Shown piece by piece: positions 1-64,000 of a DNA stretch of 64,000 nt (the stretch's first letter is position 1; each line of letters begins with the position of its first letter). The stretch covers positions 3,331,501 to 3,395,500 of the forward strand of contig NZ_CP019419.1 of NCBI RefSeq assembly GCF_001975665.1, read 5' to 3'. The DNA comes from Polaribacter reichenbachii (GTDB lineage Bacteria; Bacteroidota; Bacteroidia; Flavobacteriales; Flavobacteriaceae). Both the position numbers and the translations under genes were made by a program. The notes under the pieces are model-generated. The model ran no database searches. It worked only from the letters and a program-made list of their open reading frames with translations, and was not told the DNA's origin.

Positions 1-600
1 TCCTTCTTGAACAACTGTCCAATTATCAATAGGAATTCCATTTGGAGTAATATACATATTTTGCATTGCTCGACTTCCAATTTCAAGTGATTGTTGTAAT
101 TCAGTTACTGAAAGAAATGAATTCTGCTCTTCTTCTGTCAAAGTATGAATTGGAACAAAACCTAAATGTTTTGGTTTTTCATATTGTCTATCACTATTTT
201 CATATTTCACGTGTCCAAAAGCTAATTTCAAGATAACATTCTCAATTCTTTCTGGTTCAATTTTAAAATATGATTCTCCATTTTCATTTACAAAAGCATT
301 GTCCAATCGAATTTTTAATTTTGTTTGTCGTTTTAAAGTTTTTACGATACTTTTATTTGATAATCCTTTCAAATTAGTTGTACCTGAAATTAAACATTCA
401 ATCAAACAAGCAAAATACTCTTCGTCTAATGAAAACCCGTTATTACATTTTAAACAACTTGGAACTACTGGAAGATTTTCAGGATAAGGTTTTCCAAGAA
501 GAATTTTAGAAGGTACGTGGTCTCGTGTGTCTGGAAGTTTTCCGCAATAAGCACATTGATTTTCTAATCTAATATCACTAAATGTTTCTATATGTCTCAA
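1..600 (-). CDS. HNH endonuclease-like protein (partial, runs off left edge)
   Basis: An open minus-strand frame runs from a TTG at 600-598 to the window edge, so the C-terminus is missing. An in-frame TAA lies just upstream of the TTG and no early ATG exists, so TTG is the likely start. About 200 residues are visible. Near the N-terminus is a CAYCGK zinc knuckle, then DHVPSK, then a CLKCNNGFS knuckle. This Cys-pair / DHxPxK / CxxCN layout is typical of HNH-type nucleases with a zinc-ribbon core. The likely role is DNA cleavage, but many such proteins are uncharacterised and may be toxins or restriction enzymes. It sits as the leftmost cassette of the array: a cassette-end box (TGCCAAC, 635-641) lies just upstream of the start. 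The + strand ORF inside it is a shadow. Confidence 0.7.
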   Translation of the reverse strand, partial: MRHIETFSDIRLENQCAYCGKLPDTRDHVPSKILLGKPYPENLPVVPSCLKCNNGFSLDEEYFACLIECLISGTTNLKGLSNKSIVKTLKRQTKLKIRLDNAFVNENGESYFKIEPERIENVILKLAFGHVKYENSDRQYEKPKHLGFVPIHTLTEEEQNSFLSVTELQQSLEIGSRAMQNMYITPNGIPIDNWTVVQEG

Positions 601-634
601 TTTTTAATTCAATTTCAGAATTTTTTTAAATGTT

Positions 635-766
635 TGCCAACTATTGTTAAGCATTACTTTAATCCGCTTATAAATACAAACTGCATGGGTAATGCTTAGT
701 TTTGGTAGGTTTTACATTTTTTTTGTTAAAGATATTTATTTACTTAGTAATAGCCAACTTTTTTTG
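635..766 (-). repeat. type-2 cassette site (F2-1)
   Basis: It starts with the cassette-end box TGCCAAC (635-641), followed by ctattg and a hairpin with arms TTAAGCATTAC and GTAATGCTTA (about 648-698). A conserved T-rich tail follows (tttttttgttaaagatattt...). In this copy the usual final GTTAAGG is replaced by agccaac. It is one of nine related copies in the window. Confidence 0.7.
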
Positions 767-971
767 GGTGTTGGGATTTGGAGGTTTTTTTAAGACCTTG
801 CTACTGGGTTCAAGGGGACTTTGGAGTGTTAATAAGGTTTGAGTTATTAGTTTTGAGTTTAGTTCGTTTACTTTGCTCTTTTGTCTTTAGTTGGGATTTA
901 TTTTAAGGAATAATATTTTAGATTTATTATACTTTATTTGAATTTTGTTTTCTTTTATTTCATTTTCTTTT

Positions 972-1145
972 TTCCATTGATGAAAAAAGAAACAAAAAAA
1001 TCTAGACTTACTATACTTCACTTGAATTCTACCTCCTATTCCACTATCGTGTCCAGACCGTTCCACTGCGCTTCACTCTTTGGACACTTGCCGTTTCATA
1101 GGACTTGAATTACTACGTAAACCATAGTATGTCAGGGGTTGGAGT
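972..1145 (+). repeat. module B nested-hairpin repeat, copy 1 (short form)
   Basis: Non-coding repeat with the core tctagacttactat...cacttgaattctacctcctattccactatcg, ending ...cataggacttgaattactacgtaaaccatagtatgtc. Complementary segments nest around a short apex: ACTAT(A)/TATAGT-like, GAATTC/TTGAATT, ATTCC-ACTAT/ATAGGA, and GTCCA/TGGACA. This copy has the short apical loop. The rest of the interval 767-1537 shows no gene. Confidence 0.7.
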
Positions 1146-1250
1146 TTAATTCTTTTGTTTTTTTGACTCTTTGGTTTTGTTTGGGGTAAATTTGAAGGAA
1201 TAATAGTTTAGATTTATTATTTGTTTTGGGAGTTGTTTTTTCTTTATGTT

Positions 1251-1446
1251 CTTTTCCATTGACCCTTCGACTGTGCTCAGGATAAATTCCAAGAACCAAA
1301 AATCTAGACTTACTATACTTTACTCGAATTCTACGTCCTATTCCACTATCGCGTCCAGACCGTTCCACTGCGTTTCACTCTTTGGACACTTGCCGTTTCA
1401 TAGGACTTGAATTGCTACGTAAACCATAGTATGTCGGGGTTTGGAG
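1251..1446 (+). repeat. module B nested-hairpin repeat, copy 2 (short form)
   Basis: Same core as copy 1, about 300 bp downstream in the same orientation. It is preceded by the leader ccattgacccttcgactgtgctcaggat. A spurious reading frame on the minus strand spans it and I do not consider it a gene. Confidence 0.7.
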
Positions 1447-1537
1447 TTTAATTCTTTTTATTTATTGCCCATTTGTCTTTGCTTGGGATTAATTTTAAGG
1501 AATAATATTTTTTAATTTTATTTTCTTGGATTCAATG

Positions 1538-1667
1538 TTGTAACGGTTTTGTATAAGATTAGTTACGTTTTTTAAGCACTAAAGTTAGCAAATAAAACCT
1601 AATAGAAAATCCGCGAGGATTTTCGTAAGTAGGCTGAACTAACAATAAATTATATATGTTGTTGTGT
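1538..1667 (-). repeat. attC-like cassette site 1
   Basis: Left box TTGTAAC (1538-1544) and right box GTTGTGT (1661-1667), with the central stem gaaaatccgcgaggattttc. The extended right box GTTGTGTGTA (1661-1670) is exactly complementary to TACACACAAC (2177-2186) at the far end of the cassette holding the gene at 1677-2156. Confidence 0.85.
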
Positions 1668-1676
1668 GTAGTGTTT

Positions 1677-2156
1677 TTAATATCTAACTTTTATTTCAGT
1701 TCCATTTTTCATATTAAAGATTGATTTCAAAATTCTAGTTAGTTCTTTATGAATAAATTCAATTTCATTTTTTGTTTCAGATTTATACCATTTTGAGTAA
1801 TTAGGTGAAATATTTCCTTCGTTATCTTTTTCATTCGGTTTTGAAAACTCAAGATTTAAAATTTCCTCAATTTTATTTTCAGAGTATTTTTTATTTTCAT
1901 TGAGAAATTCATTACTCACAATTTCTGTGTAAAATTCCTTACTCTTAACAAAACCTTTGTATTGAATATAATAAGAGTCAAATTCAATAATTAAATATTC
2001 TAAATTCGGATTTTTCAATAATATTTCTGTGAAATCTTTCTCAAATTTTTCCTTTTCAGTTTCCCATTTATAGGTTTTTATTTTTTCAAAATTTCTCTTT
2101 TTAAGTAATGCTAAAATTCCGATTGTAACTATTAAAACTCCAATTATTATTTTCAT
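1677..2156 (-). CDS. small membrane-anchored protein of unknown function
   Basis: A 159-residue protein beginning MKIIIGVLIVTIGILALLKK, a single N-terminal transmembrane segment (or uncleaved signal) followed by a lysine-rich, mostly hydrophilic region. An upstream in-frame GTG would add nine residues, but it lies inside the cassette-end box, so the ATG at 2156 is preferred. No family was recognised. The gene fills a cassette whose ends (GTTGTGTGTA / TACACACAAC) are perfectly complementary, and its stop lies just inside the attC that follows it in the reading direction. The single-pass topology suggests an envelope-associated role; nothing further can be said. Confidence 0.75.
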   Translation of the reverse strand: MKIIIGVLIVTIGILALLKKRNFEKIKTYKWETEKEKFEKDFTEILLKNPNLEYLIIEFDSYYIQYKGFVKSKEFYTEIVSNEFLNENKKYSENKIEEILNLEFSKPNEKDNEGNISPNYSKWYKSETKNEIEFIHKELTRILKSIFNMKNGTEIKVRY

Positions 2157-2179
2157 TTTCTGTTCGTTTTTTGCATTAC

Positions 2180-2318
2180 ACACAACGTTGATGTATAAGC
2201 ATTACTTTAATCCGCTTATAAGTACAAACTACACGGGTAATGCTTAGTTTTGGTAGGTTTTACATTTTTTTTGTTAAAGATATTTATTTACTAAGTAATA
2301 GCAAATTAATTGTTAAGG
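2180..2318 (-). repeat. type-2 cassette site (F2-2)
   Basis: It starts with box ACACAAC (2180-2186), the partner of attC site 1. A hairpin TAAGCATTAC/GTAATGCTTA and a T-rich stretch follow, and it ends agcaaattaattGTTAAGG (2312-2318). That end resembles the AGCAATTAATTT...GTTRRR end of the type-1 sites. Confidence 0.75.
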
Positions 2319-2370
2319 TTTTTGTGTTTGTTGTTGGGATTTGGTTGATGTTTTTTTCTTTTTTTATGTT

Positions 2371-2630
2371 CTTTTCCATTGACCCTTCGACTACGCTCAG
2401 GATAAATTCCAAGAACCAAAAATCTAGACTTACTATATCGCTATGCGAGTTACCTACAACCAAAATACATTTTGGTTTTGGTAGTTTGAATTCTACCTCC
2501 TATTCCACTATCGCGTCCAGACCGTTCCACTGCGTTGAGTTCCCCAATCAAGTTGAGGACAGGCTTTGGACACTTGCCGTTTCATAGGACTTGAATTGCT
2601 ACGTAAACTATAGTATGTCGGGGTTTGGAG
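2371..2630 (+). repeat. module B nested-hairpin repeat, copy 3 (long form)
   Basis: Long version of module B. It carries both optional inserts: the palindromic caaccaaaatacattttggtt segment and the gttgagttccccaatcaag apical insert. The frame read through it on the + strand recurs in other module B copies and is a by-product of the repeat, not a gene. Confidence 0.75.
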
Positions 2631-2697
2631 TTTAATTCTTTTGTTTTTTTCTATTGATAAAAGCAAAATATCTAGAAAATATATTCTTCTTTATGTT

Positions 2698-2865
2698 CTT
2701 TTCCATTGATGAAAAGAACCAAAAATCTAGACTTACTATACTTTACTCGAATTCTACGTCCTATTCCACTATCGCGTCCAGACCGTTCCACTGCGCTTCA
2801 CTCTTTGGACATTTGCCGTTTCATAGGACTTGAATTGCTACGTAAACCATAGTATGTCGGGGGTT
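2698..2865 (+). repeat. module B nested-hairpin repeat, copy 4 (short form)
   Basis: Short version of module B, same orientation as copies 1-3, lacking both inserts. No gene is visible between 2319 and 2974. Confidence 0.7.
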
Positions 2866-2974
2866 CTAGTTAAAAGCTTAATTCCTTTTCTTTTTATTTA
2901 TTGCCCTTTTGTCTTTGTTTGGGATTAATTTTAAGGAATAATATTTTAGATTTGTTATTCGCTTTGGGAGCTAG

Positions 2975-3107
2975 TTGTAACGGTTTTGTGTAAAGAAAGT
3001 TGCGGGTTTTATTCACTAACTTTTCGGATTATAACTAATCCTTACATTTATAAAAATCATTTTCGTTTATGTACTAAAACCGCTATTTTTTATATACGTT
3101 TTTAGCC
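2975..3107 (-). repeat. attC-like cassette site 2 (degenerate)
   Basis: The left end TTGTAACGGTTTTGTGTAAAGAAAGTTGCG and right end tatatacgtttttagcc match the type-1 sites, but the central gcgagg stem is replaced by unrelated AT-rich sequence. The right box is mutated (GTTTTTAGCC). Probably a decayed site. Confidence 0.5.
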
Positions 3108-3117
3108 ACAGGTTTTT

Positions 3118-3945
3118 TTATTCAGTTTTTAGATGTTGTTTGAAATAGACAAAATGGTATTCAACGGATTTTGACCAATATTCAGAGTTGTGTTCTCCGG
3201 GTTGAATTGAAAATCTTATCGGCAATTTTTTTGACAAAGCCAATTCCTTAATTTGTAAGGTGTTTGAGAGCAAAGGGTCGTCTCTACCACAATCAATAAA
3301 AAATCCTTTATTGAATTCCTTTTGGTTTTCAAGCAAAGACGAAATGCTAAACTTTTTCCAATCATTTTCTTTTGGGTTTCCCAATGTCATTTCCATATCT
3401 TTTGTCATTCGTTCGCTTTCAAAGAATTTTAAGCTGACTTTTTTGAAGTTTTCGTAATCAAATTCGAGAGCTCCGCTTGTTGAAGCAGCTGTATTGAAAA
3501 AGTCGGAATGTTTTATAAATAAACTCAAAGCTCCATAACCTCCCATACTTAAACCAGTTATAAAAATATTTTTGTTGTCAATATCGTATTTTTCCTCAAT
3601 TTTGGGGACAAGTTCTTGAAAGAAGAAATCTTCGTATTGAAAGTCTTTTAAATTCGAACTGTTCAAATAATAGTTGACGTATCCTTCTGGACAAACCAAA
3701 ATCATTTGATAATCTGTTGCCAATTTTTTCAAATCGGTTGTTTTAATCCATTGTTCATAATTTTCGCTGTATCCGTGAAGCATAAAAACTAAGGGATAAC
3801 TTTTTGAAGATTGATAATTTGCAGGTTTTTGAACGAGAACAGGAACTTTTCTTTCCAATTTATCTGATTTTATGCTAAAAACTTTTTGAGCAAAAAGCGA
3901 TTGTGTTAAAACCATAGAAATTGTAATTAAAACGATATTTTTCAT
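3118..3945 (-). CDS. secreted esterase of the alpha/beta hydrolase fold (esterase D / feruloyl esterase type)
   Basis: Starts at ATG 3945 (MKNIVLITISMVLTQSLFAQ, a clear signal peptide); a TTG six codons upstream is a poorer choice. The mature part has an oxyanion-side motif FMLHGYSENYEQW, the nucleophile elbow GLSMGG (serine near residue 133), a DP/DD acid region (CGRDDPLLS), and a histidine in PGEHNSEYW near the C-terminus. That is the complete triad of the putative-esterase family (PF00756). It probably hydrolyses carboxylic ester bonds outside the cytoplasm; the substrate cannot be inferred. It lies next to a divergent HxlR-type regulator (4028-4405), which may control it. Confidence 0.8.
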   Translation of the reverse strand: MKNIVLITISMVLTQSLFAQKVFSIKSDKLERKVPVLVQKPANYQSSKSYPLVFMLHGYSENYEQWIKTTDLKKLATDYQMILVCPEGYVNYYLNSSNLKDFQYEDFFFQELVPKIEEKYDIDNKNIFITGLSMGGYGALSLFIKHSDFFNTAASTSGALEFDYENFKKVSLKFFESERMTKDMEMTLGNPKENDWKKFSISSLLENQKEFNKGFFIDCGRDDPLLSNTLQIKELALSKKLPIRFSIQPGEHNSEYWSKSVEYHFVYFKQHLKTE

Positions 3946-4027
3946 TTTTTGTATTTTTGTCAAAGGTCTTAAAAAACTGTTTTTAAAACAATAACTAACA
4001 AAATTGTAAGCTATTAAAGTATTGATT

Positions 4028-4405
4028 ATGAGAAAAATAAAATCGACAAATTATACCAATGAGCAATTTCTGTTTCAAGTTTGTGAGTTGAATTCTGCAA
4101 TTGCAATGATAAGTGGTCGTTGGAAATCTCAAATTGTTTATTCCATTTCTCAAGGCAACAATAGATTCCATTTGATACAAAAAGAGTTGCCCAATATTTC
4201 GGAAACTGTTTTGGCAAGGCAATTAAAGGAATTGGAAACTCACGCCATTTTAGTAAAAAATGAGATTCCAAATACAGTTCCTGTCGGAATTGAGTATGTT
4301 TTAACCAATAAAGGTTTGGATTTAGTTCCTATTTTAGAAAGCCTTTGTGATTGGGGAAAATTGTATGCAAATGGCAAAGAGATTACTTCTCGCTCTATTT
4401 CATAA
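4028..4405 (+). CDS. HxlR-family transcriptional regulator
   Basis: A 125-residue winged-helix protein. The ATG at 4028 is preferred to a TTG two codons earlier. It shows the HxlR core: a CELNSAIAMISGRWKSQIVYSI opening helix, then a recognition region ending ISETVLARQLKELE, a wing, and a C-terminal helix ending DWGKLYANG. Members usually respond to reactive electrophiles through a conserved N-terminal Cys, and one lies here in VCEL. It is transcribed divergently from the esterase gene at 3118-3945 across about 80 bp, a classic regulator/target layout. Minus-strand frames over this gene are shadows. Confidence 0.8.
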   Translation: MRKIKSTNYTNEQFLFQVCELNSAIAMISGRWKSQIVYSISQGNNRFHLIQKELPNISETVLARQLKELETHAILVKNEIPNTVPVGIEYVLTNKGLDLVPILESLCDWGKLYANGKEITSRSIS

Positions 4406-4438
4406 GTTTCCTTTTAGACCACGTTTTTTTTAACTTAT

Positions 4439-4570
4439 GTCTAACGTGTTTGTGTAGGAAAAGTTGCGGATTTAAGCACAAAAATTAATAAATAATTACT
4501 GACAAAGAAAATCCGAGAGGATTTTCGTAAGTAGACTCTAACTAGCAATTAATTTTATACGGTGTTGTGG
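4439..4570 (-). repeat. attC-like cassette site 3
   Basis: Left box GTCTAAC, right box GTTGTGG, central stem aaaatccgagaggatttt. The right end GTTGTGGGTAG pairs with TTACCCACAAC (5515-5525) across the HxlR/SRPBCC cassette. The last codons of the gene at 4555-4974 lie inside the site. Confidence 0.85.
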
Positions 4571-4974
4571 GTAGTTTTTATTCGTTCAACTATTTCGGCT
4601 GTCACTTTACTAAAATTAGAATTCACTTCATTTTTAAATTCACTATTAGCATTATTTCCGTCAATATTATTCGCTCCCCATTTATAAATTTCAATAACAA
4701 TTGGAATTAATTCAATTCCTTTTTCTGTTAATGAATACAGATATGAGGATTTATTATTTTTATCAACTTCTTTTTTTATAATATCATTTTTAAGTAGGCG
4801 ATTTAATCGGTCAGCAAGAATATTTGTTGATATTTTTTCGATTGTTACTAACTCATTAAAGTGTCTGTTGTCAAAGAAAATAAAATCTCTTAAAATTAGT
4901 AAAGTCCATTTATCTCCAAAAATGTCAAGTGATAAGCTAATTGGACAGTCCGACCTTCTTTCAATCTGTTTCAT
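4555..4974 (-). CDS. HxlR-family transcriptional regulator
   Basis: A 139-residue winged-helix protein with the hallmark opening RRSDCPISLSLDIFGDKWTL (Cys of the family, DxxGDKWTLLILRD), then ISTNILADRLNRL and a wing. A TTG two codons upstream is possible; the ATG at 4974 is preferred. It is divergent from the SRPBCC gene at 5070 and probably binds the palindrome at 5028-5044 to control both. Regulator and target travel together in one cassette with matched ends. The stop codon and last residues (HNTV) are encoded by the attC site, so the tail of the protein comes from the recombination site. Confidence 0.85.
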   Translation of the reverse strand: MKQIERRSDCPISLSLDIFGDKWTLLILRDFIFFDNRHFNELVTIEKISTNILADRLNRLLKNDIIKKEVDKNNKSSYLYSLTEKGIELIPIVIEIYKWGANNIDGNNANSEFKNEVNSNFSKVTAEIVERIKTTHNTV

Positions 4975-4996
4975 ATGCAAATATATAAAAATGCAC

Positions 4997-5026
4997 TTGT
5001 ATAATAAAAGTTCTTTTGTATATTTG
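4997..5026 (+). promoter_or_regulatory. Bacteroidota-type promoter of the SRPBCC gene
   Basis: TTG (4997-4999), 19 bases, then TATATTTG (5019-5026), an exact match to the TTG-N19-TAnnTTTG pattern. The start codon lies 44 bases downstream and an operator-like palindrome sits immediately after the -7 element. Confidence 0.7.
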
Positions 5027-5027
5027 T

Positions 5028-5044
5028 ACTTGTAATTTACAAGT
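5028..5044. promoter_or_regulatory. palindromic operator, probably for the HxlR regulator
   Basis: ACTTGTAA-T-TTACAAGT, a perfect dyad with a one-base centre, placed over the expected transcription start. A related half-site CACTTGTA overlaps the -33 element at 4994-5001. The second HxlR pair at 28.9 kb has a similarly placed palindrome with the same ACTTG core. Confidence 0.65.
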
Positions 5045-5069
5045 GCTATTAATATTTTAAAATTATATT

Positions 5070-5513
5070 ATGTCATACACAACAATGGTTTCGATTAATG
5101 GAACTAAACAAGAAGTATTCAATGCTATTTCACAACACGTCCAAAAATGGTGGGGAAATACAGATAATTCAGTATCTTCAGTTGGTGATGAATTCACTAC
5201 AAGTTTTAATAGTACTTATTGGAAGTTTAGAATCTCCGAATTTGAACCAAATACAAAAATTGTATGGAAATGTGTTGAAGCTAAACATATTCACAACGGT
5301 TATGATGGAATTGAAAAAGAGTGGGAAGGAACTATTGTTGAATGGGTTTTGGAAGATAAAGGTCAAAATGCAACAATTCTAAATTTCGCACATAATGGAT
5401 TAGTTCCCGAGTTAAACTGTTATGAGATTTGTTTTTCTGCTTGGGAAAGATTTGTAACTCAAAGTTTAAAGAGTTTTGTTGAAACTGGAACTGGAATGCC
5501 TCATCTTTCTTAA
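5070..5513 (+). CDS. SRPBCC / AHSA1-like ligand-binding protein
   Basis: A 147-residue START/SRPBCC-fold protein of the Activator-of-Hsp90 C-terminal (AHSA1-like) group. It opens with an ATG-led strand (TTMVSINGTKQEVFNAI), then WWG, a FRISEFEPNTKIVWKCVEA strand pair, TILNFAHNGL, and a C-terminal helix WERFVTQSLKSFVETG. Such proteins bind small hydrophobic ligands; this one has no assigned substrate. It is divergently paired with the HxlR gene at 4555-4974 in a single cassette, so expression is probably induced when the regulator senses the same compound. Confidence 0.8.
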   Translation: MSYTTMVSINGTKQEVFNAISQHVQKWWGNTDNSVSSVGDEFTTSFNSTYWKFRISEFEPNTKIVWKCVEAKHIHNGYDGIEKEWEGTIVEWVLEDKGQNATILNFAHNGLVPELNCYEICFSAWERFVTQSLKSFVETGTGMPHLS

Positions 5514-5518
5514 ATTAC

Positions 5519-5649
5519 CCACAACGTGTTGTGTATGATTAGTGGCGTGTTTAAGCACCTAATTTAACAAATAAAAACCGAATAGAAAATCCGCGAGGAC
5601 TTTCGTAAGTAAGCCAGAAGTAAGCAATAAATTATATATGGTGTTGGCA
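5519..5649 (-). repeat. attC-like cassette site 4
   Basis: Left box CCACAAC (partner of site 3), right box GTTGGCA, central stem gaaaatccgcgaggactttc. The right end GTTGGCATTAG pairs with TTAATGCCAAC (6546-6556) at the far end of the cassette holding the gene at 5650-6537. Confidence 0.85.
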
Positions 5650-6537
5650 TTAGTTATTTTTTATTTCAGATTCTATATTTACCCATTTCACTTTCCAATT
5701 CTTTTCTAGGTGTTCTCCAGTTGTATAAAAAAGAAATTTGTTGTCAGGTGTAACATATGGATTTCCTTGTCCTTTGTTATTAATTTTGTCACTCAATTTT
5801 TTAGTGTCTATCCATTTGCCCTTTCCATTATTATAACTAATCATCAAGTCAAGTTCATTTCCAATTGAAGCAAAAATCAAATAATCTTCTTCTGGTGAAA
5901 TATATGGCGTACATTTTCCGAATTTAGATTTTATTTTAATTCTTTCTGCGTCTACAAATTTTCCATTTACATTTTTTGAGTGATAAATATCCATTTCACT
6001 ATAATCCAAATTACTTGTGTGAAAATATAAAGTTCCAGAATTGGCAATTATAGGATGTGAAACTAATTTGTTTCTCAAATTTGGAATGTCAACAAAAATT
6101 GGTTTAGTCCATTTTCCGTTAACTTTGTCAGATTTCCAAATATGCCAAGTTTGGGGAATTCCTTCAATATTAATTGGTCTTGTTGAACTGAAATAAAGAG
6201 AATTTCCGTTCGGTGAAAAACTCATTCCGTGTTCGGAATATTTACTGCTAAAAAATGCCTTTTTTGGTTCAGACCAATCTTCTTGATTTTTTTCTATTAC
6301 GAAAACTTCAAATTTCTCAAAGTTTTTATCAGAAATAGTATAATAATATTCTTGTAAGTCAGGACTAAATATTCCTTTGTGAATAAGCTTGTTTTGAGGA
6401 ATTAAATTTTGTTTAAACTCAACAGGTATATTGCTTGGGATTTCCTCGGTTAAAAATTTCATTTTAGTGTTTTCGGTTTCATTTCTACAACTCAAAAAGA
6501 CAATTGTAAATAGTAAGATGATTTTGAGTTTGTTCAT
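5650..6537 (-). CDS. lipoprotein with PD40/TolB-like beta-propeller repeats
   Basis: Starts at ATG 6537 (MNKLKIILLFTIVFLSCRNE): a lipoprotein signal peptide with lipobox FLSC. About 275 mature residues follow, with repeated blade-like stretches (EHGMSFSPNGNSLYFSSTRP, TLYFHTSNLDYSEMDIYHS, CTPYISPEEDYLIFASIGNELDLMIS, NPYVTPDNKFLFYTT). The S-P-D/N-G-x-x-L-Y-F pattern is typical of WD40-like PD40 repeats. It is likely an envelope-anchored beta-propeller binding a ligand or protein; no enzymatic residues are seen. The TTG upstream falls in the cassette-end box and was not used. It is a single-gene cassette with matched ends. Confidence 0.75.
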   Translation of the reverse strand: MNKLKIILLFTIVFLSCRNETENTKMKFLTEEIPSNIPVEFKQNLIPQNKLIHKGIFSPDLQEYYYTISDKNFEKFEVFVIEKNQEDWSEPKKAFFSSKYSEHGMSFSPNGNSLYFSSTRPINIEGIPQTWHIWKSDKVNGKWTKPIFVDIPNLRNKLVSHPIIANSGTLYFHTSNLDYSEMDIYHSKNVNGKFVDAERIKIKSKFGKCTPYISPEEDYLIFASIGNELDLMISYNNGKGKWIDTKKLSDKINNKGQGNPYVTPDNKFLFYTTGEHLEKNWKVKWVNIESEIKNN

Positions 6538-6549
6538 TTCTTTAATTAA

Positions 6550-6556
6550 TGCCAAC
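6550..6556 (-). repeat. orphan cassette-end box
   Basis: TGCCAAC closes the cassette begun by site 4, but the following bases (ttaaggctaaacc...) do not match either site type. The interval 6557-6771 holds no gene. It contains a small inverted repeat (AGGCTAAA near 6560 and TTTAGCCT near 6686), perhaps the remnant of another kind of site. Confidence 0.5.
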
Positions 6557-6771
6557 TTAAGGCTAAACCTAACTTTTTTAATTATTCATATACCTCTCCC
6601 CTTTTTAAGTTCAAGAATATAAAGCAATACAAATGTTGTTATTGGGTATTTACTTTAGTAATTTCTTGTAATAGCTTTATAATTTTAGCCTAAAGATAAG
6701 AAAAACTGACAATACCTCTGCTTAATCAATACAATTATAGGCTATAATAAATAACTTTTAAAAGTTAAGAA

Positions 6772-6903
6772 ACGTAACGTTGATGTGTATGATTAGTGGC
6801 GTGTTTAAGCAATGAATTTACTAAATAAAACACGAACGGCGAAATTCCGAAGGAATTTCCCAAGTGAGCCAAAACTAGCAATAAAGTTTATACGGTGTTA
6901 GGC
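6772..6903 (-). repeat. attC-like cassette site 5 (variant central stem)
   Basis: Left box ACGTAAC (approximately), right box GTTAGGC. The central stem is GAAATTCC-gaa-GGAATTTC instead of GAAAATCC-gcga-GGATTTTC, a paired change that keeps the stem. The right end GTTAGGCACAG pairs with TTGTGCCTAAC (7583-7593). Confidence 0.85.
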
Positions 6904-7557
6904 ACAGTTTTTATATTTCAATATTAGTTTTTCAAAATTATATTTTTCAACTTCTAAATGTCCATAAATACCATATTTCTTCATAAAATTCCATTTAGCT
7001 TTCTTGTCAATTTTTATAGGTAATGTTTTTTCACTCAATGGATTAATTTGTTTTCCAGTTATTTTAAAAAAATCTTCTTCGTAAATTTCAAAGTTCAAGC
7101 AGGGAAATTTCCTATTTAAGTTATATTCAGTATCCCAAATATAAAGTACTTCGTTTTCATTCAGTTTAATAATATACATATCATTTTCGTCCTCATATTC
7201 TAGAGCAATTGCAATTACTGTACTTTCAATTTGACAAGTTTCAACAGTTCCTTTGTGAAGGAATGAATTCAGTAGATTTAAAAATTCTTTATGCTGCTTT
7301 TTCATTTTATAGACTTCGTAAGGTGTAAATACTATAAACGCAAAAGCAAAGACAGCTGATGTTCCCAAAAGAAAAGTCCAAAAACTATCTGGAATTATTG
7401 ATGTAATGTAAGTCAAACTTATTCCTAAAGAACCAGCAATTAAATAATGGTAGAATTTTATTTTACCTCCTTTATTCTTTTCTGCTTTATTTTTCAGACT
7501 TTTTAAAATTCGCAGTTCATTGGAATGTAAAACTCTTGTATTATATTCAATTTTCAT
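6898..7557 (-). CDS. two-pass membrane protein of unknown function
   Basis: A 219-residue protein from ATG 7557. Residues about 35-60 and 62-85 form two transmembrane segments separated by a short turn, followed by a lysine-rich juxtamembrane stretch and a cytosolic domain of about 130 residues with aromatic beta-strands (TVIAIALEYEDENDMYIIKL, EVLYIWDTEYN). No known domain was recognised. The stop codon overlaps the right box of attC site 5, so the final residues (KNCA) are encoded by the recombination site. Single-gene cassette with matched ends. Confidence 0.75.
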   Translation of the reverse strand: MKIEYNTRVLHSNELRILKSLKNKAEKNKGGKIKFYHYLIAGSLGISLTYITSIIPDSFWTFLLGTSAVFAFAFIVFTPYEVYKMKKQHKEFLNLLNSFLHKGTVETCQIESTVIAIALEYEDENDMYIIKLNENEVLYIWDTEYNLNRKFPCLNFEIYEEDFFKITGKQINPLSEKTLPIKIDKKAKWNFMKKYGIYGHLEVEKYNFEKLILKYKNCA

Positions 7558-7780
7558 AGTTAAATTTCGGAGTTCTCACTAATTGTGCCTAACTAATGTC
7601 TATGCTTAATTTTTATCAAATTAAAACTAGCCTCCTATTTTACCCTAAATATAAAACAAATCTTAATGTAAAATAGCCCAATAACAAAAAAATTAAGGCA
7701 ACAAACCACCAAGAACACAAGCAAATGGTTAAAAAAAGCCACAAATAAACCACCTTTCTATATGTTTTGCTCCAGTTTGC

Positions 7781-7861
7781 TTCGGGTCTTGTTCGGAAAA
7801 GCATCTATTTAAAAAAAATACACCCAACGCTCACCCGAAGGAAACCCGAACAAGACTCGAA
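7781..7861. repeat. imperfect inverted repeat in the gene-free interval
   Basis: TTCGGGTCTTGTTCGG (7781-7796) and CCGAACAAGACTCGAA (7846-7861) are complementary at 15 of 16 positions and separated by about 50 bases. They lie in the 500-base interval 7558-8059, which begins with an orphan cassette-end box GCCTAAC (7587-7593) and contains no gene. Confidence 0.6.
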
Positions 7862-7890
7862 CAAAACCCCCTAAAATCAAGAAAAGTGGT

Positions 7891-7996
7891 TCAGGTAATG
7901 TCAAGTAGTGTCATTCAGTGTCAGGTGGGTTCATTGAGTGTCAAGTAATGTCAATTAACGCCAAGTAATGTCAATTAGCGTCAACTGGTGTCATGT
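7891..7996 (+). repeat. 10-bp periodic tandem repeat upstream of the DUF6266 fragment
   Basis: About eleven imperfect units of the form TCAnnTnnTG recur every 10 bases exactly (tcaggtaatg tcaagtagtg tcattcagtg ...). The period equals one helical turn. It ends about 60 bases before the ATG at 8060. Confidence 0.75.
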
Positions 7997-8059
7997 GCTT
8001 GGTTTTTAGAAAAATAGCTTTTAGATTTGGAGCATATTAATTTTTAAAACCATTCAATT

Positions 8060-8254
8060 ATGGCAACATTCGAAAAAGGAATCCTTGGTGGATTCTCTGG
8101 AAAAGTAGGTAACGTAGTAGGTTCTCGATGGCGAGGAAAAAACGTTATGCGTAGTTTACCTCAACGTGGTAAATACACTCCAACTACAAAACAAGAGGAA
8201 CAACGTTTAAAGTTTAAAACCGTAATCTCGTTCTTGAGCCCTATTGTAGGCTAG
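8060..8254 (+). pseudogene. N-terminal fragment of a DUF6266 protein
   Basis: ATG 8060 begins MATFEKGILGGFSGKVGNVV and continues SRWRGKNVMRSLPQRGKYTP, the recognisable N-terminus of the DUF6266 family, which is common in Bacteroidota and normally 200 or more residues long. Only about 60 residues remain. The frame runs straight into the right half of an attC-like site (ttgtaggctagaactagccattaatttt...) and stops there. The gene appears to have been cut by an illegitimate joining event involving the cassette array. Confidence 0.75.
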
Positions 8255-8285
8255 AACTAGCCATTAATTTTACACTTTGTTGGTG
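8247..8285 (-). repeat. attC-like half-site (right half only)
   Basis: taggctagaactagccattaattttacactttGTTGGTG matches only the right half of the type-1 sites; the left half and central stem are absent and replaced by DUF6266 coding sequence. The right box is GTTGGTGGTAG. Confidence 0.7.
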
Positions 8286-8293
8286 GTAGTTAT

Positions 8294-9715
8294 TTATCCT
8301 CTTAATTTCTTAATTTTAATTTTTGTTTTGGTTTTATATTCTTCATTCGGATTTAAATTAATTGCTTTCAAATAATTGAATATTGCTTTTTCAAAGTTTC
8401 CGTTCTTTTCATAGGCGTCTGCAAGACTATCAAAGGTGTTCCAAGATTTTGGAAATTCCTTTGTGTTCAATTCAAAAACACGGATTGCCTTTTTAGAATT
8501 ATTAAGACCTAAAAGCCAAAAGTAACCGACATCATTTAAGTGTGCTTCAAAATTATTATTTTCAAAAATCGGATTGTTTTTAATTACCTGATAATTAGAA
8601 CTAAAATCTTCATTTTCATAAGTTGCTCTCAACACCGTTTCAAATGCCAAATTATTGATGTCTAAAATATCTCTATCCACTAAACTTGCAATATGATTTA
8701 CAATATTATCTATGTTATACCATTTAGTAAGTCCATTGGTTAAAAAGATTATACTCAAATTCTTTTCGGGGAAGATTCGGTAAGCTGTACATAAGGAACC
8801 TGAAAAACCATAAGACTCATAATTGTTTACCATAATCTTATCCCATCCATAAGTGAAACTTTTATTAGACTTTGTGAATGGAAAACTTTGCCACATTACA
8901 TTCATTGATTCTTTGTCTAAGATTTCATCTTTAGTTAGCTTTTTATCCCAATTGATAAACTCGTCCAAAGTAATATTCAACCCATTTTTGGAGTGTGCAT
9001 AACTGCCTTGCAAATAGGGATGGTCAATCATCAATGTCCCTTTTTCAAACGGAAAATAAGGAGTTACACGATTCAGTACTATATCTCTGGAATCAGAAGA
9101 GAAAAATGTATTTTTGCCAAAATTAAACTGATTTTTAAGAATATAATCAGCTAAAATTTCATCAGTTACGTTTTCGATTATCTTTTGAAGTATCCAAAAA
9201 CCTGTTTGGTTATAATCATATTTTTCTCCAGGTTCAAACTTGAAGTCTTGCTTAAATACTTTATTCTTTGCCTGTTCTTCTGTTAAGTCTTTAAACTCTG
9301 AAGTTGGTGACATATCTGGAAGTCCTGACGAATGTGATAATAGATGTTTGATTTTTATGTGATTCCAACTAGCTGGTAAGTCAGATATGTATTTTGAAAC
9401 AATATCATCAAGATTAATTTTTTCTTTTTCAATTAACTGAAATATCCCAACAGAGATAATCGGTTTTGTTAATGAGTAAACTCTAAAGATTGAATTGTCA
9501 GAAATAGGTACTTGATGTTCAATATTGGCATATCCAAAATTCTTCTTATATATTATTTCACCATTTTTTACTACAGCTATAGATACTCCTGGTATTCCTT
9601 GTCTTTTTATAAGGTGCTTTATATAGTCATTAATTTTCGAATCTATTTCGGACTTATTTTGACTAAAACAAATTAAATGTGATATAAATAAAATTGTGAT
9701 AAATAATTGTTTCAT
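8294..9715 (-). CDS. secreted serine beta-lactamase-like hydrolase with C-terminal repeat region
   Basis: A 473-residue protein from ATG 9715 with signal peptide MKQLFITILFISHLICFSQ. It has the class C beta-lactamase/transpeptidase fold: SLTK (nucleophile serine about residue 81), YNQTG (tyrosine motif near residue 170), and a late GFSGSLCT segment in place of the usual HxG motif. The last about 80 residues (FPKSWNTFDSLADAYEKNGN, FEKAIFNYLKAINLNPNEEY) form a TPR-like unit typical of this two-part subfamily. It likely acts in the periplasm on a peptide, ester or amide substrate. Its right neighbour site (CACGAAC) matches its left box GTTGGTG poorly, so this cassette is probably a hybrid. Confidence 0.8.
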   Translation of the reverse strand: MKQLFITILFISHLICFSQNKSEIDSKINDYIKHLIKRQGIPGVSIAVVKNGEIIYKKNFGYANIEHQVPISDNSIFRVYSLTKPIISVGIFQLIEKEKINLDDIVSKYISDLPASWNHIKIKHLLSHSSGLPDMSPTSEFKDLTEEQAKNKVFKQDFKFEPGEKYDYNQTGFWILQKIIENVTDEILADYILKNQFNFGKNTFFSSDSRDIVLNRVTPYFPFEKGTLMIDHPYLQGSYAHSKNGLNITLDEFINWDKKLTKDEILDKESMNVMWQSFPFTKSNKSFTYGWDKIMVNNYESYGFSGSLCTAYRIFPEKNLSIIFLTNGLTKWYNIDNIVNHIASLVDRDILDINNLAFETVLRATYENEDFSSNYQVIKNNPIFENNNFEAHLNDVGYFWLLGLNNSKKAIRVFELNTKEFPKSWNTFDSLADAYEKNGNFEKAIFNYLKAINLNPNEEYKTKTKIKIKKLRG

Positions 9716-9787
9716 TCTTATTTGCTTTTATTTAAAGACTGATTTAAAAATAGAATGTTGCAATGAATTTAGGTTAGTTTTAATTAG

Positions 9788-9919
9788 CACGAACGTAGTT
9801 GTGTTATGGAAAGTTGCGTGGTTTAGCACTTAACTTTACAAGTACACACCGAACTGAAAATCCGCAAGGATTTTAAGAAGCAGGCGAGAACAAGCAATTA
9901 CTTATAGCCATTGTTGGTA
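9788..9919 (-). repeat. attC-like cassette site 6
   Basis: Left box CACGAAC, right box GTTGGTA, centre gaaaatccgcaaggatttt. The right end GTTGGTAGTAG pairs with TTACTACCAAT near 11930-11940 across a three-gene cassette; the terminal C is mutated to T there. Confidence 0.8.
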
Positions 9920-10356
9920 GTAGTTTTATTTTCCCCAAATAGTTTAAAATCTAGTGAAAAGTAACCGCTACCACTTATTAGTAGACTAATATAACAAATT
10001 AAATAAATAAAACTTTTTTCCTGAAAAATAAAGTCTTTTCCACCATTGACTATCCACGTTGCTACAATCATTGTAATTATTAATGGAACGCAAATCCATC
10101 TTGTTAGAAGACCCAATACTAAAAAAAGGGAACAAAAAAATTCCGCAAATACTACTAAAGCTAAACTCGTCTCAGTTCCAATTCCTAAAGGGTCTGCAAA
10201 TTCTGAGCTGATTTTACTAAAATTTATAAACCTTGGATATCCGTGTAGAAAAATCATTGAAATTGAAATACCAATTCTCAATACAAGTAAACTGAAACTT
10301 ACTCTCTTTGAAGAACTAGTCACAACCGATTTTTTAAATAACTCTATTATTTCCAT
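9898..10356 (-). CDS. DoxX-like membrane protein
   Basis: A 152-residue protein from ATG 10356 with four predicted transmembrane helices (starting LLVLRIGISISMIFLHGYPR and LALVVFAEFFCSLFLVLGLL). The R-(x)n-FxHG opening and the E-x-x-x-G/L-x-x-L-L-G-L-x-T-R segment are typical of the DoxX/DoxD family (thiosulfate:quinone oxidoreductase relatives). The function in bacteria is mostly unknown, with links to redox and thiol stress. It is the last gene of a three-gene cassette (LytTR regulator, intradiol-like lipoprotein, DoxX). Its stop and last residues (NNGYK) lie inside attC site 6. Confidence 0.8.
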   Translation of the reverse strand: MEIIELFKKSVVTSSSKRVSFSLLVLRIGISISMIFLHGYPRFINFSKISSEFADPLGIGTETSLALVVFAEFFCSLFLVLGLLTRWICVPLIITMIVATWIVNGGKDFIFQEKSFIYLICYISLLISGSGYFSLDFKLFGENKTTTNNGYK

Positions 10357-10360
10357 ATTT

Positions 10361-11008
10361 TTAGTCTGTAAATTTTTGAAGTATTATATTTCTTGAACCT
10401 CTCAAAATGTTGTTATCAGCTTTGGTTAGTGTTGTAATATTGGAAAGTCCGCCATCTCTTTCTATCTTATCCAAATAAGATGCTACTCTTGGGTCATCCG
10501 AAAACCACAAGCCAGTTAGCCAATATTCAGGATATTCAGGGTGTTCAATAGTATAATGGATATGTGCAGGTTCTCCATCGTGAGTTTCATATGGTGCAGG
10601 ACGTATAGTTTCAAATTCATACTTACCATTAGTATCTGTTTTCATCCAACCACGCAAATATCCGTGATATTTACCGTGTCCACTTTCATTCCCTTTTTTT
10701 GGATAAATTCCTTTGTTGTTTGTATGATACACGTAAACAATAACATCCTTAGCTGGAGTTTTACCATCTGGAAAATATACTGTTCCAGAAATAATAAGTT
10801 TTTCTCCAGGTTCGCTTTTTGGTGGAATTGTGGTTCTCCAGGATACATCTTTTGGGGCTTCGAATGCTCCGCTCCAACTGGGCTTATTCAAGTTTGAAAA
10901 GGGTGTTGTTATATTTTTGTTTTGCTTATTAGTCGATTGGGAACAAGCATTAAAAGAAAGTAGGAAAACTACAATACAAATCGTTAGTATGTGTTTTATA
11001 ATAATCAT
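10361..11008 (-). CDS. lipoprotein of the intradiol ring-cleavage dioxygenase family
   Basis: ATG 11008 gives MIIIKHILTICIVVFLLSFN followed by ACS, a lipoprotein signal; an upstream TTG was rejected. The body holds the beta-sandwich of intradiol dioxygenases (PF00775): ISGTVYFPDGKTPAKDVIVY, the iron-ligand tyrosine region YHGYLRGWMKTDTNGKYEF, then IRPAPY and EPAHIHY (histidine ligands HIH). Predicted to cleave catechol-like rings with non-haem Fe(III), or to be a relative acting on another substrate. It lies 4 bases upstream of DoxX and downstream of a LytTR regulator, so the three are probably co-transcribed. Confidence 0.8.
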   Translation of the reverse strand: MIIIKHILTICIVVFLLSFNACSQSTNKQNKNITTPFSNLNKPSWSGAFEAPKDVSWRTTIPPKSEPGEKLIISGTVYFPDGKTPAKDVIVYVYHTNNKGIYPKKGNESGHGKYHGYLRGWMKTDTNGKYEFETIRPAPYETHDGEPAHIHYTIEHPEYPEYWLTGLWFSDDPRVASYLDKIERDGGLSNITTLTKADNNILRGSRNIILQKFTD

Positions 11009-11055
11009 TACATTAAATTTAGTTGACCTCAAAAGTCAAGAAAATTTAATGTAAT
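11007..11055. promoter_or_regulatory. perfect 14-bp inverted repeat over the dioxygenase start codon
   Basis: ATTACATTAAATTT (11007-11020) and AAATTTAATGTAAT (11042-11055) are exact complements with 21 bases between them, and a smaller TTGAC/GTCAA pair sits inside. The left arm covers the ATG at 11008. It could be an operator for the upstream LytTR regulator or an RNA hairpin that hides the start. Confidence 0.6.
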
Positions 11056-11102
11056 AATTATAGAATTGGTGTTAAATAGGCTTAAACGAGTGATTTTATT
11101 GC

Positions 11103-11921
11103 TTAGTGGTTTAGCAAATTGTTCCAATTTGGACGATAATGTCTGCTCAATCTAACAGAATGTTGATTTGTTAGAATAGCATCGTAATCCCCATTTTTTC
11201 GAGAAGAAATTTCTTTAATATGGTTTTTATTGATAATTGCTGAACGGTGAACTCTAATAAAAGTATTCGGGTCTAATAAACTTTCAAGTTTTTTTAAACT
11301 CTCATCGTGTAGTAATTTCTGGTCTAATGAAAATATTGCTGTGTATGGTCTGTCTGTTTTAATGACTAAGACTTTTGATAAATCTAATTTTGTTATTCGA
11401 GTACCGTTTTTTACAGTTATAAATTTTTGTTCCATAACTTTGTTGTTTGGATTTTTTTTTCTGTTTAGGTAGTCTATAACAAAAGGAAGAAAAAAATAGA
11501 CTAAGATTGTGATTTGTGATTGACTCGAAATAGCGTTTTTAAATATTGTTGAAAATCGATGTGGTATTTCATAAATTAGATTACTCCCTATAATAAATAG
11601 GGTACAAAAAAAAGAAATATGTAAAACAGTAAATACAAGACTAGATGTAAAAGCATAAAGTATTTTAGCTTTCTTTATTTTTGGCTGAACTCTTATTTTA
11701 GCATATTTAGCAAGTTTTATAAATGGAATAAAAAATAGCCAATAAGTATTATAAAGCATTGTGTCCGACCAATAAAACCCAGTCGATTTAAATCTTGAAA
11801 AAAGATAGTCCTGAAAAATTGCTAGTCCATATATCAAAAAACAAAACAAGATTATTGTTCTTAAATTTGTATTTAATAATTTTCTATTCAATCTACTAAG
11901 TTTTGGTGTTCTGATTGTCAT
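11103..11921 (-). CDS. membrane-anchored LytTR-family transcriptional regulator
   Basis: A 272-residue protein from ATG 11921. The N-terminal half has four hydrophobic segments (about residues 22-40, 58-72, 88-112, 138-155). The C-terminal about 100 residues are a LytTR DNA-binding domain: KFITVKNGTRITKLDLSKVL, then FIRVHRSAIINKNHI and a basic end VRLSRHYRPNW. It lacks a response-receiver domain, so the signal is likely sensed in the membrane. It is first of the three-gene cassette with the intradiol-like lipoprotein and DoxX, and probably regulates them. Confidence 0.85.
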   Translation of the reverse strand: MTIRTPKLSRLNRKLLNTNLRTIILFCFLIYGLAIFQDYLFSRFKSTGFYWSDTMLYNTYWLFFIPFIKLAKYAKIRVQPKIKKAKILYAFTSSLVFTVLHISFFCTLFIIGSNLIYEIPHRFSTIFKNAISSQSQITILVYFFLPFVIDYLNRKKNPNNKVMEQKFITVKNGTRITKLDLSKVLVIKTDRPYTAIFSLDQKLLHDESLKKLESLLDPNTFIRVHRSAIINKNHIKEISSRKNGDYDAILTNQHSVRLSRHYRPNWNNLLNH

Positions 11922-11932
11922 TTTTCAAATTA

Positions 11933-12067
11933 CTACCAATTATAGTATAAGCATAACTTTTATCAGTTTATAAATACAAACTATATGGGTAATGCTTAGC
12001 TTTGGTAGCTTTTAGATTTTTTTTAAAGATATTAATATACTAAGTAATAGCAAATTAATTGTTAAGG
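11933..12067 (-). repeat. type-2 cassette site (F2-3)
   Basis: Begins CTACCAATT (partner of site 6, terminal C changed to T), then tatagTATAAGCATAAC ... GTAATGCTTA, and ends agcaaattaattGTTAAGG (12061-12067). TTTGGTAG just after the hairpin can also pair with CTACCAA at the start. Confidence 0.75.
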
Positions 12068-12200
12068 TTTTTGTGTTGGGTTCAGAGTTCAAAGTTCAAA
12101 GTTTAAAGTTTTGAGTTTGGAAAGTTTCTGAGTTGCAAAGTTGCAAATTTTGGAGTTTATAATTCTAAGTTTAGCTTTCAAAGTTTAGCTCTTTTCTTTT

Positions 12201-12435
12201 TTCCATTGATGACCCTTCGACTGCGCTCAGGATTGAGAAACAAAAAAATCTAGACTTACTATTCGCTACGCGAGTTACCTACAACCAAAATACATTTTGG
12301 TTTTGATAGTTTGCTTTTTTATGTTCTTTTCCATTGACCCTTCGACTACGCTCAGGATAAATTCCAAGAACCAAAAATCTAGACTTACTATACTTCACTT
12401 GAATTCTACCTCCTATTCCACTATCGCGTCTAGAC
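12201..12435 (+). repeat. module B repeat, copy 5 (two nested partial copies, truncated)
   Basis: Two partial module B units in tandem (12201-12313 and 12325-12435). The second breaks off at gcgtctagac, exactly where the stop codon region of the GH51 gene begins, so this copy was cut by a rearrangement. Upstream, 12080-12160 is low-complexity agttcaaagttcaaag-type sequence. Confidence 0.65.
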
Positions 12436-12436
12436 G

Positions 12437-13963
12437 TTATTGAAGCTGAATTAAGATAACAGCGTGTGCAGGTACTTTGAGTGCCAATACTTCATTTTTT
12501 ATTTTTCCAATCTTAAAATCTGATATAAAAACCTTCTCCTTTTCGCCGAAGTGGTTATAATCAGTAATTTCTTTACCTGTTACTATTTTCCCTTTTACTG
12601 ATTTAAAATCCCTTCCTAGCTGCAAATCCATTGGAATTGCTTTATTAGGATTGGCATTTGTTATGGTTATACTTGTTACGCCATTTTTCTGCGAAGCAGA
12701 CGCGGTTAAAGCCGGAATAACCTCGCCATTGTACTCATAGTTTTCAGTTTCAAGATTTATAGGAATAAGATTGGCATCTTGGTGAACATTGTACATTTTA
12801 AATATTTGGTAAGTAGGGGTTTTGACCATTTCTTGGTCTTTAGTTAAAATAACCGACTGCAATACGTTTACAATCTGGGCAATATTTGCCATACTGATAC
12901 GATCAGCATGATTGTTAAAAATATTCAGGTTAATACCAGCAACTAAAGCATCTCGAACTGTATTCTGCTGTTGTAAAAAGCCTTCTTTGGTTCCGGGTAA
13001 TTTGTCGTACCAAGTACCCCATTCATCAACAATTAATTTCATCTTCCCTTCTGGATCGTATTTATCCATAACAGCAAGATGTTGTTTTATATAATCTTCA
13101 ATATACATAGTATTGCGCAATGTAGAAAACCACATTTCTTCTTCAAAATTGGTTGATGAGCCTTTTTCACTCCAATTGGCTGTTGGTAATGTATAATAGT
13201 GCATAGATACTCCCTGAGCAAGGTGGTTTTTACCTTTTAACCCTTCAAGAATGGTCTCCGTCCATACAACATCATTTCCAGAAGGGCCACATATAACTTT
13301 CTGAAAATCGTTTCCACGTATGTATGAAGAGTAGTTTCTAAAAAGGTTTGCATAATAATCAGGAGCCATATCACCACCACACCCCCAGTTTTCATTTCCT
13401 ATACCCCAAAATTTTACATCCCACGGTTTTTCACGTCCATTTTTTTTACGCAATTCAGTCATTGGGCTTTGATTGCTAGATGTAACATACTCTACCCATT
13501 CAACAGCTTCTTGTACAGTACCTGTACCGACATTAATACTTAAATAGGGTTCAATACCTGTTAATTCGCAAAAGTCTAAAAACTCGTGTGTACCAAAGCT
13601 GTTATCTTCAGTAACGCCTCCCCAAAATACATTAACTATAGAAGGGCGATCTTCTTTAGGTCCAATACCGTCTTTCCAATGATAAGTGTCGGCAAAACAA
13701 CCTCCAGGCCAGCGTAATACCGGTACTTTTAATTCTTTAATAGCTTCAACAACATCTTTTCTATACCCTTTAATATTTGGGATATCCGAATCTTCACCAA
13801 CATAAATCCCTTCATAGATACAGGTTCCCAGATGCTCAGAAAAGTGCCCATAAATTTCTTTACTAATTTTAATATTTGATGAATCAATATCCAACTTAAG
13901 ATTATTTTGAGCGAACAAATTTACTGTCAATAAAAGGCTAATAATCAAAAACTTTGTTTTCAT
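12437..13963 (-). CDS. secreted GH51 alpha-L-arabinofuranosidase
   Basis: A 508-residue protein from ATG 13963 with signal peptide MKTKFLIISLLLTVNLFAQ. It is full length for family GH51: N-terminal GHFSEHLGTCIYEGIYVG and VPVLRWPGGCFADTYHWKDG, the acid/base glutamate in GIGNENWGCGG (about residue 190), the nucleophile glutamate in LIVDEWGTWYD (about 312), and a C-terminal beta-domain. It releases terminal alpha-L-arabinofuranose from arabinan or arabinoxylan; the signal peptide suggests periplasmic action. It is the only polysaccharide-degrading enzyme here and has no SusCD partners, which is unusual. Its left edge abuts a truncated module B. Confidence 0.92.
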   Translation of the reverse strand: MKTKFLIISLLLTVNLFAQNNLKLDIDSSNIKISKEIYGHFSEHLGTCIYEGIYVGEDSDIPNIKGYRKDVVEAIKELKVPVLRWPGGCFADTYHWKDGIGPKEDRPSIVNVFWGGVTEDNSFGTHEFLDFCELTGIEPYLSINVGTGTVQEAVEWVEYVTSSNQSPMTELRKKNGREKPWDVKFWGIGNENWGCGGDMAPDYYANLFRNYSSYIRGNDFQKVICGPSGNDVVWTETILEGLKGKNHLAQGVSMHYYTLPTANWSEKGSSTNFEEEMWFSTLRNTMYIEDYIKQHLAVMDKYDPEGKMKLIVDEWGTWYDKLPGTKEGFLQQQNTVRDALVAGINLNIFNNHADRISMANIAQIVNVLQSVILTKDQEMVKTPTYQIFKMYNVHQDANLIPINLETENYEYNGEVIPALTASASQKNGVTSITITNANPNKAIPMDLQLGRDFKSVKGKIVTGKEITDYNHFGEKEKVFISDFKIGKIKNEVLALKVPAHAVILIQLQ

Positions 13964-14001
13964 TTTTTTATTATTTGATATATTGTTTTAAATTCTATTG
14001 C

Positions 14002-14127
14002 ATACAACTATAATATAAGCATCACTTTTATCAGTTTATATATACAAACTACAAGGGTAATGCTTCTATTTTACTTTTTTTGTTAAAGATATTAATATAC
14101 TAAGTTATAGCAAATTTATTGTTAAGG
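14002..14127 (-). repeat. type-2 cassette site (F2-4)
   Basis: ATACAACTATAATATAAGCATCAC..., hairpin arm GGTAATGCTT, and end caaatttattGTTAAGG (14121-14127). It separates the GH51 cassette from the gene at 14192. Confidence 0.75.
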
Positions 14128-14191
14128 TTTTTGTGTAGGTTATTGGGGTTTGAATAATGGTTTTTCTTTTGACTCTTTATTTTTTCAAATG

Positions 14192-14959
14192 TCATTCAAC
14201 TACTTTATATAAAATCGGTTGTGCACCAACATTATTAGCATAAAAATTGTCGAGGACATATTTCTTAAATGTCTTTTTGAAAATTAAATCTGGTAAAATG
14301 TCTATATACTTATCCCATCTACAATGATTAACTATTGAATATGTCGTTATGTTTTCATTTAAAGGATATAATAAAGTCGAATTATCTAATTCAGTTTCCT
14401 TTTCAAACCAACCCGCTGTGTATTCCCAAACCTTTAAGTTTTGTTCTGTATTTTCTGCTGAAAAATAATTAAAAAGAAATACCCCTTGCTTTTTATGATT
14501 TACACTTCCAATTCTTTTTATATTTAAAGCTGTCATTACTTGAAAATAACTTGACACTTTCTCTATTTCACATAACATCATTTTGTAGGTGCTATGGCTT
14601 TTAATTTCTGAGCATATTTTTTCTGAAGAAGCCTCAATTAAAATAACAAAATCAAATTTTGCCAAATGTATTTTATTTAAATTCTCTTTTACATATTCTC
14701 CCATTCCTGGTGGAATTATTGTAGCCTTAAAAAGGCTGATTTCAATTACACCACTAATTTGGTTTAACTCTTTACACCAATTTTTACATTGCTTTATGAG
14801 CTTTTTCTTTTTATAACTCGTTGTTATGAAAAATGGTGTAAAATTTTTATCAATTTCTGAAGCTATGTGAATATAGTTTGATTTTGTAGGTTTTATTAGA
14901 GAAACCTTATCGTAATTCAGCTGTTTGTTTACTATTTTTAAATTATTGTTTTCTGTCAT
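14192..14959 (-). CDS. protein of unknown function
   Basis: A 255-residue protein from ATG 14959 without a signal peptide or transmembrane segments. It has a mixed alpha/beta composition with a central FDFVILIEASSEKICSEI stretch, GVFLFNYFSAENTEQNLKVW (resembling a ferredoxin-like strand) and WEYTAGWFEKETELDNSTLL. The pattern suggests a dimeric alpha/beta-barrel-like protein, but I cannot assign a family. It is co-oriented with a Crp/Fnr-type regulator ending 75 bases upstream (15034-15597), the regulator-plus-effector arrangement seen repeatedly in this array. Confidence 0.7.
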   Translation of the reverse strand: MTENNNLKIVNKQLNYDKVSLIKPTKSNYIHIASEIDKNFTPFFITTSYKKKKLIKQCKNWCKELNQISGVIEISLFKATIIPPGMGEYVKENLNKIHLAKFDFVILIEASSEKICSEIKSHSTYKMMLCEIEKVSSYFQVMTALNIKRIGSVNHKKQGVFLFNYFSAENTEQNLKVWEYTAGWFEKETELDNSTLLYPLNENITTYSIVNHCRWDKYIDILPDLIFKKTFKKYVLDNFYANNVGAQPILYKVVE

Positions 14960-15033
14960 TTGTTATCGTTTTTAAATACTCTAACAAATTTACAATGTGA
15001 TTTTTCTACTTCTTTTAACAAATGATAAAAACG

Positions 15034-15597
15034 TTATTTATTTGCTCTAATTCTACTTAAAGAAACCTGTGTAATTCCTAAATAACTTGCTAAATCTCCT
15101 AAACTTATTCTTGGCAGTATATGAGAATTTTTTGAAATAAAATTCTCATATCTTTTTTTTGCATCTTCTTCAAGAATTTCACTTATACGTTCCATCATAT
15201 TTAGATTGGCAATTGTCATAAATTTCCGAAAAAAAGTTTCTAATGAATGATGTTTTAAACATAGTTGCTCGAACTTATAAAAAGGTAAGGAATAATATTC
15301 TGTGTTTTCAATAGCAATTATTTCATATTTTGAATGTTGTTTAGAGGTATAACTTTCTATATCAGCAAACAATATATTCTCCGCAAAAAAACGCATTATA
15401 AATTCTTTTCCATCTCCATTAAAACAGAATTTTACAATTCCTTTTTTAATAAAAAATAATTCATTCGAATGTGAATTAACATTCAATAGAAAATCATTTT
15501 TATTTACCTTTTTAAATTTTACAATTGAATCTAAATCAATTATGCAGTCATTATCAAGAGGTGATACTTTTTTACAAAAATTAATAAATTCTATCAT
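15034..15597 (-). CDS. Crp/Fnr-family transcriptional regulator
   Basis: Start chosen at ATG 15597 (MIEFINFCKKVSPL); the longer frame from a TTG reads through the type-2 site. About 187 residues: an N-terminal cyclic-nucleotide-binding-like barrel (FLLNVNSHSNELFFIKKGIV, FIMRFFAENILFADI) and a C-terminal helix-turn-helix (ISLGDLASYLGITQVSLSRI). The nucleotide phosphate-binding motif is not conserved, as in many Bacteroidota members of unknown ligand. It probably controls the unknown gene downstream. Confidence 0.85.
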   Translation of the reverse strand: MIEFINFCKKVSPLDNDCIIDLDSIVKFKKVNKNDFLLNVNSHSNELFFIKKGIVKFCFNGDGKEFIMRFFAENILFADIESYTSKQHSKYEIIAIENTEYYSLPFYKFEQLCLKHHSLETFFRKFMTIANLNMMERISEILEEDAKKRYENFISKNSHILPRISLGDLASYLGITQVSLSRIRANK

Positions 15598-15620
15598 TTT
15601 ATGGTGTGAGTAGTAATTGT

Positions 15621-15745
15621 GGCTAACTATTGTTAAAGCATCACTTTTATACATTTCTAAGTACAAAATACAAGGATAATGCTTCTATTTTACTTTTTTT
15701 GTTAAAGATATTAATATACTAAAGAATAGCACATTATTGTATGCT
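15621..15745 (-). repeat. type-2 cassette site (F2-5)
   Basis: Left box GGCTAAC, then tattgttAAAGCATCAC...GATAATGCTT. The end differs from other copies (agcacattattGTATGCTAG instead of GTTAAGG). Confidence 0.7.
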
Positions 15746-15776
15746 AGTTTTTCTATTTTAAAACACCCTATTATTC

Positions 15777-16151
15777 TTAATACATTTTGTTTTCGTTGGC
15801 AGAGTTTTTTGGTATTTGCTGAATGGCGTCCCAATGCTCTACAATTTTTCCATTAATATCAAATCTAAAAAAATCCATTGTCACATATTCGTCATTATCA
15901 GGCCAAATTTGATGCGTATGTAAAGCCACTAAATCATTTTCTGAAATCACGCGCACGAATTCGATTGTTTTATTTGGGTATTGAGTTTGCATTCGCTCAA
16001 AATATTCTATAAAACCTTCAATTCCATTTTCCACGTCAGTATTATGCTGGATATATTTCGATCCGACATATAATTCCGTTGCTTTTCTTGGATTACCTTC
16101 GTAAGCCATTTTGTAAAAGTCGACAGCATTCTTTTTTAGATTTTCATTCAT
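15777..16151 (-). CDS. SnoaL-like / NTF2-fold protein
   Basis: A 124-residue protein from ATG 16151. It has helices LKKNAVDFYKMAYEGNPRKA and YIQHNTDVENGIEGFIEYFE, followed by strands FVRVISENDLVALHTHQIW, YVTMDFFRFDINGKIVEHWD and AIQQIP. The Q-H-N and H-W-D motifs are characteristic of SnoaL-like polyketide-cyclase-type NTF2 folds (COG4922-like). Enzymatic activity is uncertain; many are ligand-binding or detoxification proteins. It is a single-gene unit bounded by F2-5 and attC site 7. Confidence 0.8.
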   Translation of the reverse strand: MNENLKKNAVDFYKMAYEGNPRKATELYVGSKYIQHNTDVENGIEGFIEYFERMQTQYPNKTIEFVRVISENDLVALHTHQIWPDNDEYVTMDFFRFDINGKIVEHWDAIQQIPKNSANENKMY

Positions 16152-16174
16152 TCTGCTTGTTTTTTTCAGTTTGC

Positions 16175-16307
16175 TTACAACGTCTTTGTATAGAAAAAGT
16201 TGCAGATTTAAATATTAAAGTTAGTATATAAAACACAAACCAAGAAAAATCCGCGAGGACTTTTGTAAGTAGGCTCTAACTAGCAATTAATTTTACACGG
16301 TTTGTAA
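16175..16307 (-). repeat. attC-like cassette site 7
   Basis: Left box TTACAAC, right box (G)TTTGTAAGG, centre gaaaaatccgcgaggactttt. The right end pairs with TCTTACAAC (18803-18811) across the four-gene cassette. The last codons of the acetyltransferase gene are inside it. Confidence 0.8.
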
Positions 16308-17024
16308 GGCGTAATTTTTTATAATAAATTGTTCTTTAAAGCCTAATTTTAAATATAATCCTTTTCCCATATTAGATGATTGTAATGTGATGTAATCACT
16401 ATTCGCTTCTATAGATTGATTTATTAAAAGTTTCATTATTTGTTCTGCGTAACCTTTTCTTCTTTGTTGTGGTATAATACCAAGAGCATGAATACCAGCT
16501 ACTTTATTTGTTGTATGTAAAATGGTTGTTCCGACAGCTTCATCTTTGTCATAAGCAATATAGAAGTTAGTATTTCTATTTGGAGTTTTTAATAATATTG
16601 GATTTATATAATACCCAAAAGATTTAGAAAAAAGGATAGACCATTGTTGAGCTTCTTTTTCGTTAGACACTTCTTTAAGATTTAAAGTGTTTAATTCAGT
16701 AATTAAATCAGGTGTTTTTAATGACATTCCTATTTGTTCAAACTTAAGATGAAATCCATATTGCTCAAGTATTTCAAAAGAATTACTATTGTAAATATTC
16801 CAATAAGGTATAGTTAAATTTGTAGAACACGTTATTATTTTTTCTTTAGCTAATGTTATAATGTCTTTGTTTATTTCTTGATGAAACCATAGCCTATTTG
16901 GCCATTCAGAATTTTTAATTAAACTATAATCAAAATTCATTTCACTAAAATATGAGTCGAATGGTTCGTTTATTGTTTGCCATAGCGAAGTCAAGTTTTC
17001 AATATTTGATTTTATACTGTTCAT
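16293..17024 (-). CDS. GNAT-family N-acetyltransferase
   Basis: A 243-residue protein from ATG 17024. The GNAT core is in the C-terminal half: AVGTTILHTTNKVAGIHALG, then the acetyl-CoA loop IIPQQRRKGYAEQIM (Q/RxxGxG/A-type motif A), and ITLQSSNMGKGLYLKLGFKE (motif B). The N-terminal half is a divergent GNAT-like domain. It transfers acetyl groups to an amine substrate that cannot be predicted. ATGA overlap with the transporter upstream shows translational coupling. The C-terminal LQTV and the stop are encoded by attC site 7. Confidence 0.85.
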   Translation of the reverse strand: MNSIKSNIENLTSLWQTINEPFDSYFSEMNFDYSLIKNSEWPNRLWFHQEINKDIITLAKEKIITCSTNLTIPYWNIYNSNSFEILEQYGFHLKFEQIGMSLKTPDLITELNTLNLKEVSNEKEAQQWSILFSKSFGYYINPILLKTPNRNTNFYIAYDKDEAVGTTILHTTNKVAGIHALGIIPQQRRKGYAEQIMKLLINQSIEANSDYITLQSSNMGKGLYLKLGFKEQFIIKNYALQTV

Positions 17025-17470
17025 TTTATATTAATTAATATGATTCCTAGTATCATTGATACTATTCCTATTGTTTTTTTTAAGTTTATTGGTTCTAAAG
17101 GTAAATTTAACCAACCAAAATTTCCTGCAATCACAGCAAAAATTAATTGACCACAAAGTCCAATAGAAATCATTGTAGAAATTCCAAGTTTAGGGATAGT
17201 GTAATAGTACAAACTTATTCCGATAACACTAAAAAAACCACCGGTAAACCATAGGTAGAAAGGAACTTCCTTTATTTGTATTAATGTAGGTAGCGATTTA
17301 AAATTTAAAAATACAAATACTAAGGCAAATAAAGTGCTGCTAAAAAATGCAATTAAACTTGCTAATAAAGGGTTTCTTAACAAAACACCCAATTGCGCAT
17401 TTAAACCTCCTTGCATTGCTAAAAATATACCACCAACAAATGCTAATACTAATAACCCATAATTATTCAT
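17021..17470 (-). CDS. DMT-superfamily transporter (YdcZ / DUF606 type)
   Basis: A 149-residue protein from ATG 17470 with five predicted transmembrane helices, opening LLVLAFVGGIFLAMQGGLNA and containing LASLIAFFSSTLFALVFVFL and ISTMISIGLCGQLIFAVIAG. Length and the GxNAQLG motif fit the YdcZ half-size DMT transporters. The substrate is unknown. It is coupled to the acetyltransferase (4-base overlap) and 4 bases after the nitroreductase, forming an operon that could export or modify a toxic compound. Confidence 0.85.
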   Translation of the reverse strand: MNNYGLLVLAFVGGIFLAMQGGLNAQLGVLLRNPLLASLIAFFSSTLFALVFVFLNFKSLPTLIQIKEVPFYLWFTGGFFSVIGISLYYYTIPKLGISTMISIGLCGQLIFAVIAGNFGWLNLPLEPINLKKTIGIVSMILGIILINIK

Positions 17471-17474
17471 ATAT

Positions 17475-18110
17475 TTAAAGATTTCTTAATTCAAATAAGG
17501 ATTCAGTAGATTTTCTTACTTTCTTAGCGTACCTAGTAGAATCATTAGCAGAACGATAACCAATAGTTGCAATAACAGCACTATTTAAACCCTGCTCATC
17601 AAGATTTAATATCTTATTGTATTCCTTAGCATCAAAGCCTTCCATAGGGCAGGCATCTATTTTAAGTTCTGCACAAGCATTTAGTAAATTACCTAAAGCA
17701 AGATAAGTTTGATTAGAAGTCCATTTATCTTTTTCTATTTGAGACTTATTATTGATATCTGCTTTAATAAATTCAGAATAACCTTTATAGTCAAGAATAT
17801 CAACTTTTTCTATTTGAGATTTTAAGGCAAAGTATTCTTCTATATGTTTTTCTGTAACGACTGAATAATTGCAAAAGACAATTAAATGAGAAGCCTCCGT
17901 TATTTGACTTTGTCCGTAAGAAGCTGCTTTTAATTTTTCTCTTAGTGCTTTACTTTCAATAATAAGTACTTTATACAATTGAAGTCCGTAAGATGATGGT
18001 GATAATTGAATAGCTTTTTTTATTAACTCTAAGTTTTCTGAAGAAACTTTTTTAGAAGAATCAAATTTTTTAGTAGCATGTCTCCACTCTAAGTTTTTTA
18101 TAAAATTCAT
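17475..18110 (-). CDS. nitroreductase-family NAD(P)H-dependent oxidoreductase
   Basis: A 211-residue FMN-binding oxidoreductase from ATG 18110. The FMN phosphate site is WRHATKKFDSSKKV, followed by LSPSSYGLQLYKVLIIES, then YLALGNLLNACAELKIDACP and MEGFDAKEYNKIL, the pattern of the NfsB/YdgI-type group. It reduces nitroaromatics, quinones or related electrophiles at the expense of NAD(P)H. It sits downstream of a Crp-type regulator. A close relative with the same partner layout occurs at 27007-27636. Confidence 0.88.
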   Translation of the reverse strand: MNFIKNLEWRHATKKFDSSKKVSSENLELIKKAIQLSPSSYGLQLYKVLIIESKALREKLKAASYGQSQITEASHLIVFCNYSVVTEKHIEEYFALKSQIEKVDILDYKGYSEFIKADINNKSQIEKDKWTSNQTYLALGNLLNACAELKIDACPMEGFDAKEYNKILNLDEQGLNSAVIATIGYRSANDSTRYAKKVRKSTESLFELRNL

Positions 18111-18191
18111 AATATCTTTTTATGTTAATTAATAGTTCAAAGATAAAATGAGCGATAAAGTTATGACTTTACATATGTTGATTAAGGAATT

Positions 18192-18782
18192 TTATTTTAG
18201 GGTTTTCCTAATTCTACTTAATTGTGTAGGTGTAATTCCTAAATGAGATGCTATATGTAACTTTTGTATTCTTTGGTCAATGTTTGGGTGCTTTTTTAAT
18301 AATTTAAGATATCTTTCTGTGGCATTTTCCATTACTAAAGAAACTTCTCTTTGTTCTTTTTCTATAACCCAATTATTTTCTAAATAAGCGATATAGAAGT
18401 TTTTTAAGTCGATATTTTGCTCAATTAACTGCCTGTATTTTTTATAATTAAGATTGATTAGAATAGTTTCTTCCAAAGCTTCCAATGTGAAGCTTGAAGG
18501 AGAGTTTAATAAATATGAAACTGTTGAACCCGCAAAATCTGTTTCAAGAAAAATATTTTTATTGTAGATGTTTCCATCATAATCAGTTACAAATGCTCTT
18601 AAAGCGCCTTCACAGATAAAATGTATATTTTTTGCAATTTGTCCATTCCTTAGTAAAATTTCGTCTTTTTCTAATTTCTGAAATGTGAGTATAGATTCAA
18701 TTAATGCCCAAGATTGATCTGATATTGGGGCATAGCTTTCAAACTTTAGTTTTAATTCTGAAATGTACTTTTCTTTTGTCAA
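18192..18782 (-). CDS. Crp/Fnr-family transcriptional regulator
   Basis: A 196-residue protein. The start is a TTG at 18782 because an in-frame TGA lies two codons upstream and no early ATG exists. The sensor barrel (EKDEILLRNGQIAKNIHFIC, FLETDFAGSTVSYLLNSPSS) is followed by a helix-turn-helix ending IASHLGITPTQLSRIRKTL. First gene of the nitroreductase/DMT/GNAT cassette, and its probable regulator. The upstream cassette end is TCTTACAAC at 18803-18811. Confidence 0.85.
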   Translation of the reverse strand: MTKEKYISELKLKFESYAPISDQSWALIESILTFQKLEKDEILLRNGQIAKNIHFICEGALRAFVTDYDGNIYNKNIFLETDFAGSTVSYLLNSPSSFTLEALEETILINLNYKKYRQLIEQNIDLKNFYIAYLENNWVIEKEQREVSLVMENATERYLKLLKKHPNIDQRIQKLHIASHLGITPTQLSRIRKTLK

Positions 18783-18804
18783 TCGTCAGTTTTTTTCTTA
18801 TGTC

Positions 18805-18930
18805 TTACAACTATTGTATAAGCATCACTTTTATACATTTCTAAGTACAAACTACAAGGATAATACTTCTATTTTACTTTTTTTGTTAAAGATATTAATA
18901 TACTAAAGATTAGCAAATTAATTATTAAGG
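18805..18930 (-). repeat. type-2 cassette site (F2-6)
   Basis: Left box TTACAAC, ctattgTATAAGCATCAC...GATAATACTT, and end agcaaattaattATTAAGG (G to A at the first position of the right box). Confidence 0.75.
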
Positions 18931-19050
18931 TTTACCTATACTTCACTTAAATTCTACCTCCTATTCCACCTATCGCGTCCAGACCGTTTCACTCTTTTAA
19001 TACTTGCCTTTAATAGAACTTAAATTGCTCCGTAAACTATAATGCGTTGT
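18931..19050 (+). repeat. module B repeat, copy 6 (degenerate)
   Basis: ttcacttaaattctacctcctattccacctatcgcgtccagaccg ... aacttaaattgctccgtaaactataatg. The core is recognisable with small changes in the apex. No gene between 18931 and 19228. Confidence 0.65.
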
Positions 19051-19095
19051 GATAGTTTATCTATTTTGGTTTTATTTAGGGTTTTAAAGGTGTTT

Positions 19096-19219
19096 CTAAA
19101 TGATTTGTTGCGGGTTTGTTAACGAGGATTTTTCGAAGTTAAATCAGATACAGACAAACATAAAATTACATATGATTCAGCACTAAACCACAATTATTTT
19201 TATACAGCTTAAGTTAGCA
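19096..19219 (-). repeat. attC-like cassette site 8 (degenerate)
   Basis: Contains gatttgttgcgggtttgttaacgaggatttttcgaagttaaatcag, then agcactaaaccacaattatttttatacagcttaaGTTAGCA. It resembles the variant site at 38739-38870 more than the main type. The left box is not clear. Confidence 0.5.
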
Positions 19220-19228
19220 ACTATTGAT

Positions 19229-20137
19229 TTATCTTATATTTAAGTATAATTCACGTCTAAGACCTCCTTCATTAAAGAGCGCTCTCATTCTTTCTTTTTG
19301 CCCTTTAGTAAACATATACATGGCATCGTCTGCTACATAGTCCATAAAATTCATAAACATATCATTGCTACCGCATGATACTTTTGGATATGTTGGTCGT
19401 TGCCCGAGGTAAGATTCAAATTGAGTTGGTGTATCATCTACAAGATCAGATGAATCGCAGTTTCGTTCACCAGCAAAAATGTGCCTCAGATTTAACCAGT
19501 GTCCAATTTCATGTGTGGCCGTTCTTCCATACTCATGATTAATGGCTAATGGTTCTAAAGTTCCAAATACTCTTGGATCCATGACTACTCCATCTATTCT
19601 GATATCAGATCCAGGTGGATTAGCATAACCAGGTAATGCTAAATTCCCAAAACGATCTGAATAATCAGCAATCCAGATGTTTAAATATTTATCATTGGGC
19701 CAAGCATCTTGCCCACCTTTGTTCGTAAAATAGAGCTTACGATCTTCAATTGCTCCATTTTCTTCTTGTCCGTCACTAGCTAATACTGTGCTTTCTGTTC
19801 TAATAATTCCAGTTGTTGGGTTTCCATTGGGGTCGACTGTTGCTAGCCGAAACTGAATACCTACATCAGCGACTAGATGCTTGAATTCATCAGGTGTATT
19901 TATGTGATCTGGATTTAATTTTCTAAAGTCTTGATTCAAAACGTCTATTTGAGAAAATATTTTTTCATCGCTAATAAGAAATGGATCTGGAGTATAATTA
20001 ATTACATGAACTACGATTGGAATCGTAATTATCTCATTTATAGGCACTGTTGGTGTAACTTCAAATGGGATATCATTTTCTTTAGTACAAGATGCAATTA
20101 ACATTAAAACTAGAAGTGCTACTAAATTTTTATTCAT
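19229..20137 (-). CDS. lipoprotein metalloprotease of the M43 (pappalysin-like) family
   Basis: Start chosen at ATG 20137 (MNKNLVALLVLMLIASC, lipoprotein signal), with a longer TTG start rejected. 302 residues. The zinc motif THEIGHWLNLRH (about residue 207) has the HExxH metzincin core. The position normally held by Gly (HExxHxxGxxH) is Asn. A Met-turn region SNDMFMNFMDYVADD follows, and IWIADYSDRF with PGYANPP precedes it, as in cytophagalysin-type M43 enzymes. Likely a surface or periplasmic endopeptidase. The Asn substitution may lower activity but the three histidines and glutamate are intact. Confidence 0.85.
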   Translation of the reverse strand: MNKNLVALLVLMLIASCTKENDIPFEVTPTVPINEIITIPIVVHVINYTPDPFLISDEKIFSQIDVLNQDFRKLNPDHINTPDEFKHLVADVGIQFRLATVDPNGNPTTGIIRTESTVLASDGQEENGAIEDRKLYFTNKGGQDAWPNDKYLNIWIADYSDRFGNLALPGYANPPGSDIRIDGVVMDPRVFGTLEPLAINHEYGRTATHEIGHWLNLRHIFAGERNCDSSDLVDDTPTQFESYLGQRPTYPKVSCGSNDMFMNFMDYVADDAMYMFTKGQKERMRALFNEGGLRRELYLNIR

Positions 20138-20278
20138 AAAATAATTCTGGATAACATTCTTTAAATTAACAAGAAACAAATAATGTTTCGCACCTTGTTT
20201 TTGGTAGCAAATATATTTAATCTTCTAAATAAAAAATTACTAAGAATTAAGTATTTTTTTAAGAAGTGTTAACAACAG

Positions 20279-21886
20279 TTAATTTGTCAAATTACCATTT
20301 ATATATGTTTTTAAGCATTTAATAGTACTCAACTTATCAATTTGAATTGTTAAAGGATTTTTGTTTAAAATAATAAAATCGGCATATTTTCCTTTTTCTA
20401 GAGAGCCAATTTTGTCTTCCATATTTATCTGCCAGGCGGCATATGTTGTTAATGATTTAATGGCTTCTAAAACTGCTACACGTTCATTGTTACCTAAAAC
20501 ATCTCCTGAAGATGTTTTGCGTTCAACAGCTGTTTGTATTAATCTAAACGGATTGCTTATAAACATAGGTTGATCTGCATGAATAGAGTATTTAATTTCA
20601 CTTTCTTTTACAGAGCCTAATGGTAATATATTTTCTGCTCGTTCTTCTCCTAATAAACTGTTTTTTAAAGCATCACCATAGTAATATAAATGATTGATAT
20701 GAAAACTCGGGGTAATATTCAGCTTTTTCATTCTACCTATATTGCTCTTTTGTAAAAGTAAACAGTGTTCCAGTCGATGTCTTGATTTTGTGAAATCAAT
20801 AACTTTGTCAAGTTCTTCAAAAACATCTATAACTTCATTCGTTGCAGCATCACCTTGTGTGTGAATTGCTATTTGCCAATCTTTATTATGATATTCTTTT
20901 ATAAAGTTTTTTAATTTATTTTTTTCGATTAAAGCTTCTCCTTTATGATTTTTGGGAATATGTAATTTCTGAGTTGTAAATGCTGTATTTAAATAGTCTT
21001 TATTTAAATACATTGAGCCAATATACGGAGAGCCATCGTACCAATGTTTGATACCAATAATATCATAAAAATCATTTTTTTCTTTATTGTTGATAGGCAT
21101 TAAATGTGCCATATCATGACGCATATACATAAAATGCCTTGGATTTTGTTGTCTTTTGGGTAAAAAGCCAAGTTTTTCTAATAAACTACCGAATAAGCTG
21201 GGGTTTTCATTAGATAGATGTTTAAAAAGCATTAACGGTTTTTTATCTTGAATCGTAATTCCTGCAGATACTATTGTTGTATTGCCATTTTTAGCATAAT
21301 TAGACATTGTTTTTACAGCTGCATTACTTAATACTTTTGGTGTTAAAACCTCAGATTTTAAAATATCAAAAAAAGGTTTTATAGCTAGTTGTTCTACAAT
21401 AGTACCATTGAGTTCACCATTTTTATCTTTACCATAATAACTGTGGTTAGAAGGATTAGGGGTAGCTTTATGTATACCTACCATTTCAAAAGCTTTAGAA
21501 TTTGCCCAATAATTATGTAAACTTTGACTAAAGAAAAGCACTGGGTTATCTGGAGCAATTCTATCTAAATATTCGATAGAAGGAGGAATTAAGTCATTTA
21601 CTAATATTGGGTCAAGGCCTTTGCAAATAATCCATTCTCCTTTATTTGTTTCTTCTACAATGCTTTTAAATTCATTCCAAACAGCTTTGTTTGTGCTAAA
21701 TTTAAATCCAGATAAATCATGCATTTTTGATAAAAACATACTAATAGAAAAATGAGTATGTGGATCAATAAATCCAGGTAGTACAGTAGCACCATTTAGG
21801 TCTATGATGGTTGCTTTAGTAGAAATGCTTTTTTCTACCTGATTATTTGTTCCTATTTCTATTATTTTTCCATCAGCAACATACAT
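20279..21886 (-). CDS. amidohydrolase family protein (YtcJ-like), N-terminus separated by a frameshift
   Basis: A 535-residue open frame from ATG 21886 with the amidohydrolase core: PGFIDPHTHFSIS (metal-binding HxH), MRHDMAHL, IAIHTQGDAATNEVIDVFEE, HRLEHCLLLQ, IKYSIHADQP and a C-terminal IGSLEKGKYADFIILNKNPL. The first family motif lies upstream of the ATG in the same frame (GNIITLNEQQPLVEA). A stop just before it, and a signal anchor in another frame, show a one-base deletion at 21932-21936. Predicted to hydrolyse a C-N bond of an unknown substrate; the YtcJ group is usually periplasmic. It may be a broken gene or a phase-variable one. Confidence 0.8.
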   Translation of the reverse strand: MYVADGKIIEIGTNNQVEKSISTKATIIDLNGATVLPGFIDPHTHFSISMFLSKMHDLSGFKFSTNKAVWNEFKSIVEETNKGEWIICKGLDPILVNDLIPPSIEYLDRIAPDNPVLFFSQSLHNYWANSKAFEMVGIHKATPNPSNHSYYGKDKNGELNGTIVEQLAIKPFFDILKSEVLTPKVLSNAAVKTMSNYAKNGNTTIVSAGITIQDKKPLMLFKHLSNENPSLFGSLLEKLGFLPKRQQNPRHFMYMRHDMAHLMPINNKEKNDFYDIIGIKHWYDGSPYIGSMYLNKDYLNTAFTTQKLHIPKNHKGEALIEKNKLKNFIKEYHNKDWQIAIHTQGDAATNEVIDVFEELDKVIDFTKSRHRLEHCLLLQKSNIGRMKKLNITPSFHINHLYYYGDALKNSLLGEERAENILPLGSVKESEIKYSIHADQPMFISNPFRLIQTAVERKTSSGDVLGNNERVAVLEAIKSLTTYAAWQINMEDKIGSLEKGKYADFIILNKNPLTIQIDKLSTIKCLKTYINGNLTN

Positions 21887-21921
21887 AGCTTCAACTAAAG
21901 GTTGTTGCTCATTTAGCGTTA

Positions 21922-22038
21922 TTATATTACCTTTTTATATATTGTTGGAGCCGTTTTTTGAAAATCTTGCTTAAGGTAGAGATATGAAACAGCTAAAAGA
22001 AATATAAAAAACAATAGCCATTTTAAGAGTTTACTCAT
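21922..22038 (-). pseudogene. displaced N-terminal signal anchor of the amidohydrolase
   Basis: ATG 22038 reads MSKLLKWLLFFIFLLAVSYL then YLKQDFQKTAPTIYKKVI and stops. The codons after the run of five T (21932-21936, AAAAA on the coding strand) continue in the +1 frame as GNIITLNEQQPL, joined to the amidohydrolase. One extra A in the run would restore a single protein of about 586 residues with an N-terminal anchor. Confidence 0.75.
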
Positions 22039-22054
22039 AGTTTTACTTTATTGT

Positions 22055-22186
22055 AAAAAACGTTGTTGTATAAGAAAAGTTGTGTTGTTTAAGTAATGAA
22101 TTTACTAAATAAAACACAGATAGAAAGCCCGCGAGGACTTTCGTAAGTAGGCTATAACTAGCAATAAATTATATACGATTTTGTAG
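22055..22186 (-). repeat. attC-like cassette site 9
   Basis: Left box AAAAAAC, followed by gttgttgtataagaaaagttgtg; centre gaaagcccgcgaggactttc; right box (T)TTGTAGC. The right end TTGTAGCCAG pairs only partly with the far end of the methionine aminopeptidase cassette (TTAGCTACCG). Confidence 0.75.
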
Positions 22187-22194
22187 CCAGTTAT

Positions 22195-22959
22195 TTAATT
22201 CCAAATTTCATTCGATTCTGTTAAAATGACAGGATATTTATCAGTTACTAGTATTGTTTGTTCGTGTTGAGTTACATATCCACCTTTATTTCCCACTAAA
22301 GTCCAACCGTCATTCAATTCTACAGCAACAGTTGAATTTGTTGAAATAAAAGTTTCTATTGCTACTGTCGTGTTTTTTCTGAATCTTTCCCTGTTACTTT
22401 TCACTCTGTAGTTTAAAATATTTTCAGGCTCTTCGTGTAAACTTCTACCGACTCCGTGACCAGCCAAGTTTTTAATAACTTTAAATCCTGACTTTTTTGC
22501 TTCAGTTTCTATTAAATATCCTATTTCAGAAATTTTGACTCCACCTTTTATATTGTTTATAGCTTTACGTAATATATTTTTAGAAGCATCAACAAGCGGT
22601 TGGTGGTTATGAATGTCTTTTCCAAGAACAAAAGAGCCACCATTGTCAGACCAAAATCCGTTAAGTTCAGCAGAAACATCAATATTAATTAAATCTCCTT
22701 CTTTTAATATTTTTTTATTTGATGGTATTCCGTGTGCAGCTTCTTTATTTACACTTATACAAGAATAGCCAGGAAAACCATAAGTTTTATACGGTGCAGA
22801 TTTAGCACCATAACTCTTTAAAATTTGACCACCATATTCATCTAGTTCTTTAGTCGACATTCCAATTTTAGCATATTCCCTCATTAATTTTAATGTAGTT
22901 CCAACAACTTCACTAATTTTTTTCATTCCGATTAATTCAGATTCTTTTGTTATTGACAT
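22195..22959 (-). CDS. map: type I methionine aminopeptidase (cassette-borne copy)
   Basis: A 254-residue protein from ATG 22959, full length for a type I enzyme. Metal ligands are visible in order: INIDVSAELNGFWSDNGGSF (two Asp), LAGHGVGRSLHEEP (His), VAIETFIS (Glu), QHEQTIL (Glu), and the substrate His lies in NKEAAHGIPS. It removes the initiator Met from new proteins in the cytosol. The usual essential map gene sits among ribosomal genes; this copy is isolated between two attC-like sites, so it is probably an accessory paralogue. A possible benefit is resistance to an inhibitor of the main enzyme (inference). Confidence 0.9.
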   Translation of the reverse strand: MSITKESELIGMKKISEVVGTTLKLMREYAKIGMSTKELDEYGGQILKSYGAKSAPYKTYGFPGYSCISVNKEAAHGIPSNKKILKEGDLINIDVSAELNGFWSDNGGSFVLGKDIHNHQPLVDASKNILRKAINNIKGGVKISEIGYLIETEAKKSGFKVIKNLAGHGVGRSLHEEPENILNYRVKSNRERFRKNTTVAIETFISTNSTVAVELNDGWTLVGNKGGYVTQHEQTILVTDKYPVILTESNEIWN

Positions 22960-22975
22960 TTCGTTTTATTTAATT

Positions 22976-23107
22976 AGCTACCGTGTTTGTGTATGATTAG
23001 TGGTGTGTTTAAGCACCTAATTTAGCAAATAAAAACCGAATAGAAAATCCGCTAGGATTTTCGTAAGTAGGCTAGAAACAAGCAATTAATTTTACACATT
23101 GTTAGCC
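22976..23107 (-). repeat. attC-like cassette site 10
   Basis: Left box AGCTACC, then gtgtttgtgtatgattagtggtg; centre gaaaatccgctaggattttc; right box GTTAGCC. The right end GTTAGCCAACG pairs with TGTTGGCTGAC (25080-25090) across the KAS II/TetR cassette at 9 of 11 positions. Confidence 0.85.
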
Positions 23108-24349
23108 AACGTATTTTTTGATTATCATTGCCGAACAATGACCACCAAAACCAAAACTGTTGCTTAACGCATAATTAACTTTTTTCGAAGACGTTTCTCC
23201 TAATGACAGGTTTAATTCCTTCGGTATGTTTTTATCAATTTCGGTTGTGTTAACAGTTGGTGGAATTAAATCTGTCTTCACGGATAAACAAGTTGATATT
23301 GCTTCTATAGCACCTGTTCCGCCTAGTAAATGTCCGGTCATAGATTTAGACGCACTAATTTGTACTTTTTCAATACTTGATTTAAACAGTCTTTCGATTG
23401 CTTTAATCTCAGATAAATCCCCTAAACCAGTTGATGTTGCGTGTGCGTTTATATAATCAATTTCATTTGGTGTTATTTTGGCTTCTTTTATTCCGTTTTC
23501 CATTGCTAAATATGCTCCTAATCCTTCGGGATGTGTTCCGGTTATATGATAAGCATCTGAACTTTCTCCTCCACCAATAATTTCCGCATAAATATTAGCA
23601 TTTCTTTTCAATGCCGAATCAAGACTTTCAATAATCAAAGCTCCTGCACCTTCTCCAACAACAAAGCCATCTCTGTTTGTGTCGAATGGTTTTGAAGCGG
23701 AACTAAAATTTTCATTGTTGGTGGACATTGCTTTCATAGCATTAAATCCTCCAATCGAAGATTCTGTAATAGGTGCTTCTGAACCACCCGCGATAATAAT
23801 ATCTGCTTTTCCTAACCTGATATAATTAAAGGATTGAATAATGCTTTGTGTTGATGAAGCACAAGCGGTAACAGGGCAATAATTGACACCTCTTAACCCA
23901 TTGTTTATTGATATTATACCAGCCAAACCATTGGATATTATTTTAGGTATAAAAAACGGATTAAAACGAGGGTTGAAATTCCCATTTGTATAATCAATTA
24001 TTTCCTTTTCAAAGGTTTCAAAGCCACCAATGCCACTCGAAAAAATCACACCAATTCTATTAGTGTCCAATTTCGAAAAATCGAGATTAGCATCTTTGAT
24101 GGCTTCTTCTGCTGAGATTAATCCATATTGACTAAACCTATCAAGTTTTCTACCTTCCTTACGGTCAAAATAATCTAAAGCGTCATAGTCTTTTATTTCA
24201 CAAGCGAATTGTGTTTTGAATTTGCTTGCATCAAAACGTGTTATTTTATTTGCACCAGAAATTCCTTTCAATAGATTTTCCCAATACTGTTTTACATTTT
24301 TTCCAATAGGTGTAATTGCTCCTAGTCCTGTTATTACTACTCTTTTCAT
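23102..24349 (-). CDS. fabF: beta-ketoacyl-ACP synthase II (FabF-type, cassette-borne)
   Basis: A 415-residue, full-length condensing enzyme from ATG 24349. It begins KRVVITGLGAITPIG, with catalytic Cys in VTACASSTQS (about residue 162), His in NAHATSTGLGD (about 300), Lys/His in SKSMTGHLLGGTGA (about 337), and the gate SNSFGFGGH near the end. It elongates acyl-ACP with malonyl-ACP in fatty acid synthesis. No acpP, fabD or fabG is nearby; the only partner is a TetR regulator starting 51 bases upstream. This suggests an extra, regulated copy, either altering chain composition or bypassing inhibition of the main enzyme (inference). Its stop codon is inside the right box of attC site 10. Confidence 0.92.
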   Translation of the reverse strand: MKRVVITGLGAITPIGKNVKQYWENLLKGISGANKITRFDASKFKTQFACEIKDYDALDYFDRKEGRKLDRFSQYGLISAEEAIKDANLDFSKLDTNRIGVIFSSGIGGFETFEKEIIDYTNGNFNPRFNPFFIPKIISNGLAGIISINNGLRGVNYCPVTACASSTQSIIQSFNYIRLGKADIIIAGGSEAPITESSIGGFNAMKAMSTNNENFSSASKPFDTNRDGFVVGEGAGALIIESLDSALKRNANIYAEIIGGGESSDAYHITGTHPEGLGAYLAMENGIKEAKITPNEIDYINAHATSTGLGDLSEIKAIERLFKSSIEKVQISASKSMTGHLLGGTGAIEAISTCLSVKTDLIPPTVNTTEIDKNIPKELNLSLGETSSKKVNYALSNSFGFGGHCSAMIIKKYVG

Positions 24350-24365
24350 ATTTATATATCTGTAT

Positions 24366-24385
24366 CATATACCTTACGGTATATG
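24366..24385. promoter_or_regulatory. TetR-type operator between fabF and the regulator
   Basis: CATATACC-TTAC-GGTATATG, a perfect 8-bp dyad directly upstream of the fabF ATG. The related ATATACTCTACGGTATATGAG lies at 24999-25019 upstream of the TetR gene. Confidence 0.75.
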
Positions 24386-24400
24386 AGTGATTAAATTTTT

Positions 24401-24991
24401 TTACTTCTGTTTTAATTGTATAATTTCTGTTTCTAGATGTTCTATGTTATTTAATAATATCTCTGGTTTATTCAATGTTTTTGCTAATAAAATGCTACCC
24501 TCAATTATAGCAATCATTCGATACGAAAATAGGTCGATATCTATTTCTTTTAGTTCGTTTTTATTAACTCCTTCAATTAAGATTGATACAATTTTTTTGT
24601 GCCAATTATGAATTGTTTTTACAACTTCTTTTTTTAATAATTCATTTCCATCATCAGTATCAACAGCAGTATTTAATATTGCACAACCTCCATTCTTAAA
24701 AATTGGTTTAAATGATGTTTTATAATGATTTAGAAATGTAATTAATTTATTTACTGAATTATCTTCTTTCTCTATTTTGTCAATTATTTGACGAGTCTGA
24801 AATTTATAATTGAATTTAAAAGCTTCTAAAGCGACTTCGTTTTTATCTTTGAAATTGCCATAAATACTACCCTTTGTCAATCCAGTAGCATTAGTCAAAT
24901 CGGATAAATACGTTCCTGTATATCCCTTTTTATTGAATATAGAAGCAGTTTTTTCAATTATTAATTGTCTAGTTTTTTCCGACCTTACCAT
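24401..24991 (-). CDS. TetR/AcrR-family transcriptional regulator
   Basis: A 196-residue protein from ATG 24991. The N-terminal helix-turn-helix reads RQLIIEKTASIFNKKGYTGT then LSDLTNATGLTKGSIYGNFK, the TetR signature. The C-terminal ligand-binding region has GGCAILNTAVDTDDGNELL, as in the group regulated by electrophiles or fatty-acyl compounds. The same palindrome lies before both this gene and fabF, so it probably represses itself and fabF. Confidence 0.88.
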   Translation of the reverse strand: MVRSEKTRQLIIEKTASIFNKKGYTGTYLSDLTNATGLTKGSIYGNFKDKNEVALEAFKFNYKFQTRQIIDKIEKEDNSVNKLITFLNHYKTSFKPIFKNGGCAILNTAVDTDDGNELLKKEVVKTIHNWHKKIVSILIEGVNKNELKEIDIDLFSYRMIAIIEGSILLAKTLNKPEILLNNIEHLETEIIQLKQK

Positions 24992-24998
24992 TTTACAA

Positions 24999-25019
24999 AT
25001 ATACTCTACGGTATATGAG
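24999..25019. promoter_or_regulatory. TetR-type operator upstream of the regulator gene
   Basis: ATATACTCTACGGTATATGAG, sharing TACGGTATATGAG with the operator at 24366-24389. It begins 8 bases before the TetR ATG, consistent with autoregulation. Confidence 0.7.
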
Positions 25020-25083
25020 TTTCCAAATTTTTGTATTGATTTTGATTTTTTTCTATGATTTTCATTGGTTGATTGGATATGTT

Positions 25084-25216
25084 GGCTGACTATTAAGCAT
25101 AACTTTTATCAGTTAATAAATACAAACTACAAGAGTAATGCTTAGCTTTAGTACGTTTTATATTTTTTTTATTTAAGATATCAATATACAAAGAAATAGT
25201 AAATCAATTGTTAAGG
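25084..25216 (-). repeat. type-2 cassette site (F2-7)
   Basis: Left box GGCTGAC (partner of site 10; A to G), then tatTAAGCATAAC...GTAATGCTTA, and end aaatcaattGTTAAGG (25210-25216). Confidence 0.75.
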
Positions 25217-25340
25217 TTTACTATACTTCACTTAAATTCTCCCCCCTATTCTACTATCGCATCCAGACCGTTTCAATCTTTGTACACTTACCATTTCTTA
25301 GGATTTGAATTGCTACGAAAACTATAAAATGTAGTTGTGG
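25217..25340 (+). repeat. module B repeat, copy 7 (degenerate)
   Basis: tactatacttcacttaaattct(cc)cccctattctactatcgcatccagaccg ... ggatttgaattgctacgaaaactataaaatg. The nested pairs are partly eroded. No gene between 25092 and 25548. Confidence 0.65.
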
Positions 25341-25440
25341 TAGTTTAATTATTATGGTGATTATTTTGGGGTTTTGAACATATTTATATGTGAAAATATA
25401 TGGGGTAAATGCACTTATATGTAAATAAATATATTGTTAA

Positions 25441-25490
25441 ATAAAAGGAATAGCGGTTCAAGTGTAAACTTAAACCGCTATTCCTTTTAT
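25441..25490 (-). terminator. perfect 18-bp inverted repeat, likely terminator of the DoxX operon
   Basis: ATAAAAGGAATAGCGGTT (25441-25458) and AACCGCTATTCCTTTTAT (25473-25490) are exact complements with a 14-base loop, 59 bases past the stop of the DoxX gene at 25549. The flank tttatacattGTCGTATG on its right looks like the right end of a decayed attC-like site. Confidence 0.6.
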
Positions 25491-25548
25491 ACATTGTCGT
25501 ATGTAGTTTTAAATCAGCTTATGTAATTTAAAAACCATTAATTTCTCA

Positions 25549-25950
25549 TTAATTCCTGGCAAGTATAGGTGCTTTTTTACTTCGTCCCCAAGCAATAAAA
25601 AGTGCAAGTCCTAGTAAAATCACATTCATTCCTATTGCAGAAAACTCTCCTCTATACGCATGAAATCCACTAGCTAATACCATAACCAAGGCTAATCCAA
25701 GAGCTGCCAATATCGTTAAATTAGGTTTCCATCTAAAAATAGAAGGGATTAATAATCCTAAACCACCCAAAAGTTCACTAATTCCTATAAATTTAACTAA
25801 TGCAAGCGGAGTATTTGCTACCCATGGAAGAGCTTCTGTAAGTGCTTCAACAGGTTGTGTCGCTTTCATTAATCCAGCCATAATAAACATAATTGCTAGT
25901 AATCCTTGCGCAATCCATAAACCGATATTGACTACTTTGTTATTTTTCAT
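25549..25950 (-). CDS. DoxX-family membrane protein
   Basis: A 133-residue protein from ATG 25950 with four transmembrane helices. It opens GLWIAQGLLAIMFIMAGLMK and then has LVKFIGISELLGGLGLLIPS, the DoxX_2 signature (GxxELLGGLGLLLP). Many homologues are co-encoded with redox or stress genes but lack a proven reaction. It is the last gene of a run (Crp regulator, nitroreductase, NAD-binding protein, DoxX) that looks like one regulon. Confidence 0.85.
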   Translation of the reverse strand: MKNNKVVNIGLWIAQGLLAIMFIMAGLMKATQPVEALTEALPWVANTPLALVKFIGISELLGGLGLLIPSIFRWKPNLTILAALGLALVMVLASGFHAYRGEFSAIGMNVILLGLALFIAWGRSKKAPILARN

Positions 25951-26156
25951 TATTCGTTATTTTAAAATTGTTATACAGTTCAAATTTCGTCCTTATTTAG
26001 AGGCCAAGCATTGATGTACATCAAGAAATGACATTAACCTTTTGATTAAACTTTGTATATGGTAAAGAATGCCCGAATTCTAAACTTGCGTCATAAATTG
26101 ATCTAAATAACTTGGTGTTCTAGATGTTATATCTACAAATTACTCTAGTCACCAAC

Positions 26157-26996
26157 TTAAGCTGCTAACCATTCCTTCAAAGTAATTTTTGATTTTCCGA
26201 GTAAGCGTTCTGTATTCACTGGACTTCCTGCTTCTTTTGTTTTTTCAAAATACTCAAACATAGGAATAATCTCTTTTAATTTTTTATTACCAGATACAAA
26301 GGCGATTGTTTTTAGCATCCAAAATGGTGCATTGGCAACCTTTTTAATAGTAGGGTGCTTTACTTTAATATATTGCTCCAATGCTTCATTTATTGTCAAA
26401 CCTTCAGGACCATAAGTGCTGAATTCTTTATTTAAGCATTCTGATTTTTGATAGGCACTGGCTAAATGCTCACCAAAGTCTTTCGAAGCAATCCATCTTA
26501 TTTTAAGTGGTTGCTTACCCATAACATTGGCTTTGCCGTCTTGTATCATTAATGCCAAAGACTCCATAAACCAAGTAGGTCTAAAAATCATATAAGCAAT
26601 GCCACTTTCTTTAATCAATTGTTCTGATTTGTATTTGGCATATATAAATGACAACTTTGAGCAGTTTTCTTTACATACAGTAGCTCCACTCACATAACTA
26701 ATAAGTTTTATCTGTTGTTTTTGGGCTGCTTGTACAATTTTCTGTACAGCAACTAACTCGTCTAATTGCGATAAGGTTATGTGTATGGCATCACAATCTT
26801 TAATTGCCAATGCCAAGTCCTTATCATTAAATACGTTTCCTTTTACCGTGTCGTGATTCGGGTAGTTAGCTGCCTTTACGCTTCGAGAAAAGAGTTTAAG
26901 TTGAAAACCTGCATTCTCAAATGCCTTTATCGTTTCTTGAGCTACCATTCCGCTTGCACCTAAAATGGCTATTTTTTTTATCGATAGTCCTGACAT
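26157..26996 (-). CDS. NAD(P)-binding protein of the atypical SDR (NmrA-like) family
   Basis: A 279-residue protein from ATG 26996. The Rossmann nucleotide-binding motif is IAILGASGMVAQETIKAFEN (GxxGxxx). ISYVSGATVC and YAKYKSEQLIKESGIAYMIF supply the positions equivalent to the SDR catalytic region, and FRPTWFMESL is typical of NmrA-like members. It may reduce a quinone or act as a redox sensor; the substrate is unknown. It ends 206 bases before the DoxX gene and starts 10 bases after the nitroreductase stop. Confidence 0.85.
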   Translation of the reverse strand: MSGLSIKKIAILGASGMVAQETIKAFENAGFQLKLFSRSVKAANYPNHDTVKGNVFNDKDLALAIKDCDAIHITLSQLDELVAVQKIVQAAQKQQIKLISYVSGATVCKENCSKLSFIYAKYKSEQLIKESGIAYMIFRPTWFMESLALMIQDGKANVMGKQPLKIRWIASKDFGEHLASAYQKSECLNKEFSTYGPEGLTINEALEQYIKVKHPTIKKVANAPFWMLKTIAFVSGNKKLKEIIPMFEYFEKTKEAGSPVNTERLLGKSKITLKEWLAA

Positions 26997-27006
26997 AATT
27001 TCTGAA

Positions 27007-27636
27007 TTAAAGTTTAATGAAAAGCTCGTTTTTAGGTTTTCTAACTTTTTTCATATTAGCCAACCAGTCATTTTCAGAATCTCTATAACCTAATGCTAGG
27101 AGAGCAGAACTTTTAAGTCCTTTTTCTTTAAGGTTTAATAATTCATCTAAGGCATTAGGGTCAAAACCTTCCATAGGTGTAGCATCTACTTTTTGCTCGG
27201 CTGCTGCGGTTAGACCTATTCCTAAAGCAATGTATGCTTGTTTTGCTGCGTGATGTGCGTGCCAATCTTCTGGTAATTGACTGTACATTCCCCAAAGATT
27301 ATTTTTATAGTCATCCATCGTGTTAAGTGGAAGACCTCTTTCAGAAAGTGTATAATTAAATACTTTTTCCAATTTTTCCAATGTATAGTTTTCCCAAGCA
27401 GCAAAGACTAACAAATGAGAACATTTCGTTATTTGACTTTGCCCCATTGCAATAGGTTGTATTTTGGCTAATAATTCCTTGTCAGAAATTACAAACACAT
27501 TAAAGGGCTGTAAACCAGAAGATGACGGTGATAATTGAATAGCATCAAGAATGGTTTCCAATTTTTCTTCTGAAACGGTTTGACCGTTCATTTTTTTAGT
27601 GGCATATCGCCAATTTAAATTTTCTATTAAGTTCAT
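27007..27636 (-). CDS. nitroreductase-family NAD(P)H-dependent oxidoreductase
   Basis: A 209-residue flavoprotein from ATG 27636, homologous to the gene at 17475-18110: LNWRYATKKMNGQTVSEEKL, then LSPSSSGLQPFNVFVIS, GQSQITKCSHLLVFA and ATPMEGFDPNALDELLNL. FMN-dependent reduction of nitro or quinone substrates is expected. It sits next to an SDR-like NAD(P)-binding protein and downstream of a Crp-type regulator, the second occurrence of this pairing in the window. Confidence 0.88.
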   Translation of the reverse strand: MNLIENLNWRYATKKMNGQTVSEEKLETILDAIQLSPSSSGLQPFNVFVISDKELLAKIQPIAMGQSQITKCSHLLVFAAWENYTLEKLEKVFNYTLSERGLPLNTMDDYKNNLWGMYSQLPEDWHAHHAAKQAYIALGIGLTAAAEQKVDATPMEGFDPNALDELLNLKEKGLKSSALLALGYRDSENDWLANMKKVRKPKNELFIKL

Positions 27637-27821
27637 GCTTGTGTATATTTATGTTTAAATTTTAAATGTAGGTACGCTTCTAATAATTTCTATTCCAGCA
27701 CCTACCGTTTCATATCTTCCTTTAGCTATTGTTGCTTTAATTTTTATTATGTTTTATCTAAAACAAATGTAGAAGGTTAATAAAAGCTAAACATTGATGT
27801 ACATCAATAAATGAATTTGAT

Positions 27822-28295
27822 TTATTTTCTGTGCGCTAATTCATTTCTAACTCTGCTCAAAGCTTCCGGAGTAATTCCTAAATAGGAAGCAATCATCTTT
27901 TGAGGAATTCGTTGAACAATATCTGGATATGTTTCAATAAAATGAAGGTAACGAATAGTTGCATTTGAACTCATTAACATAATAATTCTATTCTGCATTG
28001 TATTCAATCGTCTTAACAGTGGTTCAATATCAGGATTGGAGTTTTTTAATTCTTCCTTAGTAGCTACTTTTATACTACTGTCTTCAAGTGCATCAATAAA
28101 TAATTGACAAGGCGTATCTATATCACAATTATCTGTCACTAACCAATTTTCAGCACCAAACATATAAATATGCTCTTTCCCCTTGTCGTCTATGATATAA
28201 CTGCGCAGCAAGCCACTTTCAACTATATATACTTTCGTATTTAAATCTCCTTTTCGTTGAAGTATTTTTCCTTTTTTTACTGTAATTATTTTCAA
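27822..28295 (-). CDS. Crp/Fnr-family regulator, N-terminally shortened
   Basis: A 157-residue protein, about 40 residues shorter than the paralogues at 18192 and 30455. The best start is a TTG at 28295; the frame stays open upstream without any ATG until a TAA in the adjacent site. It begins directly in the sensor barrel (KKGKILQRKGDLNTKVYIVE) and ends with a helix-turn-helix (MIASYLGITPEALSRVRNEL). The missing N-terminal helix coincides with the cassette end at about 28312-28319, so the gene may have been trimmed by a recombination event. It probably still binds DNA. Confidence 0.75.
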   Translation of the reverse strand: MKIITVKKGKILQRKGDLNTKVYIVESGLLRSYIIDDKGKEHIYMFGAENWLVTDNCDIDTPCQLFIDALEDSSIKVATKEELKNSNPDIEPLLRRLNTMQNRIIMLMSSNATIRYLHFIETYPDIVQRIPQKMIASYLGITPEALSRVRNELAHRK

Positions 28296-28312
28296 TTTTG
28301 TGTTTTTTGTAA

Positions 28313-28424
28313 TTGCAATATGTTTATGTAAGGAAAGTTAGTAAATAAAATGCAACCCAAGAAAATCTGCGAGGATTTTTGTAAACAAGCTTGCACTAGC
28401 AATTAATTTTATACGGTGTTAGCC
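28313..28424 (-). repeat. attC-like cassette site 11 (short)
   Basis: The left end attgcaatatgtttatgtaaggaaagtt is a mutated form of the usual caacgtgtttgtgtaagg. The centre is gaaaatctgcgaggatttt, and the right box is GTTAGCC. The right end GTTAGCCATAAG pairs with CTTGTGGCTAAC (29813-29824) at 11 of 12 positions. Confidence 0.8.
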
Positions 28425-28432
28425 ATAAGTTT

Positions 28433-28846
28433 TTAACTATCTGCTAATTTCTTTATTTTTCTTTTAAGAAAAGCTGTTTTATCTTTTTTAACCTCTTTTA
28501 ATAGTTTTTTTGTTTTATCCGGAATGTCAGAAAAATATTTTTCTCCCCATAAATTAATTTCAATAAGTACAGGAAGCAAATCAATTCCTTTTTTAGTGAG
28601 TTTATATAACACTTTTGATTTGCTATTTGGATGTTCGAGTTTCTCAATTATCTTATTCTGTTCTAAAGTTTTTAATCTTGAGGCTAAAATGTTGGTTGAT
28701 ATTTTTTCTTCTGATTTTAAAAAATCGCCATAAGTACATTGTTTGGCAAACATTAAATCTCGAATGATTATTAATGACCACTTATCTCCCCATAAATCAA
28801 GAGAGCAACTTATGGGACAATTCGACCTTTCTTTATCTTTTGACAT
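28433..28846 (-). CDS. HxlR-family transcriptional regulator
   Basis: A 137-residue protein from ATG 28846: RSNCPISCSLDLWGDKWSLI (family Cys and GDKWSL), then KISTNILASRLKTLEQNKII and a wing, then NLWGEKYF. It is divergent from the alpha/beta-hydrolase gene at 28939, with a palindromic operator between them. Closely parallels the HxlR gene at 4555-4974 (similar length, shared CPIS, GDKW and STNILA(S/D)RL motifs). Confidence 0.87.
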   Translation of the reverse strand: MSKDKERSNCPISCSLDLWGDKWSLIIIRDLMFAKQCTYGDFLKSEEKISTNILASRLKTLEQNKIIEKLEHPNSKSKVLYKLTKKGIDLLPVLIEINLWGEKYFSDIPDKTKKLLKEVKKDKTAFLKRKIKKLADS

Positions 28847-28859
28847 AAATTATTTTTAA

Positions 28860-28882
28860 TTCACTTGCATTATGCAAGTGAA
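28860..28882. promoter_or_regulatory. palindromic operator for the HxlR regulator
   Basis: TTCACTTGCAT-T-ATGCAAGTGAA, a perfect 11-bp dyad with a one-base centre. It overlaps the -33 TTG of the hydrolase promoter. A further half-site CACTTGCAA lies at about 28895-28903. Confidence 0.75.
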
Positions 28883-28894
28883 TTTATATATTAG
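28865..28894 (+). promoter_or_regulatory. Bacteroidota-type promoter of the hydrolase gene
   Basis: TTG (28865-28867), 19 bases, then TATATTAG (28887-28894), one mismatch from TAnnTTTG. The -33 lies inside the operator, so the regulator would block polymerase. Confidence 0.6.
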
Positions 28895-28938
28895 CACTTG
28901 CAAATCGAAAGTAAATATATAATATAAAATTTTAAAAG

Positions 28939-29772
28939 ATGAAAAATTCAAATGCAATTAAGACAGAATATGCAAATATTGATAATTTTAAAATTGCCTA
29001 TCGAAAAAGAGGTAATGGCATTCCAATTATATTAGCTAATAGATTTAGAGGAACTTTAGATACTTGGGACCCGCTTTTTTTAGATTTATTAGCGGAAAAC
29101 AATACTGTAATTACTTTTGATTATTCGGGTGTAGGCTATTCTGAGGGTGAATTGCCAATGGATATTAAAAAGATTGCAAGTCAAATAATTGAACTTGCTG
29201 ACTATTTAAAGATTGATAAGTTTTTTGTATTAGGTTGGTCATATGGTGGTTGGGTCGCACAATATGTAACATTTATGAATTTGTCAAGAGTTTTAAAAAC
29301 TGTTATTATAGGCAGTAATCCAATTGGAAAAAATGAAGTACCTCTTGAGCCTTTGTTTCTGAAACACGCCTTAAAACCAATAAATGACTTAGAAGATGAA
29401 ATTATTATTTTTTATGAACCTAAATCAGTGAAGAGTAGAAAAGCAGCTAAAGAATCTAGAAGTAGAATTCATTCTAATATAGATATTTCAAAAATTCCAT
29501 CTAGTGAAGAAGAATTTAAACGCTATTTTGCTGTTGCTCCATCTGTGGTAGAGGATAAAGAAAATTTTAGAGAAAAGTATACAACTTTACAGACACCAAT
29601 TTTAGTTATTTCATCTGACCACGATATATCATACGCTACGGAAAATTGGTTTCCACTTTTAAAAAACGCTCCTACAATTCAACACATTATTTTACCCGAT
29701 TCAGGTCACGCAATGCATTTTCAATATCCTAAATTATCGACTGAGTATATTAATATTTTCCTAAAGAATTAA
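28939..29772 (+). CDS. alpha/beta-fold hydrolase
   Basis: A 277-residue cytosolic protein from ATG 28939. Triad elements: nucleophile elbow GWSYGGWVAQY (Ser about residue 100), the acid in ISSDHDISY, and His in LPDSGHAMHFQYP. A preceding TFDYSGVGYSEG loop is typical of the epoxide hydrolase / haloalkane dehalogenase / ester hydrolase branch. The true reaction is uncertain. It is paired with the divergent HxlR gene in a single cassette with 12-bp matching ends, and is likely induced by its own substrate. Confidence 0.88.
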   Translation: MKNSNAIKTEYANIDNFKIAYRKRGNGIPIILANRFRGTLDTWDPLFLDLLAENNTVITFDYSGVGYSEGELPMDIKKIASQIIELADYLKIDKFFVLGWSYGGWVAQYVTFMNLSRVLKTVIIGSNPIGKNEVPLEPLFLKHALKPINDLEDEIIIFYEPKSVKSRKAAKESRSRIHSNIDISKIPSSEEEFKRYFAVAPSVVEDKENFREKYTTLQTPILVISSDHDISYATENWFPLLKNAPTIQHIILPDSGHAMHFQYPKLSTEYINIFLKN

Positions 29773-29817
29773 AAAAATAGATTCTTTAATAAATTGTGAT
29801 TAGCTTGATTAACTTGT

Positions 29818-29954
29818 GGCTAACGACGTTGTTGTATATGGTTTGTTGCGTGTTTCAAGCAACTAATTTAGTAAATAATTACGGGCAAAGAAAGTCCGCG
29901 ACGACTTTCGCAAGTAGGCAAGAAGCTAGCAATAAATTATATACGGTGTTGTAG
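29818..29954 (-). repeat. attC-like cassette site 12
   Basis: Left box GGCTAAC (partner of site 11), centre gaaagtccgcgacgactttc, right box GTTGTAG. The right end GTTGTAGTGCAT is exactly complementary to ATGCACTACAAC (31094-31105), a perfect 12-bp cassette match. Confidence 0.92.
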
Positions 29955-30034
29955 TGCATTTTTAGCTTTCTTATCTTAAGTCAAGGTGATTTTTGTTTTC
30001 CGTAACGATATTTGCATAAATAAATAATTTAAAA

Positions 30035-30442
30035 ATGGAAAAAAAAATATTTATAAAAGTACTTTTAATAATCTCTGGAAGTATTGGGATTTGGATTGGA
30101 TATTCTCTCTTATTTTCTCCAGTTACTTTTGAAGCGTCTGCAGGTATCAATCTCGGAAAGGACATTAATTTACTAAGCGAAATAAGGGCTCCAAATGGAC
30201 TATTGCTAGTTAGTGGAATAATAATTATTTTAGGAGCCTTTTTTTCTAAATTGACAATTTATTCTATTCAATTATCTTGCTTAATCTATCTATCGTATGG
30301 ATTGTCTCGTATAATTAGTATTATATTTGATGGCTTTCCAAGCAAACCACTTCAAATAGCCTTGTTTGTCGAACTTTTAGTTGGATTAGTATCTCTGTTT
30401 GTTCTTTTGCAATTTTACAAGAAAGAGATTAAACAGGCATAA
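30035..30442 (+). CDS. DUF4345-type four-helix membrane protein
   Basis: A 135-residue protein from ATG 30035 with four predicted transmembrane helices (KVLLIISGSIGIWIGYSLLF, then NGLLLVSGIIIILGAFFSKL, QLSCLIYLSYGLSRIISIIF, IALFVELLVGLVSLFVLLQF). The E-x-R-A-x-N-G and Y-G-x-S-R motifs are those of the DUF4345 family; the function is unknown. It faces a convergent Crp-type regulator with 12 bases between the stops, inside one cassette with perfectly matched ends. Confidence 0.8.
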   Translation: MEKKIFIKVLLIISGSIGIWIGYSLLFSPVTFEASAGINLGKDINLLSEIRAPNGLLLVSGIIIILGAFFSKLTIYSIQLSCLIYLSYGLSRIISIIFDGFPSKPLQIALFVELLVGLVSLFVLLQFYKKEIKQA

Positions 30443-30454
30443 TTGTAATTTAAT

Positions 30455-31042
30455 TTATTCAGATTTTCCCTTTGTCAAAATCCTTTTTCTGATTCTGCTA
30501 AGGGATTCAGGAGTAACCCCAATATAACTTGCAATTAAATGCAAAGGAATTCTATTAAGAAGTTCAGGACGTTTTTTTAAAATTGTCTGGTATCTTTCTT
30601 CAGGACTATAATGGCTAAGTAATTCGATATGTTCTTGAGATTTGACATAATCGTTAGGCATTAAAGTGTTTATCAAATTTTCAAGTTTTGGATATTTTTT
30701 ATGTAATTCCTTTTCTGCTGTTCTAGTTCCTGTAGTTAAAATAGAGTTTTCAATGGTTGACAAATAATACTTTGATGGTTTTTTTTCTAAATAACTGGAA
30801 TATAGAACAGCAGCTTCTCCTTCACAAAAAAATGCTGTCGTCTTTTCTTCTCCATTAACTATCTGATATTGTCGAAGACATCCTTCTATAACAAAAAAGC
30901 ATTTAGTACAGATTTGACCTTCTCTTAAAATTGTAGTTCCTTTTTTGAAATTCTCCAATTGAGTGTTTTCCACAATAGCATTGATTTCCTCTTGGGTGAA
31001 TTTGTCGAACTGTGAAATAAAATGAATTAAAGAGTCTTTCAT
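30455..31042 (-). CDS. Crp/Fnr-family transcriptional regulator
   Basis: Start chosen at ATG 31042 (MKDSLIHFISQFDKF); longer reading into the cassette end and its box was rejected. 195 residues: a sensor barrel (FKKGTTILREGQICTKCFFV, AFFCEGEAAVLYSSYLEKKP) and a helix-turn-helix (LIASYIGVTPESLSRIRKRI). The Cys in ICTKCFF is unusual and could be redox-sensitive. Convergent with the DUF4345 gene. Confidence 0.87.
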   Translation of the reverse strand: MKDSLIHFISQFDKFTQEEINAIVENTQLENFKKGTTILREGQICTKCFFVIEGCLRQYQIVNGEEKTTAFFCEGEAAVLYSSYLEKKPSKYYLSTIENSILTTGTRTAEKELHKKYPKLENLINTLMPNDYVKSQEHIELLSHYSPEERYQTILKKRPELLNRIPLHLIASYIGVTPESLSRIRKRILTKGKSE

Positions 31043-31098
31043 ATTTTTAGTTGTCCTTTCGATATATATTCTTGATTTGCAGAGAGCTTCTTCAAATG

Positions 31099-31238
31099 CA
31101 CTACAACTACAATATAAACACAACTTTTGTCAGTTATATCAATACAAATAACAAGAGTAATGCTTAGTTTTAGTATGTTTTACATTTTTTTTATTAAAGA
31201 CATCAATATACTAAGAAATAGCAAATTAATTGTTAAGG
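31099..31238 (-). repeat. type-2 cassette site (F2-8)
   Basis: Left box CTACAAC (partner of site 12), tacaaTATAAACACAAC...GTAATGCTTA, end agcaaattaattGTTAAGG (31232-31238). Confidence 0.8.
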
Positions 31239-31375
31239 TTTACTATATTTCACTTAAATTCTACCTCCTATGCCACTATCGTGTCCAGACCGTATCTTTA
31301 CGTTGAGTTCCCCAATCAAGTTTAGGACAGGCTTTGGACACTTGCCGTTTGATAAGTGTTGAATTGCTAATTTCG
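31239..31375 (+). repeat. module B repeat, copy 8
   Basis: tactatatttcacttaaattctacctcctatgccactatcgtgtccagaccg, with the apical insert gttgagttccccaatcaagt and ending cttgccgtttgataagtgttgaattgcta. No gene in 31124-31704. Confidence 0.65.
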
Positions 31376-31413
31376 TTCTGATAGTTTATCTATTATGGCA
31401 TTTATTTAAGGTT

Positions 31414-31607
31414 TTTGAACGTCTCAAATATGGTTAGTACGGGAATTAAAAGTAGTGAACTTTCGATTAAGCACTTAGCAAAAACTTTTTATTTTGTTTT
31501 ATTTTTTTCTTTATAAAGCCAAATCAAAAAGATTTGGCGGACTCTATAAAAATACACTAAACTTTGGATTAAATACTAAACCCGTATTAATTTAGCCATT
31601 GTTGTGC
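31414..31607 (-). repeat. attC-like cassette site 13 (long variant)
   Basis: Left box TTTGAAC, right box GTTGTGC. The middle is longer than in other sites (about 194 bp in all) and holds an extra hairpin AGCCAAATC-aaaaa-GATTTGGC. The right end GTTGTGCTTAG pairs with TAATTAAGCACAAT (35408-35421) across the four-gene methionine cassette. Confidence 0.65.
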
Positions 31608-31704
31608 TTAGTAATTATTTTTAATTATAATTGGTAATAGGTGTCAAGTAGTTGATGTTTATTGTAATATTTGTTTTTACGTTAATAATGAAGTGAATGT
31701 TAAA

Positions 31705-32535
31705 TTATAAAATATTAGAATTCAATACCAATTTAACTCCTACAATTAATAACAATACAGCAAATGCTTTTTTTAATGTTGCTGCGCTTAATTTATGTGC
31801 AAGTTTTGCTCCTATACGAGCTGTGAAGAAGCTAGCTAAGCTTACACAAAAGAAAGCATAAGTGTGTACAAAGCCTAATACACCATTTGGTAATGTTTCT
31901 TTTACACTGTCATCTAGAAATTGTCCAAAGATTAGAAATCCAATAGCACCAGCGCTAGCAATAGGCAAACCACAGGCAGCTGATGTACCTACTGCATTTT
32001 GAATTTTTAATCCATAACTACTTAATAAAGGCACAGTTAATGTACCTCCGCCAATCCCAAAAATTGAAGAAACAATTCCTATAAAACCACCTAAAGCGGT
32101 TTGTCCAGTAGGTGATGGTAGTTTACTAAAGTCATTTTCTTCTAAGGCTTTATTTTTTATAAATAACATTTTTATCCCTACTAAAAAAGCGCCTACGCCA
32201 ATTATTGCTTGTAAAGAATTACCGTGAATAACAGATGCAACAGCTGCTCCAAGTAATGAACCGATTATCAATCCTGGAGCCATACGTTTCCATAGGCTCC
32301 AGTTTACTGCACCACGACTATTATGTGCTCGAAGTGAACTTATCGATGTAACTATAATGGTCGTTAAAGATGTTCCAATACCTATATGTGTAAGTACAGC
32401 ATCTGGCAAACCTTGTGCTTTAAAAATATAAATTAATGCTGGTACAATTATCATACCTCCGCCAATACCAAACAGGCCTGCAAGTATGCCTGCAAAAGCA
32501 CCAGCAATTAGATAGTAAAGAATAAATATATCCAT
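31705..32535 (-). CDS. TauE/SafE-family permease
   Basis: A 276-residue protein from ATG 32535 with about eight transmembrane helices and the two family repeats: LIAGAFAGILAGLFGIGGGM and then ALGGFIGIVSSIFGIGGGTL (both with the GxxGxGGG motif). These carriers move sulfite, sulfoacetate or other organosulfur anions. The last gene of the methionine cassette, it ends close to attC site 13. Given the methionine synthase genes upstream, a sulfur compound is a sensible substrate, but this is inference. Confidence 0.88.
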   Translation of the reverse strand: MDIFILYYLIAGAFAGILAGLFGIGGGMIIVPALIYIFKAQGLPDAVLTHIGIGTSLTTIIVTSISSLRAHNSRGAVNWSLWKRMAPGLIIGSLLGAAVASVIHGNSLQAIIGVGAFLVGIKMLFIKNKALEENDFSKLPSPTGQTALGGFIGIVSSIFGIGGGTLTVPLLSSYGLKIQNAVGTSAACGLPIASAGAIGFLIFGQFLDDSVKETLPNGVLGFVHTYAFFCVSLASFFTARIGAKLAHKLSAATLKKAFAVLLLIVGVKLVLNSNIL

Positions 32536-32622
32536 AAGTTATTGTTTTAAGAGTTTGTATTTTACAACATAAAAAGATTAAACAAAGTATAAATAAAGAG
32601 GCCGTTTTTTAATTAAATAGTA

Positions 32623-33651
32623 TCAAAGCGAAAATTCTTTACGTATAATTTCTGTTCCTGCTGTTAAAGCATTTAACTTGTCTTGAGCTATATTTCTAGA
32701 TAAAGGAGCCATACCACAATTTGTACAAGGGTAAAGATTTTCGATATCTACAAACTCAAGAGCTTTACGTAATGTGTCAGCTACCTCTTCGGGTGTTTCA
32801 ATGCTGTTGGTTGCCACATCTATTGCACCGACCATTATTTTTTTTCCACGAATCAGTTCAATTAAATCCATAGGCACTCCCGAGTTTTGACATTCTAAAG
32901 ACACAATGTCAATATTAGAATTCTGAATTTTAGGGAAAATTTCTTCGTATTGTCTCCACTCAGAACCCAATGTCTTTTTCCAATCATTATTGGCTTTTAT
33001 TCCGTAACCATAACAAATATGAACTGCAGTTTCGCAATCTAAACCATCAATAGCTCTTTCTAATACTGCCATTCCCCAATCGTTAACTTCTTCAAAAAAA
33101 ACATTAAACGCTGGTTCATCAAACTGAATAATATCTACACCTGCATCTTGTAGTTCTTTGGCTTCTTCATTGAGTGCTTTAGCAAATTCCCACGCCAATT
33201 TCTCTCGGCTTTTGTAATGGTTGTCATACAAAGTGTCAACCATTGTCATTGGTCCTGGTAATGCCCATTTTATAGGCTTATTGGTCTGTTTGCGTAAAAA
33301 TTTAGCATCATCAACAAAAACTGATTTTCGACGAGCAACATCACCATAAACTACAGGAACACTTGCATCATAACGGTCACGAATTTTTACAACTTTACGA
33401 TTTTCAAAATCAACACCACTTAAAGATTCTATAAACGTTGTTACAAAATGTTGGCGTGTTTGTTCGCCATCGCAGATAATATCAAGACCTGCTAATTGTT
33501 GTTCTTGTAACGAAATACGTAAGGCATCTTGTTTTCCTTCAAGTAATTTGTCGCCTTTTAATTTCCAAGGCGACCAAAGTTTTTCGGGCGTTGCCAACCA
33601 AGCAGGTTTGGGTAAACTTCCAACTGTTGATGTTGGTAATAATTTTTTCAT
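32623..33651 (-). CDS. mesD: folate-independent methionine synthase, MetE-core type (MesD-like)
   Basis: A 342-residue protein from ATG 33651 matching only the catalytic C-terminal domain of cobalamin-independent methionine synthase: it opens PTSTVGSLPKPAWL, then IICDGEQTRQHFVT, LPGPMTMVDTLY, IIQFDEPAFN, the zinc ligands in AVHICYGYG (His, Cys) and the distal Cys in LYPCTNCGMAPLSRN. Short MetE-core proteins act without 5-methyltetrahydrofolate. The neighbouring DUF1852 gene (15 bases upstream) is the known partner of the MesD group, whose methyl donor is unsettled. It makes methionine from homocysteine in the cytosol. Confidence 0.8.
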   Translation of the reverse strand: MKKLLPTSTVGSLPKPAWLATPEKLWSPWKLKGDKLLEGKQDALRISLQEQQLAGLDIICDGEQTRQHFVTTFIESLSGVDFENRKVVKIRDRYDASVPVVYGDVARRKSVFVDDAKFLRKQTNKPIKWALPGPMTMVDTLYDNHYKSREKLAWEFAKALNEEAKELQDAGVDIIQFDEPAFNVFFEEVNDWGMAVLERAIDGLDCETAVHICYGYGIKANNDWKKTLGSEWRQYEEIFPKIQNSNIDIVSLECQNSGVPMDLIELIRGKKIMVGAIDVATNSIETPEEVADTLRKALEFVDIENLYPCTNCGMAPLSRNIAQDKLNALTAGTEIIRKEFSL

Positions 33652-33666
33652 AATAATTTGTTTAAA

Positions 33667-34713
33667 TTAAATAGTGAAATTAGAAGACCACTGTTCTAAG
33701 AAACTTTTATAAGGCTTAATAAAATGCTTCTCAGCAAATTTACCTTGCTCAATTCCTAATCTAGTGCGCTCTTCTCGGTTGTATGAAATTTTTGTTAAGG
33801 AATGGTCTTGGTTATTCAAGCTAGGATTATAACTTAGCCCTGCAACAGCATTAGCATTATAAATTTCTGGCCTATAAATTTTTTGAAATGTTTCCATTGT
33901 GCTAATGGTACTAATTAATTCAAGGTTGGTGTAATCAGCTAATAAGTCACCAAAGAAATAAAATGCCAGAGGTGCAACACTGTTAGGGGGTATAAAATAG
34001 CGAACCTTTAAGCCCATTTTTGCGAAATAATCTTCTGTTAAAGAAGATTTGTTACTCTTGTATTCAAAACCTAATATAGGGTGATGATTTCCTGAACGCT
34101 GATAGGTTTTATTACTTGATACACTTAAACAGATTACAGGTGGTTTTGTAAAGTGTTTTTTATAGGTTTCTGAATTCACAAAACACTTAAATATATTACC
34201 GTGTAATTCACCAAAACCATCAGGAATGCTATACTGTTCTTTATCTTTATTATATTCTGAAAGTAATACGCTAAAATCATAATCACGCACATAAGAAGAA
34301 AAGTTATTTCCAACAATACCTTCAATACGGTTACCTGTTTTATGGTCGTTAATGTGTGTTTTTAAAACCTCAATTGATGGAAATGTTGCTCCACTATTAT
34401 CAATATCGATATCAACAGAAATAATTTCCAATTCAACCGAATATCTATCGTTATTTGCATTATCCCATTTAGCCAAGCTATTAAAACGATTATTAATCAT
34501 TTGAATAGTATTGCGTAAGTTTTCTTGACGATTTGCACCTCTAGCTAAGTTGGCAAAGTTGGTTGTTCTACGTGTATTGCTAGAAGGAATATAGTTTTCG
34601 TTGAAATAATTATTCTTTATTATGAATGTAATGTTATCCTTGGTTGTACTATGAGGGCTTTTAATAGCCTTGCTTTCTTTTGTACTTGAATTGTTTGATA
34701 AGATCGATTTCAT
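33667..34713 (-). CDS. mesX: DUF1852 protein (MesX-like partner of the methionine synthase)
   Basis: A 348-residue protein from ATG 34713. Recognisable features of DUF1852 are the Arg-rich N-terminal TRRTTNFANLARGANRQENL, LEIISVDIDIDNSGATFPSI, the HHPILGFEY segment and GLKVRYFIPPNSVAPLAFYF. It is the obligate companion of MesD in several bacteria and is proposed to be an oxygen-dependent enzyme that supplies or shapes the methyl donor; the chemistry is not established. Overlapping regulation with the Lrp gene is likely because the two start codons face each other across 136 bases. Confidence 0.78.
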   Translation of the reverse strand: MKSILSNNSSTKESKAIKSPHSTTKDNITFIIKNNYFNENYIPSSNTRRTTNFANLARGANRQENLRNTIQMINNRFNSLAKWDNANNDRYSVELEIISVDIDIDNSGATFPSIEVLKTHINDHKTGNRIEGIVGNNFSSYVRDYDFSVLLSEYNKDKEQYSIPDGFGELHGNIFKCFVNSETYKKHFTKPPVICLSVSSNKTYQRSGNHHPILGFEYKSNKSSLTEDYFAKMGLKVRYFIPPNSVAPLAFYFFGDLLADYTNLELISTISTMETFQKIYRPEIYNANAVAGLSYNPSLNNQDHSLTKISYNREERTRLGIEQGKFAEKHFIKPYKSFLEQWSSNFTI

Positions 34714-34790
34714 TTATTAGTAATTTGTAGTTTTTATACCTTACAAATGTGAAAATAAAAGAGTAATCATTTTAATTATGTATTAAAATT

Positions 34791-34834
34791 AGATAATTTG
34801 TCTTTTTAATGTATTTTTGAAGATAATTTATCTT
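34791..34834. promoter_or_regulatory. paired operator boxes between mesX and the Lrp gene
   Basis: AGATAATTTGTCT (34791-34803) and AAGATAATTTATCTT (34820-34834) are two similar palindromic boxes whose starts are 29 bases apart (near three helical turns), the spacing expected for an Lrp-type octamer. TATTTTTG at 34812-34819 matches the -7 element TAnnTTTG for the Lrp gene. Confidence 0.6.
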
Positions 34835-34849
34835 TTAGTAAGTAGAAAA

Positions 34850-35335
34850 ATGAAAAAAACAGATAATTACTCTTTAGAAAACTTAGATATGGTTGACTTG
34901 AAGTTGCTTAGAATACTTCAAAATAATGCAAAATTGACGACTAAAGAAATAGCGGCTCGTGTAAATTTATCTCCTACACCTGTTTATGAAAGAATTAGAC
35001 GATTCGAAAAAGAAGGCTTAATAGAAAAATATACAGCCATTGTAAATGCTGAAAAAGTGGGTAAAAAATTAACTGTCTTTTGTAATATTACTTTAAAGGA
35101 ACATACAAAAGAAATAGGAAACAAGTTTGTAAAGGATATTGTTTCTCTTAAAGAAGTAGTTGAATGTTACAATATTTCAGGGGATTATGATTTCTTATTA
35201 AAAATTATGGTTGATGATATGAAACACTATCAATCTTTTGTCATTAATGAGTTAGGTTCGGTAAAAAATATAGGAAGTGCACACAGCACTTTTGTTATAG
35301 GAGTTATAAAACATAGTTATACAGTGCCTATATAA
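34850..35335 (+). CDS. Lrp/AsnC-family transcriptional regulator
   Basis: Start chosen at ATG 34850 (MKKTDNYSLENLDMVDLKLL), which follows the operator boxes; an upstream TTG lies within them. 161 residues: helix-turn-helix (LRILQNNAKLTTKEIAARVN, LSPTPVYERIRRFEKEG) then the RAM ligand-binding domain (VVECYNISGDYDFLLKIMVD). Members respond to amino acids, often methionine or leucine. Divergent from mesXD, it is the likely methionine-responsive switch of this cassette. Confidence 0.9.
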   Translation: MKKTDNYSLENLDMVDLKLLRILQNNAKLTTKEIAARVNLSPTPVYERIRRFEKEGLIEKYTAIVNAEKVGKKLTVFCNITLKEHTKEIGNKFVKDIVSLKEVVECYNISGDYDFLLKIMVDDMKHYQSFVINELGSVKNIGSAHSTFVIGVIKHSYTVPI

Positions 35336-35414
35336 AATATTATAACGTATTAAATAGTTATTTAGTCAAATTTTATTTTACCTAAGATTTTGCCTCTAGA
35401 ATATGAGTAATTAA

Positions 35415-35541
35415 GCACAATGTGTATGGTTAGTTGTGTGGCTAAACAATTAAAGTTATTAAATAAAACACTAACCAAGAAAATCCGCGAGGATTTTTGT
35501 AAGTACGCTTTTACCAGCAATTTTTTTATACGGTGTTGTAC
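35415..35541 (-). repeat. attC-like cassette site 14
   Basis: Left box GCACAAT (terminal C to T), centre gaaaatccgcgaggatttt, right box GTTGTAC. The right end GTTGTACAGCG pairs with the far end of the next cassette (AATGCTGTAAAAG, 36754-36766) at 8 of 11 positions. Confidence 0.8.
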
Positions 35542-35548
35542 AGCGTTT

Positions 35549-36634
35549 TTAATTTAATGTTTTCATTGCCAATTCTGCTATTTCTCTGGTGATTTTTGTT
35601 GGAGAATTACAATCGCAGTTATTCAGTCCAACAACATAAATATCATAATCAGGAAGATATACACCCATAGACTTGAATCCGAAAAAGTGTCCACCATGTT
35701 CTCTGGTAGCAACTCCATTTATTTCTTTAATGTGCCATCCATAACCATAGTTAATATGCTCTCCGTTATTCAATGTATAGTTCGTAAATGCTTTTTTAGC
35801 TGTTTCTTTGCTAATTAGAAGGTTGTTTTTTATGGCTTCTTGCCAAGTAAACATATCATTGACGTTAGACATCAATGCACCTGCAGAATAGGCAAAAGAA
35901 TAGCTTACTTGTCTACGATTAACATAACCATTTTTATTATGGTAACCTGAAGCTCTGTTTTTAATAACTTTTCTATGACTTCCATATTGTGAAGACGTCA
36001 TTCCTATTCTTTTAAAAATTTGTTCTTCAACAAAATTAGCATAATGTTGTCCAGTTACTTTTTCAATGATATAGCCTAATATTACATATCCTGAATTATT
36101 ATATTTAAATTTATCTGCTGGAAGAAAATCCATAGGTTCATTTTTAAAAAAGTCTATTAGCTCTAAAGGTGTTAAATCTTGTGTCGAAATTGTATTTAAT
36201 CCCTTAACTCTGGTGAAATCTTTAATTCCTGATGTGTGTGTTAATAAATGATGAACTGTAATTTTATGTCCATTTGTTGGGTAATCAGGAATGAATTTAG
36301 TTATTTCATCATCCAAATTCAGTTTGCCTTTTTCTACAAGCATTAAAATAGATACTGCTGTAAACTGTTTTGTCATAGAGGCTATTTCGAAAACATTTTC
36401 CGTATGCATTGGAAGATTTAACTCAAGATTTGAAAGACCAAAAGCTTTTTTATAAACGATATTGCCATTTTTAGAAATTAAGAAGGTTGCTCCTGGAGTA
36501 TTAGGCAGGTATTTTTCCAGGAGTATACTGTCAATTTTGGATTCGAAATTTTGTGCAAAGATTTCAGATTGTGAATTAAGAGATAAAACTGTAATTAAGA
36601 TGAATAGGTACTTTAAATAAAGAGCGTTTTTCAT
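35549..36634 (-). CDS. secreted serine beta-lactamase-like hydrolase
   Basis: A 361-residue protein from ATG 36634 with an N-terminal signal peptide (LKYLFILITVLSLNSQSEIF then AQ). Class C penicillin-binding fold: nucleophile motif SMTKQFTAVS (Ser about residue 84), tyrosine motif YNNSGYVIL, and HGGHFFGF near residue 315. It acts outside the cytoplasm on an ester, amide or D-Ala peptide; it may be an esterase rather than a true beta-lactamase. It differs from the longer homologue at 8294-9715 by lacking the TPR-like tail. Confidence 0.87.
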   Translation of the reverse strand: MKNALYLKYLFILITVLSLNSQSEIFAQNFESKIDSILLEKYLPNTPGATFLISKNGNIVYKKAFGLSNLELNLPMHTENVFEIASMTKQFTAVSILMLVEKGKLNLDDEITKFIPDYPTNGHKITVHHLLTHTSGIKDFTRVKGLNTISTQDLTPLELIDFFKNEPMDFLPADKFKYNNSGYVILGYIIEKVTGQHYANFVEEQIFKRIGMTSSQYGSHRKVIKNRASGYHNKNGYVNRRQVSYSFAYSAGALMSNVNDMFTWQEAIKNNLLISKETAKKAFTNYTLNNGEHINYGYGWHIKEINGVATREHGGHFFGFKSMGVYLPDYDIYVVGLNNCDCNSPTKITREIAELAMKTLN

Positions 36635-36758
36635 TTTTTGTTGTTTTTAAATATTGTTTAATCGTTGGACGTGAGATCAAACAGTTAGGTTACAAAAAAA
36701 ATGACATATTGGAATTATTGATTAAAGTTATTGAACTCAGCGTAGTTTTTCCAAATGC

Positions 36759-36879
36759 TGTAAAAGGTGTTTGTACAAGGTTTGTTGCGTGGTTTAGCAA
36801 ATTCAAACCAAATAGAAAATCCGCAAGGACTTTCGCAAGTAAGCTAAAAGCAAGCAATAAGGTTTATACTTTGTTGCCA
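36759..36879 (-). repeat. attC-like cassette site 15
   Basis: Left box TGTAAAA(G), mutated from the usual YAAC; centre gaaaatccgcaaggactttc; right box GTTGCCA. The right end GTTGCCACCAG pairs with TTGGTACAAC (37546-37555) imperfectly. Confidence 0.7.
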
Positions 36880-36883
36880 CCAG

Positions 36884-37537
36884 TTATTTTATTCCGATAA
36901 CTATTTCAATCGGTTCGTTTTCATAATCAAATTCAACTTTTTTCATTTTGTGAATTGGACTGTCAAATCCTACAATTAAATTTCCATTAAATGACCTTAA
37001 ATCTAAAACACGAAATTTCTTCTTGTATTTAGTCAGTGTTTGTTTTTCCAAGTCTAAAAGTCCAATTCTTTGAAATTTTCCGCCAAAAAAAGATTTTTCC
37101 CAAATCGGAATTGCTATTTTCTGACCATTTCTTGTCCAAATTGCTGGTCCACCACAATTCTCACTTACTAAAACTGCTTTTGATTCATTAATTTTCAGCT
37201 TACACATTCCGCTCAAAGGTGCTCCCATTCCAATTTCATTCAGGTTTGAGTATTCTAAAGTTCCGCTATTTTGATTTTCTATTCCGTTTGAGTTTTTATT
37301 CGGAAAATCCCAAGCATTTGGATATTTCAAAGCATCTATTGAATAGCCAATAATTCGGCTTATTGAAACTTCATCAAATCTTAATGCTTGCAATATTGTT
37401 CTCGCTAAATATTTATCGTGTTTTTTAGCTTTATCAAACAATGTCATTAATCCACTCGCAGAAAGACGCTCATTTCCTGTCATTCCTCCAATTCCAATTA
37501 CGCTATTTGCTTTTTCGTAAATTTCTTCTTTCGTCAT
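36884..37537 (-). CDS. protein of unknown function
   Basis: A 217-residue protein from ATG 37537 without signal or membrane segments. An N-terminal helical part (LMTLFDKAKKHDKYLARTIL) is followed by a beta-rich region (SKAVLVSENCGGPAIWTRNG, QKIAIPIWEKSFFGGKFQRI) that may form a propeller-like or jelly-roll module; no family was recognised. It starts the run of small single-gene cassettes that continues to 43.4 kb. Confidence 0.7.
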   Translation of the reverse strand: MTKEEIYEKANSVIGIGGMTGNERLSASGLMTLFDKAKKHDKYLARTILQALRFDEVSISRIIGYSIDALKYPNAWDFPNKNSNGIENQNSGTLEYSNLNEIGMGAPLSGMCKLKINESKAVLVSENCGGPAIWTRNGQKIAIPIWEKSFFGGKFQRIGLLDLEKQTLTKYKKKFRVLDLRSFNGNLIVGFDSPIHKMKKVEFDYENEPIEIVIGIK

Positions 37538-37548
37538 TTATCTAATTG

Positions 37549-37681
37549 GTACAACGTTGTTGTATAAGATTAGTTGCGTGGTTTAAGGACTAAAGTTAGC
37601 AAATAAATCACAGATAGAAAATCCGCGAGGATTTTCGTAAGTAAGCAAAAAGCCAGCAATAAATTATATATGGTGTTACTT
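37549..37681 (-). repeat. attC-like cassette site 16
   Basis: Left box GTACAAC, centre gaaaatccgcgaggattttc, right box GTTACTT. The right end GTTACTTGCAG pairs with TTGCAAGTAAC (38735-38745). Confidence 0.88.
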
Positions 37682-37693
37682 GCAGTATTTTTT

Positions 37694-38731
37694 TCAATTT
37701 TGTTCTTGATTCCATTCATATTCTAAATTATATAATTCGTAATCAGAGAATTTCAATTTTTCAATAATACCATTATATATTTTATCAGGGTTATTTTTTA
37801 ATGCTTTCCAAATTTTTTCAAAATGTACATCTCTTTGAAAATCCTCTGTTTTCATAATAGAATTTTCTAATAATTTTCTAGATTCTAAATTTTTAAAACT
37901 TACAATAGTTTCGTAAAGAACCTTAATAATTATATAATCAAATCCAGTTTTTTTGTCTAATTCTTGTTGATGTATTTTTCTAACGTCACTAAATAAAACT
38001 TCATTAGGATGATTTATTACAGATTTTAAACCACAAGTTTGTATTTCAGTTCTTTTGCTATTAAGGAGTTTGATAATTAATGGCAAATTTTCTTTCTTCT
38101 TAAATCTTGATAAAGCTATAACAGCTGAATTTTCTCCTAATAATGCAAGTCTTTTTAATTGAGAATAAAACTTTTCTTCTGGCTCAATTTTTTCAAGAAG
38201 TTCGTTTTTATAATTTAGTATTAAATTTTCATTAAAAATGACTAAACTATCTAATTCTTTTTTTTGCTTTTTTAAAGAATCATTTCTCAAAGAGTATTTA
38301 TAAAATAAAGAATTAATTAGATAATCATTAACCCTTGTTTCATCTCCAATACAACCATATTGAGTATAAACAGTTGTAGAATCTTTCAGGTTGTTTTTTA
38401 AAATTTCAAAACTATTTTTATTTTTTTGCTTTACTAAAATATCATAAGTGTAACATTTAACGACTGGATTTGGATGTTCCATTAATGCCAATAATTCATA
38501 TTCAGAAGCATTTTTCTTAAACTCTATAAAGTTATCCCATTGTTTTGGTTTTGTTGGAAGTTCTCCAACAAAAGGCCCTGTGATTTCTCCATATTCAATA
38601 ATGTTTGAAATTATTGCTTGAGTTTTTGAACTTAATTTTCCTTCATTTAAGAAATCAATTTTTTCTTTCTTTAAATTACAAGAAGTAAATAAGATTAAGA
38701 AAGATATTAAGTAAGCAATTTCGTTTCTCAT
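37694..38731 (-). CDS. lipoprotein with HEAT-like helical repeats, unknown function
   Basis: ATG 38731 gives MRNEIAYLISFLILFTSC, a lipoprotein signal; a TTG three codons upstream in the cassette end was rejected. The 345-residue protein is helix-rich with repeated blocks such as YELLALMEHPNPVVKCYTYD and LPLIIKLLNSKRTEIQTCGL that resemble HEAT repeats. It is likely an envelope-anchored scaffold or binding protein. Single-gene cassette with closely matched ends. Confidence 0.75.
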   Translation of the reverse strand: MRNEIAYLISFLILFTSCNLKKEKIDFLNEGKLSSKTQAIISNIIEYGEITGPFVGELPTKPKQWDNFIEFKKNASEYELLALMEHPNPVVKCYTYDILVKQKNKNSFEILKNNLKDSTTVYTQYGCIGDETRVNDYLINSLFYKYSLRNDSLKKQKKELDSLVIFNENLILNYKNELLEKIEPEEKFYSQLKRLALLGENSAVIALSRFKKKENLPLIIKLLNSKRTEIQTCGLKSVINHPNEVLFSDVRKIHQQELDKKTGFDYIIIKVLYETIVSFKNLESRKLLENSIMKTEDFQRDVHFEKIWKALKNNPDKIYNGIIEKLKFSDYELYNLEYEWNQEQN

Positions 38732-38738
38732 ATATTGC

Positions 38739-38870
38739 AAGTAACGGTTGTGTATAAGAATAGTGCGGTTTTGTATGCGAGGATTTTCCGAAGGAAAATC
38801 AGATGTAACAAAAGCGCACGAACTCTTGATTAAGCACTAAACTACGCATTATTTTTATACGATGTTGTAC
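38739..38870 (-). repeat. attC-like cassette site 17 (variant centre)
   Basis: Left box AAGTAAC (partner of site 16), right box GTTGTAC. The internal stem is GATTTTCC-gaa-GGAAAATC, placed in the left half, followed by gcacgaactcttgattaagcactaaactacgc. The right end GTTGTACACAGGC pairs with GCTTGTGTACAAC (39311-39323) at 12 of 13 positions. Confidence 0.88.
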
Positions 38871-38879
38871 ACAGGCTTT

Positions 38880-39293
38880 TTATTCAGTTATATATTCAAA
38901 TACTATTTTCGGATTTATAGATTCCGATTCTTTTTTTTGTTTAAAAATCTCTAACTTTTTATTGTATCGAATTGTTAAAGTATCAAAATTTTTCCACTCA
39001 AAATTTACATCTTTTGGTTTTATAAATCCAGCACTTGCAACAAAGATTGGTTCAGGTTCATTTTTTTCGTCGTAATTGCATTCAGTCGCGTAAATATGAA
39101 TTGATCGATTCGTAGTCGCATTTCCAGTCATTTCAGTCATTTTTATTTTCCGCAAACTTTCGTAATCGCATTCCGCTTTTAATTCGGTTTCAGTTGGTTC
39201 GTCGAAAACCTCAAAGTTTGCCATTAAAACAACGAATCCGATAATGGCTATAATTCCGAGTAGTAAAATCCCAATTATTATCTTTTTTATCAA
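38880..39293 (-). CDS. single-pass membrane protein of unknown function
   Basis: A 137-residue protein with an N-terminal transmembrane helix (KKIIIGILLLGIIAIIGFVV) and a C-terminal region containing IHIYATECNYDEKNEPEPIF and FEWKNFDTLTIRYNKKLEIF, plausibly a small beta domain with a Cys pair. The start is a TTG at 39293; no ATG precedes the helix. No family was recognised. Single-gene cassette with 12-of-13 matched ends. Confidence 0.72.
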   Translation of the reverse strand: MIKKIIIGILLLGIIAIIGFVVLMANFEVFDEPTETELKAECDYESLRKIKMTEMTGNATTNRSIHIYATECNYDEKNEPEPIFVASAGFIKPKDVNFEWKNFDTLTIRYNKKLEIFKQKKESESINPKIVFEYITE

Positions 39294-39316
39294 GTTTGAG
39301 TGAGTTTTTAGCTTGT

Positions 39317-39450
39317 GTACAACGTTGTTGTGTAAGAAAAGTTACGTGGTTTAAGCAATAAAGTTAGTAAATAAAACACAAACCAAGAAAATCCGCGAGG
39401 ATTTTCGTAAGTAGGCTAGAACTAGCAATAAATTATATACGGTGTTGTAG
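39317..39450 (-). repeat. attC-like cassette site 18
   Basis: Left box GTACAAC (partner of site 17), centre gaaaatccgcgaggattttc, right box GTTGTAG. The right end GTTGTAGCACG pairs with TGTGCTACAAC (40195-40205). Confidence 0.9.
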
Positions 39451-39457
39451 CACGTTT

Positions 39458-39937
39458 TTATTCTGATTTTTTATAAGTCAAGATTATATCTTTATCGTCA
39501 GGTTGTATATGTTTTATTGTTGGATAATTATTTGCCTTTACTAAACTATCCCAATTTGTTTTAAAATCTTCTGAATTTTCAGGTTCAAGATATGATTCAG
39601 TTCCGTTTTTATATGATTCTTTAATCGATTTCGATTCGTAAAGCAATGTTCTAGTTAAATATTCTAATTGTCCAACAAGTTTTCCGTCTTGATAAAGTTT
39701 TATAAAACCATCGCACGTTGTTCCTCCACAATCTCCAGTAGGCAACACATAAATTCCGTTTTTATTCTTTTCTAAAATTGATTTATCATCAATCAATTCA
39801 AGAGTTTTATTTGCATAGTTAACATTCACAAGTAACCAATTTCCTTTGTTAAAATTTCGATTTTCTAAAATGTTGTCGGATTTTGAACAACTTGATAGTA
39901 AAATAAAAATGGTTGCTATTTTAATTGTTAATTTCAT
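39458..39937 (-). CDS. lipoprotein of unknown function
   Basis: A 159-residue protein from ATG 39937, lipoprotein signal MKLTIKIATIFILLSSCS. The mature region holds GIYVLPTGDCGGTTCDGFIK (Cys pair) and a beta-rich end KHIQPDDKDIILTYKKSE. Not recognised. It overlaps the short upstream gene (39934-40176) by 4 bases, so the two are translationally coupled in one cassette. Confidence 0.75.
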   Translation of the reverse strand: MKLTIKIATIFILLSSCSKSDNILENRNFNKGNWLLVNVNYANKTLELIDDKSILEKNKNGIYVLPTGDCGGTTCDGFIKLYQDGKLVGQLEYLTRTLLYESKSIKESYKNGTESYLEPENSEDFKTNWDSLVKANNYPTIKHIQPDDKDIILTYKKSE

Positions 39938-40176
39938 TGATTTTCTAAAATAAATTCATCGAACAGTATTTGTTCATTTTGCTTTTCAGTCGTCATTTCT
40001 GATAGTTTTAAATCACTCATTCCTCTTGGCGAATAGAAAAACGTTTTCCAAATTGGTCTATGTTTAATGAAAATATTTTTTCCTCCAAATTCATCGTGAG
40101 TATAGATTCCAACCCAGAATTTAGAGACGATTAAAATTCCGATTATTAATATTAAAATCCCTGTCTTTCTTTTCAA
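39934..40176 (-). CDS. small single-pass membrane protein of unknown function
   Basis: About 80 residues. The start is a TTG at 40176 (read as MKRKTGILILIIGILIVSKF); longer readings run into the cassette-end box and attC. One transmembrane helix is followed by a charged, largely soluble tail (IKHRPIWKTFFYSPRGMSDL). ATGA overlap with the lipoprotein gene downstream suggests the pair acts together at the envelope. Confidence 0.65.
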   Translation of the reverse strand: MKRKTGILILIIGILIVSKFWVGIYTHDEFGGKNIFIKHRPIWKTFFYSPRGMSDLKLSEMTTEKQNEQILFDEFILENQ

Positions 40177-40198
40177 TTCGTGAGTTTTCTCAAATGTG

Positions 40199-40332
40199 CT
40201 ACAACGTTGTTGTATATGGTTTGTTGCGTGTTTCAAGCAACTAATTTAGTAAATAATTACCGACCAAGAAAGTCCGCGAGGACTTTCGCAAGTAGGCAAG
40301 AAGCCAGCAATAAATTATATACGGTGTTGGCA
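40199..40332 (-). repeat. attC-like cassette site 19
   Basis: Left box CTACAAC (partner of site 18), centre gaaagtccgcgaggactttc, right box GTTGGCA. The right end GTTGGCAACTGGC pairs with GCTTGTTGCCAAC (41171-41183). Within the site the two outer boxes are not complementary beyond AAC/GTT, while each matches across its cassette. Confidence 0.92.
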
Positions 40333-40340
40333 ACTGGCTT

Positions 40341-41150
40341 TTATTTCCGTTCTAAAAATCTTATGTCATTCATATTAAATTCGTTTTTATAAGTTCCGAT
40401 TTTTTTTAAATAATAATATCTTAATCTTTCCGAACACGATTTATAATTGTCAGAACCTGTTACAGAATATTTTAGCATTTTTATTGGCTTAAATTCGTTT
40501 TTGTTAAATACAAAACCTTTTCCAAAATATTCAATTCCGCCATTTGGATAATTTTGATATTCGTTAAAAACTTTATTTATTAATAATCCTGCTACAATTT
40601 CATTTCCATTCTCCGAGTAAAATAATGTGTCAATAATCGATGCTTTATATTCAACTTTTTCTGGTAAATCAATTGCAGTACCTCTTTCAATCGTGTCATT
40701 ATATGTTTTACCATTAAAATATCTCAAAGCTAATTCTGCTGGTCTTTCGACTATTTTAACTTTTATTAAACTGTCAACTAATTTTTGAATTCTGATTTTA
40801 TCAAGTTCATAAGTTTTTGGGTCAACTCTTACATTATAAACAAATTCTTCTGGTGTTGTCGTTTCTGTTATTTTCAGAGAATACTCTTTTGTCAAATGAG
40901 TCATTGACAGAATTGCAAGTGGACAACTTAAAACTAGAAGAAACCAAACACTTATTTTTCGAATGTTATTTTTGAAGGATATTAAAATAAATACAATTGT
41001 TGAAAGAAACAGAACTATTGATGTAATCGTAAAAGTGTCAATTACATTTCCTAATCCAGAACCACTTTTGTCATTAAAAATATGGAAGATTGAAACTATA
41101 ATTCCAACTGCTAAAATTCCATATAAAATTTTAATTCCGTGTTCTTTCAT
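40341..41150 (-). CDS. multi-pass membrane protein of unknown function
   Basis: A 269-residue protein from ATG 41150. Three hydrophobic helices in the first 85 residues (YGILAVGIIVSIFHIF, TSIVLFLSTIVFILIS, SVWFLLVLSCPLAILSM) precede a periplasmic domain of about 180 residues ending in IKMLKYSVTGSDNYKSCSER and YYYLKKIGTYKNEFNMNDIR. Not recognised. Single-gene cassette with matched ends. Confidence 0.75.
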   Translation of the reverse strand: MKEHGIKILYGILAVGIIVSIFHIFNDKSGSGLGNVIDTFTITSIVLFLSTIVFILISFKNNIRKISVWFLLVLSCPLAILSMTHLTKEYSLKITETTTPEEFVYNVRVDPKTYELDKIRIQKLVDSLIKVKIVERPAELALRYFNGKTYNDTIERGTAIDLPEKVEYKASIIDTLFYSENGNEIVAGLLINKVFNEYQNYPNGGIEYFGKGFVFNKNEFKPIKMLKYSVTGSDNYKSCSERLRYYYLKKIGTYKNEFNMNDIRFLERK

Positions 41151-41176
41151 TTTTTAGCGTTCTGATTTTAGCTTGT

Positions 41177-41309
41177 TGCCAACGTGTTTGTGTAAGATTA
41201 GTTGCGTGTTTCAAGCAACTAATTTACTAGATTAATCACGAACGGCGAAATTCCGAAGGAATTTCCCAAGTGAGCTAAAACTAGCAATTAATTTTACACG
41301 GTGTTGTAG
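41177..41309 (-). repeat. attC-like cassette site 20 (variant central stem)
   Basis: Left box TGCCAAC, right box GTTGTAG, central stem GAAATTCC-gaa-GGAATTTC (the same paired variant as site 5). The right end GTTGTAGGTAG pairs with ATTACCTACAAC (42050-42061). Confidence 0.9.
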
Positions 41310-41317
41310 GTAGTTTA

Positions 41318-42037
41318 TTATTCCTTTTGTTTTATTAAACTTTTATCTTGTTTTTCAAGATTATAATTTTTCAATATGTAATGATTAAACAAACTTGGAG
41401 TTTCTTTATCATAAGATTTGACTTCTAAAATTAAACCACTTAGGTCAATTTTTTTCTTTAAATCAAGTATTTCGTAATATTTAAAAGGAATTTTGATTTT
41501 GTCATTGACATAAATTTCGTTTACATCTATAAGTTCACCAATTGATGATTGTCTTATTTCTGTTATAGTTATTTTATAACCTTCAGTACCATTTATAATT
41601 TTTTTCTCGTTTTTATTTATTTCTATTTTATATTCAGTTTTCCATATTTGTCTTAATTTTTCAGTTATTTCAAAACTGCTATTATAAGTTTTATTTTCTT
41701 TATATAAAGTTCTATTTTTCTTGAATTTTTCAGGAATAAATATAATATCACTATCAATAGTTTTTATAAATACAGAATCAGGATAAATGAAAATATCAGT
41801 TTCCGACGATAATTTATTTAATTTTTTCGTTGCTTCTAAAAGTCCTTTAGAAATTTTTTCAACCATTAAACTATCTTCTTTATTTTTAACGTCTTCATAT
41901 AAAGTTTTTAATAATTCATTATTTGCTGAATTTCCGACATTTAATGTAAGAGTATACTTCAAATGTGCGTCAGTTACTTTTTGTGAAAATGATTTTATTG
42001 TAATTAGTAATAAAATTATTAAATATTTCTTTTTCAT
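41318..42037 (-). CDS. secreted protein of unknown function
   Basis: A 239-residue protein from ATG 42037 with signal peptide MKKKYLIILLLITIKSFSQ. The mature part has a lysine-rich helical region and beta strands (KLRQIWKTEYKIEINKNEKK, IINGTEGYKITITEIRQSSI, EIYVNDKIKIPFKYYEIL), reminiscent of GLPGLI-family secreted proteins of Bacteroidota, but the motif itself is missing, so no call. Single-gene cassette. Confidence 0.75.
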   Translation of the reverse strand: MKKKYLIILLLITIKSFSQKVTDAHLKYTLTLNVGNSANNELLKTLYEDVKNKEDSLMVEKISKGLLEATKKLNKLSSETDIFIYPDSVFIKTIDSDIIFIPEKFKKNRTLYKENKTYNSSFEITEKLRQIWKTEYKIEINKNEKKIINGTEGYKITITEIRQSSIGELIDVNEIYVNDKIKIPFKYYEILDLKKKIDLSGLILEVKSYDKETPSLFNHYILKNYNLEKQDKSLIKQKE

Positions 42038-42054
42038 ATTTTTTTGGTAATTAC

Positions 42055-42186
42055 CTACAACGTCTTAGGCTATGTTTAGTTGCGTTTTCGTAGCTAAAAG
42101 TAAGTAAATAAACACAAACAAGAAAATCCGCGAGGATTTTCGTAAATAATAAATAAAGTAGCAATTAAATATAGCCATTGTTGGCA
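42055..42186 (-). repeat. attC-like cassette site 21
   Basis: Left box CTACAAC (partner of site 20), centre gaaaatccgcgaggattttc, right box GTTGGCA. The right end GTTGGCATTAG pairs with TTAATGCCAAC (42620-42630). The outer right half (aataaataaagtagcaattaaatatagcc) is more diverged than usual. Confidence 0.87.
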
Positions 42187-42549
42187 TTAGTTTTTTTTAA
42201 TTCCATTTATTTTGTCAATCTCTTCAGCTATAGATGTAATTTGTTTCCAATGAATATTTGTTATTTTTTCCCAGTGTCCGTTTATAGAATCTGTAATTAT
42301 AAACTTAAAAATTAAACCAAAATAAAACAACATAACCAAAATGAAATATTTATTAAATTCCAACGTAATAAAGAAGTATATCATAAGTCCAATATTCAAA
42401 ACATACGTAAAAACAAAAAAAAGAAATTTCTTAATATATGAGATAGCTTTTTTTCTTTCAGGAAGTATTGGTTCAATATATTTTCTTGATAACAGAGATA
42501 TAGCTGTTGATACAAGTATTAATAATATTCTTATAGTGTTTTCACTCAT
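42187..42549 (-). CDS. small membrane protein of unknown function
   Basis: A 120-residue protein from ATG 42549 with three hydrophobic helices (TIRILLILVSTAISLLSR, FLFFVFTYVLNIGLMIYFFI, YFILVMLFYFGLIFKFII) and a short charged C-terminus. No family recognised. The opposite-strand frame over this region is a shadow, as the cassette orientation and R-K-rich loops support the minus strand. Confidence 0.7.
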   Translation of the reverse strand: MSENTIRILLILVSTAISLLSRKYIEPILPERKKAISYIKKFLFFVFTYVLNIGLMIYFFITLEFNKYFILVMLFYFGLIFKFIITDSINGHWEKITNIHWKQITSIAEEIDKINGIKKN

Positions 42550-42623
42550 ATTTTGTAATTTTATTATTAGTTACAATATTATTCAAATACTTAAAATAAT
42601 AGTCCGAAAATATTGGTAATTAA

Positions 42624-42756
42624 TGCCAACGTGTTTATATATGGTTTGTTGCGTGTTTATGCAACCAAGTTAATAAATAATTACTGACATAGAAAATCCG
42701 CGAGGATTTTCGTAAGTAAGCAAAAAGCCAGCAATAAATTATATATGTTGTTGGCT
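42624..42756 (-). repeat. attC-like cassette site 22
   Basis: Left box TGCCAAC (partner of site 21), centre gaaaatccgcgaggattttc, right box GTTGGCT. The right end GTTGGCTGTAG pairs with TTACAGCCAAC (43398-43408). Confidence 0.9.
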
Positions 42757-42764
42757 GTAGTTTT

Positions 42765-43295
42765 TTAATATGTTCTTATAACTTCGTCATATGTTCTACA
42801 CCAATTTATAATTTTTCCTTTGTCATTAAATTCAATATGATAAGTCTCGTATAAATATTTATTCGTTATATGAATATTCACAAAAATGCGTTCAGTTCCG
42901 TTTATTTCTTTGTGTGGTGCTGTTATCTGTAATTTTGGATAAGTTCCGTTTCCATTCCTTTTGATTTTGAATTTCTTTTTGTCCAAATTCGAGAAATCAA
43001 GTTCAAATCTATCGGAATCAATATTTAATTGAGTTTCTAAATAAGATTCCAATTCTTTAAATTGAGTTTTACTTTTCCAACTTATTCCTAAACAGATTGG
43101 ATTGTAAAATCCCGTTCTTGGTGGATGAAAATCCATAACATATGGATAAACTTTTATTTTCTTTTTTGAAGGAAAAGAATCAATTATTGTTGATTGATAA
43201 AAGTCAAACGCAATTTGTTCATAAAATGGAAATTCGGTTTGCGAGATTCCAATTCCGCAATTGAGTAAGAAAGTCAGAAGTATTGCTTTTTTCAA
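42765..43295 (-). CDS. secreted protein of unknown function
   Basis: A 176-residue protein with signal peptide (KKAILLTFLLNCGIGISQ). The start is a TTG at 43295, because an in-frame TAA lies three codons upstream and no ATG is available. The mature region is beta-rich (FELDFSNLDKKKFKIKRNGN, ERIFVNIHITNKYLYETYHI, EFNDKGKIINWCRTYDEVIR). No family recognised. It is the last cassette at the right end of the array. Confidence 0.72.
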   Translation of the reverse strand: MKKAILLTFLLNCGIGISQTEFPFYEQIAFDFYQSTIIDSFPSKKKIKVYPYVMDFHPPRTGFYNPICLGISWKSKTQFKELESYLETQLNIDSDRFELDFSNLDKKKFKIKRNGNGTYPKLQITAPHKEINGTERIFVNIHITNKYLYETYHIEFNDKGKIINWCRTYDEVIRTY

Positions 43296-43401
43296 ATCAC
43301 TTTATTTAGTATTCAATTCCAATTTAATTCAGTTTGCTTTTATAGAAAAGTCTTAATTAGTAAACACTATATTTCGTTTAGTTAACGGACTTTTAAATTA
43401 C

Positions 43402-43536
43402 AGCCAACTACAGTATAAGCCTAACTTTTATCCGTTTATAAGTACAAAATACAGGGCTAATGCTTAGTTTTACTACCTTTTATATTTTTTTTTAAAGATA
43501 TTAATATACTATGGAATAGCAAATTAATTGTTAAGT
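43402..43536 (-). repeat. type-2 cassette site (F2-9), right limit of the array
   Basis: Left box AGCCAAC (partner of site 22), tacagTATAAGCCTAAC...CTAATGCTTA, and end agcaaattaattGTTAAGt. No attC-like site of either type is visible further right. Confidence 0.75.
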
Positions 43537-43604
43537 TTTTGTGTTGGTTATTGAAGTTTGTATAATGTTTTTTCTTTTAGCCTTCTGTCTTTGCTTGTGA
43601 TAAA

Positions 43605-43685
43605 TTCGAAGAACCAAAAATCTAGACCTACTATACTTCACTTAAATTCTACCTCCTACTCCACCTATCTCGTCCAGACCGTTGC
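43605..43685 (+). repeat. module B repeat, copy 9 (left half only)
   Basis: gaagaaccaaaaatctagacctactatacttcacttaaattctacctcctactccacctatctcgtccagaccgttg. Only the left half remains. It is followed by unassigned sequence up to the DUF6266-like gene. Confidence 0.6.
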
Positions 43686-43804
43686 CTGTAGAAAGAGGTT
43701 TTAATCTACAACTTTGAGCTATAAATTTTGAGCCTTGAACAGTACACTTTTTCGTATATGCACAAACAAATATTACAATACGTATAGGACATATTAAAAA
43801 GTAA

Positions 43805-43831
43805 AGAGGCAACTTTCTTATCAGTCACCTC
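43805..43831 (-). terminator. possible terminator of the 43892 gene
   Basis: On the minus strand a GAGG...CCTC / ACT...AGT stem is followed by TTTACTTTTTAA, about 60 bases past the stop at 43892. The stem has mismatches. Confidence 0.4.
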
Positions 43832-43891
43832 CTAATTTTAAATACTAAGGCATCTTACACCCTTATATACTTTTAATTGCATTTTTAATGC

Positions 43892-44692
43892 TTACCCAAC
43901 AACGCTTATTCGCATCGCATTGGTACTTGATAATTCATATAGTTCAGTATTAATTTGTTGATAAAATAAAATTCCAGTAGCCACAATTACACCTACAGTA
44001 TTCGGCAGCATACTGCTAAAACTTAAGTCTACGGTTAAGGTAGTGTCTGCTCCTACTTCTCCTACTATAGAAAAAGCGTTGCTGTATGCAATTCCATTAA
44101 CTTTGTTCTCATCAGTAGCTACAGGTTCATACCTTTTTAAGTCAGCAATGTAAGTGTAGTTACTCAATACAGTACTTACTAAAATCAGTTTAAAATGAGT
44201 TGCCCCTTCTGGGGGTCTTAAAAAATTGGAGGCATTAAAGTCTGGCACCTCCCAAGTAGCAATGCTACGATTGGCATCTAAGGTTGGTGCAGCATATGCT
44301 GGGTAAAAGACGGTACTCAATGGTACTTTACTATTAAACTCAAACCCTTCTAACACTTCACCATGATCTAAAATCTCAAATTCTCGTCGACCACGCAAAC
44401 CCGAACCTAGCGAATTAATACGTTTCATAATGCCGGTAATTCTACCAGTTATGGTGCTATCTTTAATGTTTTTAATAATAGAACTAAAACCCTGCCTTAG
44501 TGCTTTTCCCACAGTTGCAGAAGCACCAAATTCCGACATATTTTCTCGTGTTCTCTTAAAATTTGGATCTGAGTAGATTCTACTCTTATCTATTCCCCCA
44601 GTGGTTTTAACAATACTATTGCCACCACTTTCGTAGAAGGTAAGTCCCCCCAAGGAACCTTTTAACTTGATAAAGCCTTTTTGCTTTGCCAT
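43892..44692 (-). CDS. DUF6266-like hypothetical protein
   Basis: A 266-residue protein from ATG 44692. It opens KQKGFIKLKGSLGGLTFYES with IVKTTGGIDKSRIYSDPNFK, a layout similar to DUF6266 N-termini (short opening, glycine-rich turn, then an R/K segment). A helical middle (GKALRQGFSSIIKNIKDSTI) is followed by a beta-rich C-terminal domain (THFKLILVSTVLSNYTYIAD). Such small families occur in many paralogous copies in Bacteroidota; their function is unknown. It lies just outside the cassette array, and a truncated relative (8060-8254) is found inside it. Confidence 0.65.
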   Translation of the reverse strand: MAKQKGFIKLKGSLGGLTFYESGGNSIVKTTGGIDKSRIYSDPNFKRTRENMSEFGASATVGKALRQGFSSIIKNIKDSTITGRITGIMKRINSLGSGLRGRREFEILDHGEVLEGFEFNSKVPLSTVFYPAYAAPTLDANRSIATWEVPDFNASNFLRPPEGATHFKLILVSTVLSNYTYIADLKRYEPVATDENKVNGIAYSNAFSIVGEVGADTTLTVDLSFSSMLPNTVGVIVATGILFYQQINTELYELSSTNAMRISVVG

Positions 44693-45153
44693 AATTATAA
44701 AATATTATGACTGCTATTCTTTTTTTTATTCTAATACTTGCAAAAGTCCTAGAAATCATAGCAATCTGATTAATAAAATAAATTTGTAAATCTTACAAAT
44801 TCTTTGAAAACCATTAGTCTAATGATATAGGATATCCAATACTACAATCACGTAATTATTTGGGTGTAAGAAATGTATAGCAATTAAAAGTACTACGAAT
44901 ATAATGCATTTTTTATGATACTACCAAATTTTATGCTGATTTTTTTCGAATTTAATATTTTAGTAGATTATAAATTGCACTTTTAACGGTATCACACCTC
45001 TAACTTTATCGAATCATCATTTTCCCTAATTTCACCCAAAAACTTTAAAAACCCCCACACCAACACCCAACAAACTAAAAACCCAAAACTAGGCAAATCC
45101 TATGCTGAACTTGTTTCAGTATGTCATCAAAACTCAAAACTCTTAACTACAAC
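44693..45153. other. gene-free interval without recognised signals
   Basis: AT-rich DNA with no convincing gene. The right part (45040-45150) is cytosine-rich low-complexity sequence (aaacttaaaacccc-type, caaaactcaaaac) that recurs near other module B copies. Confidence 0.5.
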
Positions 45154-45388
45154 CCCCGACATACTATAGTTTACGTAGCAATTTAAGTCCTATGAAACGG
45201 CAAGTGTCCAAAGCCTGTCCTCAACTTGATTGGGGAACTCAACGCAGTGGAACGGTCTGGACACGATAGTGGAATAGGATGTAGAATTCGAACTACCAAA
45301 ACCAAAATGTATTTTGGTTGTAGGTAACTCGCGTAGCGATATAGTAAGTCTAGATTTTTTTGTTTCTTTTTTCATCAATGGAAAAAAG
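45154..45388 (-). repeat. module B repeat, copy 10 (reverse orientation, long form)
   Basis: Module B reads in reverse here (cccgacatactatagtttacgtagcaatttaagtcctatgaaacgg...). It contains both inserts (ctcaacttgattggggaactc and accaaaatgtattttggttg). A minus-strand frame spanning it recurs in copies 3 and 12 and is not a gene. Confidence 0.78.
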
Positions 45389-45604
45389 AAAAGAGTAAAA
45401 GAAATAGCGTTATTGAACATCTTTCAACCAAAACAATCTCATATTTCAAACACCCAAAACTCAAAACTTAAAACTAGCCTTCTCTGACATAGAACTTGGA
45501 AGCGAGTGTCAAACATTTGAAGAATCCGTAAAAATAAATGCTGTTTGAGCATAGCGAGTTCATTTATTTTAGGATTAGAAAATAGTTTTGACCGCTGAAA
45601 GTTC

Positions 45605-45666
45605 AAGTCTAGATTTTTTTGTTTCTCAATCCTGAACGCAGTCGAAGGGTCATCAATGGAAAAAAG
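45605..45666 (-). repeat. module B leader fragment, copy 11 (reverse)
   Basis: Only the leader remains: ctagatttttttgtttctcaatcctgaacgcagtcgaagggtcatcaatggaaaaaag. It follows a 120-base stretch similar to nothing else in the window. Confidence 0.6.
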
Positions 45667-45853
45667 AAAAGAATAAAAGAAAAACGGTCATTGCGAGGCG
45701 TTTTCCAGCCGAAGCAATCTCAAACTTCAAACCCAAAAACTTTACCCCACACCAACACCCAACAGCTAACAGCAAACACCAAGCACCCAAAACTAGACGA
45801 AGCCTATACTGAACTCGTTTCAGTATGTCATAAAAACTCCTAACTAAGTAGAA

Positions 45854-46110
45854 CCCCCGACATACTATGGTTTACGTAGCAATTCAAGTCCTATGAAACG
45901 GCAAGTGTCCAAAGCCTGTCCTCAACTTGATTGGGGAACTCAACGCAGTGGAACGGTCTGGACACGATAGTGGAATAGGATGTAGAATTCGAACTACCAA
46001 AACCAAAATGTATTTTGGTTGTAGGTAACTCGCGTAGCGATATAGTAAGTCTAGATTTTTGGTTCTTGGAATTTATCCTGAGCAAAGACGAAGGGTCAAT
46101 GGAAAAGAAC
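45854..46110 (-). repeat. module B repeat, copy 12 (reverse orientation, long form)
   Basis: Nearly identical to copy 10 over its core (cccgacatactatggtttacg ... gtaactcgcgtagcgatatagtaagtctagat), with leader cctgagcaaagacgaagggtcaatgg. Confidence 0.78.
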
Positions 46111-46171
46111 ATAAAGAAAAAACAAAACACCAAAATTAAAATTAAAATTAGATACTATATTTTAAACTCCA

Positions 46172-46396
46172 AACCCCGACATACTATAGTTTACGTAGCA
46201 ATTCAAGTCCTATGAAACGGCAAGTGTCCAAAGAGTGTAACGGACTGGACACGATAGTGGAATAGGACGTAGAATTCAAACTACCAAAACCAAAATGTAT
46301 TTTGGTTGTAGGTAACTCGCGTAGCGATATAGTAAGTCTAGATTTTTTTGTTTCTCAATCCTGAGCGCAGTCGAAGGGTCATCAATGGAAAAAAGA
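46172..46396 (-). repeat. module B repeat, copy 13 (reverse orientation, short apex)
   Basis: Same orientation as copies 10 and 12. The apex is short (caaagagtgtaacggactgg) with the palindromic accaaaatgtattttggttg insert retained. Confidence 0.78.
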
Positions 46397-46529
46397 AAAG
46401 AATAAAAGAATAAAAGAAAAACTCCACAATTTAACAATCAAAATAAAGCTCAATTTAATACTCAAAAAAACAACAAAAAAAAACAACAAAAAACCACCAT
46501 AAAACAAGACTTCACCTTTACCCTAGGGC

Positions 46530-46573
46530 AAAGCCATAGGAAAGCCATAGGAAAGCCATATCAAAGCCATAGT
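46530..46573 (+). repeat. short tandem repeat, 11-bp unit
   Basis: Four units of about AAAGCCATAGG (aaagccatagg aaagccatagg aaagccatatc aaagccatag) in gene-free DNA. Confidence 0.7.
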
Positions 46574-46759
46574 TAGTCACCTCAAGAATTACCCCTAAAA
46601 AACGCAAAAATGCACTAAAAATACACCCACAAATTAACCCAAAAAAAAGCACACAATTTCCCTCCATTGTAAACCCATAAAATCACGATAATTTTCCCCC
46701 ATAAAAAATGAAATTATCAAGACAAAAATTTATATAAAACTTACGTAAACTAGTAAGCA

Positions 46760-46912
46760 CCCAAACTCTAAACTTTGAACTCTAAACTTTGAACTTTGAA
46801 CTTTGAAACTTTGAAACTTTGAAACTCTGCAACTAACACACCAATACCCCAAACACCAAGCACCCAAAACTCTAAACTCTAAACTCTAAACTTTGAACTT
46901 TAAACACTCATA
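46760..46912 (+). repeat. low-complexity ACTTTGAA / CTCTAAA repeats
   Basis: Runs of ctttgaa, ctttgaaa and ctctaaa units in irregular order. Similar sequence appears at 12080-12160 (complement) and 47287-47335. It looks like slippage-generated sequence around module B copies. Confidence 0.65.
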
Positions 46913-46935
46913 ACTATCAACTTATAACTAATTAG

Positions 46936-47193
46936 AAACCCCGACATACTATGGTTTACGTAGCAATTCAAGTCCTATGAAACGGCAAGTGTCCAAAGCC
47001 TGTCCTCAACTTGATTGGGGAACTAAACGCAGTGGAACGGTCTGGACGCGATAGTGGAATAGGACGTAGAATTCAAACTACCAAAACCAAAATGTATTTT
47101 GGTTGTAGGTAACTCGCGTAGCGATATAGTAAGTCTAGATTTTTTTGTTTCTCAATCCTGAGCGCAGTCGAAGGGTCATCAATGGAAAAAAGA
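46936..47193 (-). repeat. module B repeat, copy 14 (reverse orientation, long form)
   Basis: Full module B with both inserts; the last copy before the conserved chromosomal genes. Leader ctcaatcctgagcgcagtcgaagggtcatcaatgg at its right end. Confidence 0.78.
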
Positions 47194-47365
47194 AAAGAAT
47201 AAAAGAGGTACTAATAATAAGATTGCTTCACTCCATTCCCATTCCATTCGCAATGACGCCTACCACCAATACCCCAAACACCAAGCACCCAAAACTCTAA
47301 ACTTTGAACTTTAAACTTTAAACTCTGCAACTCTCCAACTAACACACCCAACAGCCAACACTAAA

Positions 47366-47410
47366 AACAAAAAAACCGGTACTATTACTCAAAAGAGTAA
47401 CAATACCAGT
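47366..47410 (-). terminator. rho-independent terminator of the sortilin-like/S9 gene pair
   Basis: GGTACTATTACTC-aaaa-GAGTAACAATACC (47378-47407) forms a 13-bp stem with two mismatches. On the minus strand it is followed by a run of T (47369-47375, then more T), 27 bases past the stop at 47437. Confidence 0.85.
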
Positions 47411-47436
47411 TTATAAAACAATACAAAAAGACTACA

Positions 47437-50418
47437 TTATTCCCCAGCCTCTTGTTTTAATTGGGCAAACTGATTCGATAACTCAATATACCTATTTTCA
47501 GCCTCTTGCCCCGGTTTTTGATCAGCACTACTTATCATATACAACAAGTAAGAAACCTGTGCCACAAACATTTGTTGCGGATACACTACACTATCATTTT
47601 TAAGTTGTTTTAGTACTTTTTTAGCTTTATCAGACTTGTCTTTTTCTAGTTTTGCCTGTAGCTTGTTCGCCTCAGATAGTAAAACCGTTACTTTCTGTTG
47701 TAAAGCAATCTGATGTACTAAATCTGTTTTAGTCAATCCACTTGCAGCCACTCTAGGATCCATTTTAATCTCAAAAGGCTGCTCAAAAGATTGTCCATCT
47801 ACCTTTAATCTAGCCGTATACATTCCGGGTGCTACTAAAGGCCCTCTTTTATAACTTCTTCTTTTATTGCTAGACCAAGCTCCTTTGCTACGTAAATCCC
47901 AATTGAAACGATTAATACCCGCTTTGGCTTCTAGTTTAGTATCTACATATCGAAACACCTGACTCAGGTTCATGTCTTCTACCTCTTCTACTTTAGAAAG
48001 TAGTTTTTTATCACTGATAATGCTAGCCACAATGTTTTTATTGGCATCTAAAATTTCCAATGCAATGGGTGCTTTGTTCCCTTTTGGCAAATAATAATCG
48101 ATAATAACACTGGTTCGTGGGTATTGTGCTACTCCTTTTGTACGCCCAACTTTCGGATAACGATAACGAATAATATCATCGGGCTGAAACAATACAGGCG
48201 CATCGCCTAAAGTAGTAATATGGGTATCTCTTAAGGCAGTAATATTATCTAGAATCCAGAAGGCACGACCCATCGTACTTAGTATTAAGTCTCCACGAAA
48301 TATCTTAATATCCGTAATTGGTGTTACTGGTAAATTCTGCTGAAAAGATTGCCAGCTTTTACCATCGTTAAAAGAAACAAACATTCCGTATTCTGTACCA
48401 GCATACAATAAACCTGGTCGCACTGGGTCTTCTCTTACCACTCTAGTATAGTAATCATTAGGAATACCATTGTCTGCGGTAGAGATCAACTCCCAAGAGG
48501 CTCCATAGTTCGATGTTTTATAAATAAACGGTCTTGCATCACCCAACAAATGTCTTTCTACAGCAATATACGCCTTAGCAGGGTCAAATTGCGAAGGTGC
48601 TACAGACTCTACTCGTCCGCCTTTTGGCATCTTTTTAGGTGTTACATCCTTCCAAGTTTTTCCACCATCTTGGGTTACTGATATCACTCCGTCATTAGAA
48701 CCTGTCCAGATTAATCCCTCTTTTAATTTCGATTCTCTAATGGAATATAACGTACTATAATACTCTTCTCCGGTGATGTCTCTGGTAATTGGGCTTCCCG
48801 AAATTACTTGCTTATCGGCTTCAAAAGCCGTTAAATCTGGTGATATGGTTTCCCAACTTTCGCCATCATTAACGGTTTTGTGTAAGTACTGCGAACCATG
48901 ATACACCACATCTGGGTTATGAGGCGATACGTGAATCGGTGCCACACGTTGAAAACGGTATTTTAAATCCTTCGGATTATGTCCATAGATATTGGCTGCA
49001 CCTACATAATAACTTTTTTCGGTACCGGTTGTTTTATCGAACACAAAAAAGCGCCCTTTACAATTGGCATACACAATATTGGCGTTGCCCGGTTTGGGTA
49101 CGGCTGGCCCAGTTTCGCATCCTCCTGTATTCATAATCCAACCTGCACCCGGATATTGAATGGCACTTGGCGGAAAACTAGGTACAGAAACAGTGCTACT
49201 ATTGTCTTGTTGCCCTGCGTATAACCAATACGGATATTGATCGTCTACCTCTACCTGATACAATTCTGCAGTAGGTTGATTAAATTGTGTAGACCAAGTT
49301 TTACCTCCATTATGAGAAATGTTGGCACCCCCATCATTGGCTTGTATCAATAACTGCGGATTGTTGGGATTCAACCAAATATCGTGATTATCGCCATGAG
49401 GTACACTCATTCTTTTAAAACTTTTTCCACCATCGGTAGATTTTAAAAGCGGATTCGCATTCGAGAATACAATATCTGGATTGGTAGGGTCTAATTCTAC
49501 ATTGGTATAGTAAAAAGGTCTATTTACCAAACCTTTATTGCTAGATACTTGTACAAAAGATTTCCCTTGATTAACGGACTTGTATAAACCACCTTCTTTA
49601 CCCGGTGCTTCTATTACCGCATATAAAATACTAGAATCTACTGGCGATACTGCTAAATCTATTTTACCTATTAACCCTTTTGGCAATCCGTTTTCTAGTT
49701 TTACCCAATCTTTACCCCCGTTAATAGATTTATAAATTCCGCCTTCTTCTTGCGTTCCTCCAGAAATAATGGTCCAAGGTTTACGCTCTGCTTTCCAAGC
49801 GGCTGCATAGACAATATCTGGGTTGTTGGGTAATAACTCTAAATCTGCAAAACCTACTGCATCAGAGATAAATAAAACCTTATCCCAAGTTAATCCCCCA
49901 TCTGTGGTTTTGTATATCCCGCGTTCGCTGTTGGCTTTAAAGGCATTACCAATGGCAGCCACCCAAACCGTATTGTGGTTTCTTGGATCTATTTCTACTG
50001 CCCCAATTTGCCCGGTTTCTTTTAAGCCTAAATGTTCCCAAGTTTTGGCACCATCAATAGATTTGTAAACGCCTTTACCGGCAATTACATTACTTCTTAA
50101 TCCGTCAGATCCTGTACCTACATAGATTACATTAGGGTCGTTAATGGCAACTTCAATTGCCCCAATAGATGGGGTAGCAAAATAACCATCAGATACGTTT
50201 TGCCAAGAAACTCCATAATCTTCTGTTTTCCAGACACCACCACCAGACGCACCTAAATAAAAGGTGCCCGGTATTTGTGGTGTTCCTGTAACTGTGGTGA
50301 CTCTTCCTCCTCGTTCTGGACCAACAGTTCTGTACTGAAAAGCGTCGAAATCTTGTGCAGATACAGCTACTGTAAGTAGTAAAAAGAGGGCATTAATTTT
50401 TGCTGATATATATTTCAT
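47437..50418 (-). CDS. secreted sortilin/VPS10-like beta-propeller protein
   Basis: A 993-residue protein from ATG 50418 with signal peptide (MKYISAKINALFLLLTVAVS then AQ). It opens YRTVGPERGGRVTTVTGTPQ and contains many Asp-box-like repeats (SxDxGxxW: GVWKTEDYGVSWQNVSDG, KSIDGAKTWEHLG, KTTDGGLTWDKV, KSINGGKDWVKLE) spread over the first about 700 residues, consistent with a ten-bladed sortilin-type propeller. A beta domain and helical C-terminus (TDLVHQIALQQKVTVLLSEA) follow. It resembles glycosyl-hydrolase-like BNR proteins but has no visible catalytic centre; a role in binding secreted peptides or proteins is likely. Upstream, with 12 bases between, is an S9 peptidase; both probably share one transcript. 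Confidence 0.88.
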   Translation of the reverse strand: MKYISAKINALFLLLTVAVSAQDFDAFQYRTVGPERGGRVTTVTGTPQIPGTFYLGASGGGVWKTEDYGVSWQNVSDGYFATPSIGAIEVAINDPNVIYVGTGSDGLRSNVIAGKGVYKSIDGAKTWEHLGLKETGQIGAVEIDPRNHNTVWVAAIGNAFKANSERGIYKTTDGGLTWDKVLFISDAVGFADLELLPNNPDIVYAAAWKAERKPWTIISGGTQEEGGIYKSINGGKDWVKLENGLPKGLIGKIDLAVSPVDSSILYAVIEAPGKEGGLYKSVNQGKSFVQVSSNKGLVNRPFYYTNVELDPTNPDIVFSNANPLLKSTDGGKSFKRMSVPHGDNHDIWLNPNNPQLLIQANDGGANISHNGGKTWSTQFNQPTAELYQVEVDDQYPYWLYAGQQDNSSTVSVPSFPPSAIQYPGAGWIMNTGGCETGPAVPKPGNANIVYANCKGRFFVFDKTTGTEKSYYVGAANIYGHNPKDLKYRFQRVAPIHVSPHNPDVVYHGSQYLHKTVNDGESWETISPDLTAFEADKQVISGSPITRDITGEEYYSTLYSIRESKLKEGLIWTGSNDGVISVTQDGGKTWKDVTPKKMPKGGRVESVAPSQFDPAKAYIAVERHLLGDARPFIYKTSNYGASWELISTADNGIPNDYYTRVVREDPVRPGLLYAGTEYGMFVSFNDGKSWQSFQQNLPVTPITDIKIFRGDLILSTMGRAFWILDNITALRDTHITTLGDAPVLFQPDDIIRYRYPKVGRTKGVAQYPRTSVIIDYYLPKGNKAPIALEILDANKNIVASIISDKKLLSKVEEVEDMNLSQVFRYVDTKLEAKAGINRFNWDLRSKGAWSSNKRRSYKRGPLVAPGMYTARLKVDGQSFEQPFEIKMDPRVAASGLTKTDLVHQIALQQKVTVLLSEANKLQAKLEKDKSDKAKKVLKQLKNDSVVYPQQMFVAQVSYLLYMISSADQKPGQEAENRYIELSNQFAQLKQEAGE

Positions 50419-50430
50419 ATACTTATTTTA

Positions 50431-53247
50431 TTAATCTTTTTTCATTAATTCGTAACCCTGATTAATTCCTTTTTCTAGTGCAGGTACTCCACGTTCCATC
50501 CACATTGGTTTTTGAGCACCTTTTAAATAATAGTCAAAGAACTGCGCCATACGGATGTTAAAGTCTACTCTATTTTGCATTTTTAAAGGCCAGTGTGGTT
50601 CGCCATTATAATTCAATAACCAAGATGGTTTGCCCAATCTACGTAAGCTTACAAAAAACTCAATACCTTGATACCATGGCACGTGCCCATCTGCATCATT
50701 GTGCATAATTAATAACGGGGTGTTTATCTTATCGATATTAAATATCGGTGAGTTTTCTACATATCGTTGCGGAAACTCCCAAGGCGTACCTCCTATTCTA
50801 CTTTGTGTATGCTCGTATTGAAACTGACGACTCAAACCGGTCCACCAACGAATACCTCCATAGGCACTAATCATATTTGGTACAGGTGCACCAGATTCGG
50901 CTGCTTTAAAAATATTGGTTTTGGTAACTAAATACGCAATTTGATAACCACCCCAACTGTGTCCTTGCACACCAATATTGTCTTTGTCTACAAAGCCTTT
51001 GGCTATTTGCGCAGTAATACCTGGTATTACACAGTTTAAGGCACTTTCTCCAGGATAACCATCTCTATACACAATATCCGGAATAAAGATTAAATAGCCT
51101 CTACTGGCATAGAATGGATAGTTAATGGTAGATCGACCATAAGTTGGTGCTGAATGTCTGTACAAACGATCTGAGTTTTTCTCATAGAAATTCACAATCA
51201 TTGGGTATTTCTTATTCGGATCGAAATCTTCTGGTTTAATCAATAATCCTTTTAACGGTATACCGTCTAAAGAAACCCATTTTACCATTTCAATTGTACC
51301 CCAGTTGTAGTCCTTTTGTTGCGGATTGGCATCTGTAATTTGTTTCGGTGCTTTTAGGTTGATATCTGTTGCCCAGTAATTCGGAAACTCTGTAAAGTTC
51401 TGACGTGTGTACAGTAATCTTTTCTTTTTATCCGTTTGTGCCAATTTATAACCACCATAAGTATGCCCGCTTTCTACAAGTTGGGTGAATTTCTTTTTCT
51501 TTAGATTGTAGGTTGCGATTCCACCTAACTTGGTTTCCTCATTAAACGTTCTTAAGAACCAGTCATTTTTACTTGATAAAGACTTTTCTTCGTTATCTAA
51601 TTTTACATAACGATAGTTGGTGTTTTTAGCCCTACCATTGGTTAGTTTTTCTGATGCTCCAGTATCAGGATCAAAAGCCCAAATGTCATAACGATCATAG
51701 ATTAATAGTTTCTCGTCGTTCTCTGTCCAACCCATAGAACGATATCCTCTAGGGTCGTCTGGATAGTCATGTGTTTCGTTGTAAAACTGCTTGCCTTTGG
51801 TTAAGGCTTTATAATCTAATGTTTTTAGGTTATAAGTAAACCAAGTAGTGTCTTTACGAGAATAACCATACAAGTAGTTTCCTTTAGGGCTTAAAGAATT
51901 ACCGCCATAAATCTTTTTACCTATAGACGCTTTTTCTCCTGTATTTAAATTCACACGCATCATATCCATAGCACGCTGTCCTGTCCATTGGCTTTCTAAC
52001 ATATAAGGTGTGTTGTTACCAATTATGGCATAATCTGAGTTGCCTTCGTCTGCATAACGCACCACATCATAATCCTCATTTGCGACTTGTACCATTTTGT
52101 TGCTGGTAAAATCATACAAAGACAAAAAGGCTTTTTTCTTGTCTCTTTTTACTTGCATTTCTTGTACAGTGTATAGTCTTGGCTCGTTATACATCCATAC
52201 TTCTACGTTTACAATTTCGTCTGCAATTAAGGTAGTGTCTTTTACAATAGGTGGCTTTCTTAAACCGAAAAACAAACGCTCTTCGTTTTCTGAAAACGTT
52301 AACCTTTGGTCTGGAGAAACTAATAATTTTGATGCATTCTTTTCTGATAGCACTAATTCTTTGGCTGCAGTTTGCCCTTTTTGCCAACCGACTAACATTG
52401 GTTTTTTAATTAAGCTTTTGGTGGAGTCTGCATCTACTACAAAACCAATTTTAGTACCAGAATCAGATATTCCGATTTGAGGATATTTGGTTTTTGCGTG
52501 ACTTTGGTAGATTAAACTAGAAGTTCCTTTGCTTACATCGTATTGATATACGCCACTTTTTAAGGCATCTTTAATCCCTGTAGTTGCGTAAGTAATGATT
52601 TGCCCTTCTTTAGAAATAGCGTGTTTGGTAACGAATTTTAGGGTATCTTCTACACCGCTTTCTAAGTCACGCACCACAATATGATACCCATTTTTACTAG
52701 AAACCTTTTTGGTTTTTGGCTTTTTGGTCTTGGCCTTGCTTTTCGTTTTTTCCTTTTCTTTAGACTTGTCTGTCTTTGTTTTTTTAGGAGTTGCTTCCCC
52801 CAATTGATAGGCTACAATACCCGACCATTTCTCTGGGATTTTATAAGACTTTACATTAGGAATCTTCTCTACTTTTTCTTTGTTAATGTTAAAAATGATT
52901 AAAGTATCTGTTGGATAATCTTTCTTTTTTACCTTTTTACGTTTTAACTCTGTGATGCTGTCTTTCCAAGCATTTACAGAAAATAACACGAATTTAGAAT
53001 CGTAGGTAAACTTACCACCTTTGGTTCTATTATAAGACATAATTGGTGTGCCCGAAATGGTTTTTAAATGGAGTGTTTCGTCTTTTTCGGCTTTGTTGAG
53101 TCCGTATAAAACATACTCCCCAGAATTGGAAATGTTTGCGTTTTTAATTTGGTTCCATAATGCTTTGTCTTTGTGCTGCATGACTTTTTTCTGGGCTTGC
53201 AGAGAAATGGCTAAGCAACACAATACAATTGTTGACAAGATTTTCAT
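50431..53247 (-). CDS. secreted S9-family prolyl oligopeptidase-like peptidase
   Basis: A 938-residue protein from ATG 53247 with signal peptide (MKILSTIVLCCLAISLQA then Q). It has an N-terminal beta-propeller with a KSKAKTKKPKTKK lysine-rich insert near residue 180, and a C-terminal alpha/beta-hydrolase domain. Nucleophile GVQGHSWGGYQIAY (Ser about 762), Asp in MHNDADGHVPWYQG (about 850), His in GEPHWPLK (about 883): a complete catalytic triad. It cleaves short peptides, often after proline, outside the cytoplasm. The propeller insert is unusual and may be metal- or nucleic-acid-binding. It sits between two sortilin-like genes. Confidence 0.9.
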   Translation of the reverse strand: MKILSTIVLCCLAISLQAQKKVMQHKDKALWNQIKNANISNSGEYVLYGLNKAEKDETLHLKTISGTPIMSYNRTKGGKFTYDSKFVLFSVNAWKDSITELKRKKVKKKDYPTDTLIIFNINKEKVEKIPNVKSYKIPEKWSGIVAYQLGEATPKKTKTDKSKEKEKTKSKAKTKKPKTKKVSSKNGYHIVVRDLESGVEDTLKFVTKHAISKEGQIITYATTGIKDALKSGVYQYDVSKGTSSLIYQSHAKTKYPQIGISDSGTKIGFVVDADSTKSLIKKPMLVGWQKGQTAAKELVLSEKNASKLLVSPDQRLTFSENEERLFFGLRKPPIVKDTTLIADEIVNVEVWMYNEPRLYTVQEMQVKRDKKKAFLSLYDFTSNKMVQVANEDYDVVRYADEGNSDYAIIGNNTPYMLESQWTGQRAMDMMRVNLNTGEKASIGKKIYGGNSLSPKGNYLYGYSRKDTTWFTYNLKTLDYKALTKGKQFYNETHDYPDDPRGYRSMGWTENDEKLLIYDRYDIWAFDPDTGASEKLTNGRAKNTNYRYVKLDNEEKSLSSKNDWFLRTFNEETKLGGIATYNLKKKKFTQLVESGHTYGGYKLAQTDKKKRLLYTRQNFTEFPNYWATDINLKAPKQITDANPQQKDYNWGTIEMVKWVSLDGIPLKGLLIKPEDFDPNKKYPMIVNFYEKNSDRLYRHSAPTYGRSTINYPFYASRGYLIFIPDIVYRDGYPGESALNCVIPGITAQIAKGFVDKDNIGVQGHSWGGYQIAYLVTKTNIFKAAESGAPVPNMISAYGGIRWWTGLSRQFQYEHTQSRIGGTPWEFPQRYVENSPIFNIDKINTPLLIMHNDADGHVPWYQGIEFFVSLRRLGKPSWLLNYNGEPHWPLKMQNRVDFNIRMAQFFDYYLKGAQKPMWMERGVPALEKGINQGYELMKKD

Positions 53248-53312
53248 AAAGGTGTTTGTTTTAATTTGAATTTATATGTGTAGTACTGTTGTACTACCTA
53301 ACTACTGAATTT

Positions 53313-53346
53313 AAAAAGTGAATGCCTTTTACAACATTCACTTTAT
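53313..53346 (-). terminator. terminator between the 53365 and 50431 genes
   Basis: AAAGTGAATG (53315-53324) and CATTCACTTT (53335-53344) form a perfect 10-bp stem with a 10-base loop. On the minus strand it is followed by TTTTTAAATT. It ends the transcript of the upstream sortilin-like gene. Confidence 0.8.
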
Positions 53347-53364
53347 TTTGTTTATTATTTTCTG

Positions 53365-56300
53365 TTAATTATTAATTAAGCCTTGCCCTTCTATCCAAGG
53401 AGCACCAGCTGCTTTTAAACCTTTTTCGATATTGGTTAGATTGTTTTCTGATATTGCTTTTAATTGCGATTTTACCTTAACTAATTGCGATTTAACACGT
53501 GCTAATAATTGTTTATGCGTACCTGTGGGTCCATAAGTATTACCAAAAGCTCTCCAAGATAAACCATTACCATCATTAGCAGTAGGGTTCGATTTTTCGC
53601 CTACTTCTCCTTTTACAGGGTTACCATTCAGTTCTTTTTGAATGGCTAATAATTGTAATCTGGTATCGTTAATGTCTTTTAGTAAAGCATCATTTGGTGC
53701 TGTAGTTTTGTTTGCTGCTCTTTTCATGGCTGCAATGATTTTCATTTCACGATCCATTAAGAGATTTGTTGCCATTAAATCTTGCTGAAAAGCAAATACT
53801 TCTTCTCTAAAGTCATTTACCTCTTTGTACGATTTTCTTGGTAATGCTCCATCATACATTGGTACTACATTAAAGGTTTTTGGTGCTTGTAAAACCGTTG
53901 TTACACCATCTACACGTTTTACTAATGTAGCTGTATATGTACCCGGAGTTACCATAATATTACTTCTACCTCCAATTCCGTCTCCACGACCGTTTAAACT
54001 TTCTCCTCTTTTATTCGGGTAATTCAATTGCCAGTTTACGCGGTTAAAGCCTTTTTTGTTGGTTGCTTTTACGGTATTAACTATGTTTCCGTTCGCGTCC
54101 TTAATAATAAATAATACGAAAGGCCCATCTTGATTGGTTTCCTTTTCTAAGGCCTCCCAACCTGGAAAGTCTGTATTGGTTTTTTCTCTCTTTTTACGGA
54201 TGTCTTTTAAAGAATTGATTTTATCTGACATATAGTAGGTAAACTTAGCTCCAAATGGTGCGTTAGGCGCTTTATATTCTGCATCTCCCTGTCCTGAAAC
54301 TCTACTTGCCTCTTTGTACCAAAGTGCATCTTTTATAGGAAACAGTGTTACCTCTTTAGATAACATCTCTTTGTTGAACATTCTTAAAGGTTTAATATCA
54401 TCTAAAATAAAGAATCCTCTACCAAAAGAAGCCGCTACCAAATCATTTTCTCTTCTTTGAATGGTAATATCTCTAAACGAGATGGTTGGTACTCCGCCTT
54501 TTAGTTTTAACCAGTTGGTACCTCCATTATAAGTAAAATAGATTCCGTATTCTGTAGCCGCAAATAATAAATCTTTATTCACGTGGTCTTGCACCAATCT
54601 CCAAACTAATAAACGCTCAGGTAAATCTCCGTTGATTAACTTCCAACTTTTACCTTTGTTGGTACTCTTAATGATGTATGGTTTATAATCGCCATATTTA
54701 TGATTGTCTACAGCTGCATATACTACGTTTTCATCAAATAAATCTGCACGAACATCATTTACAAAAGGTATATGCTCAATACCCTTTATACTATTAATCT
54801 TAAACTTATTCCAAGTAGCCCCACCATCTTCAGTAGCTTGTATCATTCCGTCGTCTGTACCTGCATAAACTAATCCCTCTTGTTTAGGTGATTCTGCCAA
54901 AGAAGTAATGGTATTATAATCTGACATGGCTTTGGTATCCCAAGCATTATCCCAACTTTGTTGTTTGCCATAATACGGAATGGTCATTCTTTCTGTTTTC
55001 TCTGTTAAATCTCCAGAGATTGGTGACCAATCATCTCCTCTATTTTCTGACTTCCATACACGGTAAGAAGCAAAGTATAATCGCTTCGGATTGTGAGGAC
55101 TTACTAAAATCGGAGCATCCCAATTGAATCTTTCAAAAGGGTCGCCCTCTAACGCTTGCGGTTGAATAAATACAGTTTCTTTAGTCGTTTGGTCTATTCG
55201 CCATAATGCCCCTTTTTGAAACTCGCCATACGTAATGTTAGGATTACCAGGTTCTATGGCAGATTGATGTCCATCTGCCCCTAAGGTTTTCCACCAATCA
55301 GAATTGGCAATTCCGTCTGAATACATAGACTGAGAAGGTCCACCATGAGACCCATTGTCTTGCGTACCTCCATAGATTTTATAGAAAGGTTTGCTATCGT
55401 CTACTGCCAATTTAAAGTATTGTGTAACTGGTAAGTTTCTGATGAACTTCCAGCTATTCGTTAAATCAAAACTCTCGTATAAGCCTCCATCTGTACCAAA
55501 CAATACATAATTAGGATCTGTAGCTTTAAAAGCCATTGCATGACTATCTACGTGTTTGTTACGTTCGTTCATTCTGTGAAAGGTTTTTCCATGATCATCA
55601 GAAATAAGAACATAATTATTCATTAAAAATAGTTTCCCTTCATGATGCGGAGAAGCATATAACTCTTGGTAATATTGAGGCCCTGTACCTCCAGAAACAG
55701 TATTGGATTGTTTTTGCCAAGAAGCCCCTCTGTTGGCAGACATGTATAATCCCCCTTTTGTGCGGTCTGTTTCAATCACTGCATAAATAATATCAGGATT
55801 AAAAGGAGAAATGGCCAAACCTATTTTACCTAAGTTAGAACCCGGAATTCCTTTTGATAATTTTTGCCAAGTGCTACCCCCATCTATACTTTTATGAATT
55901 CCAGAACCTTTACCACCACCTAAGTAACCGGCTACAGTTCTGTGTCTTTGCCAAGTGGCTGCATACAAAACATCAGGATTTCTAGGATCTATAACTAAAT
56001 CTGTTGCACCTACCCATTCTGTATCTCCTAAAGTTTGTGTCCAAGTTTTTCCACCATCCGTAGATTTAAAGATTCCTCTTTCTCCACCTTTAGACCATAA
56101 AGGGCCTTGAGACACTGCCCAAACTGTATTCGAATCTTTTGGGTGCACTACAATTTTAGAAATGTGGTCTGAGTTTTTTAAGCCCATATGTTTCCATGAA
56201 GCTCCATCATCATGGCTTACGTAAACTCCGTCTCCGAAAGCAACATGACGTCCACCAACGTTTTCACCAGTACCTACCCAAATGGTATGTGTATTGTTAG

Positions 56301-56595
56301 GGTCTATGGTAATTGACCCAATAGAATACGAATTTTGTTGATCGAAAATAGGTTTCCATGTGGTACCCGAATTGCTTGTTTTCCATACCCCACCAGAGCC
56401 TACAGCCACATACCAAACATTCTCGTTGTTTGGGTGAATGGCTATGTCTGCAATTCTACCCGAAGTAAATGCAGGGCCTATATTTCTAAGCTTTAGACCT
56501 TGAAAAGTTTGGTCGGTTAATTGTTGTGCATGCAAAGGCATTATTATTGCGATTAGCAATAGACAAAGCATAGTTAGTTTAGTTATTGTTTTCAT
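53365..56595 (-). CDS. secreted sortilin/VPS10-like beta-propeller protein
   Basis: A 1076-residue protein from ATG 56595 with signal peptide (TMLCLLLIAIIMPLHAQ). It resembles the 47437 protein: LKLRNIGPAFTSGRIADIAI at the start and repeated Asp boxes (KTSNSGTTWKPIF, VSHDDGASWKHMG, KSTDGGKTWTQTLG, KSIDGGSTWQKLSKG, MSANRGASWQKQS) over the propeller. The C-terminal part has FAFQQDLMATNLLMDREMKI and a long helix (LLARVKSQLVKVKSQLKAIS). Envelope or secreted binding protein; not shown to hydrolyse anything. It has its own terminator. Confidence 0.87.
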   Translation of the reverse strand: MKTITKLTMLCLLLIAIIMPLHAQQLTDQTFQGLKLRNIGPAFTSGRIADIAIHPNNENVWYVAVGSGGVWKTSNSGTTWKPIFDQQNSYSIGSITIDPNNTHTIWVGTGENVGGRHVAFGDGVYVSHDDGASWKHMGLKNSDHISKIVVHPKDSNTVWAVSQGPLWSKGGERGIFKSTDGGKTWTQTLGDTEWVGATDLVIDPRNPDVLYAATWQRHRTVAGYLGGGKGSGIHKSIDGGSTWQKLSKGIPGSNLGKIGLAISPFNPDIIYAVIETDRTKGGLYMSANRGASWQKQSNTVSGGTGPQYYQELYASPHHEGKLFLMNNYVLISDDHGKTFHRMNERNKHVDSHAMAFKATDPNYVLFGTDGGLYESFDLTNSWKFIRNLPVTQYFKLAVDDSKPFYKIYGGTQDNGSHGGPSQSMYSDGIANSDWWKTLGADGHQSAIEPGNPNITYGEFQKGALWRIDQTTKETVFIQPQALEGDPFERFNWDAPILVSPHNPKRLYFASYRVWKSENRGDDWSPISGDLTEKTERMTIPYYGKQQSWDNAWDTKAMSDYNTITSLAESPKQEGLVYAGTDDGMIQATEDGGATWNKFKINSIKGIEHIPFVNDVRADLFDENVVYAAVDNHKYGDYKPYIIKSTNKGKSWKLINGDLPERLLVWRLVQDHVNKDLLFAATEYGIYFTYNGGTNWLKLKGGVPTISFRDITIQRRENDLVAASFGRGFFILDDIKPLRMFNKEMLSKEVTLFPIKDALWYKEASRVSGQGDAEYKAPNAPFGAKFTYYMSDKINSLKDIRKKREKTNTDFPGWEALEKETNQDGPFVLFIIKDANGNIVNTVKATNKKGFNRVNWQLNYPNKRGESLNGRGDGIGGRSNIMVTPGTYTATLVKRVDGVTTVLQAPKTFNVVPMYDGALPRKSYKEVNDFREEVFAFQQDLMATNLLMDREMKIIAAMKRAANKTTAPNDALLKDINDTRLQLLAIQKELNGNPVKGEVGEKSNPTANDGNGLSWRAFGNTYGPTGTHKQLLARVKSQLVKVKSQLKAISENNLTNIEKGLKAAGAPWIEGQGLINN

Positions 56596-57295
56596 TATTA
56601 GTTTGTGTTTACGAAATAGTTATTATTTGTAATAGCCCATCAAAACATTCATCTACAATGTTTTGATTGATGTGTTCTCATTAATTTATATATGCTGATA
56701 TGGCTGAATTACACTTTGGTTATTCAGTTGTTAATCTGTCCTTTATATTAATTATACTGGCTCTAATTGTATTTGCCTAAAATACTAGTAAAGTAACTTT
56801 TATACCGTTTTGCACTTGATTATTGTGCTACCTATTTGGGATAAAAAAATATGGCTATACTGTTAATTTGGGACTTAAAAATAAGAACGGTTTCTATTGC
56901 AGAAGACTTGCTTTTTGCTTTGTTTGTTGCGTGTGTAAATGGATAGAAATGAGTGTAGTAAATTTCCTTGCATACGTTGGTAGTTTTGAATGAATTAATT
57001 GCATCTAATTTAAGAAGTTTTTAACAAATACACAGGGTAAACGCAGTTCTGCTCAGAATTTTAACGCATTTTAAAGAATACTTTAACATAATGAGAAGTC
57101 TAAACATTATTTTAACCTGTTGTGCATTTTGAAGTTACAATACAAGCAAATGTCAGTTCGAGTGATTTTGAGGAACGAAAAATTGTATCGAGAACTAATT
57201 TAGTAGCTAAAATTCTTATTCTAGATACAAATTTTTCTCATTTCAATCGTCAACTTTACTCGAATTGACAGAAATTTATCAAAATGAGCAACAGG
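56596..57295. other. 700-base intergenic region with one hairpin element
   Basis: No gene seen. It must hold the promoter of the sortilin-like gene (leftward) and the downstream end of the metal cluster. The inverted element at 57151-57270 is the only structure recognised. Confidence 0.6.
57151..57270. repeat. MITE/REP-like inverted-repeat element
   Basis: TGTCAGTTCGAGT (57151-57163) and ACTCGAATTGACA (57258-57270) pair at 12 of 13 positions and flank about 94 bases that contain a second inner pair (AATTGTATC ... GATACAAATT). It has the appearance of a non-autonomous palindromic element; no transposase is near. Confidence 0.65.
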
Positions 57296-57733
57296 TTATT
57301 TTAGTAAAATACCTGTACAATCTGTGAGTATATAATTGAAATGATTTACATCGTCTCTATTTAATTTTAATGTTCCTGTGATGGCCACAAGATCATCAGT
57401 CTTGAAATTACTGGGATTGGTATAATGAATTTCTACGGCAGTTTCTGGCCCAGATTGACCACAAAAATAACAAGAAGCCATTGGTCCTTTTGAGAGAATG
57501 AATGTATTATCTTCTTGAATGATATCTAAAAAATATCCTTTTATGGTTACTTGTTTTCCTTCTAAAGCTTTTACTGTAGCTAAAAATGTTGGGTACATAA
57601 AGTAATCATCAAATTCGGCAAAGTATTTGTCTGTAAAAGTAACATTTGATAATAGTTTCCAAGAGATTTCTTGTTGACTATAACTTACAAATGCTATACA
57701 CAAAAACAAGAAAAGGATTATTTTATTTTTCAT
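57296..57733 (-). CDS. secreted OB-fold-like protein (DUF3299-type)
   Basis: A 145-residue protein from ATG 57733 with signal peptide (MKNKIILFLFLCIAFVSYSQ). The mature domain has EGKQVTIKGYFLDIIQEDNT and then MASCYFCGQSGPETAVEIHY, with a CxxC pair (CYFC), followed by DLVAITGTLKLNRDD, like the OB-fold DUF3299 proteins found beside LolE/FtsX-type ABC transporters in zinc-regulated loci. It overlaps the permease gene by 11 bases and so is co-translated. The CxxC pair suggests metal or thiol binding. Confidence 0.7.
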   Translation of the reverse strand: MKNKIILFLFLCIAFVSYSQQEISWKLLSNVTFTDKYFAEFDDYFMYPTFLATVKALEGKQVTIKGYFLDIIQEDNTFILSKGPMASCYFCGQSGPETAVEIHYTNPSNFKTDDLVAITGTLKLNRDDVNHFNYILTDCTGILLK

Positions 57734-58958
57734 TGCTTAAAATTGTTGAGATGTTCATTTTTAACAAAGGGATTATAGTTAACACCACTGCAATGAATAC
57801 CATTATCAGCATTAATCCCGCTATTTTTAATACCTCTAATAAAGGTAAATCTTGTAAAATGTTTTGTTGCACACTAATCGATTGGCTATTTATAAACATT
57901 GTTGCTCCCACTTTTATGGTGATATAACCAATGGTAAATGCCAAAAACACAAGAATTAGCGCTTCGTAAACTACCATTTTTATCAACTGAAACCTTGTGG
58001 CACCATAGGTTCTTAAGATGGCCAAATCGAAAGCACGCTCTTTCATCATTTTATATAAACTCATAAAGATACTTAGTGAAGCTATGCATAGAATTAGATA
58101 GCCAATTATTGCAATTGTCTTAAAGCCTACACTGGTATAATCATATAATTTATGGAGTTCATATTTGGGCAATACAGCCTGTAAATTGGTGTTCTCATTT
58201 ATCTTTCTAGGAAAATTCAATAAGGCACGTTTGCTTTTTAAACTAACTAATAAAGATGTAATTTCTTTTTGATGATCTGCAGAATGTTGATGTGCAGTAT
58301 GCTCGTCTTCATCATAATGTTTTTCTTCCTCTTCATGTTCTTCATGCTGATGTACTTCCCAAATACTTTCTAAACGGGTAACAATTAAACGATCGATTAC
58401 TTTTTGTGTAGGTTTTAGAATGCCTACTACTGTAAATTCTTCGGTATGTACCTCAAGGTCATTATCCAATAAACCGTGAGCGCTTAAAAAAGTATCGCCT
58501 ATTTTTAAATTGAGTTGTTGGGCTACTGTAGCTCCCAAAATCACCTCCATTGATTTTTGAACAAATTGCCCCTGCTCTAGTTCTGCTTTGTATAGTTCTG
58601 GATATTTTTCTGTACTACCAACAATTCGGAATCCTTTGTAATTATCGCCATAAGAAATAGGAATTACCCATTTTACCATAGAATTCTCAGTAATTTTCTG
58701 TGCTTCTTGATAAAAAATATTACCAGTAGGATTGTCTAGATGCAACACAGAAGCCAATACCAATTGCAGTGGACTGCCTTTTGCACCAATCACCAAATCG
58801 ATGTTTTCTAGGTTGTTTTCTATTTGATTTTTAAAAGAAAGTTCTATTTGTTTGATACCTAACAACAAGGTTATGCTCAAGGATAACGTAATGATACTTA
58901 AAACACTGTATAATGGTTTTGCCTGTATATTTTTAAGAGTGATGCTAAAAACATTCAT
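57723..58958 (-). CDS. FtsX/MacB-type ABC transporter permease with a His-rich loop
   Basis: Start chosen at ATG 58958 (MNVFSITLKNIQAKPLYSVL), which overlaps the stop of the ATPase (ATGA); a longer ATG start at 58985 adds nine residues. 411 residues with an N-terminal transmembrane helix, a large extracytoplasmic domain and three C-terminal helices (FKTIAIIGYLILCIASLSIF, LILVFLAFTIGYITIKVG, GLMLIMVFIAVVLTIIPLLK). The periplasmic part carries a His/Glu/Asp-rich stretch of about 30 residues (HQHEEHEEEEKHYDEDEH, then HQHSADHQ) just before the second helix. Histidine-rich loops are typical of zinc or nickel handling. Confidence 0.87.
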   Translation of the reverse strand: MNVFSITLKNIQAKPLYSVLSIITLSLSITLLLGIKQIELSFKNQIENNLENIDLVIGAKGSPLQLVLASVLHLDNPTGNIFYQEAQKITENSMVKWVIPISYGDNYKGFRIVGSTEKYPELYKAELEQGQFVQKSMEVILGATVAQQLNLKIGDTFLSAHGLLDNDLEVHTEEFTVVGILKPTQKVIDRLIVTRLESIWEVHQHEEHEEEEKHYDEDEHTAHQHSADHQKEITSLLVSLKSKRALLNFPRKINENTNLQAVLPKYELHKLYDYTSVGFKTIAIIGYLILCIASLSIFMSLYKMMKERAFDLAILRTYGATRFQLIKMVVYEALILVFLAFTIGYITIKVGATMFINSQSISVQQNILQDLPLLEVLKIAGLMLIMVFIAVVLTIIPLLKMNISTILSNEK

Positions 58959-59584
58959 AAGCTTATGGTATTTTGGAAGTAGCATTTTACTCTAGCATCA
59001 TGAGTAATAACAATTAAATGCGCTTTGGTTTGTTGTGCCTGTTGTAATAATAATTCAATTACTTTTTTACAATTGAAGTCGTCTAAACTCGATGTAGGTT
59101 CATCTGCTAAAATTACTTTGGGATGGTGAATGGCAGCCAACGCTATCCCCAGACGTTGCAACTGCCCTTCACTCAACACATGAATCTTCTTATTTTTATA
59201 TGCTGATAAATCGAGTTGTGTTAACAAGTTCTCAATTACATCAGTTGTTATTCTTTTTTTACTAAACAAAATGCGTGCTTTTAGGTTTTCTGTAACCGTT
59301 AAAGACTGAATAGCGTGTTTTTTCTGAAAAACGAGTCCGATATTTGCACCTCGAAACCCATCTAATTCTTTGTTTTTTAATTTATTAATGACATTGTCAT
59401 CCATAGTAATTGTACCACTTACAGGTTTTAATAAACCCGCTAAAAGATGTAAAAACGTAGTTTTACCTACCCCCGACTTTCCAAGAATAAGCAAGTTTTC
59501 TTGCGCTGATAAATGTATATCAGGGAATCTGAAAATGGGCTCACTATTTTTGTATTGAAAGGTTAGGTTCTTTGTTTTTATCAT
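58955..59584 (-). CDS. ABC transporter ATP-binding protein
   Basis: A 209-residue ATPase from ATG 59584. Walker A LGKSGVGKTTFLH, signature LSEGQLQRLGIALAA, Walker B VILADEPTSSLDD and the H-loop VITHD are all present, in the spacing of the LolD/MacB-type family. It partners the permease that overlaps it (ATGA); the pair may extrude or mobilise a substrate from the inner membrane. Confidence 0.93.
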   Translation of the reverse strand: MIKTKNLTFQYKNSEPIFRFPDIHLSAQENLLILGKSGVGKTTFLHLLAGLLKPVSGTITMDDNVINKLKNKELDGFRGANIGLVFQKKHAIQSLTVTENLKARILFSKKRITTDVIENLLTQLDLSAYKNKKIHVLSEGQLQRLGIALAAIHHPKVILADEPTSSLDDFNCKKVIELLLQQAQQTKAHLIVITHDARVKCYFQNTISL

Positions 59585-59608
59585 GTACTGTCAGTTCTAA
59601 TATGCCTA

Positions 59609-60208
59609 TTACTTTTTACATTTTATGAAATACATTGGTTGATTTTCTTGTACTTCATTTATTTCAAAAAGACCAAAATGTTTAAATTCTAACTTTACAG
59701 CTTCTTGATTGTAATAATATATTTTGACTCCTTCGTGAAATTCGTAACGATCCTTTTCTATTTGTTTTCCTTTTTTATAATTGGGTGCATCTTTAGTTAT
59801 CGCAGTAAAAAACATATATCCGTTTTCATTCAGTTGGTTGTAGCAGTCTTGAAGTAGCTTTATTCTTTGTTTGCTATCTAGTAAATGAATAAGGGCGTGA
59901 CAAAAAATTGCATCGTACTTTCTATCCTCAAAAGGCATTTGGGTTACTGAGCCGTGAAAAAGGGTGATTTCTCTTCCGTACTGTTTTTTTGCGAGTTCAA
60001 TAGCTGTTTTAGAAATTTCTATTCCGCTTACTTTAATTCCGTTTTCAATAAAAGGCTGGGCATTTCGCCCATACCCTATTCCTGGAATAAGAACATTCTT
60101 CAAAGACTTTTCTATGATGAAGTTTTTTGCAAGTACTGCAGCTTTTGTAGAGTTCATACCCCACATTTCTTGCTTGTTATGAAATGCTGTTTCCCAAAAT
60201 TCTGTCAT
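59609..60208 (-). CDS. class I SAM-dependent methyltransferase
   Basis: A 199-residue protein from ATG 60208 with motif I VLIPGIGYGRNAQPF (usually GxGxG, here GIGYG), VSGIEISKTAIELAKKQYG (acidic residue binding ribose), MPFEDRKYDAIFCHALIHLL (motif II/III) and IKLLQDCYNQLNENGYMFFT. It resembles the thiopurine/tellurite-type small methyltransferases. The substrate may be a metalloid or thiol (inference from the metal-handling neighbours). 24 bases separate it from the ATPase. Confidence 0.85.
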   Translation of the reverse strand: MTEFWETAFHNKQEMWGMNSTKAAVLAKNFIIEKSLKNVLIPGIGYGRNAQPFIENGIKVSGIEISKTAIELAKKQYGREITLFHGSVTQMPFEDRKYDAIFCHALIHLLDSKQRIKLLQDCYNQLNENGYMFFTAITKDAPNYKKGKQIEKDRYEFHEGVKIYYYNQEAVKLEFKHFGLFEINEVQENQPMYFIKCKK

Positions 60209-60257
60209 TGCTTTAAATATTGTTTTTATTGCACTCTACTTTCTCTTATGCTATCCT

Positions 60258-61457
60258 TTATGCTGGCAAAGGCCATTGATCTTGAGTAGGAAATAATTTT
60301 GTTTTCCAGATTTCAATTTCTTGTTCTGTTAATACACACTCTTGCAATGCTGCAATCATATGTGCTTTGTTAAGGTGTTGCCCTATAAAAACCAATTCCG
60401 TTTTACGATCTCCAAAGGTGGCATCCCAATCCGATTCAATCATTTCTTTATTATCCGCAAAAGCAGCATAATTTATTCTTTCAGCAAAAGGCATTGACGC
60501 CCACCAAACTCCTGCAAAATCTGCTTTACAAGAACCTCCAGCTGAGCTCCACAATAAAGCCTGATTAGATCTAGAAGCTAACCAAAACAAACCTTTACTT
60601 CTAATGATATTTTGCGGAAAAGATTGATTTAAATAATTTAAAAAACGATCTGGATGAAAAGGTGCTTTACTTCTAAATACAAAAGAACTAATGCCATATT
60701 CTTCAGTTTCTGGAACGTGTTCGTTTTCTAATTCTTTTATCCAACCTGCAGAAGCCTCAGCTTTATCATAATCGAATAACCCAGTGTTGATTACATCGTT
60801 TAAATCTACTTTAGAATGATTGGTGCAAATTATTTTAGCCTCAGGGTTTAACTTTTGAATGATGGCTTTTAATTCTTCTATATTATCACTAGAAACTAAA
60901 TCTGTTTTATTTAATAAAATTACATTGGCAAACTCAATTTGGTCGGTTAATAAGTTTACAATGGTTCTGTTATCGCCTTCTATATCTGTTAGTTCTCTTG
61001 TTGCTAAATAATCTGAACTTGAAAAATCTTTTAAGAAATTAAAAGCATCTACCACAGTAATCATATTATCGATATAACTGAATCTGCTTAAATCGATTTT
61101 ACCATCTTCACTCTCAAAAGTAAAAGTTTGTGCTACAGGAATTGGTTCACTTATTCCTGTACTTTCTATTAATAAATAATCGAATTTATTTTGTTTGGCT
61201 AACTTTTCTACTTCTATCATTAAATCCTCACGAAGCGTACAGCAAATACATCCATTAGACATTTCTACTAATTTCTCTTCGGTTCTAGATAGTGTGTTTT
61301 CGTTTTCTATAAACTGAGCATCTATATTTACCTCGCTCATATCATTAACAATAACAGCTACTTTTAAGCCCTCTTTATTGTGCAAAACATGATTTAATAA
61401 GGTAGTTTTACCAGCCCCTAAAAAGCCACTTAAAACAGTTACAGGTAGTTTTTTCAT
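60258..61457 (-). CDS. CobW/COG0523 GTPase (ZigA/ZNG-type metallochaperone)
   Basis: A 399-residue protein from ATG 61457. G1 [14 protein letters not shown], the metal-binding CxCC motif [13 protein letters not shown] (about residue 70), ESTGISEP (switch), NKTD (G4), and a CobW C-terminal domain including [20 protein letters not shown]. These GTPases deliver Zn2+ or another metal to client enzymes and are often induced by zinc limitation. It is followed downstream by the methyltransferase; together with a second COG0523 gene it supports a metal-homeostasis locus. Confidence 0.9.
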
Positions 61458-61462
61458 TTTAT

Positions 61463-62377
61463 TTAAATCGTTTGTTTGTATTCATTTAACACACTTTCTA
61501 CTATTTTTTTGAGCAATAAAGGTTCACTACCTGGTCCTATCGTTAATAACTTAGCACCTGTTATCGGTATTCCTCTAAAGGCTCTTATGGTTACTTGTCC
61601 GTCTGGTGTTCTTTCGAAATAGGTATATGTTTCTTTTTTATCTATTAGTGTACAGCCATTTACACGTAATATGGTTTTTGGTATTTCTTTACAAATACTT
61701 TCTATGATTTCTTTATTGGGCAAAACAGGTAAATCCACAGAACAAGAAGACCAATGTGCTTTTAAATAATCTAATTTTTCTGGAATATTATTTGAAGATG
61801 ATAACTGAGGCAACAATGAAATATCAATTTCATCCATCGTAATAATTTTAGCAAAAGCATTGTAATCTTTTAACTCTTTAATTACCAACTCTTTTCTTTC
61901 TTTAAAACAATCTTTTAAATGGGTAAGCACTATTAATGAAGATACTTGTACTTGATTTGCTTCTAAATCATTATGCTCTTCTCTTTTTTGCCAGTTATGC
62001 ACATCTACTACCGCTATTTGTATGGGAGGTAAAAACTGCTCATTTAAACCAACTCCTAAAAATTCCATTAAAGCACAAGCATCAGATGTTCCATTTGCTT
62101 CAATTAAGGTTACTCCCTTATTTCGTTTCGGAATTCTATTTACAGCATTTCTCAGTTCATTAATTCCGCTACAACAAATACAGCTACCTGTTAGTGCTTT
62201 TATATCCTTTATATCTACCAGATTTAAAAACTGTTGCGCATCCATATTGGCATTTTCATAATCATTTAAAATGATAAAAGGGCTCCATCCATTTTCTGAA
62301 AAACTATTGCTTAAATATTTTAACAACGTTGTTTTCCCTGCCCCTAAAAAACCTACTATGGTAATAATCACTTCCAT
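61463..62377 (-). CDS. CobW/COG0523 GTPase, second paralogue
   Basis: A 304-residue protein from ATG 62377, shorter than its neighbour. G1 [15 protein letters not shown], the CxCC motif [18 protein letters not shown] (about residue 68), [17 protein letters not shown] (switch region, diverged), and a degenerate G4 (LTHLKD rather than NKxD). It lies 5 bases upstream of the first GTPase, so the two are co-transcribed. The altered G4 suggests weaker guanine selectivity or a different nucleotide. The C-terminal CobW domain is short. Confidence 0.85.
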
Positions 62378-62426
62378 ATTTTGAATTCTATTTCTATCTT
62401 GAAATAGTTGATTTAATGCTTCGGAA

Positions 62427-64000
62427 TTATCCTTCTAATTTATTTAGATGATTCATTTTTTCAATTAAATCTCCCGTAATTGCCACCACGGCAGGCTTCG
62501 GAATATTATCTTTATCGAAAGGCCAAGTACTGGTTGGATTACTTAAATCTTTTGTTTGCTCACCTGGGTGTTGTACACTTAAAAACAGTGTTTTACCATC
62601 TGGAGAAAACCAAGGCCCGGTTAGTTCTGCATCTTTAGGTGCAGAAGCTACACGAATTACTTTACCTGCATCTTTACCCAATCTCGGAATTACAAATAAA
62701 CTATTGTTTTTAAAAGCCATGTAAGGTTTGTCTGTTCTGTTCATAGCTCCACCAGACATGTCTGTGGTAATCCAAAGATTACCTGCCATATCAAAAGCCA
62801 AGTTATCAGGACAAGAAAAACCATTTTCTGTACCACCAGCGATGTATGTTGATGATTTAAACGTTAAGGCATCAAAAGCTCCGTTTGTTTCTACTATTTT
62901 TAAAATAGAACCATGATGATCTCCTTTTGGTTTGTTATTGGTTAAGGTGATAAAAATATGGCCAGTAATTGGATCTATTTCTATATCTTCTGGTCTGTTT
63001 AAAGGTGTTGCACCAATTAATTTAGCAGCCTCTCTAGCTCTGATTAAAACCTCTGTTTGGTTTTTAAACTTTGCTTTTAAAACCGGCTGATTTTCATAAT
63101 CTAAGGCCAACCATTGTCCGTTGATGGTATCTGCAACATAAAGTGTTCCCTCTTTTAAAGAACCTGGTTTAGAAGATACAAACTTGTACAAATGTTCATC
63201 ATTATGATCATCTCCAGTATATGCTACTACTCTTTTATCTTCTAATTCATAGAGGGTACAACATTCGTGTGCAAAACGACCTAAAGCAATATGTTTTTGC
63301 GCTTTACCATCTTTCGGATTCACTTCTACTACCCAACCATAATGCTCAGGAGGATAATTGTAAAAATTCTCCCATCCATATCCACTATTCCTGTGGCTTT
63401 CTACATTATTGTCATCATACTCTGTCTCTCCGAAAAAACCATCATAGTTTTCCTCGCAAGTAATAAAGGTTTTCCATGGGGTAATTCCTCCAGAACAATT
63501 TGCCAATGTTCCTTTTACACTGGTTTTTCCTTTTATGGGTGCATCCCAATTTAAGGCAATGTCTGTTTGTGCTGTAATTCTTCTGTTGTGCGGATCGTTT
63601 TGAACCACTTGCCAAATTCCGTTTTCCTCTTTAATTCTTATTATGCTTCCGCCAACATTGTACATTTCTTTATCTACTTGCGCTTTGGTTCTATGTGCTT
63701 TGGGATTATCGAAAGCACGATAATCGAAATCAGAAACAAAAAGTTGATTGACGTATTCGTGGTTTACCCACAACAAACCATCTTTAGGATTATTCTCATC
63801 AAACGGAATAAAACAAGTATAATCATTATTAAATCCGAAAGTATCTGTGTCGCTTATGGCATCTCCCCATTTGACTATAGTGTGATAATCTAAACCCTTT
63901 GCCAATAACAAATCGTCTTTATCAGAAGCCGGAATTCCTTCTAAAACCAAGTCTTTAAGAGCTTGCAATCTCTCTTTAGACATCTTGCTAAAATCTTTTG
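62427..64000 (-). CDS. PhoX-like (DUF839) protein, N-terminus outside the window
   Basis: The frame is open to the right edge of the window; an internal ATG lies at 63983, but PhoX-type proteins normally begin earlier with a Tat signal peptide. Visible: YHTIVKWGDAISDTDTFGFN, LLWVNHEYVNQLFVSDF, NCSGGITPWKTFITCEENYD (Cys/Glu of the metal site), GRFAHECCTLYELEDKRVVA, and FSCPDNLAFDMAGNLWITTD. The architecture matches Ca/Fe-dependent alkaline phosphatases of the PhoX family, but related DUF839 proteins may not be phosphatases. The product would be periplasmic. Confidence 0.85.
   Translation of the reverse strand, partial: KDFSKMSKERLQALKDLVLEGIPASDKDDLLLAKGLDYHTIVKWGDAISDTDTFGFNNDYTCFIPFDENNPKDGLLWVNHEYVNQLFVSDFDYRAFDNPKAHRTKAQVDKEMYNVGGSIIRIKEENGIWQVVQNDPHNRRITAQTDIALNWDAPIKGKTSVKGTLANCSGGITPWKTFITCEENYDGFFGETEYDDNNVESHRNSGYGWENFYNYPPEHYGWVVEVNPKDGKAQKHIALGRFAHECCTLYELEDKRVVAYTGDDHNDEHLYKFVSSKPGSLKEGTLYVADTINGQWLALDYENQPVLKAKFKNQTEVLIRAREAAKLIGATPLNRPEDIEIDPITGHIFITLTNNKPKGDHHGSILKIVETNGAFDALTFKSSTYIAGGTENGFSCPDNLAFDMAGNLWITTDMSGGAMNRTDKPYMAFKNNSLFVIPRLGKDAGKVIRVASAPKDAELTGPWFSPDGKTLFLSVQHPGEQTKDLSNPTSTWPFDKDNIPKPAVVAITGDLIEKMNHLNKLEG

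What the first reader, a model, noticed from the sequence alone, without database searches (positions are those of the whole stretch)
1538..43408. Long integron-like cassette array in a Bacteroidota chromosome, with no integrase in the window
Seen: 23 traces of a hairpin site (about 19 well formed, 120-135 bp), regularly placed between single genes or small gene sets, nearly all genes on one strand and ending at the site that follows them. On the coding strand each site has an outer box (RYYYAAC-like), an inner box (GTATATAA/TTATAC), a 3/6-base unpaired spacer, a variable centre and a closing GTTRRRY-like box, which is the architecture of integron attC sites. Established: attC sites are folded single-strand recombination targets, and VCR sites have about this length. 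Inference: this is a chromosomal integron cassette cluster without a local integrase (CALIN-type). Well-formed arrays of this size are, to my knowledge, rarely described from Flavobacteriaceae.
Basis: partly seen in the sequence, partly recalled or inferred. Interest (0 to 1): 0.96.

Follow-up and report, generated by a model that had tools for sequence, protein, structure and literature searches.

The report
Patchless integrons of the Flavobacteriaceae
This bacterial chromosome carries two long rows of gene cassettes whose ends match each other the way the ends of circular integron cassettes do, and they are likely inserted and shuffled by a recombinase, encoded beside the second row 0.3 million bases away, that lacks the extra domain found in all twenty standard integron integrases compared here, so a widespread gene-capture system of this bacterial family has probably been overlooked.

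Summary
A covariance model built from these sites finds 22 in the window, all on one strand; 21 of 22 lie within 21 nt of an ORF's stop codon. They behave as cassette ends: a site's outer arm is complementary to the junction at the START of its own cassette, not to its neighbour in the array (173 of 233 cassettes against 13). One window cassette has a copy in a second array of the same genome, cut at G^TT. That second array (37 model matches) begins at an attI-like site directly behind a tyrosine recombinase gene, 298 kb from the window. In Polaribacter vadi the same platform is conserved to the crossover point, and the cassettes behind it differ. This recombinase is not IntI: it lacks a 41-42-residue insertion found in all 20 IntIs compared and lies outside their clade; standard IntI was found in 0 of 196 genomes of the order. 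Sites occur in 169 of 199 genomes of the window's family, the recombinase in 119. So: an integron-like system with an unrecognised integrase type. Recombination itself was not tested.

The parts
1537..1667 (-). attC-like site
   Evidence: R1 120.1 bits
2974..3107 (-). attC-like site (degenerate)
   Evidence: R1 71.4 bits
4438..4570 (-). attC-like site
   Evidence: R1 129.8 bits
5518..5649 (-). attC-like site; its R' pairs 10 nt with R'' of the 4438 site
   Evidence: R1 126.4 bits
6771..6903 (-). attC-like site
   Evidence: R1 120.6 bits
8197..8285 (-). attC-like site, truncated or decayed
   Evidence: R1 25.8 bits, E 0.035
9787..9919 (-). attC-like site
   Evidence: R1 84.1 bits
16174..16308 (-). 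attC-like site
   Evidence: R1 116.5 bits
19082..19215 (-). attC-like site, decayed (no GTT)
   Evidence: R1 32.4 bits
22054..22186 (-). attC-like site
   Evidence: R1 126.6 bits
22975..23107 (-). attC-like site (GGT in place of GTT)
   Evidence: R1 131.9 bits
28312..28424 (-). attC-like site, 3' part decayed
   Evidence: R1 74.6 bits
29820..29954 (-). attC-like site (GTC in place of GTT)
   Evidence: R1 131.3 bits
35408..35541 (-). attC-like site, R' decayed
   Evidence: R1 105.3 bits
36759..36879 (-). attC-like site, R' decayed
   Evidence: R1 104.3 bits
37548..37681 (-). attC-like site
   Evidence: R1 136.3 bits
38738..38870 (-). attC-like site, second subtype of central hairpin
   Evidence: R1 98.7 bits; alignment A3
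39316..39450 (-). attC-like site
   Evidence: R1 140.6 bits
40198..40332 (-). attC-like site
   Evidence: R1 140 bits
41176..41309 (-). attC-like site
   Evidence: R1 126.5 bits
42054..42186 (-). attC-like site, GGCTAT/ATAGCC L-box variant
   Evidence: R1 112.9 bits
42623..42756 (-). attC-like site, first of this block
   Evidence: R1 134.9 bits
39323..40204 (-). complete cassette (ORF 39458-39937 and most of 39934-40236) with a copy at C1:3740458-3741337 in the integrase-borne array
   Evidence: identical over its first 819 nt, 16 differences in the last 63; ends at G^TT
43408..43530 (-). attI-like head with promoter consensus; heads the best-preserved block of cassettes
   Evidence: junction matches R'' of next site 9 of 9, best control 7
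31108..31230 (-). attI-like head
   Evidence: 9 of 9, best control 7
25088..25210 (-). attI-like head
   Evidence: 8 of 9, best control 6
18808..18925 (-). attI-like head
   Evidence: 7 of 9, best control also 7; promoter consensus
15618..15735 (-). attI-like head
   Evidence: alignment A6 only; not caught by the pattern
14002..14118 (-). attI-like head
   Evidence: A6, promoter consensus; junction match below the best control (6 against 7 of 9)
11940..12058 (-). attI-like head
   Evidence: 9 of 9, best control 8; promoter consensus
2184..2308 (-). attI-like head
   Evidence: 9 of 9, best control also 9; promoter consensus
638..757 (-). attI-like head
   Evidence: 7 of 9, best control also 7; A6

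Best explanation
The 22 sites are the attC-like ends of gene cassettes, and the array is likely a satellite of an integron-like system whose predicted integrase, a Xer-type tyrosine recombinase without the insertion that defines IntI, is encoded about 0.3 Mb away beside its own attI-like site and a second cassette array. Proposed mechanism: a cassette circle carries one attC made of R''-3 nt-L''-centre-L'-6 nt-G plus TT and its arm. The bottom strand of this attC would fold into a hairpin and be cut at G^TT; the integrase would join it to the attI-like site behind its own gene, or to an attI-like head or attC in the satellite array. Joined there, the cassette would be read from the promoter in the attI-like site. 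Shown by sequence: the cassette-end complementarity, the exact cut point, cassette copies in new contexts, the conserved platform with other contents in P. vadi, the covarying boxes, the predicted fold that is more stable on the bottom strand, the gene order integrase-attI-array, and the missing insertion. Inferred: that this integrase is the enzyme, that it acts on folded single strands without the insertion, that its N-terminal domain (predicted fold like the damage-recognition domain of XPB) helps to recognise the hairpin, and that the promoters drive the cassettes.
For: Cassette ends: R'' matches the upstream junction at 6 or more of 7 variable positions in 173 of 233 cassettes, own-site R' in 13 of 233; with identical end pairs collapsed 102 of 160 against 10, permuted mean 5.1 and max 14 of 160 (the first count, 184 of 245, held one locus twice). 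Copies: window cassette 39323-40204 and C1:3740458-3741337 identical for 819 nt, identity 0.27 over 100 nt beyond the 3' boundary; at most 0.42 beyond the boundary in 15 of 16 near-identical pairs, 14 of which are repeats of three cassettes of one genome. Platform: L008 and L014 (Polaribacter vadi) align at 89.7% from the integrase through attI to 3 nt past the crossover G, then only attC sites align (4.5 kb of array in L014). Gene order: I took 52 of the 80 named integrase loci; 15 of them hold sites at E<=0.001: 50 sites downstream on the integrase strand, 2 upstream on that strand, 9 upstream in reverse (L051, L055, with short integrases). Co-occurrence: sites in 115 of 119 integrase-positive and 54 of 80 integrase-negative genomes, Fisher p 2e-8. 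Fold: bottom strand more stable than top in 245 of 249; position 11 of the arm is A:C on the top strand and so T:G on the bottom in 203 of 249. Integrase: 61-62 residues between KDR and RH in 29 of 29 array-linked integrases, 103 in 20 of 20 IntIs; catalytic R-H-R-H-Y in 29 of 29. Published assay: one of two tested attC of Polaribacter phage P12002L recombined with attI1 through IntI1, bottom strand only (PMC9892861, section 13 read); that phage carries this site family, though I could not match the assayed site to a coordinate.
Confidence: 0.84

Rival explanations
1. A standard integron: the cassettes are moved by an ordinary IntI with the insertion, acting from elsewhere or in past hosts; the local Xer-type gene is a bystander.
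For: The sites work like attC; one attC from a phage of the probable host genus was used by IntI1 in E. coli (PMC9892861); of 26 R1-positive genomes outside the family, 13 are also in the IntI list.
Against: No IntI above cut-off in this genome nor in 196 genomes of the order, while the same model is over its cut-off in 84 of 296 genomes of the phylum. The Xer-type gene sits beside attI-like site and array in a range of genera.
Confidence: 0.07
2. The housekeeping XerC/XerD pair moves the cassettes, as it does for IMEX elements.
For: Two other Xer-like genes are present (34% and 28% identity to the integrase), and Xer enzymes can use foreign sites (recalled).
Against: The platform and its array are tied to the third recombinase. 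Whether the other two lie near such sites was not examined in detail; one (C1:3008603-3009451) is about 2.3 kb from the first match of a smaller array (C1:3011726).
Confidence: 0.05
3. The sites are only transcription terminators, REP/REPIN or MITE-like repeats spread between genes.
For: Hairpins just behind stop codons on one strand; many copies per genome (87 matches).
Against: Variable arms that match across the cassette and not within the repeat, cassette copies, conserved G^TT and a dedicated attI-like site are not expected of such repeats.
Confidence: 0.02
4. A fossil: the system moved cassettes once, but the window array is now dead.
For: Several window sites have lost GTT or an arm (19082, 22975, 28312, 29820, 35408, 36759), and end matches fail in the middle of the array.
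Against: In the block at 37.5-43.4 kb six of six testable end matches hold; 7 of 10 scored window pairs match, and one cassette is shared with the integrase-borne array. The integrase frame is open with all catalytic residues.
Confidence: 0.15

Closest known systems
Sedentary chromosomal integrons (superintegrons) with IntI, attI and VCR-like attC
   Same: Cassettes of mostly one gene, attC of about 120 nt at the 3' end of each, cut at G^TT, end match across the cassette, attI beside the integrase, arrays of tens of cassettes, bottom-strand fold favoured.
   Different: Integrase lacks the IntI insertion and carries an extra N-terminal domain; it mostly points the same way as the array; the attC arms reach 14 nt with a conserved A:C (T:G on the bottom strand) at position 11, and spacers are 3 and 6 nt; several attI-like heads in one satellite array. 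(Features of standard integrons are partly recalled.)
CALIN (clusters of attC lacking an integron integrase)
   Same: The window array has attC-like sites and no integrase.
   Different: An integrase of another type with its own array is in the same genome, and the window array has attI-like heads.
XerA / Xer tyrosine recombinases
   Same: Best solved-structure sequence match (archaeal XerA 5hxy, 4a8e), same length of the KDR-RH stretch.
   Different: Linked to attI-like sites and cassette arrays; N-terminal domain of about 95 residues; two other Xer-like genes are present in the genome.
NF040815 'site-specific tyrosine recombinase/integron integrase' (NCBIfam, recomb_XerA_Arch)
   Same: The integrase scores 224.1 against a cut-off of 220; some relatives bear this name.
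   Different: The model's short name is that of archaeal XerA; nothing in it predicts a cassette array or attC.

Membership tests
Integron (IntI type) | Integrase with the IntI-specific additional domain | tested here: not met
   61-62 residues between KDR and RH in 29 of 29 array-linked integrases against 103 in 20 of 20 IntIs; TIGR02249 193 bits, cut-off 265; IntI clade separate, SH-aLRT 100
Integron (IntI type) | attI beside the integrase, crossover at G^TT | tested here: met
   attI-like junction behind the integrase; platform conserved up to the crossover with other contents behind it
Integron (IntI type) | attC: R''/L''...L'/R' boxes, complementary arms, bottom-strand fold | tested here: met
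   Covarying L boxes and arms; bottom strand predicted more stable in 245 of 249
Integron (IntI type) | Mobile cassettes with ends that close to one attC in the circle | tested here: met
   173 of 233 against 13 of 233; cassette copies cut at G^TT
Integron (IntI type) | Promoter (Pc) in the platform that drives the cassettes | tested here: inconclusive
   Consensus in 2 of 2 Polaribacter attI regions, 5 of 9 heads, 4 of 18 other integrase loci
Integron (IntI type) | Integrase-dependent excision and insertion | not testable with these tools
   needs an assay
CALIN | At least two attC by the IntegronFinder model, no IntI nearby | tested here: inconclusive
   The IntegronFinder model was not on hand; own model finds 22 sites; no IntI in the genome above cut-off
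Xer/dif | Housekeeping XerC or XerD acting at dif | tested here: inconclusive
   Two other Xer-like genes are present and this one sits at a cassette platform; dif was not sought
XPB/HARP-type damage-recognition domain (N-terminus) | Shared fold | tested here: inconclusive

The most novel reading that the evidence does not exclude
A second lineage of integrons, spread over most Flavobacteriaceae and further Bacteroidota, in which a Xer/XerA-like recombinase recombines folded single-stranded attC without the IntI domain held to be essential, with an XPB-like N-terminal domain taking over hairpin recognition: cassette capture reached by a second enzyme that shares its attC substrates with true IntI.
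Probability: 0.5. Interest if true: 0.95.

Novelty: new variant of a known kind. Interest (0 to 1): 0.9.

Why it matters
A survey by IntI and attC models found almost no integrons in Bacteroidetes: IntegronFinder 2.0 reports only In0 elements before and then one complete integron, in Salinibacter ruber (PMC9024848, passages). Here the site type is in 169 of 199 genomes of the window's family, drawn from 198 genera, and several of these hold arrays of tens of cassettes. If the mechanism is right, a large bacterial family shuffles genes by integrons that current tools probably miss, and the claim that the IntI additional domain is necessary for recombining folded attC becomes directly testable on natural enzymes that lack it. 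Cassettes are shared between genera, the sites occur on plasmids, and one cassette holds a predicted phage-defence gene.

Tried and rejected
Rfam at gathering thresholds: nothing in the window. IntI in the genome: best hit below cut-off, traced to the Xer-type integrase. Excisable promoter cassette as the reading of the D6 repeats: rejected by eye on one head (31116), whose upstream junction does not match its own 5' arm; attI-like head fits better. Synteny with G131 around window 47.4-53.2 kb: only two neighbouring genes align and no site lies in the 60 kb taken there, so it says little. Pfam on 36 integrases: three integrase families match all members, the second SAM-like one from residue 52 of the first member on; no family covers the N-terminal domain as a whole. 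Foldseek on that domain: no match at E<=0.001; families not listed there are not excluded. A first regular-expression count of the missing insertion caught only 5 of 20 IntIs and 9 of 25 array integrases; replaced by a full alignment. In the tree I had labelled L143 and L150 as arrays pointing away from the integrase; by their coordinates they point the same way, and only L051 and L055 do not. The 'array' label there also includes loci with one or two sites, some weak (L020, L022, L026, L029, L041). Flow of the end-match count: 338 sites, 24 dropped for truncated model ends, 2 for record ends, 253 neighbouring pairs at 250-5000 nt, 245 with GTT at all three places, 233 after removing L155, which is the same contig as L016. 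The cassettes include repeats of the same cassette within a genome, so they are not independent. Searches of print for such integrons: (open-licence PubMed Central papers only, no bioRxiv; most subscription journals are missing). Nothing in those listings, or in the passages I read, describes an integrase without the additional domain serving arrays in Flavobacteriaceae; PMC8138268 (passages) does say that the insertion 'is not fully conserved' in its integron-like subgroup.
Full report
WHAT WAS CHECKED. The window is 3,331,501-3,395,500 of a single-contig genome of 4,125,014 bases. Its closest named relative at the integrase is Polaribacter vadi (92% identity), so the host is probably a Polaribacter or near it and 'the window's family' below is by inference Flavobacteriaceae. 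R1 was built from 26 sites, 18 of them in the window, so those hits are not independent. Nine base pairs were modelled and the E-values are rough.

THE TEST THAT DECIDES WHAT THEY ARE. In an integron the crossover cuts G^TT, so the TT-side arm in the array belongs to the NEXT cassette, and the R'' arm of a cassette pairs with the junction at the start of that same cassette. In the array beside the integrase (L008) this holds for 8 of 8 cassettes with 9-10 nt runs: seven from the table, and the first by reading the attI junction (found again), since the script was off by one base there; one of the eight also matches its own site. Over all fetched arrays, 173 of 233 cassettes match upstream at 6 or more of 7 variable positions and 13 of 233 match their own site; with identical end pairs collapsed it is 102 of 160 against 10, and permuted pairings give a mean of 5.1 and at most 14 (correcting, which held one locus twice). 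Sixty of 233 do not match; in the window the failures lie mainly where a site has decayed or an attI-like head intervenes.

MOVEMENT. The cassette at window 39323-40204 has a copy at C1:3740458-3741337 in the integrase-borne array, with other neighbours. The two are identical for 819 nt and differ only in the last 63 nt, inside the attC, perhaps by later exchange between attC sites; both start and end at G^TT, and over 100 nt beyond the end identity is 0.27. Among 255 cassettes from 26 stretches there are 117 homologous pairs. Of 16 near-identical pairs of equal length (14 of them repeats of three cassettes of genome G014), 15 lose similarity beyond the 3' boundary (0.21-0.42), and one (in L150) keeps it at 0.94. 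Polaribacter vadi (L014) and this genome share 6.2 kb upstream at 92.8% and integrase plus attI at 89.7%; the alignment stops 3 nt past the crossover G, and in the 4.5 kb beyond that the contig holds, only attC sites align.

ATTI AND HEADS. Directly behind the integrase stop lies a junction of the type TATATAC-AAG^TT or TATATCC-AATTG^TT, followed by the first cassette; read by eye in the 19 loci printed, with L029 and L039 looser than the rest. A blind search for the 10-nt partner of any GTT junction behind the integrase finds one in 15 of 40 loci against 6% of shuffles. In the two Polaribacter loci the attI region holds TTTG-N19-TATCTTTA, a match to the Bacteroidota promoter consensus (recalled), overlapping the end of the integrase gene; 4 of 18 other integrase loci have some match to the looser consensus. 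Nine elements of the window (638-757 to 43408-43530) align with these two attI regions; five hold the consensus, and all five exact TTTG-N19-TATCTTTA copies on the minus strand of the window are in them (none on the plus strand). Eight were scored: the junction behind them matches the R'' of the next attC at 9, 9, 8, 7, 6, 9, 9 and 7 of 9 positions; four of these beat the best control site and four do not. So the window array seems to be several attI-headed blocks in a row, without integrase. How attI-like heads multiplied is not explained.

ATTC ANATOMY. Over 249 cassettes (repeats included), read in the circle form: arms pair at 0.79-0.87 for positions 4-9, at 0.62 for position 10, fail at position 11 (0.05) and pair again at 12-14 (0.68-0.81). 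Position 11 is A opposite C on the top strand in 203 of 249, which is a T:G wobble on the bottom strand. L''/L' covary (92% complementarity at spacers 3 and 6). With DNA energies the bottom strand folds more stably than the top in 245 of 249 (means -25.1 and -20.8 kcal/mol), and the circle form more stably than the array form in 189 of 249. Four window sites folded singly on the bottom strand gave z-scores of -1.8 to -4.6. The sites share descent, so these are not 249 independent observations.

SPREAD. Own genome: 87 R1 matches at E<=0.1 (150 of 8543 candidates scored, so a lower bound), of which 37 lie at C1:3695607-3750993, all on the plus strand behind the integrase, and 21 in the window, all minus. 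Of 199 genomes of the family, 169 have sites (E<=1e-4, at most 16 scored each) and 119 the integrase (E<=1e-70); 115 of 119 have both, and 54 of 80 without the integrase hit have sites. In a draw of 198 genomes of the phylum 38 have sites, 12 of them of the own family; of the 26 others, 13 are also in the IntI list and hold 1-4 sites each, so true IntI hosts seem to hold some of these cassettes. I examined 52 of the 80 named loci: 15 hold sites, 50 of them downstream on the integrase strand, 2 upstream on the same strand and 9 upstream in reverse (in L051 and L055, whose integrases are about 280 aa long); 37 hold none.

WHAT IS KNOWN. PMC9024848 (passages) reports In0 only, then one complete integron, in Bacteroidetes. 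PMC8618304 and PMC9668308 (passages) list Bacteroidota among phyla with integrons; the latter calls the IntI domain necessary. PMC8138268 (passages) says the insertion is not fully conserved in its integron-like subgroup but is essential. PMC9892861 (section 13 and passages) showed that one of two attC sites of Polaribacter phage P12002L recombines with attI1 through IntI1; R1 finds five sites at E<=0.001 in that phage, but which of them was assayed I could not tell. I found no paper that describes this system in the searches named under Tried and rejected.

VERDICT. It works like an integron by the sequence tests made, except the one that defines the enzyme, with the promoter test open. I therefore call it an integron-like system with a patch-less, Xer-type integrase: a new variant of a known kind, common in its family, with the enzyme's activity still to be shown.

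Noticed in passing
window 938-1058, 1240-1360, 2360-2480, 2663-2783, 12315-12435, 43558-43678 (family D5), with related repeats near 18936, 25221, 31243: A second repeat family (GGTCTGGACGCGATAGTGGAATAGGAGGTAGAATTC...) lies just upstream of many attI-like heads; its function is not explained.
   Followed up: no
L177 (CP116298.1 103650-115775), match at 6001-6126: A site 96.8% identical over 126 nt lies on a Tenacibaculum finnmarkense plasmid, with a tyrosine recombinase gene about 5.5 kb away on the other strand; a second plasmid of the species also matches.
   Followed up: partly
L136 (Polaribacter phage P12002L) 14498-14628, 31114-31318, 32794-32929, 38032-38094, 39119-39249: Five R1 sites at E<=0.001 in a lytic phage, on both strands, some of them near DNA methyltransferase genes.
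   Followed up: partly
L008 14007-16250: A cassette of the integrase-borne array encodes an AAA_13 ATPase that scores 620 bits on the candidate phage-defence family PDC-S06.
   Followed up: partly
window 39323-40204 against C1:3740458-3741337: The two copies of this cassette differ only in the last 63 nt, in the 3' half of the attC, as if that half had been exchanged with another site; other near-identical pairs do not show this.
   Followed up: partly
L051, L055: Integrases of about 280 aa, too short for the N-terminal domain, with the array on the other side and pointing away from them, as in standard integrons.
   Followed up: partly
L021, L022, L027, L040, L042 downstream of the integrase: Junctions behind the integrase find their 10-nt partner ahead of sequences unlike R1 (for example AACAGGCGTTTGG in L042), which suggests further attC types in other Bacteroidota; some of these may be chance.
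   Followed up: no
G014:C1:2213001-2263000 (L137-L139): One cassette of about 558 nt is present at least seven times in one array at 97-100% identity.
   Followed up: partly
window about 7890-7995: A run of short repeats of the type TTGACATTACTTGACACT between two cassette genes.
   Followed up: no
C1:3709114-3709312, 3715955-3716152, 3461450-3461647 and loci L014, L016, L017, L030, L035, L036, L038, L043: R1 also matches sites of about 190-200 nt, perhaps a longer attC variant with an insertion in the centre.
   Followed up: no
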